This document shows, one piece after another, positions 1 to 64,000 of a DNA stretch of 64,000 nucleotides. Position 1 is the stretch's first letter. Each line of letters starts with the position of its first letter. A model generated the notes under the pieces. The model was not told where the DNA came from. It saw nothing but the letters and a program-made list of their open reading frames with translations, and searched no databases. Source of the stretch: Polytrichum commune (lineage: Eukaryota > Streptophyta > Polytrichopsida > Polytrichales > Polytrichaceae); NCBI GenBank assembly GCA_950295325.1, contig OX485807.1, positions 40,206,440 through 40,270,439 of the forward strand, in the 5' to 3' direction. The position numbers and the translations under genes were made by a program.

Positions 1-135
1 GTTGGTTGTGAACATCTAGTTCACCTCGATACATAGTTTCAAGACTAGGTACATATTCCATCAAAGTTTATGGGACTTCACCTCAAAGTTCCCATGGGAT
101 TGGGATTAAGGGCTTGGGTTTAAGCCACCCATCAT
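1..135 (-). repeat. Truncated copy of a 5S-rRNA-derived SINE-like repeat
   Basis: Read on the minus strand, this begins GGGTGGCTTAAACCCAAG and passes through AACTTTGAGGTGAAG. It ends in the same tail (GGTGAACTAGATGTTCAC) as the better copy at 17742-17924. The second half of the 5S-like part is missing and the element may run off the window edge. The assignment rests on its similarity to the 17.8 kb copy, where the 5S match is clear. Confidence 0.5.
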
Positions 136-2390
136 GTTCTATCAACTAATGCCATAGCTCTATAGCAACTTGGGTAGAAAATAATTAATTTTAAAGGTGC
201 CTAAATTTCTGGGAAATTAATTTGATTTAGTGTCCAAAAAAAAGAAATAACATTCAAAGAGTGCCTAAAATCATAATAATGCAAGTGACATTCACTAGAA
301 TCCAACAAAGTCTTCATGCAACATCAATCTCGCTCATGGTTAAGAACAATACAAACATGAATTTGCTCCACAAGTCATGTTGACACACTGTCATACAAAC
401 AGGAACGAGACAAGCAAACGGGAATGAATGTCTAACTTATTCTAAATGACTTCTTGAATCTGCTCAAAATTTTAACATTATTTTTTGGGTTGCTTAACTT
501 ACTTTCGCACTTTAATTAATTATTAGGCAGAAAGGTGCCCAAGCTGCTAGAGAGCTACAATGTGCATCAAGAAAAAGGAAAAGAAAACAAAGTAAAATAT
601 ATCTTGTTTTCACCCCAATGATTTTGAGCCCATTTATCCTATATTGTTCAATGGTATTATGTATCAAGAAGTGATAGATTGTTATATATTGACAATTGTA
701 AAAATTTAGCCTTCAAATCTACAACATATGTTGTTGTTGTTGTTGATGATTTGCATGAATTTGTATTTTGATTTGGTCATGTGCAGTTAACATTTATTTT
801 TATTTTTTGCAATGTCATTATATAGTATATGTAACTTAGTTTATGTGTTTTTCTTTGTAAAGTGCACTTGAATGGTCGCCAACTTTCTTCTCCAATCAAC
901 AATTTCACGATTCAATTGGAAAACCTGCCTCAAGGGCAAAAGTGAAAGAGTTATTTGTCAAAAGAAGATGAAACTATGGGTCTAGTCCCAAACCCTAAGT
1001 TTATGAGAATTATCATAAAGCCACCCTAGATTTTTGAATGCTTAATTATCATACACAAAGAGTGATGTCGGGCTATTGGAAACTGATTTTTTTAGTTTTC
1101 CCTACTAAGATGGTGGTGGGCCAAGCTAGACTTGTATAGGTCGATATGAGATTTAAGACGGTAGGTCTCATGCATCTACCCTAGTTTAGATCAAAAATAT
1201 ATATGAAAGTTTGAGAGACAGAGGAAGTTCTAAAAGTTTCACCCAACTTTCAAAATAAGCTCTGATGTACGACGAGCTAATGAGCAATTGATGGAAAGTT
1301 TTCTCAAAGATGGACCAAACCCATAGTTTTGTCCCTCTTTGAGGGACTTTAGAGATAACTCTATTGTTTCCCTTAATGTTTACAATGCACCAACTTTTTT
1401 CAAATTTGGACAACTCACTCTGATGTTTACCTCTTTAACACATTGACCCCTTAGTAAGCGCACGAGGGGTCTAATATGGGCCTCTCTAAGCATTAAAAAA
1501 ATATGCTACATGCTTCCACTTTTAGCTATATATTATTATATAAACCATGTCTAAAGTTAACTCACTTTTGAGTGTTCTTTTTTTGAAATGGTTGAATACC
1601 TTAAATTTACTGATATTTTGTATTCAAATACACAACATGAGGTGACCTTGGATCCTAAGGGGTGGACTTCTCATTGGAAACCTAATTGATGTGCATGGGT
1701 GACTATGAAATAACCCCCCCTATGTACATGACATTTATAGAGAAAAAAATGTCTATGTAATAACGACATGTTAGACAATTGACTCTTGTATTTATACTAA
1801 CCTTTACATTTTTATATGATAATGCCTCCACTACATACACAAAATATAAATCATGAAATAATCGGGCCTTTATTACATATATAATCCTCTAAACTTCAAG
1901 GGCCCTTTTTGTACATCTACCTTTAGTTTGAAATTCTTAATAGCCTTTTCAAATGTACGCAACAGAGGAAAAAACACCTCTCTATTATATACACTATGTA
2001 CGCTAATGCCTCAAATAATACCCCACCCTTCCTACACTCATGCTAGTTCGTATGTGATATGAAGAGTCCACCTCCTGGGCCTTCAATGCAAGTAGATACT
2101 TAATATTTTGATCATCAATGTCATATATGAGCATGTCTTTTATTGTCTCCTTGTCATAATATCATATACTAAATAAAATTTCAAACCCAAAATTATAAAA
2201 AAACATGTGATTTTAAGACTTGCCAATATTCATGGAAATTGTATGTTTATGTTGTACATTGAGCCCAAGTGTCCTTTAGGGGTTGATCTAATACCCTAAG
2301 TTTTGTCACGAAAGTCAATGACGAGCTTTGAAGAATACTTGTAAGATAAGCTTCACCAACATAATATCGGTCATGTTTGGAGCGTGACTT
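136..2390. other. AT-rich spacer, no gene seen
   Basis: About 2.2 kb of AT-rich DNA without a convincing reading frame, splice pattern or repeat boundary. Short frames here have no recognisable motif and no coding-like composition. Confidence 0.6.
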
Positions 2391-3041
2391 GTATGCGAGC
2401 GATGGGCGGAGAGCGGAAAATGGATAACACAATCCAAATATAGATTATTTATGCTAAATTTAGTTTTCAAAATTTAGCATTTTGGAATATTATGGGAATA
2501 TTTATTTTTTTGGCCAATTTTTGAGACCTATAACCGTGGACCCAGGGGGTGAAAAATTGATACATTCCTATTTTTTTCCCTATTACCGTGATATCACTTT
2601 CCAGTAATATTGGTTGATTTAAACAATTTTTTTTATGGGTATGTTTTATGATATGTGTTACCAGCAGCTTAGGCACTCTTTTGCCTAATAATTAATTAAA
2701 GTGAAAAAAGTGGTTAGGCAATTTGAAAAATAATATCTCAAAGTTGGGCAATTTTAAATTATAATTAAATATAAGTTAGGCATTCATCTAGTTTTCTAAC
2801 TGGTTAGGGTTACTTTCAAAATGGATGATGGCTTCTTATATATTTGACTTTACCCTAATCACTTGCATTAGTAACCTTAAGCAGACTTATTGTTGTGTGA
2901 TGTAGTTTTATCGTGTATCAAATGGTTGTTGTATGTAGGGAAGAGATTTATGAGTTATACTTGAATTTATGTAAGTTACATTTGAAGTTACTCGTTCGAC
3001 GGGGACGCATGGATGCTCTCAGGCTCAGGCTCAGGATGAAT

Positions 3042-4521
3042 TTATTGGACGTCCATATCATCTTCTGTATCTTCAAGAATGATGGGCATCTGCACAGCAC
3101 GTCCTGAACCTCTTAGACGTGAGAAGTTTACCTTATCAGGCCGATGAGACTCCTCTTCAACTCCAAGAGGTAGATCTGCCTTCCGCTTCGTGGACCCGAA
3201 TACCTCTTCTCTAGCCATGCGAGGAACACGGGTACAAAATTCTTCTGCTCCAGGCATGTCCAGATGGGGTCTTCAAGCACTAAAGGATTACATGTTTGCT
3301 TCGCCCTGCGCTCTCCCATCCTTAGTTTGAGCTCTTTCTTTGTAGGGCATGTTCCGCCGACGTCACCTTTCAGGAACTGGTAGTAATTGACAACCTGTAA
3401 GAAGCCTCGAACGAAGTCGTCAACTGTAGCAACGTAGAGGTCACCGCCGCTATTTCCAGACGCTTGAAGCCACTTGTTGTGTATTGTTTCAGCTAGATTA
3501 CATGAAGGCATTTCTGCTAGTTCTTCTTCTGAAAATTTCTGCGAGTACATAGTGGAAGTAGTTAGAGATTAGTGAAGAGTTGTTTCAGATTAGAGTACTG
3601 TGAAAAGAAGGAAAATAATATGAAATGTATTGGAAAAACATACCCCGGTCATGAAGCCTCCCCATTGGCCATAACGGTAGTGCCAGAATGCAAGCCAGAG
3701 CTCTAGTTTGTTTAGGGCCTTCTTTGTCACTGCCCCGACAGATACCCACCATGCACGTAGCCCATGGTACATACTCTCCACTTCGTCCATGGTCCTCGCC
3801 GTCCTATACTGGTGGCACATCTTCTTGTGCTGCTCCCAGAGTTCTTCGGGAATGTACTTCTCGGTATACTTAACCATTCCGGCATTCCGGCGAGTTGTTT
3901 AAGTAATGGTAATATGCTAACAGTATCTTGCGACAAAGGATATACTTTAGGAGCGTTCCCACTAACTATGACCTTAGGCGGGGCCTTTGTGGGACTGCAC
4001 TCTTCATCAAAAGAAAGTGTTATTACAGATTGAAATGTAACGTTTTCTACAATTGGCGTATCGAGACCGGGCTCGAGCTCGACCTTCACATCACGTGACA
4101 GAGGAGTTTGAATGGTGCAGGTAGAGAAAGAACGAGGAGTGAGGATCTCAGTAGACGCAGCCATCTGAGAATCAGTGAGGCCATACACTCGGTAACTATC
4201 TGGATGAAGACACCAAAACAAGTTATTGTTCTCATCTCGCTGCGAAACCCGACCAAGGGTGTGTGTAAGCTCTGACGTGAGAACGTCAAAAATATCCTCG
4301 TCAACAATAATAGTGTCCTCTCTGAAGCCGAACCGAAGACTCAAACGTTGTGACGTCACGTAAGCTAGTCCGTTCTCCTCCATTTGAAAGGTAAGTGGGA
4401 CTCTAACTCCATCAGCATAGAGGACAGCCATCCCCAACTCTCCGTTAGCAGGAAGATGAGCCATGATGAGGGGAATGAGGCCTTGCGCGAAGATGGAAAT
4501 ATGAAAGAGGATTCTCAACAT
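3042..4521 (-). pseudogene. Transposase-like gene relic (NLAETIHNKWLQ protein), frameshifted
   Basis: The first block (4521 down to about 3880) starts MLRILFHISIFAQ and runs as one frame. It shifts at an 8-bp tandem duplication (3875-3890) into a frame with EKYIPEELWEQHKKMCHQYR and YHGLRAWWVSVG. A GTATGT donor at about 3645 and a CAG acceptor at about 3536 then join it to KFSEEELAEMPSCNLAETIHNKWLQ, split here as KFSEEELAEMPSC and NLAETIHNKWLQ. A later frame change near 3250 leads to a basic tail with STKRKADLP and an acidic end. The N-L-A-E-T-x-x-N block resembles the third-acidic-residue region of RNase-H-fold transposases of MULE/KDZ type. That is a motif-level inference, and the other two catalytic residues were not located. 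The two frameshifts make it non-functional as it stands. Confidence 0.55.
3875..3890. repeat. 8-bp tandem duplication causing a frameshift
   Basis: CATTCCGG occurs twice in tandem. Removing one copy rejoins the two minus-strand frames on either side without a stop, so this duplication is the likely frameshift in the transposase-like relic. Confidence 0.75.
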
Positions 4522-5110
4522 TGTGGGCTACCTATTTATTACAAATGTGCTGCCAAAGAGAACAGCAATGGACATGATCCACATGATGGATGAACTCTGA
4601 ACGAAAGAAACACTAATATCTTAAAATTTGTAACGTTGTCACGATATACAAAATAACAACGTCCAAGTCATGGTAGACATTCTACGTGACAAAAAATTAA
4701 ATATGATTAGTTGGCGCTGACTTAAAGCCTGATTCATTATTAGGTCTAGGGATAGACCTGACATTTGAGGACATGAATAGATCGAATGACGAAATCCCAA
4801 TTGGCCATTAAATATATGAATGTCCCTCGTGGAAACAATTGTATCCGATCGAGTGATACTCATCTCCTTTCACTTAGTATCAAAAGTTATGAATTTTCGA
4901 GTGGCGTAAAATGTATTCGGTTGACGGGAGGGTTTGCGAGTGTTCGAGTAGACATGCTCAGGAAGGGTGACACCTGACATGCAGGCCCCTATCAAGAGGA
5001 GAAAGAAGAGAGGGAAGTTATATTTAACTATCACTAGGGCGTTGAAGTCAAGTAGGATGGGGAGGAAGAAGGTGGTGCCTGAAAGATATGAGACAAGTGG
5101 GATTAACAAA
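4522..5110. other. Upstream region of the transposase-like relic
   Basis: Unique-looking sequence between the first codon of the minus-strand relic and the satellite. No gene or clear promoter element was recognised. Confidence 0.5.
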
Positions 5111-6895
5111 GTTTAGATATGGGTTGCCTCGGTGGCTTTGTTTTTGGTTGAGGGTCTGAAATTTTGACAGTCGAAAGTCAAGGTAGGTTTAGATATGGCC
5201 AACATTGGTGCAGGTAAGAGGTCTTAGATAGAGCCTCCCAGGAGGTGCCTGTAACGGCACCCCCCTCGGGGGCTTTTTTTTTGCTTGAAATTTTGAAATT
5301 TTGAGCAAGCAAAGTGAGCTAGGTTTAGATATGGGCTGCCTCGGGGGCTTTGTTTTTGGTTGAGGGCCTGAAATATTGTGAGTGGAAAGTCAAGGTAGGT
5401 TTAGATATGGCCAACATTGGTGCAAGTAATAGGTCTTAGATTGAGCCTCCGAGGAGGCGCCTGTAACGGCACCCCCCTCGGAGGATTTTTTTTTGCTTGA
5501 AATTTTGAAATTTTGAGAAAGCAAAGTGAGCTAGGTTTAGATATGGGCTGCCTCGGTGGCTTTGTTTTTGGTTGAGGGCCTGAAACTTTGAGAGTGGAAA
5601 GTCAAGGTAGGTTTAGATATGGCCAACATTGGTGCAGGTAAGAGGTCTTAGATTGAGCCTCCGAGGAGGTGCCTGTAACGGCACCCCCCTCGGGGGCTTT
5701 TTTTTTGCTTGAAATTTTGAAATTTTGAGCAAGCAAAGTGAGCTAGGTTTAGATATGGCTGCCTCGGGGGCTTTGTTTTTGGTTGAGGGCCTGAAATTTT
5801 GAGAGTGGAAAGTCAAGGTAGGTTTAGATATGGCCAACATTGGTGCAGGTAAAAGGTCTTAGATTGAGCCTCCGAGGAGGTGCCTGTAACGGCACACCCC
5901 TCTAGCTGGGGCTTTTTTTTTGCCTGAAAATTTGAAATTTTGAGCAAGCAAAGTGAGCTAGGTTTAGATATGGGCAGCCCCGGGGGCTTTGTTTTTGGTT
6001 GAGGGCCTGAAATTTTGAGAGTGGAAAGTCAAGGTAGGTTTAGATATGGCCAACATTGGTGCAGGTAAGAGGTCTTAGATTGAGCCTCCGAGGAGGTGCC
6101 TGTAACGGCACCCCCCTCGTGGGCTTTTTTTTTGCTTGAAATTTTGAAATTTTGAGAAAGCAAAGTGAGCTAGGTTTAGATATGGGCTGCCTCGGTGGCT
6201 TTGTTTTTGTTGGAAGGACTGAAATTCTGAGAGTGGAAAGTCAAGGTAGGTTTAGATATGGCCAACATTGGTAGAGGTAAGAGGTCTTAGATTGAGCCTC
6301 CGAGGAGGTGCCTGTAACGGCACCCCCCTCGGGGGCTTTTTTTTTGCTTGAAAATTTGAAATTTTGAACAAGCAAAGTGAGCTAGGTTTAGATATGGCTG
6401 CCTCGGGGGCTTTGTTTTTGGTTGAGGGTCTGAAATTTTGAGAGTGGAAAGTCAAGGTAGGTTTAGATATGGCCAACATTGGTGCAAGTAAGAGGTCTTA
6501 GATTGAGCCTCCGAGGAGGTGCCTGTAACGGCATCCCCCCTCGGGGGCTTTTTTTGTGCTTCAAATTGTGAAATTTTGAGAAAGCAAAGTGAGCTAGGTT
6601 TAGATATGGCTGCCTCGGGGGCTTTGTTTTTGGTTGAGGGCTTGAAATTTTGAGAGTGGAAAGTCAAGGTAGGTTTAGATATGGCCAACATTGGTTCAGA
6701 TAAAAGGTCTTAGATTGAGCCTCCGAGGAGGTGCCTGTAACGGCATCCCCCCTTGGGGGCTTTTTTTTTGCTTGAAATTTTGAAATTTTGAAAAAGCAAA
6801 GTGAGCTAGGTTTAGATATGGGCTGCCTCGGGGGCTTTGTTTTTGGTTGAGGGCCTAAAATTTTGAGAGTGGAAAGTCAAGGTAGGTTTAGATAT
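5111..6895. repeat. 212-bp satellite array, about 8.4 copies
   Basis: The anchor CAAGGTAGGTTTAGATATGG recurs at 5179, 5391, 5603, 5814, 6030, 6242, 6453, 6664 and 6878, giving spacings of 211-216 bp. Units are highly similar. Each has the palindromic runs CCTCCGAGGAGG, GGTGCCTGTAACGGCACC and CCCCCTCGGGGG, then a tract of 7-9 T. Each also has ATGGCCAACATTGGTGCAG next to GTAAGAG, which looks like a start codon plus splice donor. The array ends at the start codon of the downstream relic. Minus-strand frames of 75-79 codons recur in the units but only reflect the repeat. Confidence 0.95.
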
Positions 6896-7988
6896 GGCAA
6901 ATCAAGAAGGAGGTTTTGAGCTTTCTTTACAACAACAATCTGGAGGTCAAGGAGGAATGGACCATCGTGCATTCTCTCCACCTCACTCACCCTGTGCATA
7001 ACTCCAAGCGGGTCAGTAAATTTGGCCATTTTCCGCTCTTCAAGTTCTTCCTCCTTCATGACTTGAATCACATTGCTAACAATTCGGGGGCCTATGGTTG
7101 ATGTCCAGACTTTGAAATTCAAAGCGATCGTGCTGGTTCGGTCTTTCTCCACACCTTTGGTTAGGCAACCGAAGGAGTTTGTCATTTCTTCTAGGGACGA
7201 ATTTGAAGATGTTGACCTTGCAAGTGATGACGTGCTTTTCAACATTGTCACCGCTGATACTGCACTCAAGCGCAACGACAGTGACACATTCTGGAGGGGC
7301 CCTAAAGAGAAGGCAATGTCCCTGCTCCAGCTTCTAATCAGTGGCCTTAGCCCTCCAGGGGGGATTATATGTGACCTCACTGCTGGAACTGGTATGAGTA
7401 ATTTGTTCAACATTCCCATGTCCCTAGACTTAGGCAATTCAATCACATTCGACTAATTCATTTGTTTCGGTCTTTGTAGGTGCCTCGGTTCTTGCAGCAC
7501 AATATGCTAATAGGGCAATAGTGGCACTTGAAGGAGATAAAGAATTGTACGAAGAACTCCTGCAGCCACTTCAGGTCGTAGCGTTGGAGTCTCAGGGGGT
7601 CGATCCAACCCACTTTGTAGACCTTGACGACGACGACGACGATGCCCTCCCTCAACAGGGTGCAGTTAATCTATGTGAGTAAATCTTCTGTCATCTTAAA
7701 CTTATTTTTCGAATATGTTGCATTTAATTGGAAGGATTCTAACAATCGTAATTTGTCCTTTGTTGGTGCAGTATGATGGTTCAAGGCCGACGCTCCGTAG
7801 ACTACGGCTCACCTCCTAGTTCTAGCATGCGACTTCCTTGTTATGTAGAGGATATGGCAGTAGCTTATGCCAAAGACTCCTCCCATAATTGTAGTGCCTC
7901 TTCTAGTCCACGTCAGAGATACGATCCAAGAGTACTCAGATTCATAGATTAGAGTGCTTCAGAGAGTGAGGATGAGTTTATTCCCTGA
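6895..7988 (+). pseudogene. Amino-methyltransferase-like gene relic in the transposon
   Basis: A frame starts MANQEGGFELSLQQQSGGQG at 6895 and breaks near 6998. Coding resumes in the next frame, with one stop near 7061, and reaches FWRGPKEKAMSLLQLLISGL then PPGGIICDLTAGTG. A GT-AG intron (7392-7479) joins it in frame to ASVLAAQYANRAIVALEGD and KELYEELLQPL, followed by an acidic stretch and a GTGAGT donor at 7675. A final serine/acid-rich exon (from about 7772) is in another frame and contains a stop at 7950. The order K-x-x-LL-x-LI, PGG, D-x-x-AGTGAS, R, E-x-D resembles the SAM-binding C-terminal half of beta-class N4/N6 DNA methylases. No DPPY/SPPY catalytic motif is visible, so activity cannot be claimed. 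Confidence 0.55.
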
Positions 7989-9156
7989 ACTCCATTTTGT
8001 ATTGGATTTTATTATTCTATGATCCGCATTCCTTTGCATTTGAATCTAGTAGTTTAAAGATGATGACAAAAGATCATTAAATACGAGGCAAAAAAAATTC
8101 TTAAATTTTTTTTTTGAATAGAATCATAGTATAAAACTTAAATTATAGTTGTGGAATGGGTAAACAATGCTCAACAATTAAATCATGTAAAAATCAAATG
8201 TCAACCCTCCATAAATGTGTACCCTCAGGAGTGGATCAAAGTTAACATTTATAAAGGTGTTAACAATTAACAATTATAAAATTACTTTTTTGAGCAATAT
8301 ACAAATCTTAACATGTTCTAAATATAAGCAAATGTGAACAATACTTGTGAGAGAATACAATTCACAAAATTACAAACCCAATCAAAATTTTATTCAATAT
8401 CAAGTTTACAAATCATGGGTGAAGTATGAATCAATGGTTCTTTGGTGAGATTCATGTGCATGCACAACTTGCAAATATTTCTCAATGTGCACCAACAAAC
8501 CCACATACTTGGACACCCACATGAACGTGTTTCCATGTACCTTCTAATGGAACTTCTCATGTGCCTCCATTCTTGAACTTCCATCACTAGAACTATTAGT
8601 AGCCAATCTTAGTCTTTCCAAAAGATTAGTTATGATTGTATTTCATTCATTAACATTTATAGAGTCAAATTTACAAAGAAGGGAGTAGCATTTTGTTAAC
8701 AATTAACACGTTTAACATTTATAGTGTGCAATATGTGGGAAGTAGAAGAAAGGTAACATTTAGAAAGGGTTAACACTTATAGGTGTAACATTTATAGAGG
8801 GTGGACTGTATGTGGAGAATTTTTTTTCACAAACCTCCTTCGTGTTTCCTTCAAATAGTAAATTTTATTTAATTTACAGTAATATGTACTATAGTACACA
8901 AGTTTGGATATTGTATTGGTGACGTCATACTGATGTAAGCCCTAATTTTGTATTTTATTAAAATATTTATATGTTTCAAAAATCTATAAACATTATGAAT
9001 GGGGAAATGTTGGCCTATTTCCACGGTAATAGAGTCCCTAACTCTTAAATTTTTCTAAAAATAGTTTGGTGTTTTTCCCTAAATCCCGCGGTTATAGGTG
9101 CATTTTTCCTCTCAATTCATGTCCCAAATTGAGTTCTCCGCTCTCCGCTCGCATAC
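7989..9156. other. Right subterminal region of the candidate transposon
   Basis: AT-rich sequence without a gene. The last 150 bp carry the right inverted-repeat blocks matching 2391-2590. Confidence 0.45.
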
Positions 9157-10087
9157 TAACTTTCCCCATCATGTTTGTAGAACATAATGTTACTATGTAT
9201 CTACATGATAGTTCTTTCCAAAGAAAGAGGATGTGATTAAAAAAAAAACTCTGATAATTTATAGCTGCTTGTTGAAAAATTTGCAATACACAAACTTGAC
9301 TGCTCCCATAAATGGGGAATCCCAACATTAAAAGAAAATTATGCTCATGTGATACATGGTCCCATGAAACACAACCAAAGAACTGTGTAATGTTATGAAC
9401 CACCAAGCCTATCCTTAATCCTTTAAGTGTGGCTTAGATAACAAGCTGGAAGGGTTTACATTGAAACATGTAGTAGGCCGGTGATAGGCACGTAAACCCT
9501 ACATGCTACCAATTCACACCTTGTTCATTGATCTTGGGTTCAAATAGGTCATGGTGTGTCACCCAACTTATATATATACATATATGTATATATATATATA
9601 TAGAGTCGTAGCCCAAGTTAGGCTCCGTTTTCAAGCTCGTTTTGCATTTTGAATGGTGGATGAACCTCTTGTATGGATGGTTCTCATCCTTGACAAGCCA
9701 ACCATCATCCATGGTACGCCGCCATCCCACTAGATTGGAAGGGAATCATCCGTGTTGTCACAACGTCATCCATTAGCCCCACGCCATGTGCAATATGCTT
9801 TTTGAGCTCTATGTTGTCGATGGTACACCATGGTGGCAAGTGGAGAACAACCCACTCCCTCTTGTGGATTCTCAAAAGGCCACCATTAAGGTTTAACTTG
9901 CACTTTTCCCTCAATAGACGGCTTCCTATTGGTGTATACCAACTTAAGAACTTATCCTCTCTCTTTCCCACTAGGCATGTAGTACACATTTCCCACGTGT
10001 CGTACAAAATACCAAGCTCAACTATAGTTCATCCATCTAAGGAGGAGGAGGACTCCACTAAATATCTTATTTAGTGTGGCCCACACA
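9157..10087. other. Spacer with a short decayed minus-strand frame
   Basis: Mostly AT-rich, with a TA microsatellite near 9573-9602. A minus-strand frame at 9705-10007 (about 100 codons, containing REWVVLHLPPW) has coding-like composition, but I recognise no family. It may be a retroelement relic. Confidence 0.35.
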
Positions 10088-10330
10088 CATTAGAAGGAAA
10101 ACTTGTCCATTACAACCATCGATTGCAACCCCTGACAAGAAAATGCATAAATAAATCGTTATGATTATTAACCTGGAGGGTTTTGGTTGGCAATTGCCCA
10201 GAGACTATAATTAAAAAAAACAACCCTTTCGTTGGCAACTAAAATTATTTATTTATGCATTTTCCTGTCACGAGTCGCTACTGCCCAAGTCACAATGGAT
10301 GGTTGTAATGGACAAGTTTTTCTTCTAGTG
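10088..10330. mobile_element. CACTA-like MITE, family A
   Basis: The right end reads inward as CACTAGAAGAAAAACTTG and the left end as CACATTAGAAGGAAAACTTG. The arms match for about 75 bp, through GTCCATTACAACCATC and down to AAATGCATAAAT. No coding capacity. It is a relative of the copy at 43183-43430. Confidence 0.8.
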
Positions 10331-10394
10331 ACTATTCATCATCATCCCATATTGATTGTCTTGCAATCACAAGATGGTTGGTAATGCAATGGTT

Positions 10395-10680
10395 GTTTTA
10401 TTTGAATAGCTCACCTCTCCATGAAACATGCGATTAGTATGAGATGGTTCGCGAATCTAAATTGAGGTCGTAATCACATGTCTTCATAATTTTTGGAGCT
10501 CATATGAATATCTTATTCATTATCAAAGTGAAGGCTCTTGTGCTCATTAAACGGTCATATAGTCCCCCCCCCCCCCGCAAGTTAAGTTGACTATTGAGCC
10601 TAGAATGGTTATAAAATTTGAGCACATAGTTATTTAAAAAAAATTCTTGTATCCGTTCTTGGAGCTACACCAGATCAAAT
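10395..10680 (+). repeat. Dispersed repeat R1, partial copy
   Basis: Shares TTTTTGGAGCTCATATGAAT, TCTTATTCATTATCAAAGTG and CTTGTGCTCATTAAA with copies at 16410, 32461 and 33656. A run of 13 C (10564-10576) replaces the short C tract of other copies. Confidence 0.85.
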
Positions 10681-11366
10681 GTTTAGTGTACTTCTCAGTC
10701 CCACTAAAAAATGACATAACATTACTCAACCTCACCGCATTGCCCCCTTTCTAAATGGGGCTTACAAGGGAGGTTATCAACCCAAGCTAATTGAGGCCGG
10801 AAATAATGGCTAGTTAATCATAATATAGCATGATGCATGCTTGCCCAACATGTGCGTCATTACATGTGGCCCCCAACAATGGCTCTTTACAAATAATGCA
10901 ATGAACATACACTCCATTTTTGGAAAGGGAAACCAAGAAAATTCCAAGTTGCGAGGTTCAAAGTCACAATATGAACAACACTCGTATTGGATATTGGTAA
11001 CTTTGTGAGGGGTGCCCAACATAAAAGGGGCATTATGCTCACAAATTTCCCAACCCCATGGTGTAGTGATATGTTGCTGAACAAATAGCAGCTTCACATG
11101 TCTCATATATTGTTCAGAGTGGATGAATGATCCATTACTCTCACAATTTGCATGTCACATACCTTAGTTGATTTATAGAAAACTTGAAAGCATGTAGAGC
11201 AACTTATTATCCTCACCCTTCCGATGACCTAAATAATATTCACAATTTCGGTAATTGCCAAGCCACTCTTCAATCTTATTATTTCATTTCCTTATATTTT
11301 GTCACATACGGAACATTCGCATGCCAGTTGAAGAAAGCACCATTTGTCCATTTGTTTAATAGTCTA
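10681..11366. other. Spacer, no gene seen
   Basis: No reading frame or repeat boundary that I can support. A minus-strand frame of 98 codons at 10810-11106 has no recognisable motif. Confidence 0.5.
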
Positions 11367-11673
11367 CACTAAACATTATGTATTTAATGTCATTGTGGTG
11401 ATTTTTCTAATGACGTTTTTTACGAACAACTTCACAAGTATTGTCATCATGAATGATTGAAATTTGAATGAATTTCATGTTGTTTATTGAAACAAAGTTT
11501 TGGTATATTTCTACATCGTAACATTCTGAAATGAAACATTGTCATGGACGATTGAGATTTGAATGAAAACCACTTCGTAAGTGTTCGTAATTGCAACATT
11601 GTAGATCTATAACGCTCAATATTTTTTTAAGATTTGCATTTAGTGTTGGTGACACTAAATAAAATCTCTAGTG
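11367..11673. mobile_element. CACTA-like MITE, family B
   Basis: Starts CACTAAACATTATGTATTTA and ends with the inverse of CACTAGAGATTTTATTTAGT. It is flanked by TA on both sides. The interior shares the TTGTCATCATGAATGATTGA region and the GGTGACA(C)TAAAT end with copies at 22733 and 37843. Confidence 0.75.
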
Positions 11674-11852
11674 TACTACAATCACATCTCTAGTGGGAAT
11701 AGAGTCACCACAAACAATTTGGCACGACCTTAACCCCCTCATTGCTTCCGGGGTCATATAGGACCCCAAGTTGTTCTAAGACTTCGGTGTGCCCTTTTGA
11801 CCTTGTCAGTTTGGGCCAAATTTTATAAGGGAAAAGTTAAGTGAGTACTTAA
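11674..11852. other. Short spacer
   Basis: Nothing recognised. Confidence 0.4.
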
Positions 11853-12350
11853 GGCCACTTCACACACGAGACTGAGAGCCCGTGACCATTGCACTTGAAG
11901 CCCTCTCATTGGTGGAAAAGGTGGAGCCGGTCCAAGTTTGCTTCACACTATGCTTGAGGGACCAACGGAGTATATGAATGCAAGATGGATGTAAGGTCTA
12001 CATGGATTCTTACATGGCATTGAATGGATCATGATTCATGGTCACTTGGATTAGTTTCATAAACCACCTCTTGGAGGTAGGCCTAACACAAAACTAGGAG
12101 ATCATGGCACTCCGAACGCTCACAACCGTTGATTTATTCTATTTTATCATGCGTGAGGGACCTGCATGAATAGAAATCCATTGAAATAGCATTTGGTTGA
12201 GGGCATGGTCACATATGACGTCACACTACACTTGAGGATTCGTGACCACACTACATGATTTTGGAGGTGTCTTGGGACGGCCTTAAGACACTTCCATTTG
12301 GGCTCTCACAATTTCATGGTCACGGCTCTTGACTCGTGTGTGAAGTGGCC
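11853..12350. mobile_element. Non-coding element with imperfect terminal inverted repeats
   Basis: GGCCACTTCACACACGAG at 11853-11870 recurs inverted at 12333-12350. The arms continue through GAGAGCCCGTGACCAT against AGAGCCGTGACCATG, about 50 bp in all. There is no coding frame between them. The class is unknown. Confidence 0.6.
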
Positions 12351-14404
12351 CTTTGAGTCCCGCCCACAACGAATGGAAAATCGACACGTGTTCTTGAAGC
12401 GATAATTTGGAGTGTTAAACCTATCAATGCTTTGTTCTCTTAGTAGGTTGACCCCGATCGGGCTGTTATTTTGTGTTGTGGTTCATTCACGCATTTACAA
12501 AACATCCACCCTTAGGGTTTCCCAAATTCTCATTTTTCATTTCCTAGCCATTTAGTTCAAGATGTAGGCTCGTTTGAGGCAATATATATAGGGTTAGGTA
12601 GAGGCATCACATTTTAAGTGAATTTGTAAATTCTTTCCCAATGCGTTCATATTGCTCAACATCAAGGAGTATTCTCCATAGTGTTTTTTGTATAGTTCAC
12701 TTATATGATATGGAAGTCCTATATTTTGTGAATATCATAGGCTTGAAATTGCTCAAATTCATAATCATGAATACATTTTACTAAACATTATCTGGGGGAA
12801 AAAAATGCTCAAACCTTTATTGATGAGTTCACTCGTTTCCACACTCAATGCCCGAGAGCAATTAAGCGTTAAATAGAGGTGAACTTTGAAAAATGGAAGC
12901 AACATTTCTACATGACATTCATTATGGTAGCCAAACTTTGTGGGTACGATATGTGGACCATATGTGGTCATTTTTTTCATCGAGAAGAAGTCTATGGGCG
13001 ATGAAAGCAACTTCTGGCTTCTGGTGAGACCACGTTGCCTGTGCTTTCTCGACCGTCGGATTTGACTGATGTAACCCTCCTCCCCTGATCTCCTCTGTCC
13101 ACTGCGTTTGGACACTAATATGTGAATGGTAGGTTTATGACAAGGCTTGTAGTTCAAAATATACACCAAATTGCATCCATGTGTCACGAGGAGATTGAAT
13201 GTGTCTTTGAAGCATATACACTATCACAAGTACCGATTGTCAACACCAATGAGAATGTGTTGCGATCGATTAAAGAGTACAAATTAGAATCGTCATGGTT
13301 TTACCTCTTAGAACTTTTACATCTCAACTCCGATTTGGAAACTTGGAATGATGGTTCGCATGACTAGCAATGACTTAACCAAACAAGAGAAATTGCGATC
13401 CGATCCAATAGCCAAAATTATTTGTGAAGTAGGAAGTGAAGTGTCCACAATAGGACCACGTGGCACATAAATCGAAGATGCTTCAAGGGTTAATATGCAA
13501 TGACTCACCTCTTATAAGATCGGTCGCAATCTTACGATTCACCTCTCAAAGCACTATATCTTGGTACCACGATGAGCTAGTAAATATGACAAAGATGTGG
13601 GCAAGTTGTTGGTCACATTCACGGGACTTGTCCCTTACTACGAGTGTGTGTCTTGTGCTTGATTAATCCACCCCCGCCGAGCGTCTTGTAAACATCTAAC
13701 CTAACTTAGGTGGGTTTATATTAGGGTTAGGAGAGAGGGAATTGTCGTATATGAATGTACCTCTCATTCATTCAACATACAACCATGAAATAGTATGCAA
13801 GCTGGAGGTTGTTATTTGAAGTTGATTTGACTTCATAATTAGTTCTAAAGATCCCAAATTAGTAGGTTAGTCCAAGTCATTTGAGATGAATTGACCACAA
13901 TCCTACAAGTCGTCAGGTAGTTACATTGGATGGATGAGAAGTATGGCTTGTATGTTTCTCTCTCCCCAGAGATTTGAGGTTCAAAATGTCCTTTTATTGG
14001 ACCTTATTTTCTGGACTCAATATTGCACCCGGGTTTGAACAATGGATTCACAAACTAGGAGATTTCTTGAGTGGGGAGTGATGAGATTTGATAGAATAGT
14101 GATGACATATTAGCACCAACTTCATTTTTCCTGTCTTGTACTCAAACCCTAATACAAAATCTTTGGGTTCAAAGTTTTGCTCTCAACCAGTAGGATTGCT
14201 CATTTGTGAAGTTTTTGTTTATGTACTTACTTCATCTTAATAATCTTGGACCTTTAATGTAAACCCACTCTTAGTGACATCCACACTAACTTACTTTCCA
14301 CTTTGGCCCACATCACATTTGAAGCTCACCACCTTTCAATCGCAAACACATACATAAGCTCGGTGATATGTTTCTTGTTTCTTTGGTGATTTATTGGTTA
14401 TTGC
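12351..14404. other. Spacer, no gene seen
   Basis: A plus-strand frame at 13122-13367 and following sequence to about 13470 look weakly coding, but stops break them and no family is recognised. Otherwise there is nothing to report. Confidence 0.45.
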
Positions 14405-15125
14405 ATCCTCTATACTCCACATACAATTTTGATCGTTGGGATCGAATTTTGATTCGTCTCATCTAGGCTAAGCAGTTGCAATGAATCACATAAGATTGTC
14501 ATTTCAAGTGTCTAAATTGGAGTTGGAGGTGGTCATGCAAAGTGAAAGTTTTCTATCTCTTTAAGTGATCACATAGGCCTTTCCAATTTATGTTAAATTA
14601 AGCGACATGAAACATATTTTGAGCGCATGTGTTATTTGGTGACTTTCTTTAATCATGTACCTATATTTGATTGGCATGTGGTTAGGTGAGGATCAAAGAA
14701 CATTTACCATTAAGACACATGTTGAAAGGAGACTAGGTTATGTCTTCAATTTTTTTTTATACTACTTCACACTCAATAGTGAACACAATTGGGATGACCT
14801 CAACATATAGTTAAAGAATCAACAAGCATGCAATTCCTTTAATCGTAACTAAATAAGGAGGGGTCTGATTCAATCCGTTTTTAGTTGTTGTTGATGCTTC
14901 ATTGTAGATTTGCAAAGGCACCACAAGTGTCATTGTGTAAATCTAATTGGCACGTACAAGCTGGAGAACATGAATAACAAACTGAACAACACCCACATAC
15001 CTTAGTCCAATCTCATCGTAGCACATGTTTTTGGTGTCCATTCTTAACTGCAAGCATTTTGCCATATAGAGTAGAGACACCCATAACCAATCACTCAAGA
15101 GATTCTGCACCATACGTGGAGGAGT
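14405..15125 (+). repeat. Dispersed repeat R2, apparently split
   Basis: The left part (14405-14625) has CTCCACATACA, a CGTTGGGATCGAATTTTGAT-like block and TGATCACATAGGCCTTTCCA. The right part (from about 15007) has AGTCCAATCTCATCGTAGCA and TTGGTGTCCATTCTTAACTG. The parts are contiguous in the copies at 39895 and 62400, so about 380 bp may have been inserted here. Confidence 0.6.
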
Positions 15126-15789
15126 ACAAGGTAGTGCAATTTTTTTTCCTATGTAGGAAGATAGAGATCAGGATGACTGCAATATTTTTGGTGATTTTAT
15201 TCCTTGAATTGAAACCAACTGTGAATTTTTTACGCCAAAAGTTATCTCGAACATATTACCAATGTCTGCAGTCTATCATAACCGCTCATTCCTCCTCATC
15301 TTAGCACTCAAAACCAGGACATGTGTCATGCCACTATTGGTTCCAACTTGATCGAAATTCAATCCAGCCTGATTGAAATGCCGATGCCCTATAGATTGTT
15401 GATGGGGCCGTGATCGGAAATAGGCGCACCTACTATATACCACTCGAATAGAGGCGTCCAAGTAAGAGTGATCACGTAAGCCCCACATCCTTTACATGGT
15501 TGTACGCTGTCCACAATGATTGGCATATTGGGCAAAAGATATTGAAATTAAATCACTGACAAAGTCTCACATGACAAGTTGGGTCAAAACTGCAAGAGAG
15601 AAGAACGAGAACGAATCAGGGTTTTGGAACAACAGCAAACCAATCAATCTCAACCCTAACAGTGGATCTAGTACATACATAAATAGTGTTTTGGTTTTGA
15701 ACCAAGCATGACCCTATTGCTTGACCAATTCCTTCAGTCCTGACAACCAAAGTGTAGATGACAGTGGACACCTCTCGCGTCCGTGGCCC

Positions 15790-16110
15790 TAGGTACGGTG
15801 GGCGATTCTAACACAACAGACAATGTCGAGCATTAGATCGGCTCAGTAATTGACTCATCAAATTGGAAGTTGCAAATCACAAAGACTGTCGTCTTAAGTT
15901 TCAGGAATTGCAAGAGATGGAGGTGATTTTTAGTGAAGATTCTTCTCTTGTTTAGGTGATCACATTGACGCCCTCCTGGTTGCGTTCACAACTGACTGTA
16001 TTTTGAGCAGATATCCAATCTCATCTAACACATATGCTCTTGGTGTCCATTCTGAGCAAAAAGCTTTGCCAAATCAGCTCCAATGAAGGTGTCTGATTCA
16101 GATGAGTGAC
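15790..16110 (+). repeat. Dispersed repeat R2, diverged copy
   Basis: Contains GTGATCACATTGACGCCCTC, ATTTTGAGCAGATATCCAAT and CTCTTGGTGTCCATTCTGAG, in the R2 order. Confidence 0.55.
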
Positions 16111-16409
16111 CATGTGAGGCCCATGTACGTAGTTGCATTTCATCAGTGATTCTTCTTGAGTAATCCTGTACTTGATGGGTACAGATTCCTGTAATGTGCT
16201 AATGTGCAAAACCTAGGCTTCAAGTAAAGCATGGAACAGTTGCAGGCACAATTTCACCAAGTCAACAAACACATAGAATGTTGTTAGGTTTCTGAGTGCC
16301 TAACAAACGAACCACTCAAAAGAATGTTGTTTCTAGATATGTTATTCACTGAACTATCAATAGATACCGTGAGCATTGGGCAAAACAAACTTCATTGGTG
16401 CCCAGAAGA

Positions 16410-16784
16410 AAGGTAAGGCAGATGGTCTTAAAATGGTTAATGTTTCCAACTAGTCCGCTCCTCCTAGAATGCGAAACATGTGATTAGTGCGAGATGGTTA
16501 CCAAATTCAAATCGAGGCCATAACCAGTTTCCTCATGATTTTTGGAGCTCATATCAATATTGTATTCATTATCAAAGTGGAGATTCCTGTGCTCATTAAA
16601 TGGTCATGTAGGTCCCCCCCAATTATGTTGACTATTAAGCTTAGAATGGTTATCATGTTTTGAGCATGTAGTCCAATCTCTTTCAAACACATGCCTTTTT
16701 AACGTCTGTTCTTGGAGCCACACCAACCTTGCATATATAGGTGTCCTTAATAAGAAATGTAACCGAATAAGGGTTGTCTACCTT
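16410..16784 (+). repeat. Dispersed repeat R1, near full length
   Basis: Begins AAGGTAAGGCAGATGG and ends TGTCTACCTT, giving possible short inverted ends of the form AGGTAGAC. The interior matches the copy in RPB2 intron 24 along its length. Confidence 0.8.
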
Positions 16785-17241
16785 ACTCCCAAAAACACGC
16801 ACGACAGCCACAAATGGACCTTGCATAAAAAATTCAAGCTGGATTTAAATCTCTCCAGTAATGCGTGGTCAACACTAAACTCTGCTTCAAACCTGCTCAG
16901 TTCCATGAATGTCATTAATAAATTCCAAAACATTTTACTCAATTTACAACATTGATCATGTTTCCACCTAAACTCTCAACCCAACAAGAAACACGTTCAT
17001 CGGAGACAGGATGTGGAAGGAGGCCAGTGTGGCTTTTCTCTTCATCCTCATTAGCCAATTGGACTCCTAAAGGAATCAGCAAATTGAGTTTGTGTATACT
17101 ACTTCTAAAATAATTGTTAAGAATTATACAGTTGACGACATCCAGGGGTTGGACTGGGCTTCAAACGGTAAGTCACTGTACAATGAAAAAGCAAAGGTCT
17201 TGCTTACATTGGCACAATGACAAATAAGTAAATGGCCAGCA

Positions 17242-20200
17242 TCAGCCATGTGCTTCAACTGTTGCCGCCTCCATGACAGCTGATGTGATTTGCATCTTTG
17301 TAGTTGTCTGACTGAGATCCTTCACTTTGTTTTCAAGAATTGGAAATGGGAATGGTATGTGTGTGTTGAACAGCTGAATGGTTTCTTTCGTCGCTGCTGC
17401 TGAGCTTGAAAACTCTGGCATCCCTTGGATGTATCCTCGACTCCGCAATGCATTCTTCACTCTGCCCCTGCCATCCACCCCAAGGTTTGTTAGCTTCGAA
17501 CACAGCAGCAGACCCAAGGTATCATCATCATCATCATCATCATCAAGATGATTCAGATGCTGCCACCGTCACGAATTATGGTGTTGCTTCATTTTCAAGT
17601 TGATGTAAGTCTACATGTAATCCCAAAATGGGCATTATGAGAAATAGAAGGCTCCCGTAGAGTCCTGCCTCCTTTCAAAGGTAAACAACTTAAACGGGCG
17701 TGGACAAGCCAGCCAGCACCTATCTCCCCCTACGTTCCCACATGGTTGGTTGTAAGTATCCAGTTCACCTGATACCCCCACTATGAATGGGTGGACCATA
17801 GGTGGTAGGGTGCACCGGAAATCAAGTGCTAAGGTCACCCATTTGAGTACTATTCCGGCCTTAGGCAGCTTAACCTCGAAGTTTGCATAGTATCCAGGAT
17901 AAGGCCTTGGGTTTTAAGCCACCCTCCAAGGTATCATCACAGCATTACAACAAGTTGCATTGGGTAAGATGGCCGACTTTGTGACACATAATCATAATAT
18001 ATCAAAAGGCATGACAATATTCCATTTCGGTACTTCAATTACAGATGCTACTGCCAGGCCAAGGAGAGGTGGGACATGGAGCTAGTAGAACTTAGAATTA
18101 CATAATGCATTTCCATTAGCAATAATTTACAGACTCTGCTTACACAAACATAAGCTAATAGTATCACTCCAGGAATGGTGTCACTTGATTCACATCATCT
18201 GCCGAATCTTAATGGATTACTTGCAAATCACACAAGAATGTTGCTCTTTGTAGAAAAAAACAAACAAACTAGTGACACAAATAGTTGACATTTGTGAAGC
18301 AAAATCATAGTAAGGAACATAGATTTACCAATAACGAGTAGTAGAAAAGTGGTGCCAGTAGCATGGTCCTCCATTGTGAGTGCGTGCTAGAGTTTCCATG
18401 TCTCCAAACTCAAGAGCCCATGGACAATACCGCAGCCAATAGTTAATCACAGTACGCTCTGCATAATCAACTTCTTCACAGTGCTCGTATTTCACACTGT
18501 CACTAGCTTGCCACCACGCATCTTGGTGATACTCTGTGCTGCAGCCACACCAATTCCTCAATTTTAAACATGTCACTGCAGCAGTAACAAAATGACTTCT
18601 CTGCATTCAAAATCACCCCGAGAGAGAAAAATGCTATCTTGCCACCTCACACACTCACACAAGTGATTTCCAGACATGCAAAAGAAGAATTCTGCCTGAA
18701 ATATTCAGCGTGATTTGAAGGTGAGTTTACACACAACCACTGTTTAGGTGGTTGATGGTTGTACTTTAATATCTTCAGTTCTATTTTGAGGGATTAGGAG
18801 GGATAAGGTGGATTGATGACACCCACAACCACAACTACTCTACCTTGCCTGACTATAATACATGTGTTCCCATTCTTTTGGTTCTATTTTGTTTGTAGTT
18901 ACAATTTGGCGCAGGGAAAGAACTTCAATGCCAAAGCATAAGAGAGGATTTGTAGGACACAATTACTCTTGGACAAACTTTCCACTAGAATCCATAAATT
19001 GTTTGTGTCATCTCCACAGATTGCACCAAAAGGAGGGACAATTATTGAGGTCAAATCCACTCTTCAACCACTCAAGAAGTTGTGTGTAGATGGAAAAAAT
19101 TCATAGATGTAATCAAAAGTGGGCCCGAACCACAACCACAACCACAACCACTCAAGTAGTTGTGTGTAAGCACACCTTGAGAAACATAATCTTTGGGACC
19201 ACTGAGCCGTGATAATGTACACATTAAAATTCATACAAGGAGAATACTGGAGAATCCACCACTGAAAAGCAATTGAAGGGAAAAAAAAACCTGATTTGCA
19301 GAGGACCAATGCTGAGGCCATTATCTCCTGTGGGTGCTGGCATAATGAAGCTGGTCTCCACATGCCGCAATGCATTCAATAGTAACCTGTGCTTCTCCCT
19401 GTAAGTGTCAATGTCTGCAAAATAGATCATTCCTTGATTATAACTCTGAATCTCATTCATAGAGCCTCATTAAAATCTTACAAATAGCTGCACCATATGA
19501 AGAAAGTCCTCAAACACATACAGGCAGCTGACCTCCCATGTGTTACCTATTAGCAACGCCAATTGTCTTCTACTCAGACTAAACATAACCCAGTTGCAAA
19601 AAAGTTGACCCTTTCTAAAGCCACCTCTCTTAGACAATTATGAAAGAACCTCAGGTTGTTGGCAACAGAAATATTCTTCTTGGGTGCAAACTTTTTAACG
19701 AGCTGTGTTACCTACATTCACCTACTCACGAATACCCTTGTGTCATAACAAACCTGTGAATCCGTATATCAACACTGATTTCACATTGATTCACTCATAT
19801 TAGACTAGCATTAAATCAACGCTTACCATACATAAAGTTGCAACTTTAACCTTGTATTTTCTATAGTTTATCGTTGAAAGACATAAACAGTTGACACATA
19901 AAAAGATTTTGACCCCTAAAGGGTCTGCATAAACACTGACTCAACATTGAGCTTTAGCAATGCGTTCACATCCTTTAAACAATCATCTCCTGGTGATGCA
20001 TCTGCCCCCTGCATATCCAAATAACATATCCAAATGCAGAGTGTTACACGACTGTTGCACTAGCGAAATCAGAGGCCAACTTGTGCGATCAATGCACAAT
20101 TTCAGTAACCTCTTCTCAAATCTCTAAATTCATATATGAACGCTGATTTCACATTGATTCTGTACTCAATTGCTTGAAGACATAAAAAGGTTCGAATCAT

Positions 20201-21234
20201 GAGTTGAGTTAACGTTGACCGAACTATTAGCCAATGCTGAGTTAGCACTGAAAATATATTAAACCTGGACAGTATGTGTATAAACACTGCCTCAACATTG
20301 ATGTCAGCGATGAATTCACATGCATTTGCACAATCATAGTATTCTTGTCATGCAAGTGCCCAATCCTATCCGACATCCATTGAGTGTTACGAGACTGCTG
20401 CATTCACGAAATCGGAGGCCAAGTACTGTGATCAGCGCACAAATTGGGCAACCTGCGCTTCCCCCTTGAGGATAAACCTGAACCCTTAACCCTTGCCCAC
20501 CTTGCACAATCATATCTGCCTCTTTCACACCCAAATGAAATTTTCATAAGCAGAGTGCAACGAGACTGCTGCATTTCCGAAATCAGAGGACGAGTCAAGT
20601 AGTGCGATCGATGAGCAATTTCGGTAACCTCGTCACAAACCTCTAGATTCATATTCATCAACACTGCATCCACATTGATTTAATCACATCAAACTACGAC
20701 ATTGAATTAATGGCTGTAAGTTGAATTGATGTTGGCTGGATCATCAGCTCAATGTAGAGTTAGCACCGAAGCTTTATTGAACCGTAAACCTGAAACCCTT
20801 AACCCTTGCTCACCTTGCGGGTACGGGAAGACATCGAAGAACTTGGCATTAGCATGTGCGGCGATCCCTTTCAGCTTTGCCTTGGCGGCCCGCAGGTTCC
20901 ACATCTGTCTGGGACGCAGGATGGCATCCTCCGGCACGAACAACACATCGCCCGGGTACAGAACATCCGGGATTCCTCCGTTCACGTCCCGCAGCTCATC
21001 CAGAGTGAGGCCAAATCGCTCCGAGATTTCCCAGGCGCTGTCCCCGTCCTGCACCACGAACGCCTTGCTCCTCTTGGGAGGCAGCCGCAGCTCCTCCCCC
21101 GCGTACACCAAGTCGCCCTGTTGCCGCCTTTGCATCCAATTCGCTGCTTGAATGTCCTCCCACTTTACCCCGAGTCGCTCCCCTAGCCCCCATAGTGTGT
21201 CCCCTTCCTCCACCTTTACCTTCTCCATCTCCAT
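17242..21234 (-). CDS. LysM-LysM-lysozyme-like protein, 4 exons, 326 residues
   Basis: Exons: 21234-20814, 19414-19291, 18538-18329, 17467-17242. All introns are GT-AG and phases 1, 2 and 2 join in frame. The start is the first ATG after a CT/GA-rich leader. Residues 6-54 and 59-102 are two LysM domains (EEGDTLWGLGERLGV; QDGDSAWEISERFGL), which in known proteins bind peptidoglycan or chitin. From residue 141 the protein resembles i-type (destabilase-like) lysozymes. It has ALRHVETS with E160 as candidate acid, then GDNGLSIGPLQIS with D188 in HQDAW, then YAERTVINYWLRYCPWAL, LARTHNGGP and a TTRYW-GRVK end. No signal peptide or membrane segment is evident, so it is predicted intracellular. Plastid peptidoglycan or microbial walls are possible substrates, which is inference. 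The lysozyme class was assigned by eye. The gene is head-to-head with RPB2, 2.8 kb apart. Confidence 0.85.
17742..17924 (-). mobile_element. 5S-rRNA-derived SINE (SINE3-like) in intron 3
   Basis: On the minus strand, 17924-17807 aligns over about 118 nt with plant 5S rRNA. AACTTCGAGGTTAAGC matches the box A region, AATAGTACTCAAATGGGTGA matches the conserved AGTAGTACTxxGATGGGTGA, and the end CCGGTGCACCC matches the 5S 3' end. A non-5S tail follows to about 17742 and is shared with the repeat at 1-135. This pattern of 5S head plus unrelated tail in two places is that of a 5S-derived SINE rather than a 5S gene. Confidence 0.75.
18718..19178. mobile_element. TIR element in intron 2 of the lysozyme-like gene
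   Basis: The left end reads AAGGTGAGTTTACACACAAC and the inverted right end reads AAGGTGTGCTTACACACAAC. The flanks can be read as a 3-bp TGA duplication around AGGTG...CACCT. The interior holds CCACAA repeats and no coding frame. It lies fully within intron 2 (18539-19290). Confidence 0.7.
20015..20700. repeat. Degenerate tandem duplication inside intron 1
   Basis: Three related blocks share the pattern GAGTGTTACxxGACTGxTGCA, CGAAATCxGAGGxC and TCATCAACACTGCATCCACA-like ends, starting near 20037, 20387 and 20555. The middle block holds a copy of the exon-1 donor region: the minus strand reads GCAAGGTGGGCAAGGGTTAA, against GCAAGGTGAGCAAGGGTTAA at the true donor (20814). Confidence 0.6.
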
Positions 21235-21257
21235 CTCTCTTCTCTCTCTCTCTCTCT
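21235..21257. repeat. CT/GA microsatellite in the 5' leader
   Basis: A run of CT dinucleotides, GA on the transcribed strand, sits directly upstream of the start codon of the lysozyme-like gene. GA-rich leaders are common near plant transcription starts. Confidence 0.7.
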
Positions 21258-21339
21258 CCCCACCGTTACCTCGCCATCGTCATCATCATCATCATCACCT
21301 CCTCCAAACTCCTTCTCCTACTCCGAAGAAGAAGGAACA

Positions 21340-22210
21340 ATGAGAGAAAAGAAGATATTACCCTAACCCCTCGATAAGCAAATCCTTTGTGACAAGCACT
21401 CCGACAATTCCAACAATTCCAACAATTCCGAGCTCCGATGTGGCTGAGAGTTGGCCAACCCTATCTTCTATGTTTGTAGATTCGCCTTTGTGTGTATTTA
21501 TGCAAATTTAAAGGATTGAGACCAAAACATGCCTTCTTCTCTCTCATCACCTCCTGATGGCGGAGAGACCATGAGGGAAAAGAAGACATTACCTAACCCC
21601 TCGAAAAGCAAAACCACATCCCCAATCGGGAATGCGAGCTCAGCGATACATCAACATTGACATAACATTGAGCACAGCGAGAGCTTATACACGCAATTGC
21701 ATCTGCGCAATCATCATCTTCTCGAAAAGACATTAGAGAGAATGAGAGAATAGACATTGCTTAATCCTTCCAAAAGCAATTCCTCTGTGATAGGAACCCC
21801 AACAATTCCGAGCTCCGCTGTAGCTGAGAGTTTGCTCACTCTATCTTCTGTGAAGAAGGAAAAATGAGAGCAATTCCCAGCTCCGATATGGCTGAGAATT
21901 TGCGGAATCGAGGAGAATGACGGGCTTTGTGAGAGAGAGGACAAAATGAGGTTATAGACATAATCTAATGCCTCGAAAAGAAAATCCTCTCTTGTGATAG
22001 GAACTCCAGCAATTCCGAGGCCCGATATGGCTGAGAGTTTACGGGATCTATCTTCTGTGAAGAATGAGGGGCTCTATGAGAGAGAGGACAAAAGTGAGAT
22101 TCAAGACATTACCTAATACCTCAAAAAGCAAATCCTCTGTGCTAGGAACTCCAGCAATTCCGAGCTCCGATGTGGCGGAGAATATTCCGAATTCCTTCTG
22201 TCTGTGAAGG
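21340..22210. repeat. Degenerate tandem repeats upstream of the lysozyme-like gene
   Basis: About five imperfect copies share CTCGAxAAGCAAATCCTCTG, AGGAACTCCAGCAATTCC and GAGCTCCGATGTGGCTGAGA. They begin near 21365, 21600, 21760, 21975 and 22115. The array covers the likely promoter of the lysozyme-like gene. Confidence 0.75.
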
Positions 22211-22732
22211 AGCATGAGGAGCGAAAGAAAGAGAGAAGAGAGATGATGATGATCGTGTACGTAGCTTAGCAAGTCCTTCCTTGCTGAGAATTGCATTCCA
22301 AGAACCAATGTAGCTCCAATGCAATCCTCGGGAAAGAAACTGAGAAAAGGGAGAAGGAGGAGAGACCCCAATGTGAAATAAGAGAATGCGAATCGTGTCG
22401 CGTCGCGAATATTTGAAGCTTGGATGCCGCGGAGGAGCGAGAGAGAGAAGGTCTGGAATCTTCAACATTTTAAGATTCTAGGATCTTGCTGCTTGTGTGT
22501 GAGGAAGATCAGGTTCAGGAAGGAGGGATATATTCTGAATGTACATAAGAAGTAGATTTTAGAAAAGTGATGGAATTTATTGATTGACCGTGTCAGAAAT
22601 CTTTCTTGTAGACCCTGATTGGGCAACCGATTTTTTAGATTGTAAATTCTGAATAAACTCAATTGATTCACTGTAAGAACAAAGAATATGTCAAAAGTGA
22701 AAGATTAAGGCCTAAATAAAACAAGGGGGGTA
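22211..22732. other. Spacer, no gene seen
   Basis: GA-rich at the left, AT-rich at the right. Minus-strand frames here lack any recognisable motif. Confidence 0.5.
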
Positions 22733-23030
22733 CACTACATATTGTAACTAGTGTCATATGGTATTTCATGTCAATGTGGTAACTTTCTCAATGAGACTTC
22801 TAACGAAGTAGTTTACAAATTTTGTCATGGATGATTGAAATTTGGATGAAAAATCACTTAGTAAGTGATAGTAATTGCAATTTTGTAAATGTATAATGTC
22901 CAAAGTTTTGCACAAGGTATGACAAATAATGTCATGTTTACATTTAGTGTTGGTGACATTACACCGACGGTTTACAATTAGTTTTGAGCAAGTCAAATAG
23001 AATTGGTGACATTAAATACAATATTTAGTG
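22733..23030. mobile_element. CACTA-like MITE, family B
   Basis: Ends are CACTACATATTGTAACTAGT and the inverse of CACTAAATATTGTATTTAAT, about 24 bp of terminal inverted repeat, flanked by TA on both sides. The interior includes TTTGTCATGGATGATTGAAA, shared with the 37843 copy. Confidence 0.85.
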
Positions 23031-23419
23031 TAGTTGCAAGAGTGCTTTACCCTTATAATATACACATGTGGTTAATTTTAGTCAACAATCTGACCAAGAT
23101 CAAAGCATGACTCATTTTAGCAACCACTTTAGGTTGATACTCATTTACAATTGAATTCCACTTGAAGAACAAGTTACTAACACCATAGAGTTACAACATA
23201 TATGTGGATAGTTGGCTGCCAAACTTAAATGGCCCATTTTATAGACCACCCCAAGGTCTCTTCCCTCATGGCAAAGCCAATGAAAACTGACGTTCCCCCT
23301 CAAAAAGAAGAAGTGTGAGAGGGTGTTCTAACATGGTGTAACATACACAAGTGCAATTAAAATTTCAATCAAATTTTCTGGATGACTGTATGCAATAATT
23401 TCCTCTCGCCCAGACCTTC

Positions 23420-23660
23420 GGGCAGGGGCACAAACATTTCTACTCGGGTAGCCTTTGCCTTCGTTGAGAATGAGGATGAACCCCACGAAGCAGCCGAGGA
23501 AAAACGGATAGAAGGACTTGCGAATGAGGGATTCGGATGATAAAAAAGGATGAATGATATCTGGTCCTTCGGCCGCGCCGCTGTATTTCTTGTTCTTCGC
23601 TGTATTTGCCTAGATTAACGGGCAGGGAGACAAAATTTTAAACTTGGGCAGCCTTGCCCG
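23420..23660. repeat. Pair of 40-bp direct repeats upstream of RPB2
   Basis: GGGCAGG...CACAAACATTT...CGGGTAGCCTTTGCC at 23420 recurs as GGGCAGG...GACAAAATTTT...TGGGCAGCCTTGCC at 23620, exactly 200 bp apart. Both lie about 0.45-0.65 kb upstream of the RPB2 start codon. Confidence 0.65.
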
Positions 23661-23803
23661 AGTTTGCAGACTCGTCAGGAGCACTCCACATGTGCAGAGC
23701 TCGAGTGGGGCCCACGAGCCGCGAAAAAGAGGATGAAAAAGACCCGCGATGAGGAAGAGGATGAGAAAACCCTTGATGGATGAGAGCTGGCCCTAGGAGC
23801 CGC

Positions 23804-23810
23804 TATAAAG
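23804..23810 (+). promoter_or_regulatory. Probable TATA box of RPB2
   Basis: TATAAAG lies in a GC-richer stretch 260 bp before the RPB2 start codon, followed by a GC-rich leader. Confidence 0.5.
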
Positions 23811-24053
23811 GTTCTATCGCTCCTCCTTCCCACGCTTTGTCAAAGCCTCGCGGCACAGGCTTCGCCGTAGCCGCACCGAGAGCAGAGAAGAGACCACAAG
23901 TTTTATGATATTCACAACCAAATTCAGTTGTTCGGTACTTCATCAACATTTCCAAGTATCAAGATAGATATCATCCGGCCTTTAGCCACCTTACTGAGCT
24001 GATCTCACCTCACTCACATCGAGATCTTGCGCTCTTGTATTTGCGGTGGTTGA

Positions 24054-24062
24054 TTAGGGTTT
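24054..24062 (+). promoter_or_regulatory. Telo-box-like motif before the RPB2 start codon
   Basis: TTAGGGTTT, the inverse of AAACCCTAA, lies 8 bp before the ATG. Telo boxes are common in 5' regions of plant housekeeping genes. A function here is inference. Confidence 0.4.
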
Positions 24063-24070
24063 AGAGCAAG

Positions 24071-27000
24071 ATGTATGGAGGGGACGAGGAGTATGATGAG
24101 GAAGAGGAAGAGATTACACAGGAAGATGCATGGGCAGTTATCAGCTCATACTTCGAGGACAAAGGGTTGGTGCGGCAACAGCTGGATTCGTTCGATGAGT
24201 TTATCCAGAATACGATGCAGGAAATTGTGGACGAGTCTTCTGACATCGAGATTCGTCCCGAGTCCCAGCATAACCCCGGTCGAAATACGGAAACTGGCGA
24301 TGTATGAAATACTTTTCCATTTGTTATGAGATGGTGTACATCTTTTGGTATGGTATGGTATCGTATGAAATGCATCATCAGGTCTCTCATCATCCCCTGT
24401 TGCAAATTGCTGATGACCTTGATGTTACTGCCTTAATCTTGTGTGTACTGCAGGTGACCTATAAAATCAATTTTGGTCAAATTTACCTCAGCAAGCCTAT
24501 GATGACCGAGGCTGATGGGGAGACAGCCACTCTTTGGCCCAAAGCTGCAAGGCTTCGGAACCTTACGTACTCTGCTCCTCTGTATGTGGATGTGACAAAA
24601 TTTGTGACGAGGAAGAATGAAGATGGTGAAGAAGAGACTGAACAGGAAGATCTTTCCAAAGTCTACATTGGCAAGGTGTTTGCCTTACATCCACTGGGGT
24701 TTTCTATTGAATTCTGGAGTTGTTGCCAGAGTTGTGGAACTTCCTGTATGAGCTGGAATATACTTCAAGATTATCTGTTCCAATAACTTGAACATGGTTA
24801 ATGTTTTCCTCTACACTTTCGAAGTATTTTACTCCAAGTATTGGCAAAGTCATGATGAAGCTTGTCCTAACTACACTGAGGATGACAGGTGCCTATTATG
24901 CTTCGCTCCCGCTACTGCACATTGTTTGAGAACTCAGACAAGGATTTGACTGAGCTGGGAGAATGTCCATATGATCAAGGGGGTTATTTCATTATTAATG
25001 GAAGTGAGAAAGTGCTTATAGCACAAGAAAAAATGAGTACAAATCATGTGTATGTATTTAAAAAAAGACAGCCCAACAAGTATGCTTATGTTGCCGAAGT
25101 GCGGTCTATGGCTGAGAGCCAGAACAGGCCAGCAAGCAGCATGTTTGTTCGAATGCTTTCACGAGCTGGCGCTAAAGGGGTTCGTTACATCCCATTTCTG
25201 ATGTTAACAGTGCCTGAGTGGACTAGGAAGTGTGGTAACATGAGCATAAAAGTTTTGATTATGATGCTGCAGAGACAAAGCTGGTTACAGTTTTATGTAC
25301 CATCTGGTCTTACTTGTATTCAACCCACAAAGAACTATCCTGAATTCAAAAGCACATTAACAACTTTGACATACTGGTAGCAACCAAATACATGCCTCCA
25401 CATGCTTAATTTATGATTAAAGTGTTTATGAATAAACAGTTGCTGCTTTAAGTAGTCTTTAGAAAATGTTCTCTTGTTTAATTGTAAAGGCAACAAGTAC
25501 CAGTCATATGCTGCTGTTCAGGCTGGGAGGGCATGGCACTTTTGGTTCAGTGAAGTGAAAAGATCTTCAAATATTTTAAGGGCATTTTAAATAGCATATG
25601 TGCAGCTTCTTGTATTGAGGAGATCCTAACACATTTTAGTGCATTTTCAGGGTTCATCAGGACAGTATATCCGAGCAACCTTGCCCTATATTCGTACAGA
25701 AATTCCTATTATTGTGGTATTTCGAGCTTTAGGCTTCGTGGCAGATAAAGATATTCTGGAGCACATTTGTTATGACTTCAGTGATACTGCCATGATGGAG
25801 TTGCTCAGGCCTTCTCTGGAAGAAGCTTTTGTCATTCAGAATCAGCAGGTACTGATGGCTCTTGTTGGTCGGGGTGCTTATGAATTTTTCTGTGCTGGTC
25901 ATAAATTCCAGAGATGAATGGTTGCATTTATTTGCTTAACTCCATGTATGGGAAGAGTGAGACTGATGTATTTATGCAATATTCTTTTTGTCCAGGTGGC
26001 ACTTGACTATATTGGCAAGAGAGGTTCTACTGTTGGAGTTACAAGAGAAAAACGTATCAAGTGAGTGGCATGGTTGCTACATTCATGCAGCTTCGCATTT
26101 AAATATGTGTCAAGATTGAAATAAGTTTATTTTTATTTTTATGCATACGCACCTGAAGCAAGACTCAATTAAGTAGCTGTCTAGGAGGTAGGAGCTAACA
26201 ACGTGAGTGGCATCATGGCAGGTATGCTAAGGAGATTTTGCAGAAGGAAATGCTTCCTCATGTGGGAGTAGGAGAGTTTTGTGAGACAAAGAAGGCCTAT
26301 TTCTTTGGGTGTGTACATATGATTGTTTGAAAAGGCGAAGTGATTGAAGCAGTGGTTATTTTTCCTGTAACTAGAAATGATCTCTTCTGGCCAGTTTCTG
26401 GGAGTCGGAGAAGAATGCATTAGATTCAGCTACCTGGAGTTTGTTCTTGGTTGACATCTGACTGCCAGCTTTTACTACTGAAAAGAAGTTTCATTGATGT
26501 CTTCATGAAACGCTGATGCTGGGCAGGTACATTATCCATCGACTGCTGCTTTGTGCAATAGGAGGAGCAGAGGATGATCGAGATCATTATGGGAACAAAC
26601 GGCTGGATCTTGCTGGTCCTCTTTTGGGTGGATTGTTTCGCATGGTATAAGATGTTCTGAATATGTGATTGATTTTCTGCATTGGTTGTGATCTGGGTGT
26701 TTTTACTGCTGGCTGGTGAAGGGTATTTATGCAGGAGCAGGTTGTGAAGGCCATATACTGATCCTAAGTATTTGCTATGCATGTTGATTTCGCAGCTCTT
26801 CCGGAAGCTTACCAAGGATGTGCGAGGCTACTTGCAGAAGGTATGAATTGGAGCACAGATTGCATCTGCCTTTACTCTGCTAGCTGAAAGAGGATGGGCA
26901 TTCTGCAGCTGAAGGGATAAGTTATCTGTTCTGTTTTTGATTACCTCCAAAAAGTGGTCTGTGTGCCTGCTAAAGTCCTTGCGGCTGAGCTTGAGGTCGT

Positions 27001-30000
27001 CTAGTTCTGGTCAATCTCACTAGTATTGAGCATTGCAATAATAGATGCCTCTCCAGATAGTTCTGGGACTGATTTTCAGTGTCATTGTGTAGTGTGTGGA
27101 CAATGGGAAGGAAATCAATCTGGCATATGCTGTCAAGGCAAAGACTATCACAAGTGGTCTGAAGTACTCACTTGCAACTGGAAATTGGGGACAAGCAAAT
27201 ACAGCAGGAGTTAGAGCTGGTGTATCACAGGTATACTCTTGTCTAGTTGGTGAACCCTGTTATGCAATGTTGCAATTGATCCTACAGATGTCTCTTTCTG
27301 GAATTTGGTTAAGGTGTTAATGCTACCTTTAATAAGTATCATTACTACCTTACACAGGAGGTGATGAGAAAAGCCTGCTTGTGAATTAGTCCCTTCGCCT
27401 TTTTATCTGAGGCTAGCAGGATTCATGCAAATGTTAATGTTGAAAGACACTTTTCCCTCCTATTTCATTGTTTTGCGGTCCTTGCAGGTGCTCAATCGCT
27501 TGACATATGCTTCAACTCTTTCTCACTTGCGAAGGCTCAACTCTCCCATTGGTCGTGAAGGTAAATCTAACAAAGTGAAAGCGTGCTTTTGAGAGAATTT
27601 TGTGTCAAACATTAGGGAATGCTCTACTATTAGTACAATACTGGACATGTGAACTGAGACCTTTACAAATGGTTCTTCTTGCAGGGAAGCTTGCAAAACC
27701 TCGTCAGCTACACAATTCTCATTGGGGAATGATGTGCCCAGCAGAGACCCCGGAAGGCCAGGTGTGAAGCATTTTCCAAGCTTATTCTTTTGAATGATCA
27801 GGGTTATAATCCCAGTGGTGGTAGCTGCAATACTAAATAGAATGAATTTGTCATCTTTGATGGCAGGCATGTGGGCTTGTGAAGAACCTGGCTCTAATGG
27901 CCTACATTACTGTTGGATCTCCTGCCAATCCCATCTTGGAGTTTTTGGAGGAGTGGAGTACAGAGAATTTCGAGGTAATGTGACATCTATCCTAAGTGAA
28001 GCTCATTTCAAAAAGAATCTGTGCTAAGTTCGTCCTTTCTGTTTGTCGTGGATGTATTTGTTCTTCAGTTGTAAAACACTGGTTGCTTGCATATGCAGGA
28101 AATTTCGCCAGCTGTAATTCCCAACTCAACAAAGATATTTGTGAATGGGCTCTGGGTGGGAATTCATCGTGATCCTGAGTTGCTTGTCCGCACACTTCGT
28201 CAGCTTCGACGACAGGTTTGTCTCTGGACCATTATGAGCTTGCTTTTCTTCTGAAAACACCATTCACACCTGACAAAGTTGATCAGTGAAGTGCAGGGGG
28301 AAAGTAATCATTGAGTTCTTCCTGATCACTACTGCTTTCAATGGGTGTCGTGTGATTGGTGTAGCAGACAGAATGCTAGTGATATTAAATTGAGAGTAGG
28401 AGGGACTTCTGCCTTGGTGAATTTATGTTGAAATTGTGTTACCTATTTCAACATAAATTGTAGAGAGGGGTATTACCTACCAAGAAAGGGGTAAGATCAG
28501 CTAAGCAACCTACTGAAATCTTGTCTGATGCGGGTTTCTTGATGCCCACCTTAAGGAACACTGGGTGTGCCTGTTGATGGCATTGGTGTAAAGGCTGGCT
28601 CTGCCTAGATTCTTCAATCTAGAGGAGCCTCCTGAGGGTGGAAGGACTACTTTTATACTAGTATAGGATCCACAGGGTTTAATTGGTGTGGATTTGATTG
28701 TAAGCCCTCTGCAAGAGGAACATGTTGCCAATACAACAATTTGGAGAGTGGTTTTTCTGTATCTGCAATGTTACTCTAGGTATGTGTGCTAAAATCTGTA
28801 AATCCTGTACCAGGTGGATGTGAACACAGAAGTGGGAGTGGTGCGAGACATCCGGTTGAAAGAGCTGCGGCTGTACACAGACTATGGTCGTTGCAGTCGT
28901 CCTCTTTTCATTGTGGAGAAGCAACGCCTTCTTATCAAGAAAGAAGATGTTCGAGCCTTGCAAATTAAGGTGAGAGGCAATGAGAATCATGTGGAGATCA
29001 TATCAACTTGAGCTGCAAGATGTTTCGTGTGTCTTTTACTGTTTTTGTCAGATTGTCAACTGACAGTGGTATGCTTGCAGGAGACTTCTGAGAATGGTTG
29101 GCACGATCTGGTGTCAAAGGGATTCATCGAGTATGTTGATACTGAAGAAGAGGAGACAACCATGCTTTCCATGACAATTGCAGTATGTTTTGCTTAACTA
29201 TAGTGTTTTTTACAATCTCTAGGACAGTTAGTCTCTTTTGTTGCTAGAGCTTTTCTGTGATTGCTGATTGTAGGAGTCGACTAATGTATTGTTGATATGT
29301 TCAATTTTGATGTGTGTCTGATTATTCAAATTTGGCTGGCAGGATCTTGTGAATGCAAGGAACAATCCAGATGAGGCTTACTCTGACACATACACACATT
29401 GTGAAATTCATCCCTCCATGATTCTTGGGGTTTGTGGCTCCATCATTCCCTTCCCGGATCACAATCAGGTATGGTACATTATGCTATAGTGAAAGTTCTA
29501 TCTCAGATTTAGCTGCTGATGTTGGTTTTTAATTTTTTAATTTTCTACAATTGAAACCTGTTCTATGGACATTGGTCCGTCATGTCCAAATCATAGGCTG
29601 CAGATTGAGGATGCAGATTCTAACGTAGGATGATCTTGTTGCTGCAGTCACCACGTAACACCTACCAGTCTGCTATGGGCAAGCAGGCTATGGGAATCTA
29701 TGTCACAAATTACCAACTCCGAATGGTTAGTAGCTCAAGTTTCAGCCTTATGTTTCTGCTTACCCATCTGATTAGTCCAACAATATTTTCTTGAGATATG
29801 GTGGGGTTGTGGGACATTGTTAGTGTTGTCCAGTTGTCTAGCTGACTGACTTTGTACATGTCAAAATTTAGAACTAATTAGTATCTTGTATGGTTTGTGG
29901 TGATGTAGGACACACTGGCATACGTTTTGTATTATCCCCAGAAACCATTGGTGACCACGAGAGCTATGGAGCACTTGCATTTTCGGCAGCTCCCTGCAGG

Positions 30001-33000
30001 CATTGTAAGCTTTTATATAACCCCTCAACATGATCAGTCCTCATCTTTAGAGGGCTATATGACAAACCAAATTTATTTATTTTTTGACAGTCCACATCAC
30101 TTTGTTTGTCAAAATTAAAGTATTTAGTCTGCAGTCTACAGTAATTCATGAGTTTAGCAACATGATCTGGGAGTTTCTGGTTGTGCAGAATGCAGTGGTG
30201 GCCATTGCTTGCTACTCAGGTTACAACCAGGAAGATTCGGTCATTATGAATCAGTCTTCTATTGATCGTGGCTTCTTCCGGTCCATCTTTTACCGGTCTT
30301 ACAGGTACAGAGTTAAGCTAGATCTTCTAATGCCTGTGTAGTGAGATTCATGTACCCCTTTACTGAATTGTATAGTCTTATATTTATAAACCTTTGCGCA
30401 TGGAGGGATTGCATATCAGTGTCCCCAGGACAGTTGGTCTCTGGGCTTTGGTGAAAACACTTATTGAGGTAAGTGTGGATTTTATACAGGGATGAGGAGA
30501 AGAAGCAAGGCACACTTATCAAGGAAGAGTTTGAGAGACCAAACAGAGAAAATACCACTGTAAGCTACATGGAAACCAAAAGTCTTTTCATACGAAAATC
30601 TGTAACCTGGCACATGGTGGTTCATGAATAGACATGTAGGAATTCTCTTAAGTAGAATAGTCATCTGTTTGTCTGGCGTTTTGTGTGAGGGATTGCAATA
30701 TTTTGAGTTATGTAGATCATTGTTGCAGTAGCTTGTCTTGATCAGCAGTAAACTATTGGCAGACACTCAATGTGGGAGGTTTGTTCTTACAGGGAATGAG
30801 GCATGGATCTTATGACAAGCTCGATGATGATGGACTTGCCCCACCAGTAAGCAATCCCATGTCTTCCACTTTTGCTGTGCATTGCCTCCTAAGCATCTCT
30901 AAGGAACTTTCTACACAGATTGGCTTAGAACTCACAATTAAGCAAATTCACTAGTCATTCTAATGTTGTTGTATACCATAAAAACTCAACTTTGCTTTCA
31001 ATTCACATGAGATACATATACCCAAAACCAACACTCAACTTGAAACTACAATATGTACTATATGTAAAGATTTGAGGCTTCAAATCTATAATAGTGGTAC
31101 ATACAGTTAGTTTTGGGTATATGATTCTTATGGAACTCCTTGACCTTTATAAGTGTGGTGTTTATTTCCGAGCATCAGGATAACATTTCCATACCTGCAG
31201 GGTACACGAGTGTCAGGTGAAGATGTGATTATTGGCAAGACTACTCCTCTTCCTCAAGATGACAATGCGAGCCAAGCACAGCGATATACCAAACGAGATC
31301 AGAGCACATGCTTACGTCATAGTGAAAGTGGCATGATCGATCAGGTAAGATTTTCAACCACTTGACCTCAATATATTGGTTCTTCTTGGGCAGCAACAGG
31401 CCACTTTTGCTAGTCTGATTTTATATCAAGCAGCTTTCTGAGATGCATGTATGGCAGTGTGAGAGCAGTTGAATATTATCACATGGAGCAGAAGGACTAA
31501 GTTCTGGTCTGTTGCAGGTTCTGTTAACCACTAATGCTGATGGATTGCGGTTTGTCAAAATCCGAGTCCGGTCGATACGAATCCCTCAAATTGGAGATAA
31601 GTTCAGTAGTCGGCATGGTCAGAAAGGAACAGTGGGAATGACTTACACTCAGGAAGACATGCCATGGACACAAGAGGGAATCACTCCAGATATTATTGTG
31701 AATCCTCATGCTATTCCATCTCGAATGACTATTGGGCAGCTGATTGAGTGTATCATGGGCAAGGTGGCCGCTCACATGGGAAAGGAAGGAGATGCCACAC
31801 CTTTTACTGATGTCACGGTATACTTCTGAACACTTGAGCAAGATCTATTGTGAAATCAATGCACTTGCAGCAAGGCAGTTGGGTGATACCATGTGCTCTA
31901 AGTGGTCAACATGTTCATTGTAAGCAGCTTGTTCCTCGTGGTGATGGTTGGTTGGCAATTTTGACAAAAGTATCAACTTTTACTTCTTATCTACACATGT
32001 TGCAGGTGGATAACATCAGTAAGGCATTGCACAAGTGCGGCTACCAAATGAGAGGCTTTGAGGTGATGTACAATGGGCATACAGGGCGAAGGCTGAGTGC
32101 TCACATCTTCCTGGGTCCTACTTATTACCAGAGACTGAAGCATATGGTCGATGACAAAATCCATTCGCGAGGCCGAGGGCCTGTGCAGATCTTGACACGG
32201 CAGCCTGCGGAAGGTCGTTCTAGAGATGGAGGTTTGCGGTTTGGTGAGATGGAGAGGGACTGCATGATTGCTCATGGTGCTGCCCACTTTTTGAAGGAGA
32301 GACTATTTGATCAAAGTGATGCTTATCGGGTCCATGTTTGTGAACATTGTGGACTTATTGCCATTGCCAACTTGAAAAAGAACACCTACGAATGTCGGGG
32401 CTGTAAAAACAACACCGATATTGTACAGGTGAGTTACTGAGGTTATCCAGTGAAGTGTGTTAAGGTAGATGGGTCTTAAATAGTTACTTTTCCTGACTAG
32501 CCCACTTCTCTTAGGATATGAAAGACATGATTAATATGACATAATTATCATATCCAACTTGAGGCCATAGTCACGTTCCTCATAATTTTTGGAGCTCACA
32601 TGAATATCTTATTCATTATCAAAGTGAAGAATCTTGTGCTCATTAAATGGTTATATAGGTCTCCCCAGTTACATTGACTATCGAGCCTAGAATGGTTATC
32701 ATATTTTGAACACGTAGTTCAATCTCTTTTAAACACGGTCTCTTTGGTATCCATCCTTGGAGCTACACCTAACCACATACCACTCAAATATAGGTGTCTG
32801 ATTCAGGCTGTCTACCTAGTAAGTAATGCAAAACTGGTAGGGTATCACTTGTACATTGAGTTGTTGGGCATACCAGTTACATGCTATATGATGAGTATAT
32901 AGCAGCTGTCTTGTAATTGACATGGAGATTGTTGCGCTTTTTGGGGGCAGGTGCACATCCCATATGCATGCAAGCTTCTTTTCCAAGAGTTGATGTCCAT

Positions 33001-33073
33001 GGCCATTGCTCCTCGCATGTTCACAAAGGACTTGAAGATGAAGAGTGAGCAGGCCAAGAAGGGCGGTGGCTGA
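24071..33073 (+). CDS. RPB2: RNA polymerase II second-largest subunit RPB2, 25 exons, 1185 residues
   Basis: Exons: 24071-24301, 24454-24675, 24889-25179, 25651-25848, 25996-26060, 26222-26308, 26527-26644, 26796-26840, 27093-27230, 27488-27560, 27685-27761, 27867-27974, 28099-28215, 28814-28969, 29081-29182, 29343-29468, 29648-29725, 29909-30004, 30189-30304, 30490-30559, 30793-30846, 31201-31344, 31518-31817, 32006-32428, 32951-33073. All introns are GT-AG and every junction keeps frame. With the catalytic largest subunit, this core subunit forms the active centre that makes mRNA in the nucleus. Visible landmarks are the acidic N-terminus with [13 protein letters not shown], the active-site strip [20 protein letters not shown] (E791, D792), [20 protein letters not shown] and the C-terminal zinc site (C1116, C1119, C1134, C1137). 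Length matches Arabidopsis RPB2 (about 1188). No disabling change was seen. Intron 24 carries an R1 repeat. Confidence 0.98.
32461..32818 (+). repeat. Dispersed repeat R1 inside RPB2 intron 24
   Basis: A near full-length copy, from AAGGTAGATGGGTCTTAA to GGCTGTCTACCT. Its ends can be read as a short inverted repeat of the form AGGTAGAC. It makes up most of the 522-bp intron and keeps its distance from both splice sites. Confidence 0.85.
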
Positions 33074-33655
33074 GAATAGAGAGATTAGAAACCTGTACAT
33101 CATGAAGGTAGGTTAGATTAGCAGAGAAACTTTCAGAAACTTCCAGCAGCGAAGTTTCACTGGCTTTAGTGAGGTAATAGTCTTCTAGAACCAGGTGTAG
33201 CTTCTGCAGACTTGCAGTTCAGTGTAAAGTTGAAGTACCATTTTTTGTTGAGCACTGGTTAATGTATAGCAGGACATGTACTGTCGGCTATTCTAAAAAG
33301 GGAAAAAGGAGAGCTGGCTATGTGATGCCATTTGTTGCTTATTATTTAATGAAACCAAATTTTGAGCGAGCAATTTTTAGATTTGTGTTGGATGTCCACT
33401 TTTGGCCATTATGGCTTTCCTCTCTGTGACTTCCATTTTGAAACATGTGTTTTTCATTCCCTTCTTACCTAGTCACTTTGGATTTCAATGCACATGGTAC
33501 TGCAAGAGTACCTCATTGTGCATCACTTGCAGATCATCTGAAATTCAAACAGGTAGATTGGAGGATGCTGCCAACTTTGTAAGACGGTCTGGAGGATAGA
33601 TGATTAATTATCACAGGCTTACAATAGTAGGAAATGTGCCTCTGCAACGGTCATT
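33074..33655. other. RPB2 3' untranslated region and spacer
   Basis: Follows the RPB2 stop. AT-rich sequence around 33330-33350 (ATTATTTAATGAAAC) could serve for polyadenylation, but no perfect AATAAA is seen. No further gene. Confidence 0.5.
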
Positions 33656-33995
33656 AAGATAGACGTGCGTTATCTGGATACCTTTCTCTCTGCACCCACT
33701 TATCCTGGATACGAAACACAATTCATGAGATTATTAGCGAATCCAAATTGTACCCGTAGCTATTTACCTCATAGTTTTTGGAGATCATATAAAAATGTAA
33801 TTCATTATCAATGCAAAGATTCTTGTGCTCATTAAAGTGGTCATATAGGTCTCCTCCAATCATGTGAATTATTGGCCCAAGAGTGGTAAGCATATTTTGA
33901 GCACATAGTTCAATCTCTTTTTAAACATGTCTCTTTTTGGTGTCCATGTTCAGATTCACACCTAACCATATACCACTCAAGTATAGGTGTCCAAA
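33656..33995 (+). repeat. Dispersed repeat R1
   Basis: Begins AAGATAGACGTGCG and includes GTTTTTGGAGATCATATAAA, CTTGTGCTCATTAAAGTGGT and ACCACTCAAGTATAGGTGTC. It lies 0.6 kb downstream of RPB2, in the same orientation as the intron copy. Confidence 0.85.
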
Positions 33996-35985
33996 TTATT
34001 GCTTTGTTCAATGTAGGCAAGACAAGGGAAGGAGAGGAAACCATCACATATGATAATTTAAGTCACAAATGCTCTTGCTATGAAAAGACACTCGCAACAT
34101 CCAAGCCTGTGTGTTTGACAACATTTCATGATCATTTTGCCGCATGATCATTACTGTACTACCTTTACCACTTCAGCTATTTCTAGGCAATACTGTTTGC
34201 CTTGGATGTAAAGGAAACATCTATTTTTTCCATATTAATTTTTGTGATTTTCAAATTACAATTTCCAAAAATTTGGGTTTTTTTTCTTCTTCTAAAAATA
34301 GTGTACTTAGTGCCGAAGTGGAAAAGGTACAATGGTATTGTCACATAAAGTTTTAGTCTAATTTTTCGCCAAGGATGGGGAGATCAATGATGAATTTGAA
34401 ATTGTTGGTGCTGCAAATACATCACAATGAGTCCACAATGGATTCTCAAAGTTCAATAAATACCCAAACCCACGGGTATATGAATAAATATCCTCCACAT
34501 GGGGTCCAAGACCTAAGACATGTCAAAACTAAGTGATCCAATCGGTTGAGAGATTCGTTTTGGACCCAAGATGTTTACACTAGGGTCCAAGTCCATGGTA
34601 TGAAAAAGAAACTGAAGTGACACTAATTTGACATCACTTTCTTGTCAAATCTTGTCGGTCCCAACCCAAAGAAATATTCCTTGTTTGACAAACTAATCTT
34701 CAAGCTTGGGTCCAGTCTTGGGTCCGGAAGTACACTATTTTGGACCCCAAGTTTCTTGGACTTGGACCTTCATTTAAAACCCACCCTTACTCGACCCTCA
34801 ATCAATTACATAAGGAAACGTTTGAAATGTTGCAAAGCTGTCACTGCCAATGCCTTATATTGGTCACCTACTTTGAGGGTTAAATGAGCAGCTACTCCAA
34901 ACTTTAATGGCCATCTAGTTATATTAAACTTTAGAGGTAAACTTTCTAGAAATGATTTGTGATAGCTCAAGGATGCATTTGACTATTACAACAATATGAA
35001 TGTCATTTGAATTCCATAGGTTACATTCATTTACTTCATTAAAAAGTGGTCTAAGTTTTTTCTTAACTAACATAGTACAATTAATATTCAAAAATCCTGA
35101 TTGGGTGTATGCACGGTAAAATTGAACCATAAAGTTGTTGACAAAATTCTTGGTCAAAAGCTCTTAAATAATATCAATTTTTTTCTAAATTATATGAATA
35201 TAAATAGGAATTATATGGATCCCTTTATTGATATTACAAGTACTCAAATCTCCAATTTTTGAAAAGGACAGTTTCAAAAGAGTCACTAAAAATGTCCACA
35301 AATACATGGCTATATTTGGTTCCAATCGCAAATTTTCTAACCTGATGTATTTTTAACTTTAATTTATTTTTCAATATTCTTGAGTTCTTGATAAGCTTGA
35401 GTGTTTCATCAAGAAGGAATTGGAGTTATATTTATAAAAATGTGTTTAAACAATTTCATACAAAAATTTCTTGTCGTTACAAAAAATAGTTTTTCAATTT
35501 CCGATCCTTCTACCATCTTGAAAAATATTTACATGATTTATTTTGAAAAAAATAAAAAAATAAAAAATAATACCTTCAACAAAACCCAAAGTTAATAGGT
35601 TGTTTTGAACCTTTTATTGTTGAATTTTCATAAGGTACATTAGTGGTCCAGTTTATCATGCTTGCCGGTAGAAAAGTGTAGATATCATAATTCATTATGT
35701 GCTTTATAATTTTGTATGTGATTCACATGAGACTCCAATTTCATTTGATTCAATTGTTGTTTCCTTGTCATGAATGCCAAAGCTTGTTCAAGCCCATGAA
35801 GTGGTTCGACAACTTGAAGGGGTCTCAATATGGCTAGATATTTTACCAACACGTATCTTAGATGAATCACTACTCAAGCACCAACCTAACATGCATAACA
35901 AGGAACATATAAACGTTGACAAAAACAAAACATAATAGGCTCACAAAAGAAAGAGCCATAAAATTCACATATGTAGAAAAATGGC
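33996..35985. other. AT-rich spacer, no gene seen
   Basis: Two kilobases of AT-rich DNA, with no coding frame, RNA gene or repeat end that I can support. Confidence 0.55.
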
Positions 35986-35989
35986 TCTC

Positions 35990-36780
35990 CAATGAGGAAA
36001 TTCACCACAAACTGTCTATCCACTTCTAGAAAACCCCACAAACTACGGACACACAAATCACACAAATCTTCAAATTTAGATTCGCCCAATACATGGGCAT
36101 TCATAGAAAAAATATATTTTGGCCCCACACACACACCAACCCCAATTGCACATTATGCCAAATGAACGACAAAGATACTTGGCCGCACTTACTCTCTCTA
36201 TGCAACAATGAATTATCTTAAAGGCCTAAGAATTGCAAGACACAATGCTATTGCCCACCAACTCACCAACCTACTAAAATCAGATGTATACTCTAGACAC
36301 CTCACACTCATTAATGCCGGCAACCAACATGTCAACCATCAAGATAACACCATCCGGCCATGCATACTAAGTTGCACATGCAACACTACACGATGTGAAT
36401 GCCTCGCAAAACTAAGACCGGATATCATTTACATACAAGGCACTGCACATGAACAAAATGGTCCACTAATACCCACTAATCATCCAAATCATTGAATTCA
36501 CCTTTACGCATGATAGATTCCTTGACCAAGCCATACAAACAAAAGAAGACAAATACAACCCGTTAGTAGACGCAATAAGAGTACAAGGTTGGAATATTAG
36601 ACCCCTCATAGTTATCACCATAGGAGTACGGGGAGCCATTCACACAAGCAACATAGAACTCCTTGAGAACCTACATATCCCCACATCATTAATTAAAAAA
36701 ACAATGAAAACCATCCACCAAATAGCCATCAAATATCTCACATACCTAGTACTTGATAAAAGAAAACTCAACAATAAACA
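35990..36780 (+). mobile_element. 3' fragment of an RLE-type non-LTR retrotransposon
   Basis: Conceptual frames read FKFRFAQYMG, then a zinc-finger-like CTLCQMNDKDTWPHLLSLC, then (after a frameshift near 36212) GLRIARHNAIAHQLTNLLKS, RPDIIYIQG and IIEFTFTHDRFLDQAIQTK with KYNPL. CCHC followed by R-H-N and a PD...E-x-(T) core is the C-terminal layout of LINEs with a restriction-like endonuclease (R2/Utopia type). Only this end is present and it has a frameshift and a stop. The family is inferred from motif order. Confidence 0.5.
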
Positions 36781-36792
36781 AGAACCAATACT

Positions 36793-36835
36793 CCCCCCCC
36801 CCCCCCCCCACATAGTAAATGGATAACATGGATAA

Positions 36836-36862
<27 letters not shown>
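36793..36862. repeat. Homopolymer C tract and GT microsatellite
   Basis: 17 C at 36793-36809 are followed by a GT run at 36836-36862, just beyond the LINE fragment. Confidence 0.9.
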
Positions 36863-36868
<6 letters not shown>

Positions 36869-37008
36869 TACAAACAAGAGCCCACCCACAACAAGGTAGG
36901 CAGTAGACCCCACCGTGCACCAAGGGGATTCTTGAACAAGGTAGGGCCAACATGCTCAAATTCACGTTGGATTGCCTGATGTTGGTTTTTCTTTTCTTTT
37001 CTTTGAAT

Positions 37009-37209
37009 CACTACAAGGAAAAGGGGGGCTTAGATGACACCTCCCAAATGACAAAAATCATAGAAGATGTTTTGCTATATATCATTTTTGTTTGATATTT
37101 ATACCAAAGTGGTCTTAACAACACAAAAACAATGTGTAGCGACACCTATCTTGTGACTCTTGTCATTTGGGAGGTGTGGATTAGCCGCCCTTTTTCCCAA
37201 TATCTAGTG
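37009..37209. mobile_element. CACTA-like MITE with AAT target duplication
   Basis: Ends are CACTACAAGGAAAAGGGG and the inverse of CACTAGATATTGGGAAAAAG. Inner arms share ACACCTCCCAAATGACAA. AAT flanks both sides (37006-37008 and 37210-37212), the 3-bp duplication expected of the CACTA superfamily. Confidence 0.9.
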
Positions 37210-37842
37210 AATGCCAACCATGGCTTGTTTCTTGCAATCTTTGTTTGTATAAGTCCTTGAAAGGAATATGTATGGCACACCCATGATTGTAGAGAAAAAG
37301 TAAGTAACTCATACCCACAAAAACAAAATTGCTTGTCGAGTGGACAATTGAGAATGATTGAACGACAACTTGACATATATAAGGTAGAGGGTGCTAAAAT
37401 CATCACCCACCAAAACACCACCCAATTGCCAACACTTTACTACCTTGAATCATTTTCCATGATGTAGGAGTGCTGGTTTAGGTGTCATTAGTGGCGCTAC
37501 CTCATAGCGGCCTTTACTACCTGCATGTAGGGTAGGTAACGGGCTCCACTCTATCTCGGGTTGCTTCAAAGTGGGTTTAGGGTCTCTTGTTAGTGCCCAT
37601 TCTAGTCATTGTATACACGTGTGTGTGTTGGGGGGGGGGGGGGGGGCACAATTCTATTCACGAAGCCAAGAAGGTAGGCCCACAAAGCACGGAGGGGGTC
37701 AGTTCTGGGCACAAAGGAATTGCTTCTAGACATTAAGGGAGCCGGTTCCCGGGGGTCGGTACCTGAGATGCAAGGTGATAGTCTTGCAAGCGAACTGGGT
37801 GTGATCAAGGAGGTGGCCATGTGACTTTGCGCATTATTACTA
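37210..37842. other. Spacer with a G17 tract
   Basis: No gene seen. 17 G lie at 37630-37646 after a short GT run. Confidence 0.5.
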
Positions 37843-38211
37843 CACTAAATATGATAGTGTCATATGGTATTTTATGTCAGTATGGTAACTTTTCAGATGA
37901 CACTTCTTATGAATAAGTGAACAAATATTATCATGGATGATGGATGGGTCCATCTATTGGCCAAAACCCCACCTTCTCTTGTCAGCAACTTGTGATGAAA
38001 TATTGTCATGGATGTTTGAAATTTGGATGAAAAATCACTTGGTAAGTGACAGTTTCTGCAACACTGTAAATCTATAATCCCCTCCCCCAACTTACAAGGA
38101 ATGACAAATAATGTTGGGTTAACATTTAGTATTGGTGACACTATACCGTGGTTTACAATTAGTATTGAGCAAGACAATTAGAATTGGTGACACTAAATAT
38201 CATATTAAGTG
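37843..38211. mobile_element. CACTA-like MITE, family B
   Basis: Ends are CACTAAATATGATAGTGTCA and the inverse of CACTTAATATGATATTTAGT. The interior shares ATTGTCATGGATG and GGTGACACTAAAT with the copies at 11367 and 22733. Confidence 0.8.
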
Positions 38212-39894
38212 CATTTGGACTTTGATCTAGCTTGGGTCTAGCACCTAACTATGTTGTGTTGGTACTAGGTAGTGAAAGTGGGAGTCCTCATCATAATATG
38301 CAAGATCGTCATACACGGGGCCTAATGATTGGTTTCAGGAAACTAGTGGTTATGACTTTGAATATTCATCAAATATTCAATTCAAGCTAAAAATAAATTT
38401 TCTTTCTTTACACCCATGTTTAGCCCAATGGCTAATATGAATAATTTTTCTTATGTCAACCACATAGCCATATGTATGTGCAATAGCTTAAAGTGTTGGT
38501 TTAAGCACCCTCTTACCTTACTGGGACTTGTTTGAACGATTAACTTTCTCCCAGTCAAATTTCCTCCACCTTGAATGCTTTAAACTACGTTACAGCTGCA
38601 CCTTGCATATAAACGTTGCGGAATTTTTGAACACATTCCCTGCTCAAAGTTTTAACTTCTGGAACATGCACCCTCCTTGACCCAGGGAGTTCACTGTCGA
38701 TTCTTAGAAAATGAGAGTTAAAATACAGGGCGTGTTTCAATCTAGGTGAAGAAATGTTATACAGTTAGTTTTGATTCAATATTAAATAAATCACAGTAAG
38801 ACTTTTGAGAATTATACATGCGATTGAAGGGAAAAGAAGGAATATTCGTCACACCTATTTGGTACATTCTGCCATTGTAATTTGTGGACTATATATGTAT
38901 AATAAATGCGACAGGTGTATCAGTCCTTGCAAGGTTCCATAATTTTGCATGATGTTGTGCATACTTATAATAACAATATACTTGGTTATGTAGAATGTAC
39001 TATGTAGAGGACACCATTACCATTCAAAGTAGTGCCCGGGAAGTTTTTGGGCATAGTTGGTCAAGATCCTAGTGACTCTAAATCCAGCTGGTTACATGTT
39101 GACATCTTCCGGTTCTGCTTTCATTCATTTGAGGTATATTATATAGATTCCTCTAAAATGATCGGTAATTCTCCTGAAGTCTCGAACTTCAACCAGTTAT
39201 TTCTCAAACTCAACCAGTTCATCTGTAACTTACCACCAGTTCTCCCCGAGCCCTGATTCAAAGTGTATGCAAACATGTGAGCAATTAACTTTACAATGAC
39301 TCGGGTGGTCAGATGCATGGCCAATTTTAAACCTATGTCAATGTGAAAATGATCACATCCATGCAGTGACATGGTCCCAATTTCACTTGACAATGACAAA
39401 GAAGTGGTTTAGAGGAACCCTTCGAAGGAAGCTTCATTTTCACATGGTCAAGAGTGAAAATTCACACATCTCGATTTCACTTTTGTGACCTATTCCGTTT
39501 CATGTGAAATCTGGTCTGGCAAGGACTGTGTGCTCAAAAAACATGCCCCGTTCTAGACTCAACAATGAACATAGCAGGGAATGGGGATGACGTATGTGAT
39601 TTTTGAAAGGCTACGAATAATCTTCATGTTAACCTCTTATAACTTTTGCATCCTCTCTCAGATTCTACAACTTGAAAACTTGACAATCTTTGTGATTTGA
39701 TTTGGCTGAGACATTGATTCCCAAGTCGATTCAATGGCTAGTATTGTCTGACTTGAGTCGAAAGCGCCACAATAGAACCATGTACCTTAGTATGTTATAT
39801 CAATGTTGATAATCCTTATGTAAGTAAATGATTGTCACCACTTTGGGTAGGACTCATGACAAACAAATGCCATTTCAATAGTCACGGCTACTTC
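38212..39894. other. Spacer, no gene seen
   Basis: No reading frame, RNA gene or repeat boundary that I can support. Confidence 0.5.
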
Positions 39895-40255
39895 AGGTAT
39901 GTAGCCCTGATATGGGCATTTCCCACTCCACAAACATCTATGGCCGTTGGATTTGATTGGGAATCATCTCATGGAGTTAAGCAACCATGAAACACAGAAA
40001 ACACCATTTTAAAGTTCATAGTCATAGGTGAGATGCAAAAGCTAGAAGAGGTCAAGTGAGAACTCTCCTTCTCTTTGGGATGATCACATAGGCCCTTCCA
40101 GCTGCTTAATTTATTTGATCTAGAATAGTGTCCATATTTTGAGCACATAGTCCAATCTCATCGTAAAACGTGTTATTTTGGTATCCGTTCATAAGTACAA
40201 TTCTCGCCATAGACCACTCTAATATAGGCATCCAGTTCAGAAGATCGACCACGAA
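39895..40255 (+). repeat. Dispersed repeat R2 upstream of a peptide-gene relic
   Basis: Contains TATGGGCATTTCCCACTCCA, GCCGTTGGATTTGATTG, GATCACATAGGCCCTTCCAG and GAGCACATAGTCCAATCTCA, and ends CCACTCTAATATAGGCATCC. The same order is found at 62400-62725, upstream of another member of the peptide family. Confidence 0.75.
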
Positions 40256-40827
40256 AGACTCACAGCCCCACGTACTACCTGAAAAAAATAATAAATCAAA
40301 AGGAAACACATTTTTCCACACAGGCGTTTAATTGCTCCTCGTATTGATCACCCCCAAACTTTTCCACAAAAGTGCAATTTCGAACGGAATACCGGAATCA
40401 TTTTGAGAGGCTGTCAACGCGTGTGATGATGATGAGCTCATTTCCAAGCGCCCAATTCGAGTGCCGACCCATGCATGTAAAGTTTGCCATTCCAATTGTT
40501 GGGCTTGTAAATCTCAATATGAACAGGACCATCACCGACGAACTAAAGCATCATCCCACAACTGCAGCACTCAGATTGTTTTAATCAGCATTCATGATTA
40601 AACCTTCGCCAACCCCTCCCATTGATCCAGATCCAGAGATTGATCTGAGCTTCTTCAGGCGCAGCATTTAGACTTGAAATTAGAGCTGAACGTCCTCGAC
40701 TTTGAGACGTACTAGTCGCACTCGGAAGCGACGGATCGATCGACTCAGATCAGATGGGCTTAATATTGTCTGAATCGATTATCCTACGGATACTTACATA
40801 TCCGGGAAACTCGCGCAGAGATTATCA

Positions 40828-41170
40828 ATGGCGGTGGGATCAGTGATTCTCGGCAAGTTGACGATTCTTGCACTGGGTTTTGTCTTCATGGCAATGTTTT
40901 GCCAGCTTCAACTGGCGGAATCTACTCGCCCATCACCTCCAGAATCCTCGAGAACTCGAGACAGCATGGTAGCACAAAAATTTGGACCGTGATGATGTAA
41001 ATCCTCAATAATCTGGGACACCTTCGCCTTCGATTGCCACTGGAACTGTAAAAATGGGATTCAAAAGCTGTGGATGCAGACGATGTTTCGACACCCCATG
41101 TGAGATCAGGATGGAAGTTGCAAATGCAAAAATTGCCGACTGTCCTCAGACTGGGGAGATTGCTTGAATT
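40828..41170 (+). pseudogene. Secreted-peptide precursor relic (family copy 1)
   Basis: A 54-codon frame (40828-40992) begins MAVGSVILGKLTILALGF, then FMAMFCQLQLAES-TRPSPPESSRTRDS. It matches the signal peptide and N-terminus of the copy at 62885 (QLQIAGS-IRLPPPDSRSTRDS) and stops after KFGP. Further on, in another frame, STPHVRSGWKLQMQKLP corresponds to SPPHMSWKLHAQILP of the intact copy, but the proline-rich C-terminus is not recognisable. AATAAA follows at 41325. It is most likely a pseudogene, though an unrecognised intron cannot be excluded. Confidence 0.65.
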
Positions 41171-41470
41171 GTGACTTGGTATGGGCATGACATCAAAATT
41201 GAATAGTTTGTGTGATAGTCAAGAGATCACCAGCCCGTATTAATTTGCAATTAAGTCGTTGATTTCAATTGGCACATTATCTACAAAATTTGATTCAAAT
41301 CAATTTTCTTTATTGTATGAAGGGAATAAAGACACCATTTTTTAATATGATGAAATGTACGGTGTTACTTTTATGGTCTATCGTGGTTATGAACGAATGG
41401 AGTTCGTGTTCTAGCTAATCGGAGACTACCTTGACAGGATGCAATAGCACTTGAACCATAGTTTAAGTTT

Positions 41471-41625
41471 CACTACTAGCAAGCCTATGAGTCCTAGGCA
41501 ATAGTCTTACATTAGTGACAAACAATGTGAATCGATCATTGTGGTAGGTTTGTAGGTTTTCTAGTGACGTAAGACAAGTTTCCAGTGACGCATGTCAATC
41601 ACCTAGGACTCATATTCTTGTAGTG
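41471..41625. mobile_element. CACTA-like MITE
   Basis: Ends are CACTACTAGCAAGCCTATGA and the inverse of CACTACAAGAATATGAGTCC. The arms share ATGAGTCCTAGG. Flanking triplets are TTT and TCT, so the target duplication is imperfect or lost. Confidence 0.75.
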
Positions 41626-41842
41626 TCTGTAAACCCTTGTCATGTCTACGTATATATGAGCTCAAGTCTGTGCCCAAGGGTGAAGCATCAATTTTCTCTT
41701 GTAACTACTTAAATGCCATGATTTTGTGTTTGTGATCAGGGTTGGATAGAAGGCAATTACTACATTGATAGGTGACCTTTGAAGTTATGGTGTTTGCTCT
41801 TTGATCCTCTCCGAACCACGTACTGGTCAAATCACTTGTGCA

Positions 41843-41861
41843 GGGGGGGGGGGGGGGGGGG
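41843..41861. repeat. G19 homopolymer
   Basis: Nineteen consecutive G. Confidence 0.95.
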
Positions 41862-43182
41862 CTGACTCCTTTCAGAGGGTTGTGTATCACGTGCGACCGA
41901 GAGGTATTATTGTAGATGGTATTTTGATGGCTTGGACTAATTAAATGGACCATTCAATTACCTAATTATCTAATTTGTGTTGTTTTGAGGGTCCATATAA
42001 TTACTTACAAATTGTGTAGGGGGGGTATGTTTTTAGCCCCTTAATACGTTATAATAAATTGAAGTAAATTAGAAAAGTGAAATCTAAAGACTAAAGACAA
42101 AGACACGTCTAATGATTTTAGTGCCAAAAGTAAGACTAATTTATCAAGGAACGACACCATGAAACATTGAGTTCCAAATGGAAGTTGCTATTTGTATTGA
42201 CGACCAAAGAATTTCTAAACTTCAATATCTTTGGTTTCAATAATGTTGCCATTACACACTTAATGGCACAAACAACACATAAATGTTTCATTACCAACAT
42301 GAAGATGATATATCCCACACGGTATATTATATTTTTAAAACCTAAATTGGATATGTAACATAGGACCTTACATTAGATATAATCCAATATAGCATTTTTT
42401 ATCCATCATATAGTACCTCTTAAAACTTTCAAATTTTTTGGTACAGCTACTAAATACATTGTATCTTTGGTCACATCATTCTAGCTACATTTTCCTAAGT
42501 CACTCCCCCGGGAATCAAATCTAGTGGTTTGATTAAGAAAACAAGCCACTTAAGGCCCATCTACCTTAAGCTAGAACAAACATTGGGAGCTTCCAATGCT
42601 CGCCATGACACTGTCAGGATAAATATAAATGTATTCATGTCTTGGTAAGTAAAATACAAACTGTGGAAATGTAACTGTGGCAATGAAACTGAAGAAGTAG
42701 ACTGTGTTCTTTCACAGTGGGAACCGATGTTGGACTAGTATAAAGGATAATGCATGGGTTTCAATAATCAACATCAACAATAGTATCAAGGAACCTACCC
42801 GTCGGTAACAAAATTGTAATACCAATCAAATACAATATATTTTGAAGTTTGGTGGACATCTCAAAGTGGAAGAATCTTTGTATAGGAGTATACCCAAGTT
42901 ATTACTTAGGTTAGTATCATTCTAAACCTTATTGTTACTAAGGTTTGATTATCTAGGAGCGAAGGTTCTTGCATGGTATATAGGCATGTATGGTATTGAA
43001 AACAAAAACACTCTTAAGTACCCATAATCCTATTGGTATAAATAAACGGTGAAGTTCTCATATTAGATGTACAAAGGGTATGAAATAAAAAGACGGATAC
43101 CAATCCAACACCTGATGTGAACGTGTGGACCATGTTAAAACCACCATTGATAGAACAAAACTTGTCAAACTTTCAAACTAGA
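41862..43182. other. AT-rich spacer, no gene seen
   Basis: Nothing beyond AT-rich sequence was recognised. Confidence 0.5.
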
Positions 43183-43430
43183 CAGTGAGAATAGAAAACA
43201 CACATTCCAATCATTTGTTGTGACTTGATCATTGTGACTCATGGCAAGAAAAAACGTAAATTAATCATTTTGGTTGTCAACCTGAGGGTTTTGCTTACCC
43301 ATTGTCCAAAAACCATAGCCAAAAACATCCAATTGACCACCAAAGTGATCAACTTATGCATTTTCTCGCCATGAGTCGCAATGGCCAAGTCGCAATGGAT
43401 GTTTGTAATAGACAAAGTTTTCTTCTAGTG
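43183..43430. mobile_element. CACTA-like MITE, family A
   Basis: The right end reads inward as CACTAGAAGAAAACTTTGTC. The arms share TTGTGACTTGATCATTGTGA and CTCATGGCAAGAAAA in inverted form. The interior GTTGTCAACCTGAGGGTTTT matches the 10088 copy (CCTGGAGGGTTTTGGTTGGC). Confidence 0.75.
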
Positions 43431-45219
43431 GCATGGATGGAGTTGAATATGATGGTGGCATCACGAGGGAAGAATTGTGCACATATATATCTTCATATCA
43501 TCATCATCAGTGAAATACATGTTGTGTGGTCCAAGGAAGGCTGTGAATTTTGCAGGAAACACATATACAGATCTGTTTTCGATTTTATTTTTCTTTCATT
43601 TTATTCTGCAGTTAATGTCTTACACATAGATACCTGCAATTTGTACTCACTGTAATTTACGTATGAATTCACTCTTTTGCGAAATTCGCAGTATTTTATA
43701 TGCGATTATGCATTTATCGTTTTCCACAGGAATATGTGGACCATCTCATCTCATCTCATCTGGGACATGTAGCAGTAGCAGCACCATCATCCACGATCAC
43801 TACACTTGACCTGTGAATACGTCGCCACTGATATTTCTTCATCTGCAAATTATGTCAATGATGTGATCTTGTGACATTGAATAATTGGGACGATCACGTG
43901 CTTTTCTTGTTGTGAGACCATGTATACTTTCTCCTCATAGTTTGAACCACACGTTGAAATGTCGGGAGAATAATACCAGTAGTGAAATGGTGTTGGTGGA
44001 GTAGATCAGCACACACAGTGGAGCTGAATCTGGTGTTGTTGACATGCTGTGGAGAAATATGAATCTTGTATTCATTGTCATAGTCAACACTTGTCAAAAT
44101 AGTAGGCGTCGTCCAAGGACTAACTTTCTAAGTAAGATTTCTGCACCCACTACAGTTGAGCATACAATAGTATGATGTGACTATAATGTTGTATATGTGT
44201 TCAAGAAAACACAAGTCAAGTTAAGAGAAATAATGAGACAATGAGAAAAAAACTGCAGCTTCAGTCGGTGCCTTGCATGACCGATTGGTGTTCAATTATA
44301 TCGACAATTGACAAGTTTAAAATACCGCACTAAATATGTGCAATATTGAATTTTCAAGAACTAAGATATGTTGGGGTCGCTTCCAACTCCGCGTACGTGT
44401 TTGACCGTTGAATTGGTTCGAAGATTATGCCACTTACTTAGTGAGTGAGTGAGTGCAAATTTTGCAAAGATGATCCATTCTAAATTTTAATATTGGAGTT
44501 GATTGGATCGGAGTTGCAAAAGCTCCGATATTCATATGGAACGTTTTCCTATTGCGTTCCAGATAAAGAATAAAAGTTTGGATTACATACTGGAAGGAAG
44601 TGGAAGTTGAGGCATGCATGTCTATGCAACACGGTACAAAAAGGAGAAACAATGTTTTGAAAAGGGCTACTTTAAGACTTTACAAGAATATTTGAGGAAG
44701 TACAATTGCACTTTCCGATGCTCTAAGAGCAAGACCACACATTCCCCGGGGGTAGACTCTTCATTGGAAACCTTAATGACGTTGCATGGGTCTCTACGAA
44801 ATTTAACCCCCTATATACAATTTTTTTCATAGAGGAAAACAAATGTATATGCACCAGTGGCTTGCTAGAAAATGGACTCATGTATTTCCAATCTGATGTG
44901 ATTAATGCCTCCACTATATATGTAAAACATAAGTCATGAAACAAATAAGCCTTCATTATATATATTATTATATATTCAGTCCAATTTTCACTTTCCAATG
45001 AGAAAGGCATTGAACATTTTTTTCCATCCATAGCATGTAACTAAACAATTGCATCAATCAAACAAAGACAAGAGCACAACAACCCAGCTACAATCCAGAG
45101 AGCAACACCCAAGAGAGCCATGAGCGCTTTGAGAGTGTCCAAATTGTAAGAAACCTAAAACCCAAATGCAAACCCTAACAAGAATGGTTAGGGTAGTGAT
45201 TGAAGACTATTACATATGA
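43431..45219. other. Spacer, no gene seen
   Basis: No supported feature. Minus-strand frames near 44434-45031 lack any recognisable motif. Confidence 0.5.
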
Positions 45220-45623
45220 TAACAATGGATGAGGCACCACGGACCTTGGCTTGGTGGTTAGGGCTCATGGCCCCCAATGAGGAGGTTGTGGGTTCTATTC
45301 CCCATGCCGGCGTGGTGCTCACCACTTTAGTCCACCCAATTATGGTAGGGGGTCCTTGGACCTTGTTGTATGGGTACCTCAAAGCCCTTTGGGGGGATAC
45401 CATGTCCGGTATCTTCAAGGCACTAGTGGCTAGCTAGGAACTAGTATAGTGTGTCACTATAGTGTCCATCCTCGAAAGGGGAGAGTAGTATTGTCCCAAT
45501 GCCCCCTTGTCCAGTGGGCATCGGGTCATTGGCATTACGAACGGACACTTTATTCACGCCGGCCCCTTGCTAAAAAGGGACCGGAGTTTCTATCTATCTA
45601 TCTATCTATCTAACAATGGATGA
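45220..45623 (+). mobile_element. tRNA-derived SINE with 13-bp target duplication
   Basis: The body (45233-45610, 378 bp) starts with a tRNA-like head. It has an A box TGGCTTGGTGGTTAGG near 45247 and a B box GGTTCTATTCC at 45291-45301. It ends in a TATC repeat. TAACAATGGATGA flanks both ends (45220-45232 and 45611-45623). Pol III promoter boxes, a simple-repeat tail and a long direct flank together define a SINE. The near-perfect duplication suggests a fairly recent insertion. Confidence 0.92.
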
Positions 45624-48600
45624 AGGCATGAATTGGATGAAACTAACACATCTATTGTCAATTTTTTCTCCAAACCTTGGGCCCCCTTTTGTACATCTAC
45701 CTTTAATTCAAAATTCTTAATAGCCTTTTTAAATAAATAAATAAATAAATAAACTAATAAACTAATACCTCTCCCTTATGTAGACTATGTACATTAATGC
45801 CTAAAATAATATCCCTTCTCACACTCATGTTAGTTCGTACATGACATGGAGAGTCCACCGCCCAGGACACATATTACTTGTATGCGAGTTATTCAAAATA
45901 TAGATTTCATTTTTTTGAGTCAACAATTTTGTATGAAACCTTACTCCAAGCAGAGAATGTCAACCTTGTTATGCCGTTTGTCCCATTTGCCACTCGTAAG
46001 ATCTATTCTAGAAGTTGATGGTCAACTATTAAAAATGAATTTGTCAATGGTCATAGAAAAGGTGATAGGAGAATTTATATATCTTCTTTTGACAAAGATG
46101 GGATAATCATAAATATGAGAAACATCGACTGTTGCGGTAGCACTCATAATTATTCAATGAGTCATTTGATGTGATTGGCTAAATTTTTTTTTTGAATCAC
46201 TCGTTTGTAAGTGACTAATAACAAATAGCCAAGTATCAAAGTGTCAAGTATCACGTAACTAAGAGGCAAGTAACAAAGTGTCTAAGTGTCCACATAACCA
46301 AGTTTCCTCTTCCTTTCGAGTAGCAAGCTAACTCTTCCTCCACGTATCTAAATAGCCAAGTGACATGTTTGTTTTTGTATAATTTTTTATAAGTAACTAA
46401 GTAACCAAGTAATCAACTAACTAAGTAACCAATTAGTTTTTTTTGAGTTGCTCTTTTGTAAGTAACTAAGTAACTGAATTGCCAATTCATCAAGTCACAT
46501 TCTTCCTAATCAACTTTTGAACCAAAATCTTTTACTCTTAACTTTTTTTTTCCTATCTTCTCATTCGTTTTTCTCAGTTGTTGATGCAATTTCTTTCCGG
46601 CAAGATATAGGTAGCAATTGATTTAATAACCATCAATTTGTTGTTGGACACTCTTTTACCATGTAAGAAAGATTTTCTCTCTACATGTGTAACAATACCA
46701 ATACCTCTACTAATCTTCCACTTCCTTATCAATTTTGAGGAGGCATCCTTGCTTCATTATCTCGAAATTTATGAAATTCTCAACCCCTCTTTATAGGATA
46801 GTTTCATTCTCATAATAATCTTTCAACACAATATCATTAATGTAGAATCACAATTATGTGAGATGTAATTTATTTTTAGCACAATCACATTGATGATATA
46901 TCTCTCTTGGCTATGAATAAATATAGTCTATTTTTAGTGAAATTCAACTATAAATGTTATAGTCCAAATTTAGCACAACCATATATAGGCCGATCAACAT
47001 TTATGACAATATAATCATGTAATTGTAACAATATATAACAATAAGTTATATATTTTGATGGTTCTTCTGGTTTTTGAACAATGAATGACAAGGAAGTCAA
47101 GGCCGTGAACAAGGAGGACGAGTTAGAGGGGGATGTGGAAGAGGACAGAATGAACGCCAAGGCAATGCATTTAATTTAATCATATCCAATGATATTACAA
47201 TTGATTGGTTTTCAATATTTGATCTACATCAAGATGTGAAGGTGGGAATGGTTATAACAATGGAAACCAATGATATTGATCAACACTTAGGGATTCTTTT
47301 TTGTGGCAAAGGTGCTTTCTTTAAGTCAACAAGCTTGTGAGAATGGTGTTGCAAACGTTTTATTATATCAACCTAAAATGCCAAGAGGATTCCAAGATGA
47401 AGAAGGAAAGTTCCACAGTCGGTATACAAATTATATACAACGTGCTTGGGAACCCTCTCGAGAACCACATGGTTGTATTTCGATTGATTTAATTTTCACT
47501 GCTTGGTAGAATACCGTTGGGACCCAAAATTTTATTACCATTTTGGACATAAGAACTGAGAAAGAGTTAAAACTTTCCAATGGTGAAAAGTTCATTTTGA
47601 ATATCACCTAACTTTTTTAGAATATATTTGTAATATTAACTTCAACTCTGTACTTTCCACAACTTCAAAGGTGGTGCATTTTTTTTTATAAAATACAATG
47701 TTGAAGTTGAAACTTGTCAAGATTTGATGTGAATGGGATTCATTTTATCTTGTTGATGACCAATTATTTATTGGTGCTCTTTGTGTAATTAGAAATTCAA
47801 ACTTGTTCACATGCAATGATGTTTTTCCACAATTTAGCATGGATAAAATACCTTAATTTTTTATCTTGACCATAGAATAAATATTTAATGTCCTTTTATT
47901 TACAACCATATCCAAATCAATAATATTCAATGTTAATTTATAATTATACATAACTCCCATAATAGAATTCCTCATATTATTGTAGAATCAAGTATTTTTA
48001 CAAAAATCACCAAGTCATAATTTGGTTAATGTCCAAGCACATTAAAATAAATGTAACCATATTTATAATTTCTTAATTTATAGCCAAGACAATTGTAATA
48101 TGGTCATATTTTCATTGAAATCTAAGCGTTTGCAATAAATTGTTTATGTGCACATTTACATATTGAATTGCATTTTTAACAAAACCGGTGTTGAAGTACA
48201 ACCGAGTGAAAGAGGTAAATGAAAACATGGTGCAAAGACCAAAGAGGCCGTTTTTTAGGTTGTTGTCATTGCATCCAAGTATAATCCAACCGGATATCTC
48301 CTTCGAGCATAATTTTTTGAAGTCAACAAAATTCACATGTTGAGTGGAAGAATCCATAAAATGTAGAATATTTAAACTTGCACAAGAATCATGTGGTCCA
48401 AAAATGAAACAAGACTCAATTCTAGTAAATTGTCATTCCTCATGAAGCAAGAAAATGACCAAAAGCACATGCTACACAACTACCTAATAAAGGTAAACTT
48501 ACAACAACAATATCCCAATTTGTTGATTGGAAAGTTTGTCTTATGATGACCGTATATAAAGAGCAAGAGTCTAAGGATAACAATTTCATTAAAATCCGAA

Positions 48601-49599
48601 TTAAAATCCGAGTGGGAGATTAAGAAAATTATCTAAGAATTTGATCCTTTTGGATACAATAGGTGTTTGGTCCTATTTGAATACCAACCTCCCAGAATGA
48701 AGCTTTATAGAAATGATATAGACCAACAAACAAATGTGGTCCTTTGTAGAACTAATTGTCAAGGGTATTAAACCAACCTTGCTTAAGTTATCACCATCAC
48801 ATTTTGAACGTTGTTTCATTTTAGCTTCCAATCTCCTTGGAGATAACAACCTCCGAAGAAATTGGTTTGTGTACCTATAGTTTGCCATATCACTTTCGGT
48901 TTTGATACTTCACTTTGCTTGTTTCTGAGTTTACAATTATGCACTTTACAATCTTTTGAATACTATCCAAGACGTTTACAAGTCCAATACATTATTCTTG
49001 AGCAAAAATTACTTTGCCTAACACTCTCAAATTGGCTCTCGTTTACTAATAATTTGGTTTGTGTTACAAAATTTTGTTAATGGCTTCTTTGAATCCTATA
49101 GGTTTTTTTTATTTTTTAAAAAAGGATTTTGATAATCCAAAAGGCTTTCACTAAACTATAACTAGGTGTGTTTCAATGGTTATTTGACTTCCATACTTTG
49201 CAAGGATCCATTAAATGGATTCTTAATTATAGTTCTAGACATCCGATCTATATGTGTTTTTGAGTTTAAATACCTCTTCAAGTTTTCATAAAAATATAAA
49301 GATATAATTGTAACTCATTATTTCCATATTTATTTCCGGTTTTGAATTTCCTAAAGGTTGATGTAAACCTCTTGGTCAAGACTTTAGCCTAACAGAGTCT
49401 CCAAATGCACTTATTCGACTAGACTTAAATCGACTGTAGCCTTACCCGGCAACGGCCCCAAAATCTCTTTATTAAGCTACAATTGTTCCCATAAAATTTT
49501 TGAGATGCTTTTGATGGAATTTGGAATTGAGAACAACATCGTTAAGGTGAGTTCTCAGATTTAGTTACTTTTTCTAGGTTTAATAGTCAGCAGATTTTT
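45624..49599. other. AT-rich spacer with decayed coding fragments
   Basis: Very AT-rich. At 47089-47170 one plus-strand frame encodes a glycine/arginine-rich run (REQGGRVRGGCGRGQNERQG). At 47303-47509 another encodes PKMPRGFQDEEGKFHSRYTN. These may be retroelement gag-like or other gene relics, but no family was recognised. An AAAT microsatellite lies at about 45734-45752. Confidence 0.4.
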
Positions 49600-49850
49600 G
49601 GGAGCCCACAGTGGAGGGGGGGGGCCTATTTGATCATTTATTAATGGTTAGCATAGATGAACTCAACCGTGTTGATAACACCCCATTATTCTAGTAATGG
49701 GGGGAGGAACCTATATGATCGTTTAAGAAGAAAGGAGGATTCACTTTGACAACAAACAAGATAGTTCAAATCACATATGAGCTCCAAAAACCGTGAGCAA
49801 GATTACTAAAGCCTCCATTCGAATTTGCTAAATACTTTCATACTAGACAA
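49600..49850 (-). repeat. Dispersed repeat R1, inverted copy
   Basis: Read on the minus strand, it carries TTTTTGGAGCTCATATGTGA and the following R1 blocks, with diverged edges. Confidence 0.6.
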
Positions 49851-51523
49851 TCTTTTGTTTAATCCCGTCCAATGTGGATTCATCGGAAAGCATAACCACG
49901 TAAGACCCGTCAACCAGGCTTATAGTCAAAGTTTCCTATGTGCCATTAATTTAGGAGAAGTACTTATGGCTTCTAACATTTCAATTTGAACTAGAAATCC
50001 ACTCATACAAATTGCCCTACCATAGTGACACCAGTGTTGGGCAGGTATTAAAATTGGCATCAAACCCCCGCTAGTTATAAAGGCAGTTCTTTGAATTTGT
50101 AACCGTGGTATTCAAATTTTTCAAATAACCAACTTCATTCATAATTGTGGTTTGAAAATTATTTTTTAATCCAATCAGATAACCTTTTAAAAGATCGCCA
50201 GTTTGTTGTTGTCAGTTCTTTAATGAAAACCACCAGGTTTTTGAATCTTTTCAAATACCTAAGGCCGGAGGTTTTTTTATTGTAAGAATTTTCAAAACCC
50301 CGGAATCAAAAGTTCTTTGCTTCTTAATTGTCTTCGAAAACAGGATTCAAAGGTTAGTAACAAAATCAAATAATAGCCCAACATTGGGTGACACCATACC
50401 CAAAATCCCATGTGATTGCTTGCACACTATCCATTTGATCTTCCTTCTTTAACTTGGTACATTATGTCCATTTTTAACATTATCAAAAGTCCAGTGTTGC
50501 ATGTCTTCCATGCGTGGGCTAGAGCTTCATGGTGTTTAGTGTGTAAACTCATCCATTGCGAAGATGAAACAAAATACAAGATTCTTTGTGGTTGTTATAC
50601 TGATGAATGAAAAAAACCATAATTAGTTGTTATGATATGATCTTGATCGAAAGTAATTTGCATAAGTATTGCAAAAGTCAACCTAATTGCACACGTTAGT
50701 GTAGGTTAGTAGGAATCAATTGGCATGGGACGAAATAAAATCTAGATCCCTAAATCCAAGACTCCAAAGACTAAGGAACTAGAAGTACATCAAGGTGGGG
50801 GTCAAAAAGGCTAATTTCCCATGGCAATGGAGGGTAATGACTTTCATGAGCTTCGGCGAATATCAACTTGCCAGTCCACCAAGACTCGGGACTATCAAAC
50901 GCTACATTCCAACATAGGGGAAAAACCTAATTCCAATGAAGTTGTAGAGGGGGGCAACCCCAACATAAAGTGGCGGTACCTTGTTTTCAACTACATTGTA
51001 AAAGCCAAAACGGCACAACATGTTGATTCTAGAAATTGAATCCACCTTGAACCTTTAGACGAGGGCTAGACTCCCCCACCCTTGACATCCAAGGTGAAAA
51101 CGCACCCAACTAAATCATAGCATGTAGATTTCTTTGCGAAGATTATTGGCCCCCCCAAGCTAGTATCAAAGCCCTAAGCCAATTCTCAATGACCCACTTG
51201 AGATGAATTAACCACAAACCTATGAAGATCAAATTTCCTTACTAGACTCCCTTCACCTTGACAATCATGGTGGGACCTAGCTCAAAGAGGTAGGACCCAG
51301 GTGTCTAGGTTTCACCGAACTTAAAAAGGGGGAACGTTTCTTAAGTCACATTGATTATCCCAATCAGTGCATGCTACCAACTTACTATTCAAACTTACAC
51401 ATATTAGCAATAAACACGATATTCAATATTTTGAGAGAGTGGGATCCTCTCAAAATAATATTGGCCATTTGGACACCTAAAAGTCATGTTAGGTTGATAA
51501 ATACTAGATTATACTTCAGACGT
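49851..51523. other. AT-rich spacer, no gene seen
   Basis: No supported coding region, RNA gene or element. Confidence 0.5.
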
Positions 51524-51888
51524 GTAGTTTCCATTAAAATGAGAGTATGTTAAGCTGGGAAATCGACTCATTTAGGTTGAGTCGACCTAAATGAGGACAA
51601 TATTTTGTCAATTTAAGTTGAGTCGACCTAAATGAGGACATTATGTTGTCAATTTAGGTTGAGTCGACCTAAATGAGGACAATTATGTTAGTCAATTTAG
51701 GTTGAGTCGACCTAAATGAGGTCATTATGTTAGTCAATTTAGGTTGAGTCGACCTAAATGAGGACAATATGTTAGTCAATTTAGGTTGAGTCAACCTAAA
51801 TGAGGACAATATGTTGTCAATTTAGGTTGAGTCGACCTAAATGAGTCGATTTCCCAGCTTAACATACTCTCATTTTAATGGAAACTAC
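51524..51888. mobile_element. 365-bp palindromic element with seven 42-bp internal repeats
   Basis: GTAGTTTCCATTAAAATGAG...AAATCGACTCATTTAGGT at the left is repeated inverted and without mismatch at the right, at least 54 bp. Between the arms, GAGTCGACCTAAATGAGG recurs at 51581, 51622, 51663, 51706, 51748, 51790 (GTCAACC variant) and 51831, spacings 41-43 bp. Each unit is itself near-palindromic around GTCGAC. I found no target duplication. It is a MITE-like or foldback element whose transcript would fold into a long hairpin. Confidence 0.85.
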
Positions 51889-52138
51889 GGCAAAATTTAC
51901 GGCGGAAAATCAAATGTTGTTTTTTTACTTGTACTCTACAACTTTCCAGTGGTTTTCATTTCATTCTTGGATTAATAGTTTGCTTTATGTACTCTCAATT
52001 CACTGGAAAACTCTCATCTTAATGAATATTGTGTTAATAACGTTTCATTCAGGACTTCGAGTTTCATTAACGAAAGTTCAATAAGTTGTTCCAACATCAT
52101 AAAACATGAACGACTTTGATTGGTAAGACATTACATTC

Positions 52139-52661
52139 TCATTCATTGATAGTCATAACATGGCGTAACTCCGAGTAGCAACACGCACTCAAGTGTAAAG
52201 CCCTATCGTCCACGGTGGATGAGGAGTAGTCTCTCACGTAGCCACCAAAGTCTAGCTCACCCCTCGTATATATCCACCTCCTTACATGGTCCGTACGTTT
52301 CTCAGGCGACCAGGTTCCCGGGACACAATAAAGTCCGGCCACCTGCCGAGTTTTATAAACATTCGAGTCGAAAGTCCACTCGCTAGCCTGACGTTTGTGT
52401 TGGTCAAAGTCGGAGAAAATGATATTCAGTGAATCGGAGTCACTGCAGGTGAAGTTGACAACCTTCCGCAATAGGAGACTTCAACCTCCTGGATGAGTCA
52501 TTGTGAACTAGCCGCAAACTTGGAACCTTTTCTTTTTGGGGAGCCACAGTATCGTTCGTCAGTGGAGGCTCCGAAACCGTGTCCAATGTCCTCATGACCC
52601 ACTTGAAATTCAGTACCCAACAAAGGCCGACACACACACACACACATGTATATATATACAT
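52139..52661 (-). CDS. Possible hypothetical gene, divergent from peptide copy 2
   Basis: A minus-strand frame at 52139-52471 contains FDQHKRQASEWTFDSNVYKT, DHVRRWIYTRGELDFGGYVR and SSTVDDRALHLSACCYSELR. Its composition looks like real protein. Its first codon in that frame is TTG, so a start or an upstream exon is missing. The adjoining frame (52440-52661) with PSLRLVHNDSSRRLKS may precede it through a frameshift or intron. I recognise no family. Either a small gene or a relic is possible. Confidence 0.3.
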
Positions 52662-52866
52662 ACATATGAACAGGTCATCTTAAACCTGCGATATCAAGAC
52701 CTTCAATACTTCGATCGCGTTCTTCCCCACCTCGCTTGCTCGCTCGCTCGCTTACTTGAGGAAATTTGATTGTTTCTGCTAGTGGTGGGATTTCAGACGC
52801 ATCTGACAACTTGGCGTCTTCGATTTGAAGGAGGCACTTAGGGTTTGGTGCTCTCGCTTGGGAGAA

Positions 52867-52874
52867 TATAAAAG
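52867..52874 (+). promoter_or_regulatory. Probable TATA box of peptide copy 2
   Basis: TATAAAAG lies about 200 bp before the start codon at 53071, in a suitable position for a core promoter. Confidence 0.5.
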
Positions 52875-53070
52875 CTGCGCAATCAGGTTTGACATACCTT
52901 TACCTTGAAGCGATCAATTGGATCCACTGGTGACCTGCGGGAGACGTGCATCAAATTGAAGGACGAGGGGATTGATCATCCCTAATTTGGAGTTGAAGAT
53001 TCGACCCAAAATAAAACAAAGGGGGATCGAATTGGATCGACATCAGAAATCGTCGTCAACATCTATCAAC

Positions 53071-53388
53071 ATGGCATATTCAAGAGTGATCGTAACCACC
53101 AAGTTCGCAATTCTGGCGATAATTATTGCTCTCATGGCGACCCAGCAGCTCCAAGTTGTGGAGTCGATACGACTAGTGCCGACTGATCCAGGCTGCCAAC
53201 GAGGCCTCGATTTGGGGATGGCCGAATCTTCCGAATCAACTTCAGTGATTCCAAACTCGGAAACTCTATCAGTTGCTCATGGTTCGAGTTCCATGGCAGC
53301 TCACTCGGGGAGCTGGAAGTTGCACATACAGAGCTTGGTGAACAAGGCACCGTCACCACCATCAGGCAACCCAACACATAACCGTTGA
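53071..53388 (+). CDS. Secreted-peptide precursor (family copy 2), 105 residues
   Basis: A single exon. Residues 1-31 form a signal peptide: basic MAYSRVIVTTK, hydrophobic FAILAIIIALMA, then QQLQVVES before IRLVP. A variable serine-rich middle follows, then a conserved block SWKLHIQSLV-NKAPSPPSGNPTHNR at the end. Signal peptide, variable spacer and short proline-rich C-terminus ending in HN is the layout of plant peptide-hormone precursors such as IDA/IDL and CLE. The spacing fits neither exactly, so this may be a separate family. The first ATG in frame was chosen because the homologous copies begin at the same place. AATAAA lies at 53467. Confidence 0.85.
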   Translation: MAYSRVIVTTKFAILAIIIALMATQQLQVVESIRLVPTDPGCQRGLDLGMAESSESTSVIPNSETLSVAHGSSSMAAHSGSWKLHIQSLVNKAPSPPSGNPTHNR

Positions 53389-53466
53389 TAAGTTCGAGTG
53401 ACAGATTAATACAGACTTAGGTAGACATTAGGTTACACCACATTCATTCTTGTACAGATTTGAATC

Positions 53467-53472
53467 AATAAA
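53467..53472 (+). promoter_or_regulatory. Polyadenylation signal of peptide copy 2
   Basis: AATAAA lies 79 bp after the stop codon. Confidence 0.55.
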
Positions 53473-53587
53473 GTTATCCATCATACATACAACAGTATGC
53501 TACGTTACCAAAACTTGCACCGGATTCTAAGTAGGGTGTCTTCACAAAGAAGGCTTCGTCGAAAGTAGAGTAGTAAAACATGTCAGG

Positions 53588-53624
53588 CCCCAGGCCACTG
53601 CAGGCCACTGCAGGCCACCTGGGG
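53588..53624. other. GC-rich hairpin with three 10-bp repeats
   Basis: CCCCAGG pairs with CCTGGGG. The loop holds AGGCCACTGC repeated, and a run of seven T follows. It lies about 200 bp downstream of peptide copy 2. The function is unknown. Confidence 0.6.
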
Positions 53625-54139
53625 TTTTTTTGGGTCTGTCAAAGCTTGAGTGGAAGAACTTGATTGAGGTGATACAGTGGTATTATGTGGCGGGCGTAAT
53701 TATAGGGTCGCTTATCTTAATCAAACATCTACATTTTCATGGTGTGTGGATCTGAGAATTGCACAAGGGGTAATCTTATCGGTGTTTGGCTAGAAAACGT
53801 GGTGCGATAAAGTATAGAGTCCTCTTTAATGTTTCAAAGTGATGATTGTAAAAGTAAATAAGGTTATGGAAATCCATTATGAGAGTACACTAGGTATAGT
53901 TCAAGAACATTCACTAAATATGTGGAATATCCCATGAATATGCAAATTATTTCATAACTTTCTTTAAAATTCCCTTTTATCTCAAGTGGTTCACATCTCA
54001 AAGCCCGCAAGCTATCGTTACCACTCACTACCTTCAGGACCCTCTCTCACAAGTTCAGGTCATGCCCTTATTGGTGAGGGTCGTTAAGGAGCTCAAATGG
54101 CTTCACTAGGACTAGTCGCACTACCCTTCCCTACTCATA
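53625..54139. other. Spacer, no gene seen
   Basis: Nothing recognised. Confidence 0.45.
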
Positions 54140-54594
54140 TAAGTTTCTTGTCCTCTGTGACGGACCCCCGCCTCACCGTCCTAGAATGGAATGTTCATCC
54201 CAAAGTGAGGCCAACAATTGTTTTTCGGGCTAGCAGCTCTGTAGGCCGCTTTTTGTCCGATTGGGATGTTCTTTAAATTGTTGGATATGCCTTGAAAATA
54301 CCTTTCCAACCATAGTTCAATCATCCCCACATGAATAAGGCATGAATTTTAAGTAATTAAAAGATTGTTGTTGCCTCTGGAAGGCAACATGAGGATCCTT
54401 TTCGGATAACCCTCACACTTAGCCTTTATGAGGGTTAGTGTGGTCCCTTAGCACCTCTTTAGCGCCACCCATGCAGTCAGCCACCCCTCCATATGGGTGA
54501 CCATCGCCTCAAGTCGCCTTGCAGGACTTGGCCGTCACCCCAAGGTCCACTCCCTTAAGTGGCATGCTGGATAAGTCCAATTAGGGGCGCGACG
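54140..54594. other. GC-richer repeat-like block of unknown class
   Basis: Base composition differs from the AT-rich surroundings and the text looks like a retroelement LTR or internal fragment, but no ends, coding motif or second copy were found in this window. Confidence 0.3.
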
Positions 54595-54760
54595 ATATCA
54601 TACAGATCTCCCCATTAGTGTTGACTTATTGAACCTACATTAGTAAACAAATTATGAACATGTGGTCCAATTTCTTTGTACCCACGTGTATTTTTGATGT
54701 TTGTTCTTAGATCCACACCTTACGGCACACAAATCTAGGTGTTTGATCAAGATAAATAAC
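54595..54760 (+). repeat. Dispersed repeat R1, 3' half, diverged
   Basis: Contains CAGATCTCCCCATTAGTGTT, GTGGTCCAATTTCTTTG and AAATCTAGGTGTTTGATC, in the R1 order. Confidence 0.6.
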
Positions 54761-57700
54761 CAAATCAAACCCGCTTACCTTAGTATGATCAACGGTTGCA
54801 TGATTGTGTTGTACCATAAATGATTATTCAATATATAAGCATATATATATATATATTGAAATGAATGATCTGATTTCGCCTAAAACATAACTATTCAAAA
54901 CTGAAAGAGAATGCCGACATAGTGTTGAATATTTGGGTAAATGGTCACATCTCTTTGACAATTCCATTACATCAGCTTCATTAGTTACATGCAACAAAGG
55001 TAAACATTTTGGTTATTCATTTGATAATGCTGTTCTAGATCTAATGGTACATCCTTTGTAAATCAAGCCTTAAAATCCTCATAGTACGTTGAGATGAAAC
55101 TATCTTCATTGAAATTTGTGATCAAATCATGAGTGAGTTCAGGAGCGGGTTTATCATGATGATTGGAGCACCGACAACTAGGCGTATTTTGTAAGGGCAC
55201 TACAAGCATATGAAACATGGGCAATTGTCATGCATCGTTGGAAACTTGTCTTATGTCAATGGAAATTTTGCCTAGACTCTTGCAAGGTGTCCATGACCCT
55301 ACTTTGGTTGCCATGGTTACTAAAAAATATAGATGATTTGCAAGCCACGAGCCAACATGAATGGGTTGGGGTTAACTAAGGACTATCCCGGGTAGCAACA
55401 CCCCATATAATGAGCAAGCTGCAAGAGTCATTTGCCAAATGAGGTTTTGAATATTTATTATAAGTTCATAATAAAGCATGAAAATTTTATAATTATAAAA
55501 AATTAATTATAAAAATGCTAGAATAAGGTATAGGGTGCAAGCACGGTAAAGTGGACACCTCCTAATCCATGCCTAGTGTTCAGTGAAAGTGACTGAAAAC
55601 TATACACTAACTTTAATATTTGTGACGAAAAAAACCATGATAGACATTTTTAAAACATAGTAATCTACAAAGCCAAGAAAAGTATGATGACCAAAAAATA
55701 TCCAAGAAAAGTCAATATATTTTAGAAGACGGTTAAGTGTTGTGCAAGTAGGTGATATTGAACAAGTGACTGTTTAAAAAATTTCTAAAGTATGATAATA
55801 TTACATTAAATTGATGGTTTTCCACAAAGTTTGCTGATGATTCCCTCAAGTAGATAATGAATTCAAGGAATATGAAAGAAAAATCCAACTTCAAAATAGT
55901 TAAGGTCATGAAATCCACGTTCAAAACCAGACTCAACCATTTTCTTTTGAGCATCACTTTTAATTATAAATGTTGAAGATCTCAACTTGATTTTCTACAT
56001 TTTAGTATTCAACACAACAACAAAGGTCATCATGAAAAGAAATCCAAATTGAACAACACTTTGTTGCTACTTTTAGGCCTTTGACCAAAACAATTATGGT
56101 TTTAGTATACCGGAGCACTTTTTTGGTTCACTTTACCATACTTGCACCCTCCAACAAGCAAAATTCTTGTTTTTTAGTATTTAAGAAAATCCTACTATAT
56201 CTTAACAAGACATACATAGTGAATTTCCTTACTCTTCTCTTATATTCCATTACCAACGGGATTTACGGAGATCAACTATGCCCCCTATGTGTGTGTGTGT
56301 GTGTTATAGTTAATTACTTTGTAGAATTTGGTACTTTTTAATCAGAGGTAGGAGGCACTCCTGGAATTCCTTTAAGTCCAAGACTGATCTCCTATCTCCT
56401 CCATAGCCTTTACCCACCAAGAAGGGCTTGAATATGATTGAAATGAATATAATTCCATGCCCATGAATATATGCTACAAACTTCTACAAGAGTCCAAAGC
56501 TCGAATAAAACCCACAGTCCCACCTGACCTTTGTCGTGCAGGATCGTGCGTAATTGCCATCGTGCCTGTAAGTTTCACTCAAGAAGTAAAGAAACAAGAT
56601 AGGTACACTAAATATACACTAATTCAAGTCACATGCACAATCTAGTCAAATCTCAAATTTACCGAGGGCTAAATTTGTTACTAAGTGACACTAAATTCAT
56701 GACTAACGTAAGTTCTATGTTCATTTATCATAGATTTCAAGAAAATCAGTGTGCGCTTATGATTAATGCGCACCACATGCTTGTCAATGATTAGTGCCAA
56801 GTGTTGAGATGAACAATGCTTCCTAGACTTCGATCTAAGATCATTTTGGTGGCACTAATTCATAGCGTTAAGGAATTTAGTATCACCTTCACTACTCTCC
56901 CACACTCGCTAATTGGTATATTTAGTGTACTAATCATTTCTGAAATTTCATCCATGCTGCCACTATTTTCATTGTTCTTTGAGGCTCTACTTCCATATTA
57001 TGTCCCATCTATTCAATTTGCAACTTGTAATGGTCCCAAACAGTAAGATTTCATAACCTGATCCGTGGCGTCAATACCGGCTACCTAGCAGAGTGGGACT
57101 CCTTAAAGAACGTTTGATTGCATGAATTGATTCTCCCAGTGCTCACATGCTCCTATGCAGCACTAATTAATGGCAGATTCACGGCAGATTCCGAGCCTTA
57201 TAGTGAAAGTTGTCCATCTACGCTCGAAGCTTGGAAATATGAGCGAGTCCCACCAGGCCATGGTGCCATATATGGCCGATTGTCAACGCAAAAAGGCACC
57301 TCATCAAGTTAGTTAAATTTACTGTAAGCAACATGGTACGGTCTTTGGTTGTACTTTTAACACTGCGTTGCGGCCCTTGAAGAGTCAGTATAAGACTATT
57401 CTGTTATGGAAGAGTAGGCGCAGCTAAGAATGTCTGGAATAATATTAAGCTCCAAGATTTAATGCGCAGCCTTTCAGCCGAGGACGTCTAGTTGGATGCA
57501 TGGGTGATGTCTGCTGTTATGTAACTATAAGTAGGGACACATATGAGCCCACCTAGAATCCGCAAACTACAATACACAATTGATCAGCACGTCCTACTTC
57601 ATTTCGTTGCTATCATTGAATTATTGTCGGTCGGACTCCTCGTCATCACTGTTTCAGTGGCGGCCGGCCAGTACTTCTGCCTACAATTTCAGGGACCAGA

Positions 57701-57978
57701 TCACGCTGGAGTGAAGTTTTCACTTTCGACGAACCACGACACATTAGGTTTGAGGGTGTAGAAAACTCGAACCTTCTTGAATGAGTCAGCCAATATAAGA
57801 TAGATGCAACCATCGAAAGTCGCTTGATCCCCATCAGATCTAGTACTATTTGACGCGACAAACAATCAGCTTGATCTCCACATGGTTTTGACATAACGGA
57901 TTTATTTACATAGCAGCGTACATAACAGGGGTTTCCTGCAGTGCTTGAATTTACATACTGGAAGTGTTTTATATAAGC
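54761..57978. other. Spacer, no gene seen
   Basis: Three kilobases without a supported gene. A TA microsatellite lies near 54842-54859 and a GT run near 56288-56303. Plus-strand frames at 57118-57312 and 57543-57761 have no family match. Confidence 0.45.
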
Positions 57979-58419
57979 GTGACAACGGGATCCAGTTTGG
58001 TTGTAAAATACTCGCAGTTGCGGTGATGATCTTCGTGGTGCTAGGCCACACTAATGCATTTTGACTGCATTAATGTCAACTTATTGAGCACAATAATGTC
58101 ACAAAATATGAAACTTTCTCTCAGTGGACACTTAGAATGTCACAAAGTTGACAAATGAATATGACATCTTAAATCCACTGGATTCCAGTAGTGCCAGCTT
58201 CAACTTGGAGAGTGTATACGACTGACGCCTCTCAATTCTTCAAATGGAAATTCAGCAAGCCCTGATCGAATGGATCAGTTGGAAATTGATGGGAGAGCTA
58301 CTTCGGATTCTGAAGTGGCAGATCATACTGTAACCACAAAATGGGAATTCCAGATTCTACAGAGCTTGGTCAACAAGGCTCCACCATCACCGCAGCCAAA
58401 TTCTCCTCACAATCAGTAG
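57979..58419 (+). pseudogene. Secreted-peptide precursor relic (family copy 3), split by a MITE
   Basis: The position of the start codon in copy 1 is GTG here, a 1-base shift follows, and the signal peptide KILAVAVMIFVVLG is cut by the element at 58049-58193. Beyond it, QLQLGEC-IRLTPLNSSNG continues in the frame expected if the element and one target copy are left out. The rest is open to the stop. It includes TTKWEFQILQSL and ends NKAPPSPQPNSPHNQ, so the C-terminal motif is kept but varied. Loss of the start, the frameshift and the insertion make it a pseudogene. Splicing of the insertion is formally possible but would not restore a start. Confidence 0.75.
58049..58193. mobile_element. 145-bp CACTA-like MITE inside peptide copy 3
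   Basis: Starts CACTAATGCATTTTGACTGC and ends CTGGATTCCAGTAGTG. CCA flanks both sides (58046-58048 and 58194-58196). The reading frame on either side becomes continuous across GGC-CAG-CTT when the element and one CCA are left out, which independently confirms both borders. Confidence 0.88.
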
Positions 58420-60909
58420 ATTTTTTCTTTAAATTACTTCACATCTGGACTATCATTCACAGGAGCTCAGGTTCTTCACCTCTGATCAAATTATAAACGG
58501 GTTATTTGGTTTATTGTACCAACTTAGTCGCATCTGCAAAAAAAAATTGAAGACATTAGGGAGAGGTGATGAAGTTCAGGAGCTTGTGATTGATCAGGTG
58601 CTTAGACATGATAGTTAAGTTAGGCACTGTGATACTATATTAAGTGAACATATTCTTCTCCAATCGCTTATAAGATGACATAATTTGGCACATCATTGAG
58701 CGTATTGAGTTTTTTTGGAAAACTAGATCAAATGTAAGGTAATAAAGATGCTACAACGATGGTAACTTCTATCTTTACAAGGCGTTGTTCGATTCCCAGT
58801 CTCTTGCAATCGAGTAATTGAGCATGTTGGGATGCCAACATCATAACATTACTATGCTCATGAGTTGTGTTCAGCTACTCTGATTTCAAATTTAGTATGA
58901 AGCAATGGGATTCCGACATCTAGAGCCTTCATTCTTCGAATCTACTAGGCCCATGAACACAGCTCATCATCTCAATAATGTTATGACGAAAATTTGATCA
59001 ATGTGCCTTACAAGCAAATAGGCATGATATCTTTGTGTCAAAGGAGATCAAAAGCATTGTTGTTTAATGTATGCATTCAATGGCCCTAAGAAAATGGCAA
59101 GAGTGACCATAAATTTCCAGTTTTTGGGTTTCATTGTCTACTTTACTATGTCTTATTTGTTTGAACCTTTGGCAAAATGAGTCCTTGACCTTCAACATCG
59201 TAATCAACAAACTATTTGAAAATTGGAGTTGATATGTGACCATTGGGATTGACCTAAAAAAAATAAAAATTAATGAATTTCAAAAAGATGAAGAGTCTAT
59301 AGATATAATCAAATGGTTGAACGTAAGCATCTACAGCCATGAGGGGTTGCACTCTTCTTTACAAGTAGCAGCCACATGCATGCGGGACACCTTATTAAAA
59401 ACCCATATATGTAAAATTTTGATGACCAAAAAAAAACACTATATGTACAAATTATAGACTACATAATAGTTTCATGTATACATATATAGCCAATTTTGAA
59501 CTCCTAGAGTAGATTTCCTCAATTTTGTATACCAAATATAGGCAAATGGATAAGATAGGCATGTGTTGTGAAAACATCCGTTTTCAACTGCAATCGGAAA
59601 CGGAGGGTTCAAGCCTTGCAAAATCACCATCTTGGACCAGAGTAAAAAACAAACGATCCTACCCAAAAAAAGAGGGACCAACCTTGAAACCAAGTTCCTC
59701 AAGGTTAGGCACATGTTAAGGCCAAAATGAATTGACCTTGGCCCACCAAACTCATTGAGGGTGCACTATACATAACACGTACGACTATACGTGAATGGCC
59801 AAAAGGGATATTACTTTGAACTTTGGATGTACTACATATGTACATATGCTACACAAATTATAACTCTTTGTTATGTACATGTACGGAGGAAGATATACAA
59901 CATTTGTACTTGTATGGTAGTGTTGCTATGTTAAATCTTGGTTGTGATTGTGGTGTGCGTTTTTTGGAACACACTTCAAGATAAAATCATGTGTAAATAA
60001 ACAAAGTAGACCAAAAGAATCGACTCCAATTAAGGTTTGCTTTGTTGAGAGGGTTTTAAGGATGCATAGAAAGATTGGTTATTGTTGGGTGGAGTATAGG
60101 GATGACTTCATAGACCGTTCATCAAACATGAAGATTGGCTTATGTTGGTATAAAAAAAGGAAACAACAACAAGTGGACATATGATCATGTTGACCATTTG
60201 ATGGTAATATAATAATTTGATGTTGTTACCATTTGATGGTAATAATTTGATAGAAACAATAATTGCATTAGCTTTTATTACATAAATTGCAAGCTTAGAT
60301 GCTTATGAGTTACATTTGGGGGATGAAAATTTTCCTCAACAACTTTATTGATGAATCTTGGGTTTTGCATTATACATATGATAGGCGTTGATTGTTATTC
60401 AAAAGTATATTTGCATACTTATTGTTGATGATTATATACAAATGTAACTCTTTTATGTGTACATATTGTCACTCGTATCTTTATCTTTGAAATTGTATGT
60501 GTATTGCTTAATTTCTACAACAAACACCCAAAAAAACAAAAACTTGTATATAGGGGATTTTTAGATTATGTTGCAAATGCACATGATTCTTGCTTTTAAT
60601 GAAATGTGCACCCATGGGGACCAAATTATGTTTCAAAACCGGTGTTTTTGAACATGCGTGGCCTCCACATGACATATTGAAGTCCATGTTGGGTGACCTT
60701 GACCCAAGTTCAGGAATTGGAGTTGACATTCCAAATGACTAGAAATCAATGCACTAAAATTTCTTAAATGATTAAGATTGATAATGAGAAAGTTGGTGAC
60801 GAAGTTACCAACATCATACTAGAGCAAGTTGACAACCGTTATTGGCAAAAAAACAAAAACAAAAACAAAATAAACACGGTCACATGCAAACAACACGGCT
60901 CCAAACATT
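58420..60909. other. AT-rich spacer, no gene seen
   Basis: No supported coding region, RNA gene or element end. A CAAAA-type run lies near 60848-60870. Confidence 0.5.
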
Positions 60910-61091
60910 AAGCTTGTAAAAACAGCACAATGAATGTATGAAGGGTCTACATTGGGCATTTGGATTCAACAAAGCAATACTTTGGAACCATTTTGGTTGG
61001 GACCATGTTTTACGACGCCATTGTTCTACATGAGTCCAATTGCACGGAGTTATTACATGGACCATTGCGATCCAGTTCATGTGCTTCCCTA

Positions 61092-61297
61092 CACTACAAA
61101 GAAAAAGGAGGGCCAAATGGCAAGACACGTAGAAAATGTGTTGCTAAATACCATGTTTTATGTTGTTTATGTCAAAGTGCTCAAATTAACAAAACAAAAA
61201 CAGGAGGAATTTTGCAACACACCTCCTAAGACTCATTTTGAATGTGTCGACGTAGCCCCCCCCCCCCCCCCCCCCCCTTTGTCCTTGTAAGTTAGTG
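61092..61297. mobile_element. CACTA-like MITE, first duplicate unit
   Basis: Starts CACTACAAAGAAAAAGGAGG. The inverted right end reads CACTAACTTACAAGGACAAA. A run of 22 C (61256-61277) lies just inside the right end. Confidence 0.7.
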
Positions 61298-61502
61298 CTA
61301 AATGACATCTCAAAAATTTGGATGAAATTGCTTGTAAAATTGGCACACCAAATCTACGCGGGGTCTAGATTGGGCATGTAAATTCAACAAAGTAACCATT
61401 TTGTTTGAGACCATATTCTCTCAAACTGTTGCTCCGCCCGAGTCTAACTGTACGGAGACATTGCATGGACCAGAGCAATCCAATTCACGTAGTACGTCCT
61501 TA

Positions 61503-61712
61503 CACTACAAGAAAAAAAGGAGGGCTTGTTGACACACCCCAAATTGCAAGATCGCACGTAGGAAGCGCGTCGCTTAATAGCCATTGTTTATGTTGTTTAT
61601 GTTAAAGTGCTCTTAATCAACGACACAATAAACAGTCCTTGGGAACACACCTCCTACGACTCATTTGGAATGTATCGACTGGTAGCCCCCCCTCCCCTTG
61701 TCCTTGCAAGTG
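61503..61712. mobile_element. CACTA-like MITE, second duplicate unit
   Basis: Starts CACTACAAGAAAAAAAGGAG. The inverted right end reads CACTTGCAAGGACAAGGGGA. The C tract at the same internal place is only eight bases long. Confidence 0.7.
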
Positions 61713-61750
61713 AGTCTCGATCGATGTCCCGCAAATTCCGATGAATCTGT

Positions 61751-62399
61751 CTGCCCCAGTGCCGACGGCCATTATAAAGTCGAAAGTTGACCCTGTTATC
61801 AGGGGTCAAAGATACGCAGTTTAATATGAACGAGTAATTGCGCAAAGTTGCAGATAGCTGTTGATGAGCTCAGCAGACGGCGGTGCACGCTTTATTAGTT
61901 ATTATGATGTGTTTCTCAAATCAAATCGCAGCTTCGGAAGTAAACACTGAGACTTTCGGGGTAAATTCCGTGGATGGGCAGTGTGTATAATTAGGAGCTC
62001 AAGACCCACCAGATCAAACATCTGACATCGACTGTAAAAGCGCCAAAAACTGGATTCTCAGAGTACGACCAAGGTCATCTGAGGTTAGATTTCCAACCGC
62101 TCTCTTGGTGTTCCTCCTCCCCAGTGTTGCAGTGAGCAGCTGGGACTCTGCGTGTTTCAGGTTTCCAGGCTCCTCAAGGTTCTTAGAATGCATGGAGAGA
62201 TTTCAATTTCATGCCTCTTATTGCTAGTTGAGCTGCCTGCATTATCAGTGTAAGGATCGAGAACGGGCTCACATTCACGTCGGCACGCGAGTATCGATGT
62301 TTTGTTCTTTAGTCTTTCTTGCGTTGCCTGCAACTGATAGAGCATCAGTGAAGCATAGTTTCGTTTGTCAGAGGTGTAAGTTCATCAAACATTCCCAGT
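61751..62399. other. Spacer upstream of peptide copy 4
   Basis: GC-richer than the spacer on either side. Short frames on both strands have no recognisable motif. Confidence 0.45.
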
Positions 62400-62725
62400 A
62401 AGGTTTGTGGACCCAGTATGGGCACTTTCAACTCCACATACAACTAAATTAGCCGTTGGATCTGACTGCAAATTGTCACATCCAGTTAGCAATCGCGATG
62501 AATCTTGAAGATTGGCATGTCGAGTTTACACAGTCATAGTGAAGAGTATCTCTCTCTTCAGACGGTCACGTAGAGACTCCCAATCGTGTGAACTGCTGAA
62601 CCTAGAATGCTGTCTATATATGTTTGTACATAGTCCAATCTCATGTTTCGAAACACAAGTCTGTTCCGTGTCCTGTCCTTAACTACAAGCCCGCTCAAAT
62701 ATAGGTGTCCAATTAAGACGAGTGA
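62400..62725 (+). repeat. Dispersed repeat R2 upstream of peptide copy 4
   Basis: Contains GTATGGGCACTTTCAACTCC, GCCGTTGGATCTGACTG, CATAGTCCAATCTCATGTTT and GCTCAAATATAGGTGTCCAA. It lies 160 bp before the start codon of copy 4, as another R2 lies upstream of copy 1. Confidence 0.75.
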
Positions 62726-62884
62726 CATCATAGCACATACCTTAATGGTGAGTGATATTCTAAAAGCTTCTCATCGTTATTCTACTGCAGGATTATTTGC
62801 ATCAAAGGAGGTTGCCGTCGTTTAATCTACTTGCAAGCTTGACGACGACGACGTTCAGGGATTTTATTTTACTTGGCAGCACAG

Positions 62885-63256
62885 ATGGCGTCCAGGCCAA
62901 TTTTCACCAAGTTCACAATCCTCGCGATTGCCTTCATGGGACTTATCCAGCTTCAGATTGCAGGCTCCATCCGACTGCCGCCGCCAGACTCTCGAAGCAC
63001 TCGAGATTCTAGGACCCCAGCTTCAGATGAGCTGAAAACTCTCCCACTGGTAGGCTTACAGTTGGGCAATAAATTTAATACCGATGATCCTGGGACAGAA
63101 TTTCCAATTTCCACACAAACTGATCATGTTGCGGACTTGACTCAAGAATCGGCAGATTCATCCACTTCCCCGCCACACATGAGCTGGAAGTTACACGCAC
63201 AGATCTTGCCCAACAAGTACCCACCTCCACCAGGCGGCAACCCAACACATGGTTGA
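62885..63256 (+). CDS. Secreted-peptide precursor (family copy 4), 123 residues
   Basis: A single exon. The signal peptide is MASRPIFTKFTILAIAFMGL then IQLQIAGS, with likely cleavage before IRLPPPDSRSTRDS. The middle is acidic and serine/threonine-rich. The conserved C-terminal block is SPPHMSWKLHAQILP then NKYPPPPGGNPTHG. Compared with copy 2, the end is PTHG rather than PTHNR. Secretion and processing to a short proline-rich peptide is inferred from the layout. The first ATG matches the start of copies 1 and 2. Putative polyadenylation signal AATAAA is at 63439. Confidence 0.85.
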   Translation: MASRPIFTKFTILAIAFMGLIQLQIAGSIRLPPPDSRSTRDSRTPASDELKTLPLVGLQLGNKFNTDDPGTEFPISTQTDHVADLTQESADSSTSPPHMSWKLHAQILPNKYPPPPGGNPTHG

Positions 63257-63438
63257 GTGTTGTTCAGCAGCTCCTGGCTTGACAGTACTGATCGATATAG
63301 AACAAATTACTGATAGTCACTAAATTCTTTATGGAGATCATAGATAACTCGGTTTCCTATACCTTTCCTTAGTTAGTTGAAATCAGTTCTCAAAGTTTGG
63401 CAAAACTAGTACTGTATGTGTAATTAATTGAGCAATGA

Positions 63439-63470
63439 AATAAATATATATATATATATATATATATACT
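63439..63470. repeat. Polyadenylation signal merging into an AT microsatellite
   Basis: AATAAA at 63439-63444 runs into an AT dinucleotide tract, about 185 bp after the stop of copy 4. Confidence 0.6.
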
Positions 63471-63834
63471 GCAAAAGTATATCTTACAAATCTGTTGATC
63501 AGAACCCCATGTTTGTACACTGTCTTCAAATCGTTTCATCAAATCGAGTCTACTGAAAGGAAAGTGCCATGTTAAGACTTTATTATACGTCATTGCAAAA
63601 CTACATACATCTGCACTTTGCGTAAACAAGTCGGGTTGAATCTTCCAAGTATCAATGGCAGGCGGCCAAGTACCGACACTTCTTTGTGCAAATGAATTGG
63701 AATCAATGTCACAAAACTCGTAGGCGTGCAATATCTCTGCCTACAACCCCAACTGAGACTTCATAGTCTGCCGCATCACATGCAAATCGGTCGCCGCATG
63801 TGAGGTAGACGTGCTCAAGTTGAACATAACAATA

Positions 63835-64000
63835 ATCTAGACACCTACATTCGGGTGGTATGTGTGGTTAGGTGTGGATTTAAGAATTGGCTCTAAAAAG
63901 ACATCTGCTTCATAGAGATTGGTAACCATTCTAGGTTCAATAGTCAACATGATTGAAGAGACTTATATGACCATTTCATGAGCACAAGAATCTTCACTTT
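63835..64000 (-). repeat. Dispersed repeat R1, inverted, cut by the window edge
   Basis: On the minus strand it reads AAAGTGAAGATTCTTGTGCT, CATGAAATGGTCATATAAGT and then the conserved 3' half. The remainder lies outside the window. Confidence 0.8.

Follow-up and report, generated by a model that had tools for sequence, protein, structure and literature searches.

A two-cluster gene family in the moss Polytrichum commune with the layout of secreted peptide precursors and a conserved proline-rich C-terminal block

The stretch of DNA analysed here (hereafter the window: 64,000 nucleotides of Polytrichum commune contig OX485807.1) contains four copies of a short gene on the + strand, two intact and two broken, just as a sequence-only reading had described. 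The intact copies, C5a (53071..53388, +) and C5b (62885..63256, +), are single-exon precursors of 105 aa and 123 aa, respectively. In C5a, a predicted signal peptide (53071..53166, +; placed by the -3,-1 rule and by eye) would be cut before IRLVP, and the conserved C-terminal block SWKLHIQSLVNKAPSPPSGNPTHN (53311..53382, +) is followed by R and the stop codon. C5b has a predicted signal peptide with the cut placed before IRLPP (62885..62968, +; by rule and by eye) and the conserved C-terminal block SWKLHAQILPNKYPPPPGGNPTHG (63182..63253, +). The broken copy C5c includes a signal peptide that ends in CQLQLAES and continues into TRPSPPES (40828..40992, +), with an early stop at 40990-40992; a remnant of its tryptophan block, SGWKLQMQKLP, lies in a different frame (41106..41174, +) and lacks the PPPP end. 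The other broken copy, C5d, runs from CQLQLGEC and IRLTP through its stop (58192..58419, +), with another stop directly upstream, and its C-terminal block WEFQILQSLVNKAPPSPQPNSPHNQ is altered (58342..58416, +). A hydrophobic remnant of C5d, KILAVAVMIFVVLG (58005..58046, +), is in a frame that differs from the rest and has no preceding ATG. All parts of the layout reported from the first reading were seen again: the QLQ core, the IRLxP start, the variable middle, the tryptophan block and the proline-rich end. Neither an Rfam scan nor a tRNA scan gave any match in the window. The LHCII and CLE sequences of this genome indicate a moss.

The four + strand copies belong to a larger family in two clusters: C5, which includes the window, and C1. 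The whole family comprises seven intact single-exon frames, three broken copies and one divergent probable relative (C1f), a count that, for the interval between C1 copies at C1:72644001-72710000, covers only copies similar enough for BLAST to find. Further copies lie beyond the window, one of them ~36 kb downstream on the opposite strand. Leave-one-out profile searches against 7,076 ORFs (from 104 kb of C5 and 110 kb of C1) recovered all seven intact copies at rank 7 or better, with E values from 6.9e-15 to 7.9e-7, and we therefore conclude that the likeness among family members is not due to chance; the best non-family ORF across all runs had an E value of 0.069. Seven whole-genome searches with single family proteins gave no match at E < 1 outside the two clusters. 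Weaker matches outside the clusters were discarded (C5:44492323, E 2.18; C4:30073839, E 7.66; C1:72161812, E 1.28), as were weak profile matches at C1:72774895-72775152, which resemble a short repeat. Searched as a DNA pattern in which two mismatches were allowed, WKLxxQxLxN[KR] had 3139 + 3273 matches vs 2301 + 2402 for the control; four of its 28 exact matches are family members, and since the remaining 24 were left unassigned, the pattern adds no member. The DNA common to the C1 and C5 regions resembles dispersed repeats (pieces viewed together, not singly), and no gene order common to the two regions was recognised. When bacterial and archaeal genomes were scanned with C5b, one of 111 candidate stretches matched; the match is confined to residues 30-67, within the unconserved middle, and was taken as chance.

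The family and its layout can be read directly from the DNA. In every intact gene, a signal peptide that ends ahead of [IT]R is followed by a middle without conservation and then by a C-terminal block with the consensus WKLxAQxLxN[KR]YPPPPxGN[PS]xH[NG]; the C5e precursor has two adjacent block units in tandem. All seven intact copies are single open frames of 101-131 aa, as read from genomic DNA alone, and in all seven an Arg directly follows the signal peptide. A post hoc rule (hydrophobic core plus [AVG]x[SAGC][IT]R[LPF]) selects 8 of the 7,076 ORFs, namely the seven intact copies and the broken C5c. The combination of signal peptide, variable middle and C-terminal motif is consistent with the layout of plant peptide-hormone precursors, as had been proposed.

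The end block is under the strongest constraint, and the signal peptide is held less tightly. In 28 pairs of the eight block units, pS is 0.81, with silent sites saturated, and pN is 0.34. By gene, pS/pN is 0.82/0.31 for the block, 0.75/0.51 for the signal-peptide block and 0.72/0.68 for the 20 codons preceding the block, where pN is thus close to pS. Seven full-length frames persist despite the saturated silent sites of the block, and so protein-level selection has been long, at least in the past. This persistence argues against a decaying family in which even the copies with open frames would be relics that no longer function; even with three of the ten recognisable copies broken (C1f left out), we regard such wholesale decay as highly improbable. 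Seven intact and three broken copies support both gain and loss, in agreement with the birth-and-death turnover suggested earlier. The genes could also encode small secreted proline-rich proteins that are structural, wall-associated or antimicrobial and that, intact or in pieces, do not act as ligands of receptors. Their proline-rich end and their tandem, fast-turning clusters, which are also typical of defence proteins, would fit this explanation, but the prolines are restricted to one short C-terminal run and an unconstrained middle is odd for a structural protein, which makes it a rather unlikely one.

We consider it probable, judging from sequence features, that the genes encode small secreted precursors, each with a peptide ligand at its C-terminus, and so form a family that is new but of a known kind. 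We infer secretion, processing, modification, reception and signalling as follows: cleavage just ahead of the conserved [IT]R would remove the signal peptide, the variable middle would be discarded as a pro-region, and the C-terminal 11 to 24 residues would be released as the active peptide, comprising at least YPPPPxGN[PS]xH[NG] and possibly starting at the conserved W. The precursor with two tandem units would carry two peptide units. If the peptide resembles CLE, IDA and RGF peptides in this respect, its prolines probably carry hydroxyl groups and perhaps arabinose, and its receptor may be an LRR receptor kinase from the CLV1/HAESA class. Copies are gained and lost within the two clusters.

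Support for a peptide ligand comes from the single layout shared by the seven intact frames, which are recovered leave-one-out, from the post hoc rule and the constraint on the block given above, and from the tandem block units in C5e, as in PIP2, PIP3 and PIPL1, which carry two motifs (PMC4526919). IDA and PIP precursors are likewise described as having an Arg next to the signal peptide and a small intronless gene, as the family, with its single open frames, may also have. Several observations count against a peptide ligand. Signal peptides were assigned by rule, without a trained predictor, and the family is known from one genome. TATA-like words occur near four of eight genes and AATAAA/ATTAAA words near four of eight, counts made without a chance control. 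Neither a basic residue nor Tyr is invariant before PPPP. The precursor ends vary (HN, HG, HE, GN, QN and PG, plus 0-4 extra residues); CLE and IDA peptides depend on a fixed end.

Among the families compared, PIP and CEP have been reported missing from mosses, as have RGF (for Bryophytina) and, in one study, IDA; CLE is the family best described there. It is possible, and we propose it tentatively, that a secreted peptide-ligand family distinct from CLE is private to mosses or to this moss lineage, with a CLE/IDA-like N-P-x-H-N end and an invariant Asn at the IDA-type core-proline position, and that it diversifies in its two clusters as copies arise and disappear. Such a family could stand in mosses for the IDA, RGF and CEP signals that are reported to be missing from them, or it could be an immune or reproductive signal that evolves fast. 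If so, moss receptor kinases would gain a new candidate ligand from a second family that duplicates and follows the same precursor logic, and the HN-ending peptide design would have been reshaped outside vascular plants.

We compared the family with described peptide families. A profile match placing all copies in a described family had been named earlier as a result that would refute the proposal; a Pfam scan of eight proteins (the seven intact copies and C1f) matched no family at E up to 1. A literature search for the conserved-end strings together with "peptide hormone" found nothing, and no described family of this kind was recognised among the matches listed (titles and abstract openings, with most subscription papers outside coverage). 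For the peptide comparisons, all p values, gapped and ungapped, are against shuffles and uncorrected.

Besides the Arg, the family shares with IDA/IDL a PxPPS[GA] segment followed by an HN-like end, and gapped p values are 0.047 and 0.019 (uncorrected). However, none of the eight block units of intact copies has the IDA/IDL signature described in PMC4526919, an S[GAV]PS core with [RK][RK]HN after it, and Asn occupies the core-proline position. IDA/IDL genes are intronless and encode proteins of < 110 aa; the family has small single open frames, which may be intronless, but spans 101-131 aa. Arabidopsis IDA as a query gave a single match (E 9.25) in a frame without the IDA motif, which was rejected. 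For mosses, one study reports both IDA and PIP as absent, IDA specifically from Physcomitrella (PMC4526919); according to one review, bryophytes do have IDA-like genes. PIP/PIPL share the precursor layout, an Arg directly behind the signal peptide and, in some precursors, two tandem motifs, but the SGPS core and GxGH end that define them are absent from all eight units (gapped p 0.92), and PMC13091385 reports them as not detected in non-vascular plants. With RGF/GLV/CLEL, copy C1b agrees at Y2, P5, P10, H12 and N13, counted back from the end; in contrast, D1 is missing, Tyr is replaced by Ala in C5a and C5d, and position 9 is Asn (ungapped p 0.108 for RGF1). No unit has the D preceding Y that belongs to the D1-Y2 start with P10 and N13, by the definition in PMC8329595, which infers that RGF was lost in Bryophytina. 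CEP multi-motif precursors are known, and some family copies have a GNSP-like segment near the end, but the SPG[IV]GH end (as defined in PMC4526919) occurs in none of the eight units (p 0.227 for CEP1).

CLE and the present family both have a signal peptide (by rule in ours), a variable middle and a C-terminal motif of 12-13 residues, and the best family copies share with the moss type, RxVP[ST]GPNPLHN, the N-P-x-H-N end and a P-[ST]-G segment. The family could be a strongly diverged moss CLE branch that lost a residue near position 7, gained upstream prolines and kept CLV1/RPK2-type receptors. Gapped p values of 0.004 (CLE9/10), 0.005 (CLE45), 0.020 (PpCLE) and 0.024 (CLE46), and of 0.026 and 0.017 for two CLE ends from the same genome (all uncorrected), are consistent with this origin, and the C5 CLE precursor also shows AES followed by AR after a hydrophobic core and a Trp ahead of its motif. 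However, the CLE register motif (RxVPxGP[ND]Px[H]x) is absent: ungapped, no CLE peptide beats shuffles (p >= 0.13; 0.13-0.36 for five CLE peptides and 0.73-0.80 for the two genome CLE ends), and TDIF fails even when gapped (0.069). A full CLE precursor query returned no family member, and the CLE locus was absent among the matches listed for family queries. Altogether, we think a CLE origin somewhat unlikely. As none of the known peptides scored better than shuffles at the 0.05 level when compared ungapped, the family fits neither IDA nor CLE spacing, and its tryptophan block lies outside both motifs, both as initially suspected. The family differs from CLE in being one residue short between G and N, in having PPPP in place of xVP, in not conserving G6 and P7, and in its additional conserved WKLxAQxL stretch; canonical CLEs are present separately in the same genome. 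CLE nevertheless gave the best gapped score among the known peptides compared, and, by this comparison, the closest resemblance appears to be to CLE, only with a one-residue gap, that to IDA being weaker.

The window holds four copies of a family of putative secreted-peptide precursors with a signal peptide, an [IT]R start, an unconserved middle, and a conserved C-terminal block. The sequence-only reading had claimed four same-strand copies, two intact and two broken, and all four are present where it had placed them, on the + strand. C5a (53071–53388) and C5b (62885–63256) are open, and C5c and C5d are interrupted. C5c (40828–40992) is recognized by its signal peptide and by a remnant in a different frame at 41106–41174. 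C5d (58192–58419) has a stop immediately 5' of its QLQ segment, and about 150 bases upstream (58005–58046), in a different frame, lies a signal-peptide-like stretch, KILAVAVMIFVVLG, in an open frame without a preceding ATG. C5d is most simply read as an interrupted copy; an intron could conceivably split it, but none of the other family copies requires one. The window also contains a tandem array (5111–6898; 212-base unit, 8.4 copies, 94% matches), an open frame with two LysM stretches (20752–21279, - strand; Pfam LysM, E 2.6e-19), and exons of the RNA polymerase II second-largest subunit (about 24300–32440, + strand), of which the tested piece (24886–25377) matches Pfam RNA_pol_Rpb2_1 (E 1.9e-22) and PDB RPB2 chains.

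Whole-genome protein searches with seven queries (C5a, C5b, C5e, C1b, C1c, C1d, and C1f) of the 408-Mb, 64-contig genome gave matches with E < 1 in two places only: a C5 cluster spanning ~59 kb and a C1 cluster at C1:72639128-72796848. We then scanned profiles against 7,076 six-frame ORFs of at least 20 residues. These came from 214 kb in all: 104 kb of C5, and 100 kb and 10 kb of C1 on the two sides of C1:72644001-72710000. The scans recovered seven intact copies: C5a, C5b, C5e (C5:40305864-40306274, - strand, in the C5 cluster beyond the window), C1a (C1:72639128-72639502, - strand), C1b (C1:72757894-72758292), C1c (C1:72787709-72788053), and C1d (C1:72792694-72793110). Also recovered were the broken C5d, the broken C1e (C1:72783981-72784259, - strand, two internal stops), and the divergent C1f. 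Between C5b and C5e lies a 399-codon DDE transposase open frame (C5:40284148-40285344, - strand; Pfam DDE_Tnp_4, E 3.7e-27; also Plant_tran), a possible source of local rearrangement.

The similarity among family copies is not due to chance. With each intact ORF held out and the profile rebuilt from the remaining copies, each of the seven came back among the top seven of the 7,076 ORFs (E 6.9e-15 to 7.9e-7); the best non-family ORF, picked with the broken copies and C1f set aside, reached E 0.069. A signal-peptide rule written after the family was known (a hydrophobic core, then [AVG]x[SAGC][IT]R[LPF]) selects eight of these ORFs, the seven intact copies plus C5c. A short match between C5b and a Deltaproteobacteria assembly (positions 1001–1138 of the bacterial stretch) covers only the unconserved middle (TPASDELK) and was dismissed as chance.

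C1f (C1:72796336-72796848), found by profile only, is a 158-aa open frame from ATG inside the C1 cluster, with a signal-peptide-like start ending VEC|RYN, an acidic middle, and the C-terminal end GINRRPPPPGSNSPHT, which lacks the block tryptophan. The gapped PSSM score of this end beats all 1000 shuffles of itself (p 0.001; ungapped p 0.007), and C1f is a probable relative. We left it out of the intact count because it misses the inclusion threshold with a profile E of just 0.024, its leave-one-out E ranges from 0.011 to 59, and its own whole-genome protein query matched no other family copy.

The 24-residue block has the consensus WKLxAQxLxN[KR]YPPPPxGN[PS]xH[NG], with L9, P14, P17, and N20 invariant in nine aligned units (eight from intact copies plus C5d). 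The final two residues vary (HN, HG, HE, GN, QN, PG) and are followed by 0–4 more. C5e carries two adjacent units, which score 49.1 and 48.4 bits when both are part of the profile; with a profile built without them, C5e still reaches 51.4 bits (E 2.8e-14). Its second unit lacks the tryptophan and differs from the first at pS 0.45 and pN 0.35. Pooled over eight units in 28 pairs, the 24 block codons show saturated silent sites (pS 0.81) and a pN of 0.34; the first 22 codons with one unit per gene give 0.82 and 0.31. The signal-peptide block gives pS 0.75 and pN 0.51, and 44–71 residues separate the cut site from the end block. The 20 codons directly upstream of that block give pS 0.72 and pN 0.68; part of this high pN is misalignment because they were compared ungapped, and their failure to align by position is itself the point of the comparison. 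Constraint is thus strongest on the end block, the pattern that would be expected of a precursor releasing a C-terminal peptide by cleavage. Four of eight genes (C5a, C5b, C5e, and C1d) have a TATA-like word in the 400 bases upstream, and the same four have AATAAA or ATTAAA in the 600 bases downstream; as raw counts, these are weak evidence of gene signals.

The genes and their layout are directly observed, and a most likely mode of action can be proposed. The precursor would be secreted and cleaved close to the [KR]Y or to the conserved tryptophan, and the tail would be trimmed. By analogy with CLE and other families, for which such modifications are reported (PMC11756074), the proline run is probably hydroxylated and perhaps arabinosylated. 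Tyrosine sulfation is unlikely to hold across the family because K, R, T, or A precedes the tyrosine, which alanine replaces in C5a and C5d. An LRR receptor kinase would probably perceive the peptide; PpRPK2 reportedly mediates the action of P. patens CLEs (PMC6089843), and therefore CLV1/RPK2 receptors would be the first candidates. More speculatively, the frequent loss of copies in two clusters would suit a role in defence or reproduction.

The P. commune genome yielded three canonical CLE motifs: RLVPTGPNPLHN once (C5:5643344-5643724) and RMVPTGPNPLHN twice (C7:32216479-32216520 and C4:11763632-11763676, whose ends share the tail SNRSQVIFP). Both are listed as P. patens CLE motifs (PMC6089843), and P. 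patens is credited with nine CLEs (PMC12138186) of a single motif class, RxVP[ST]GPNPLHN (PMC7552357). With the C5 CLE precursor as BLAST query the family was not found, nor is that precursor among the matches listed for any family query. An LHCII protein of the genome matches PDB chains 8htu_U (483.8 bits) and 7xqp_a (481.9), ahead of the next single-domain chain (451.2); 7XQP is reported from Physcomitrium patens (PMC12589708), and 8HTU is named PpPSI-L (PMC10005731). The first-ranked match, the multi-domain protein 9vfj_2, scores 305.0 and 255.8 in the two domains listed. The LHCII matches and the CLE motifs point to a moss as the most likely plant. Fourteen equal-scoring LHCII frames lie within ~95 kb on both strands (C5:1751760-1846160), where antenna genes that are almost identical form a large cluster.

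A literature search of incomplete coverage recognized no moss family with this block. One account places IDA/IDL and PIP/PIPL in seed plants and reports neither from Selaginella, Physcomitrella, or algae, where they are described as missing (PMC4526919), in conflict with a later review in which IDA-like genes occur in bryophytes (PMC12401889). Another describes PIP/PIPL and PSK as undetected in non-vascular lineages and claims IDA/IDL-like motifs in three eukaryotic lineages (PMC13091385), and loss of RGF-like sequences is inferred before Bryophytina (PMC8329595, section 11). We compared a PSSM of eight units with 14 sequences from other families (peptides or ends) plus the C1f end (1000 shuffles each, p uncorrected). 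Gapped p values were 0.004 for CLE9/10, 0.005 for CLE45, 0.020 for PpCLE, 0.024 for CLE46, and 0.069 for TDIF; a correction for 15 tests would leave the CLE values at the border of significance. The two P. commune CLE ends gave 0.026 and 0.017, the PVPP type 0.029, IDA 0.047 (12-mer) and 0.019 (20-mer), PSY1 0.020, RGF1 0.127, CEP1 0.227, and PIPL3 0.921. Ungapped, none of the 14 peptides reached p 0.05 (lowest 0.080), in agreement with the earlier view that the end fits neither CLE nor IDA spacing. On the features tested, the family falls under none of CLE, IDA, PIP, RGF, and CEP; seen so far purely in the sequence of one genome, it is a real family of short secreted peptide precursors, a general kind already known. 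Its resemblance to CLE is modest and that to IDA and PSY1 weaker, in every case with changed spacing.
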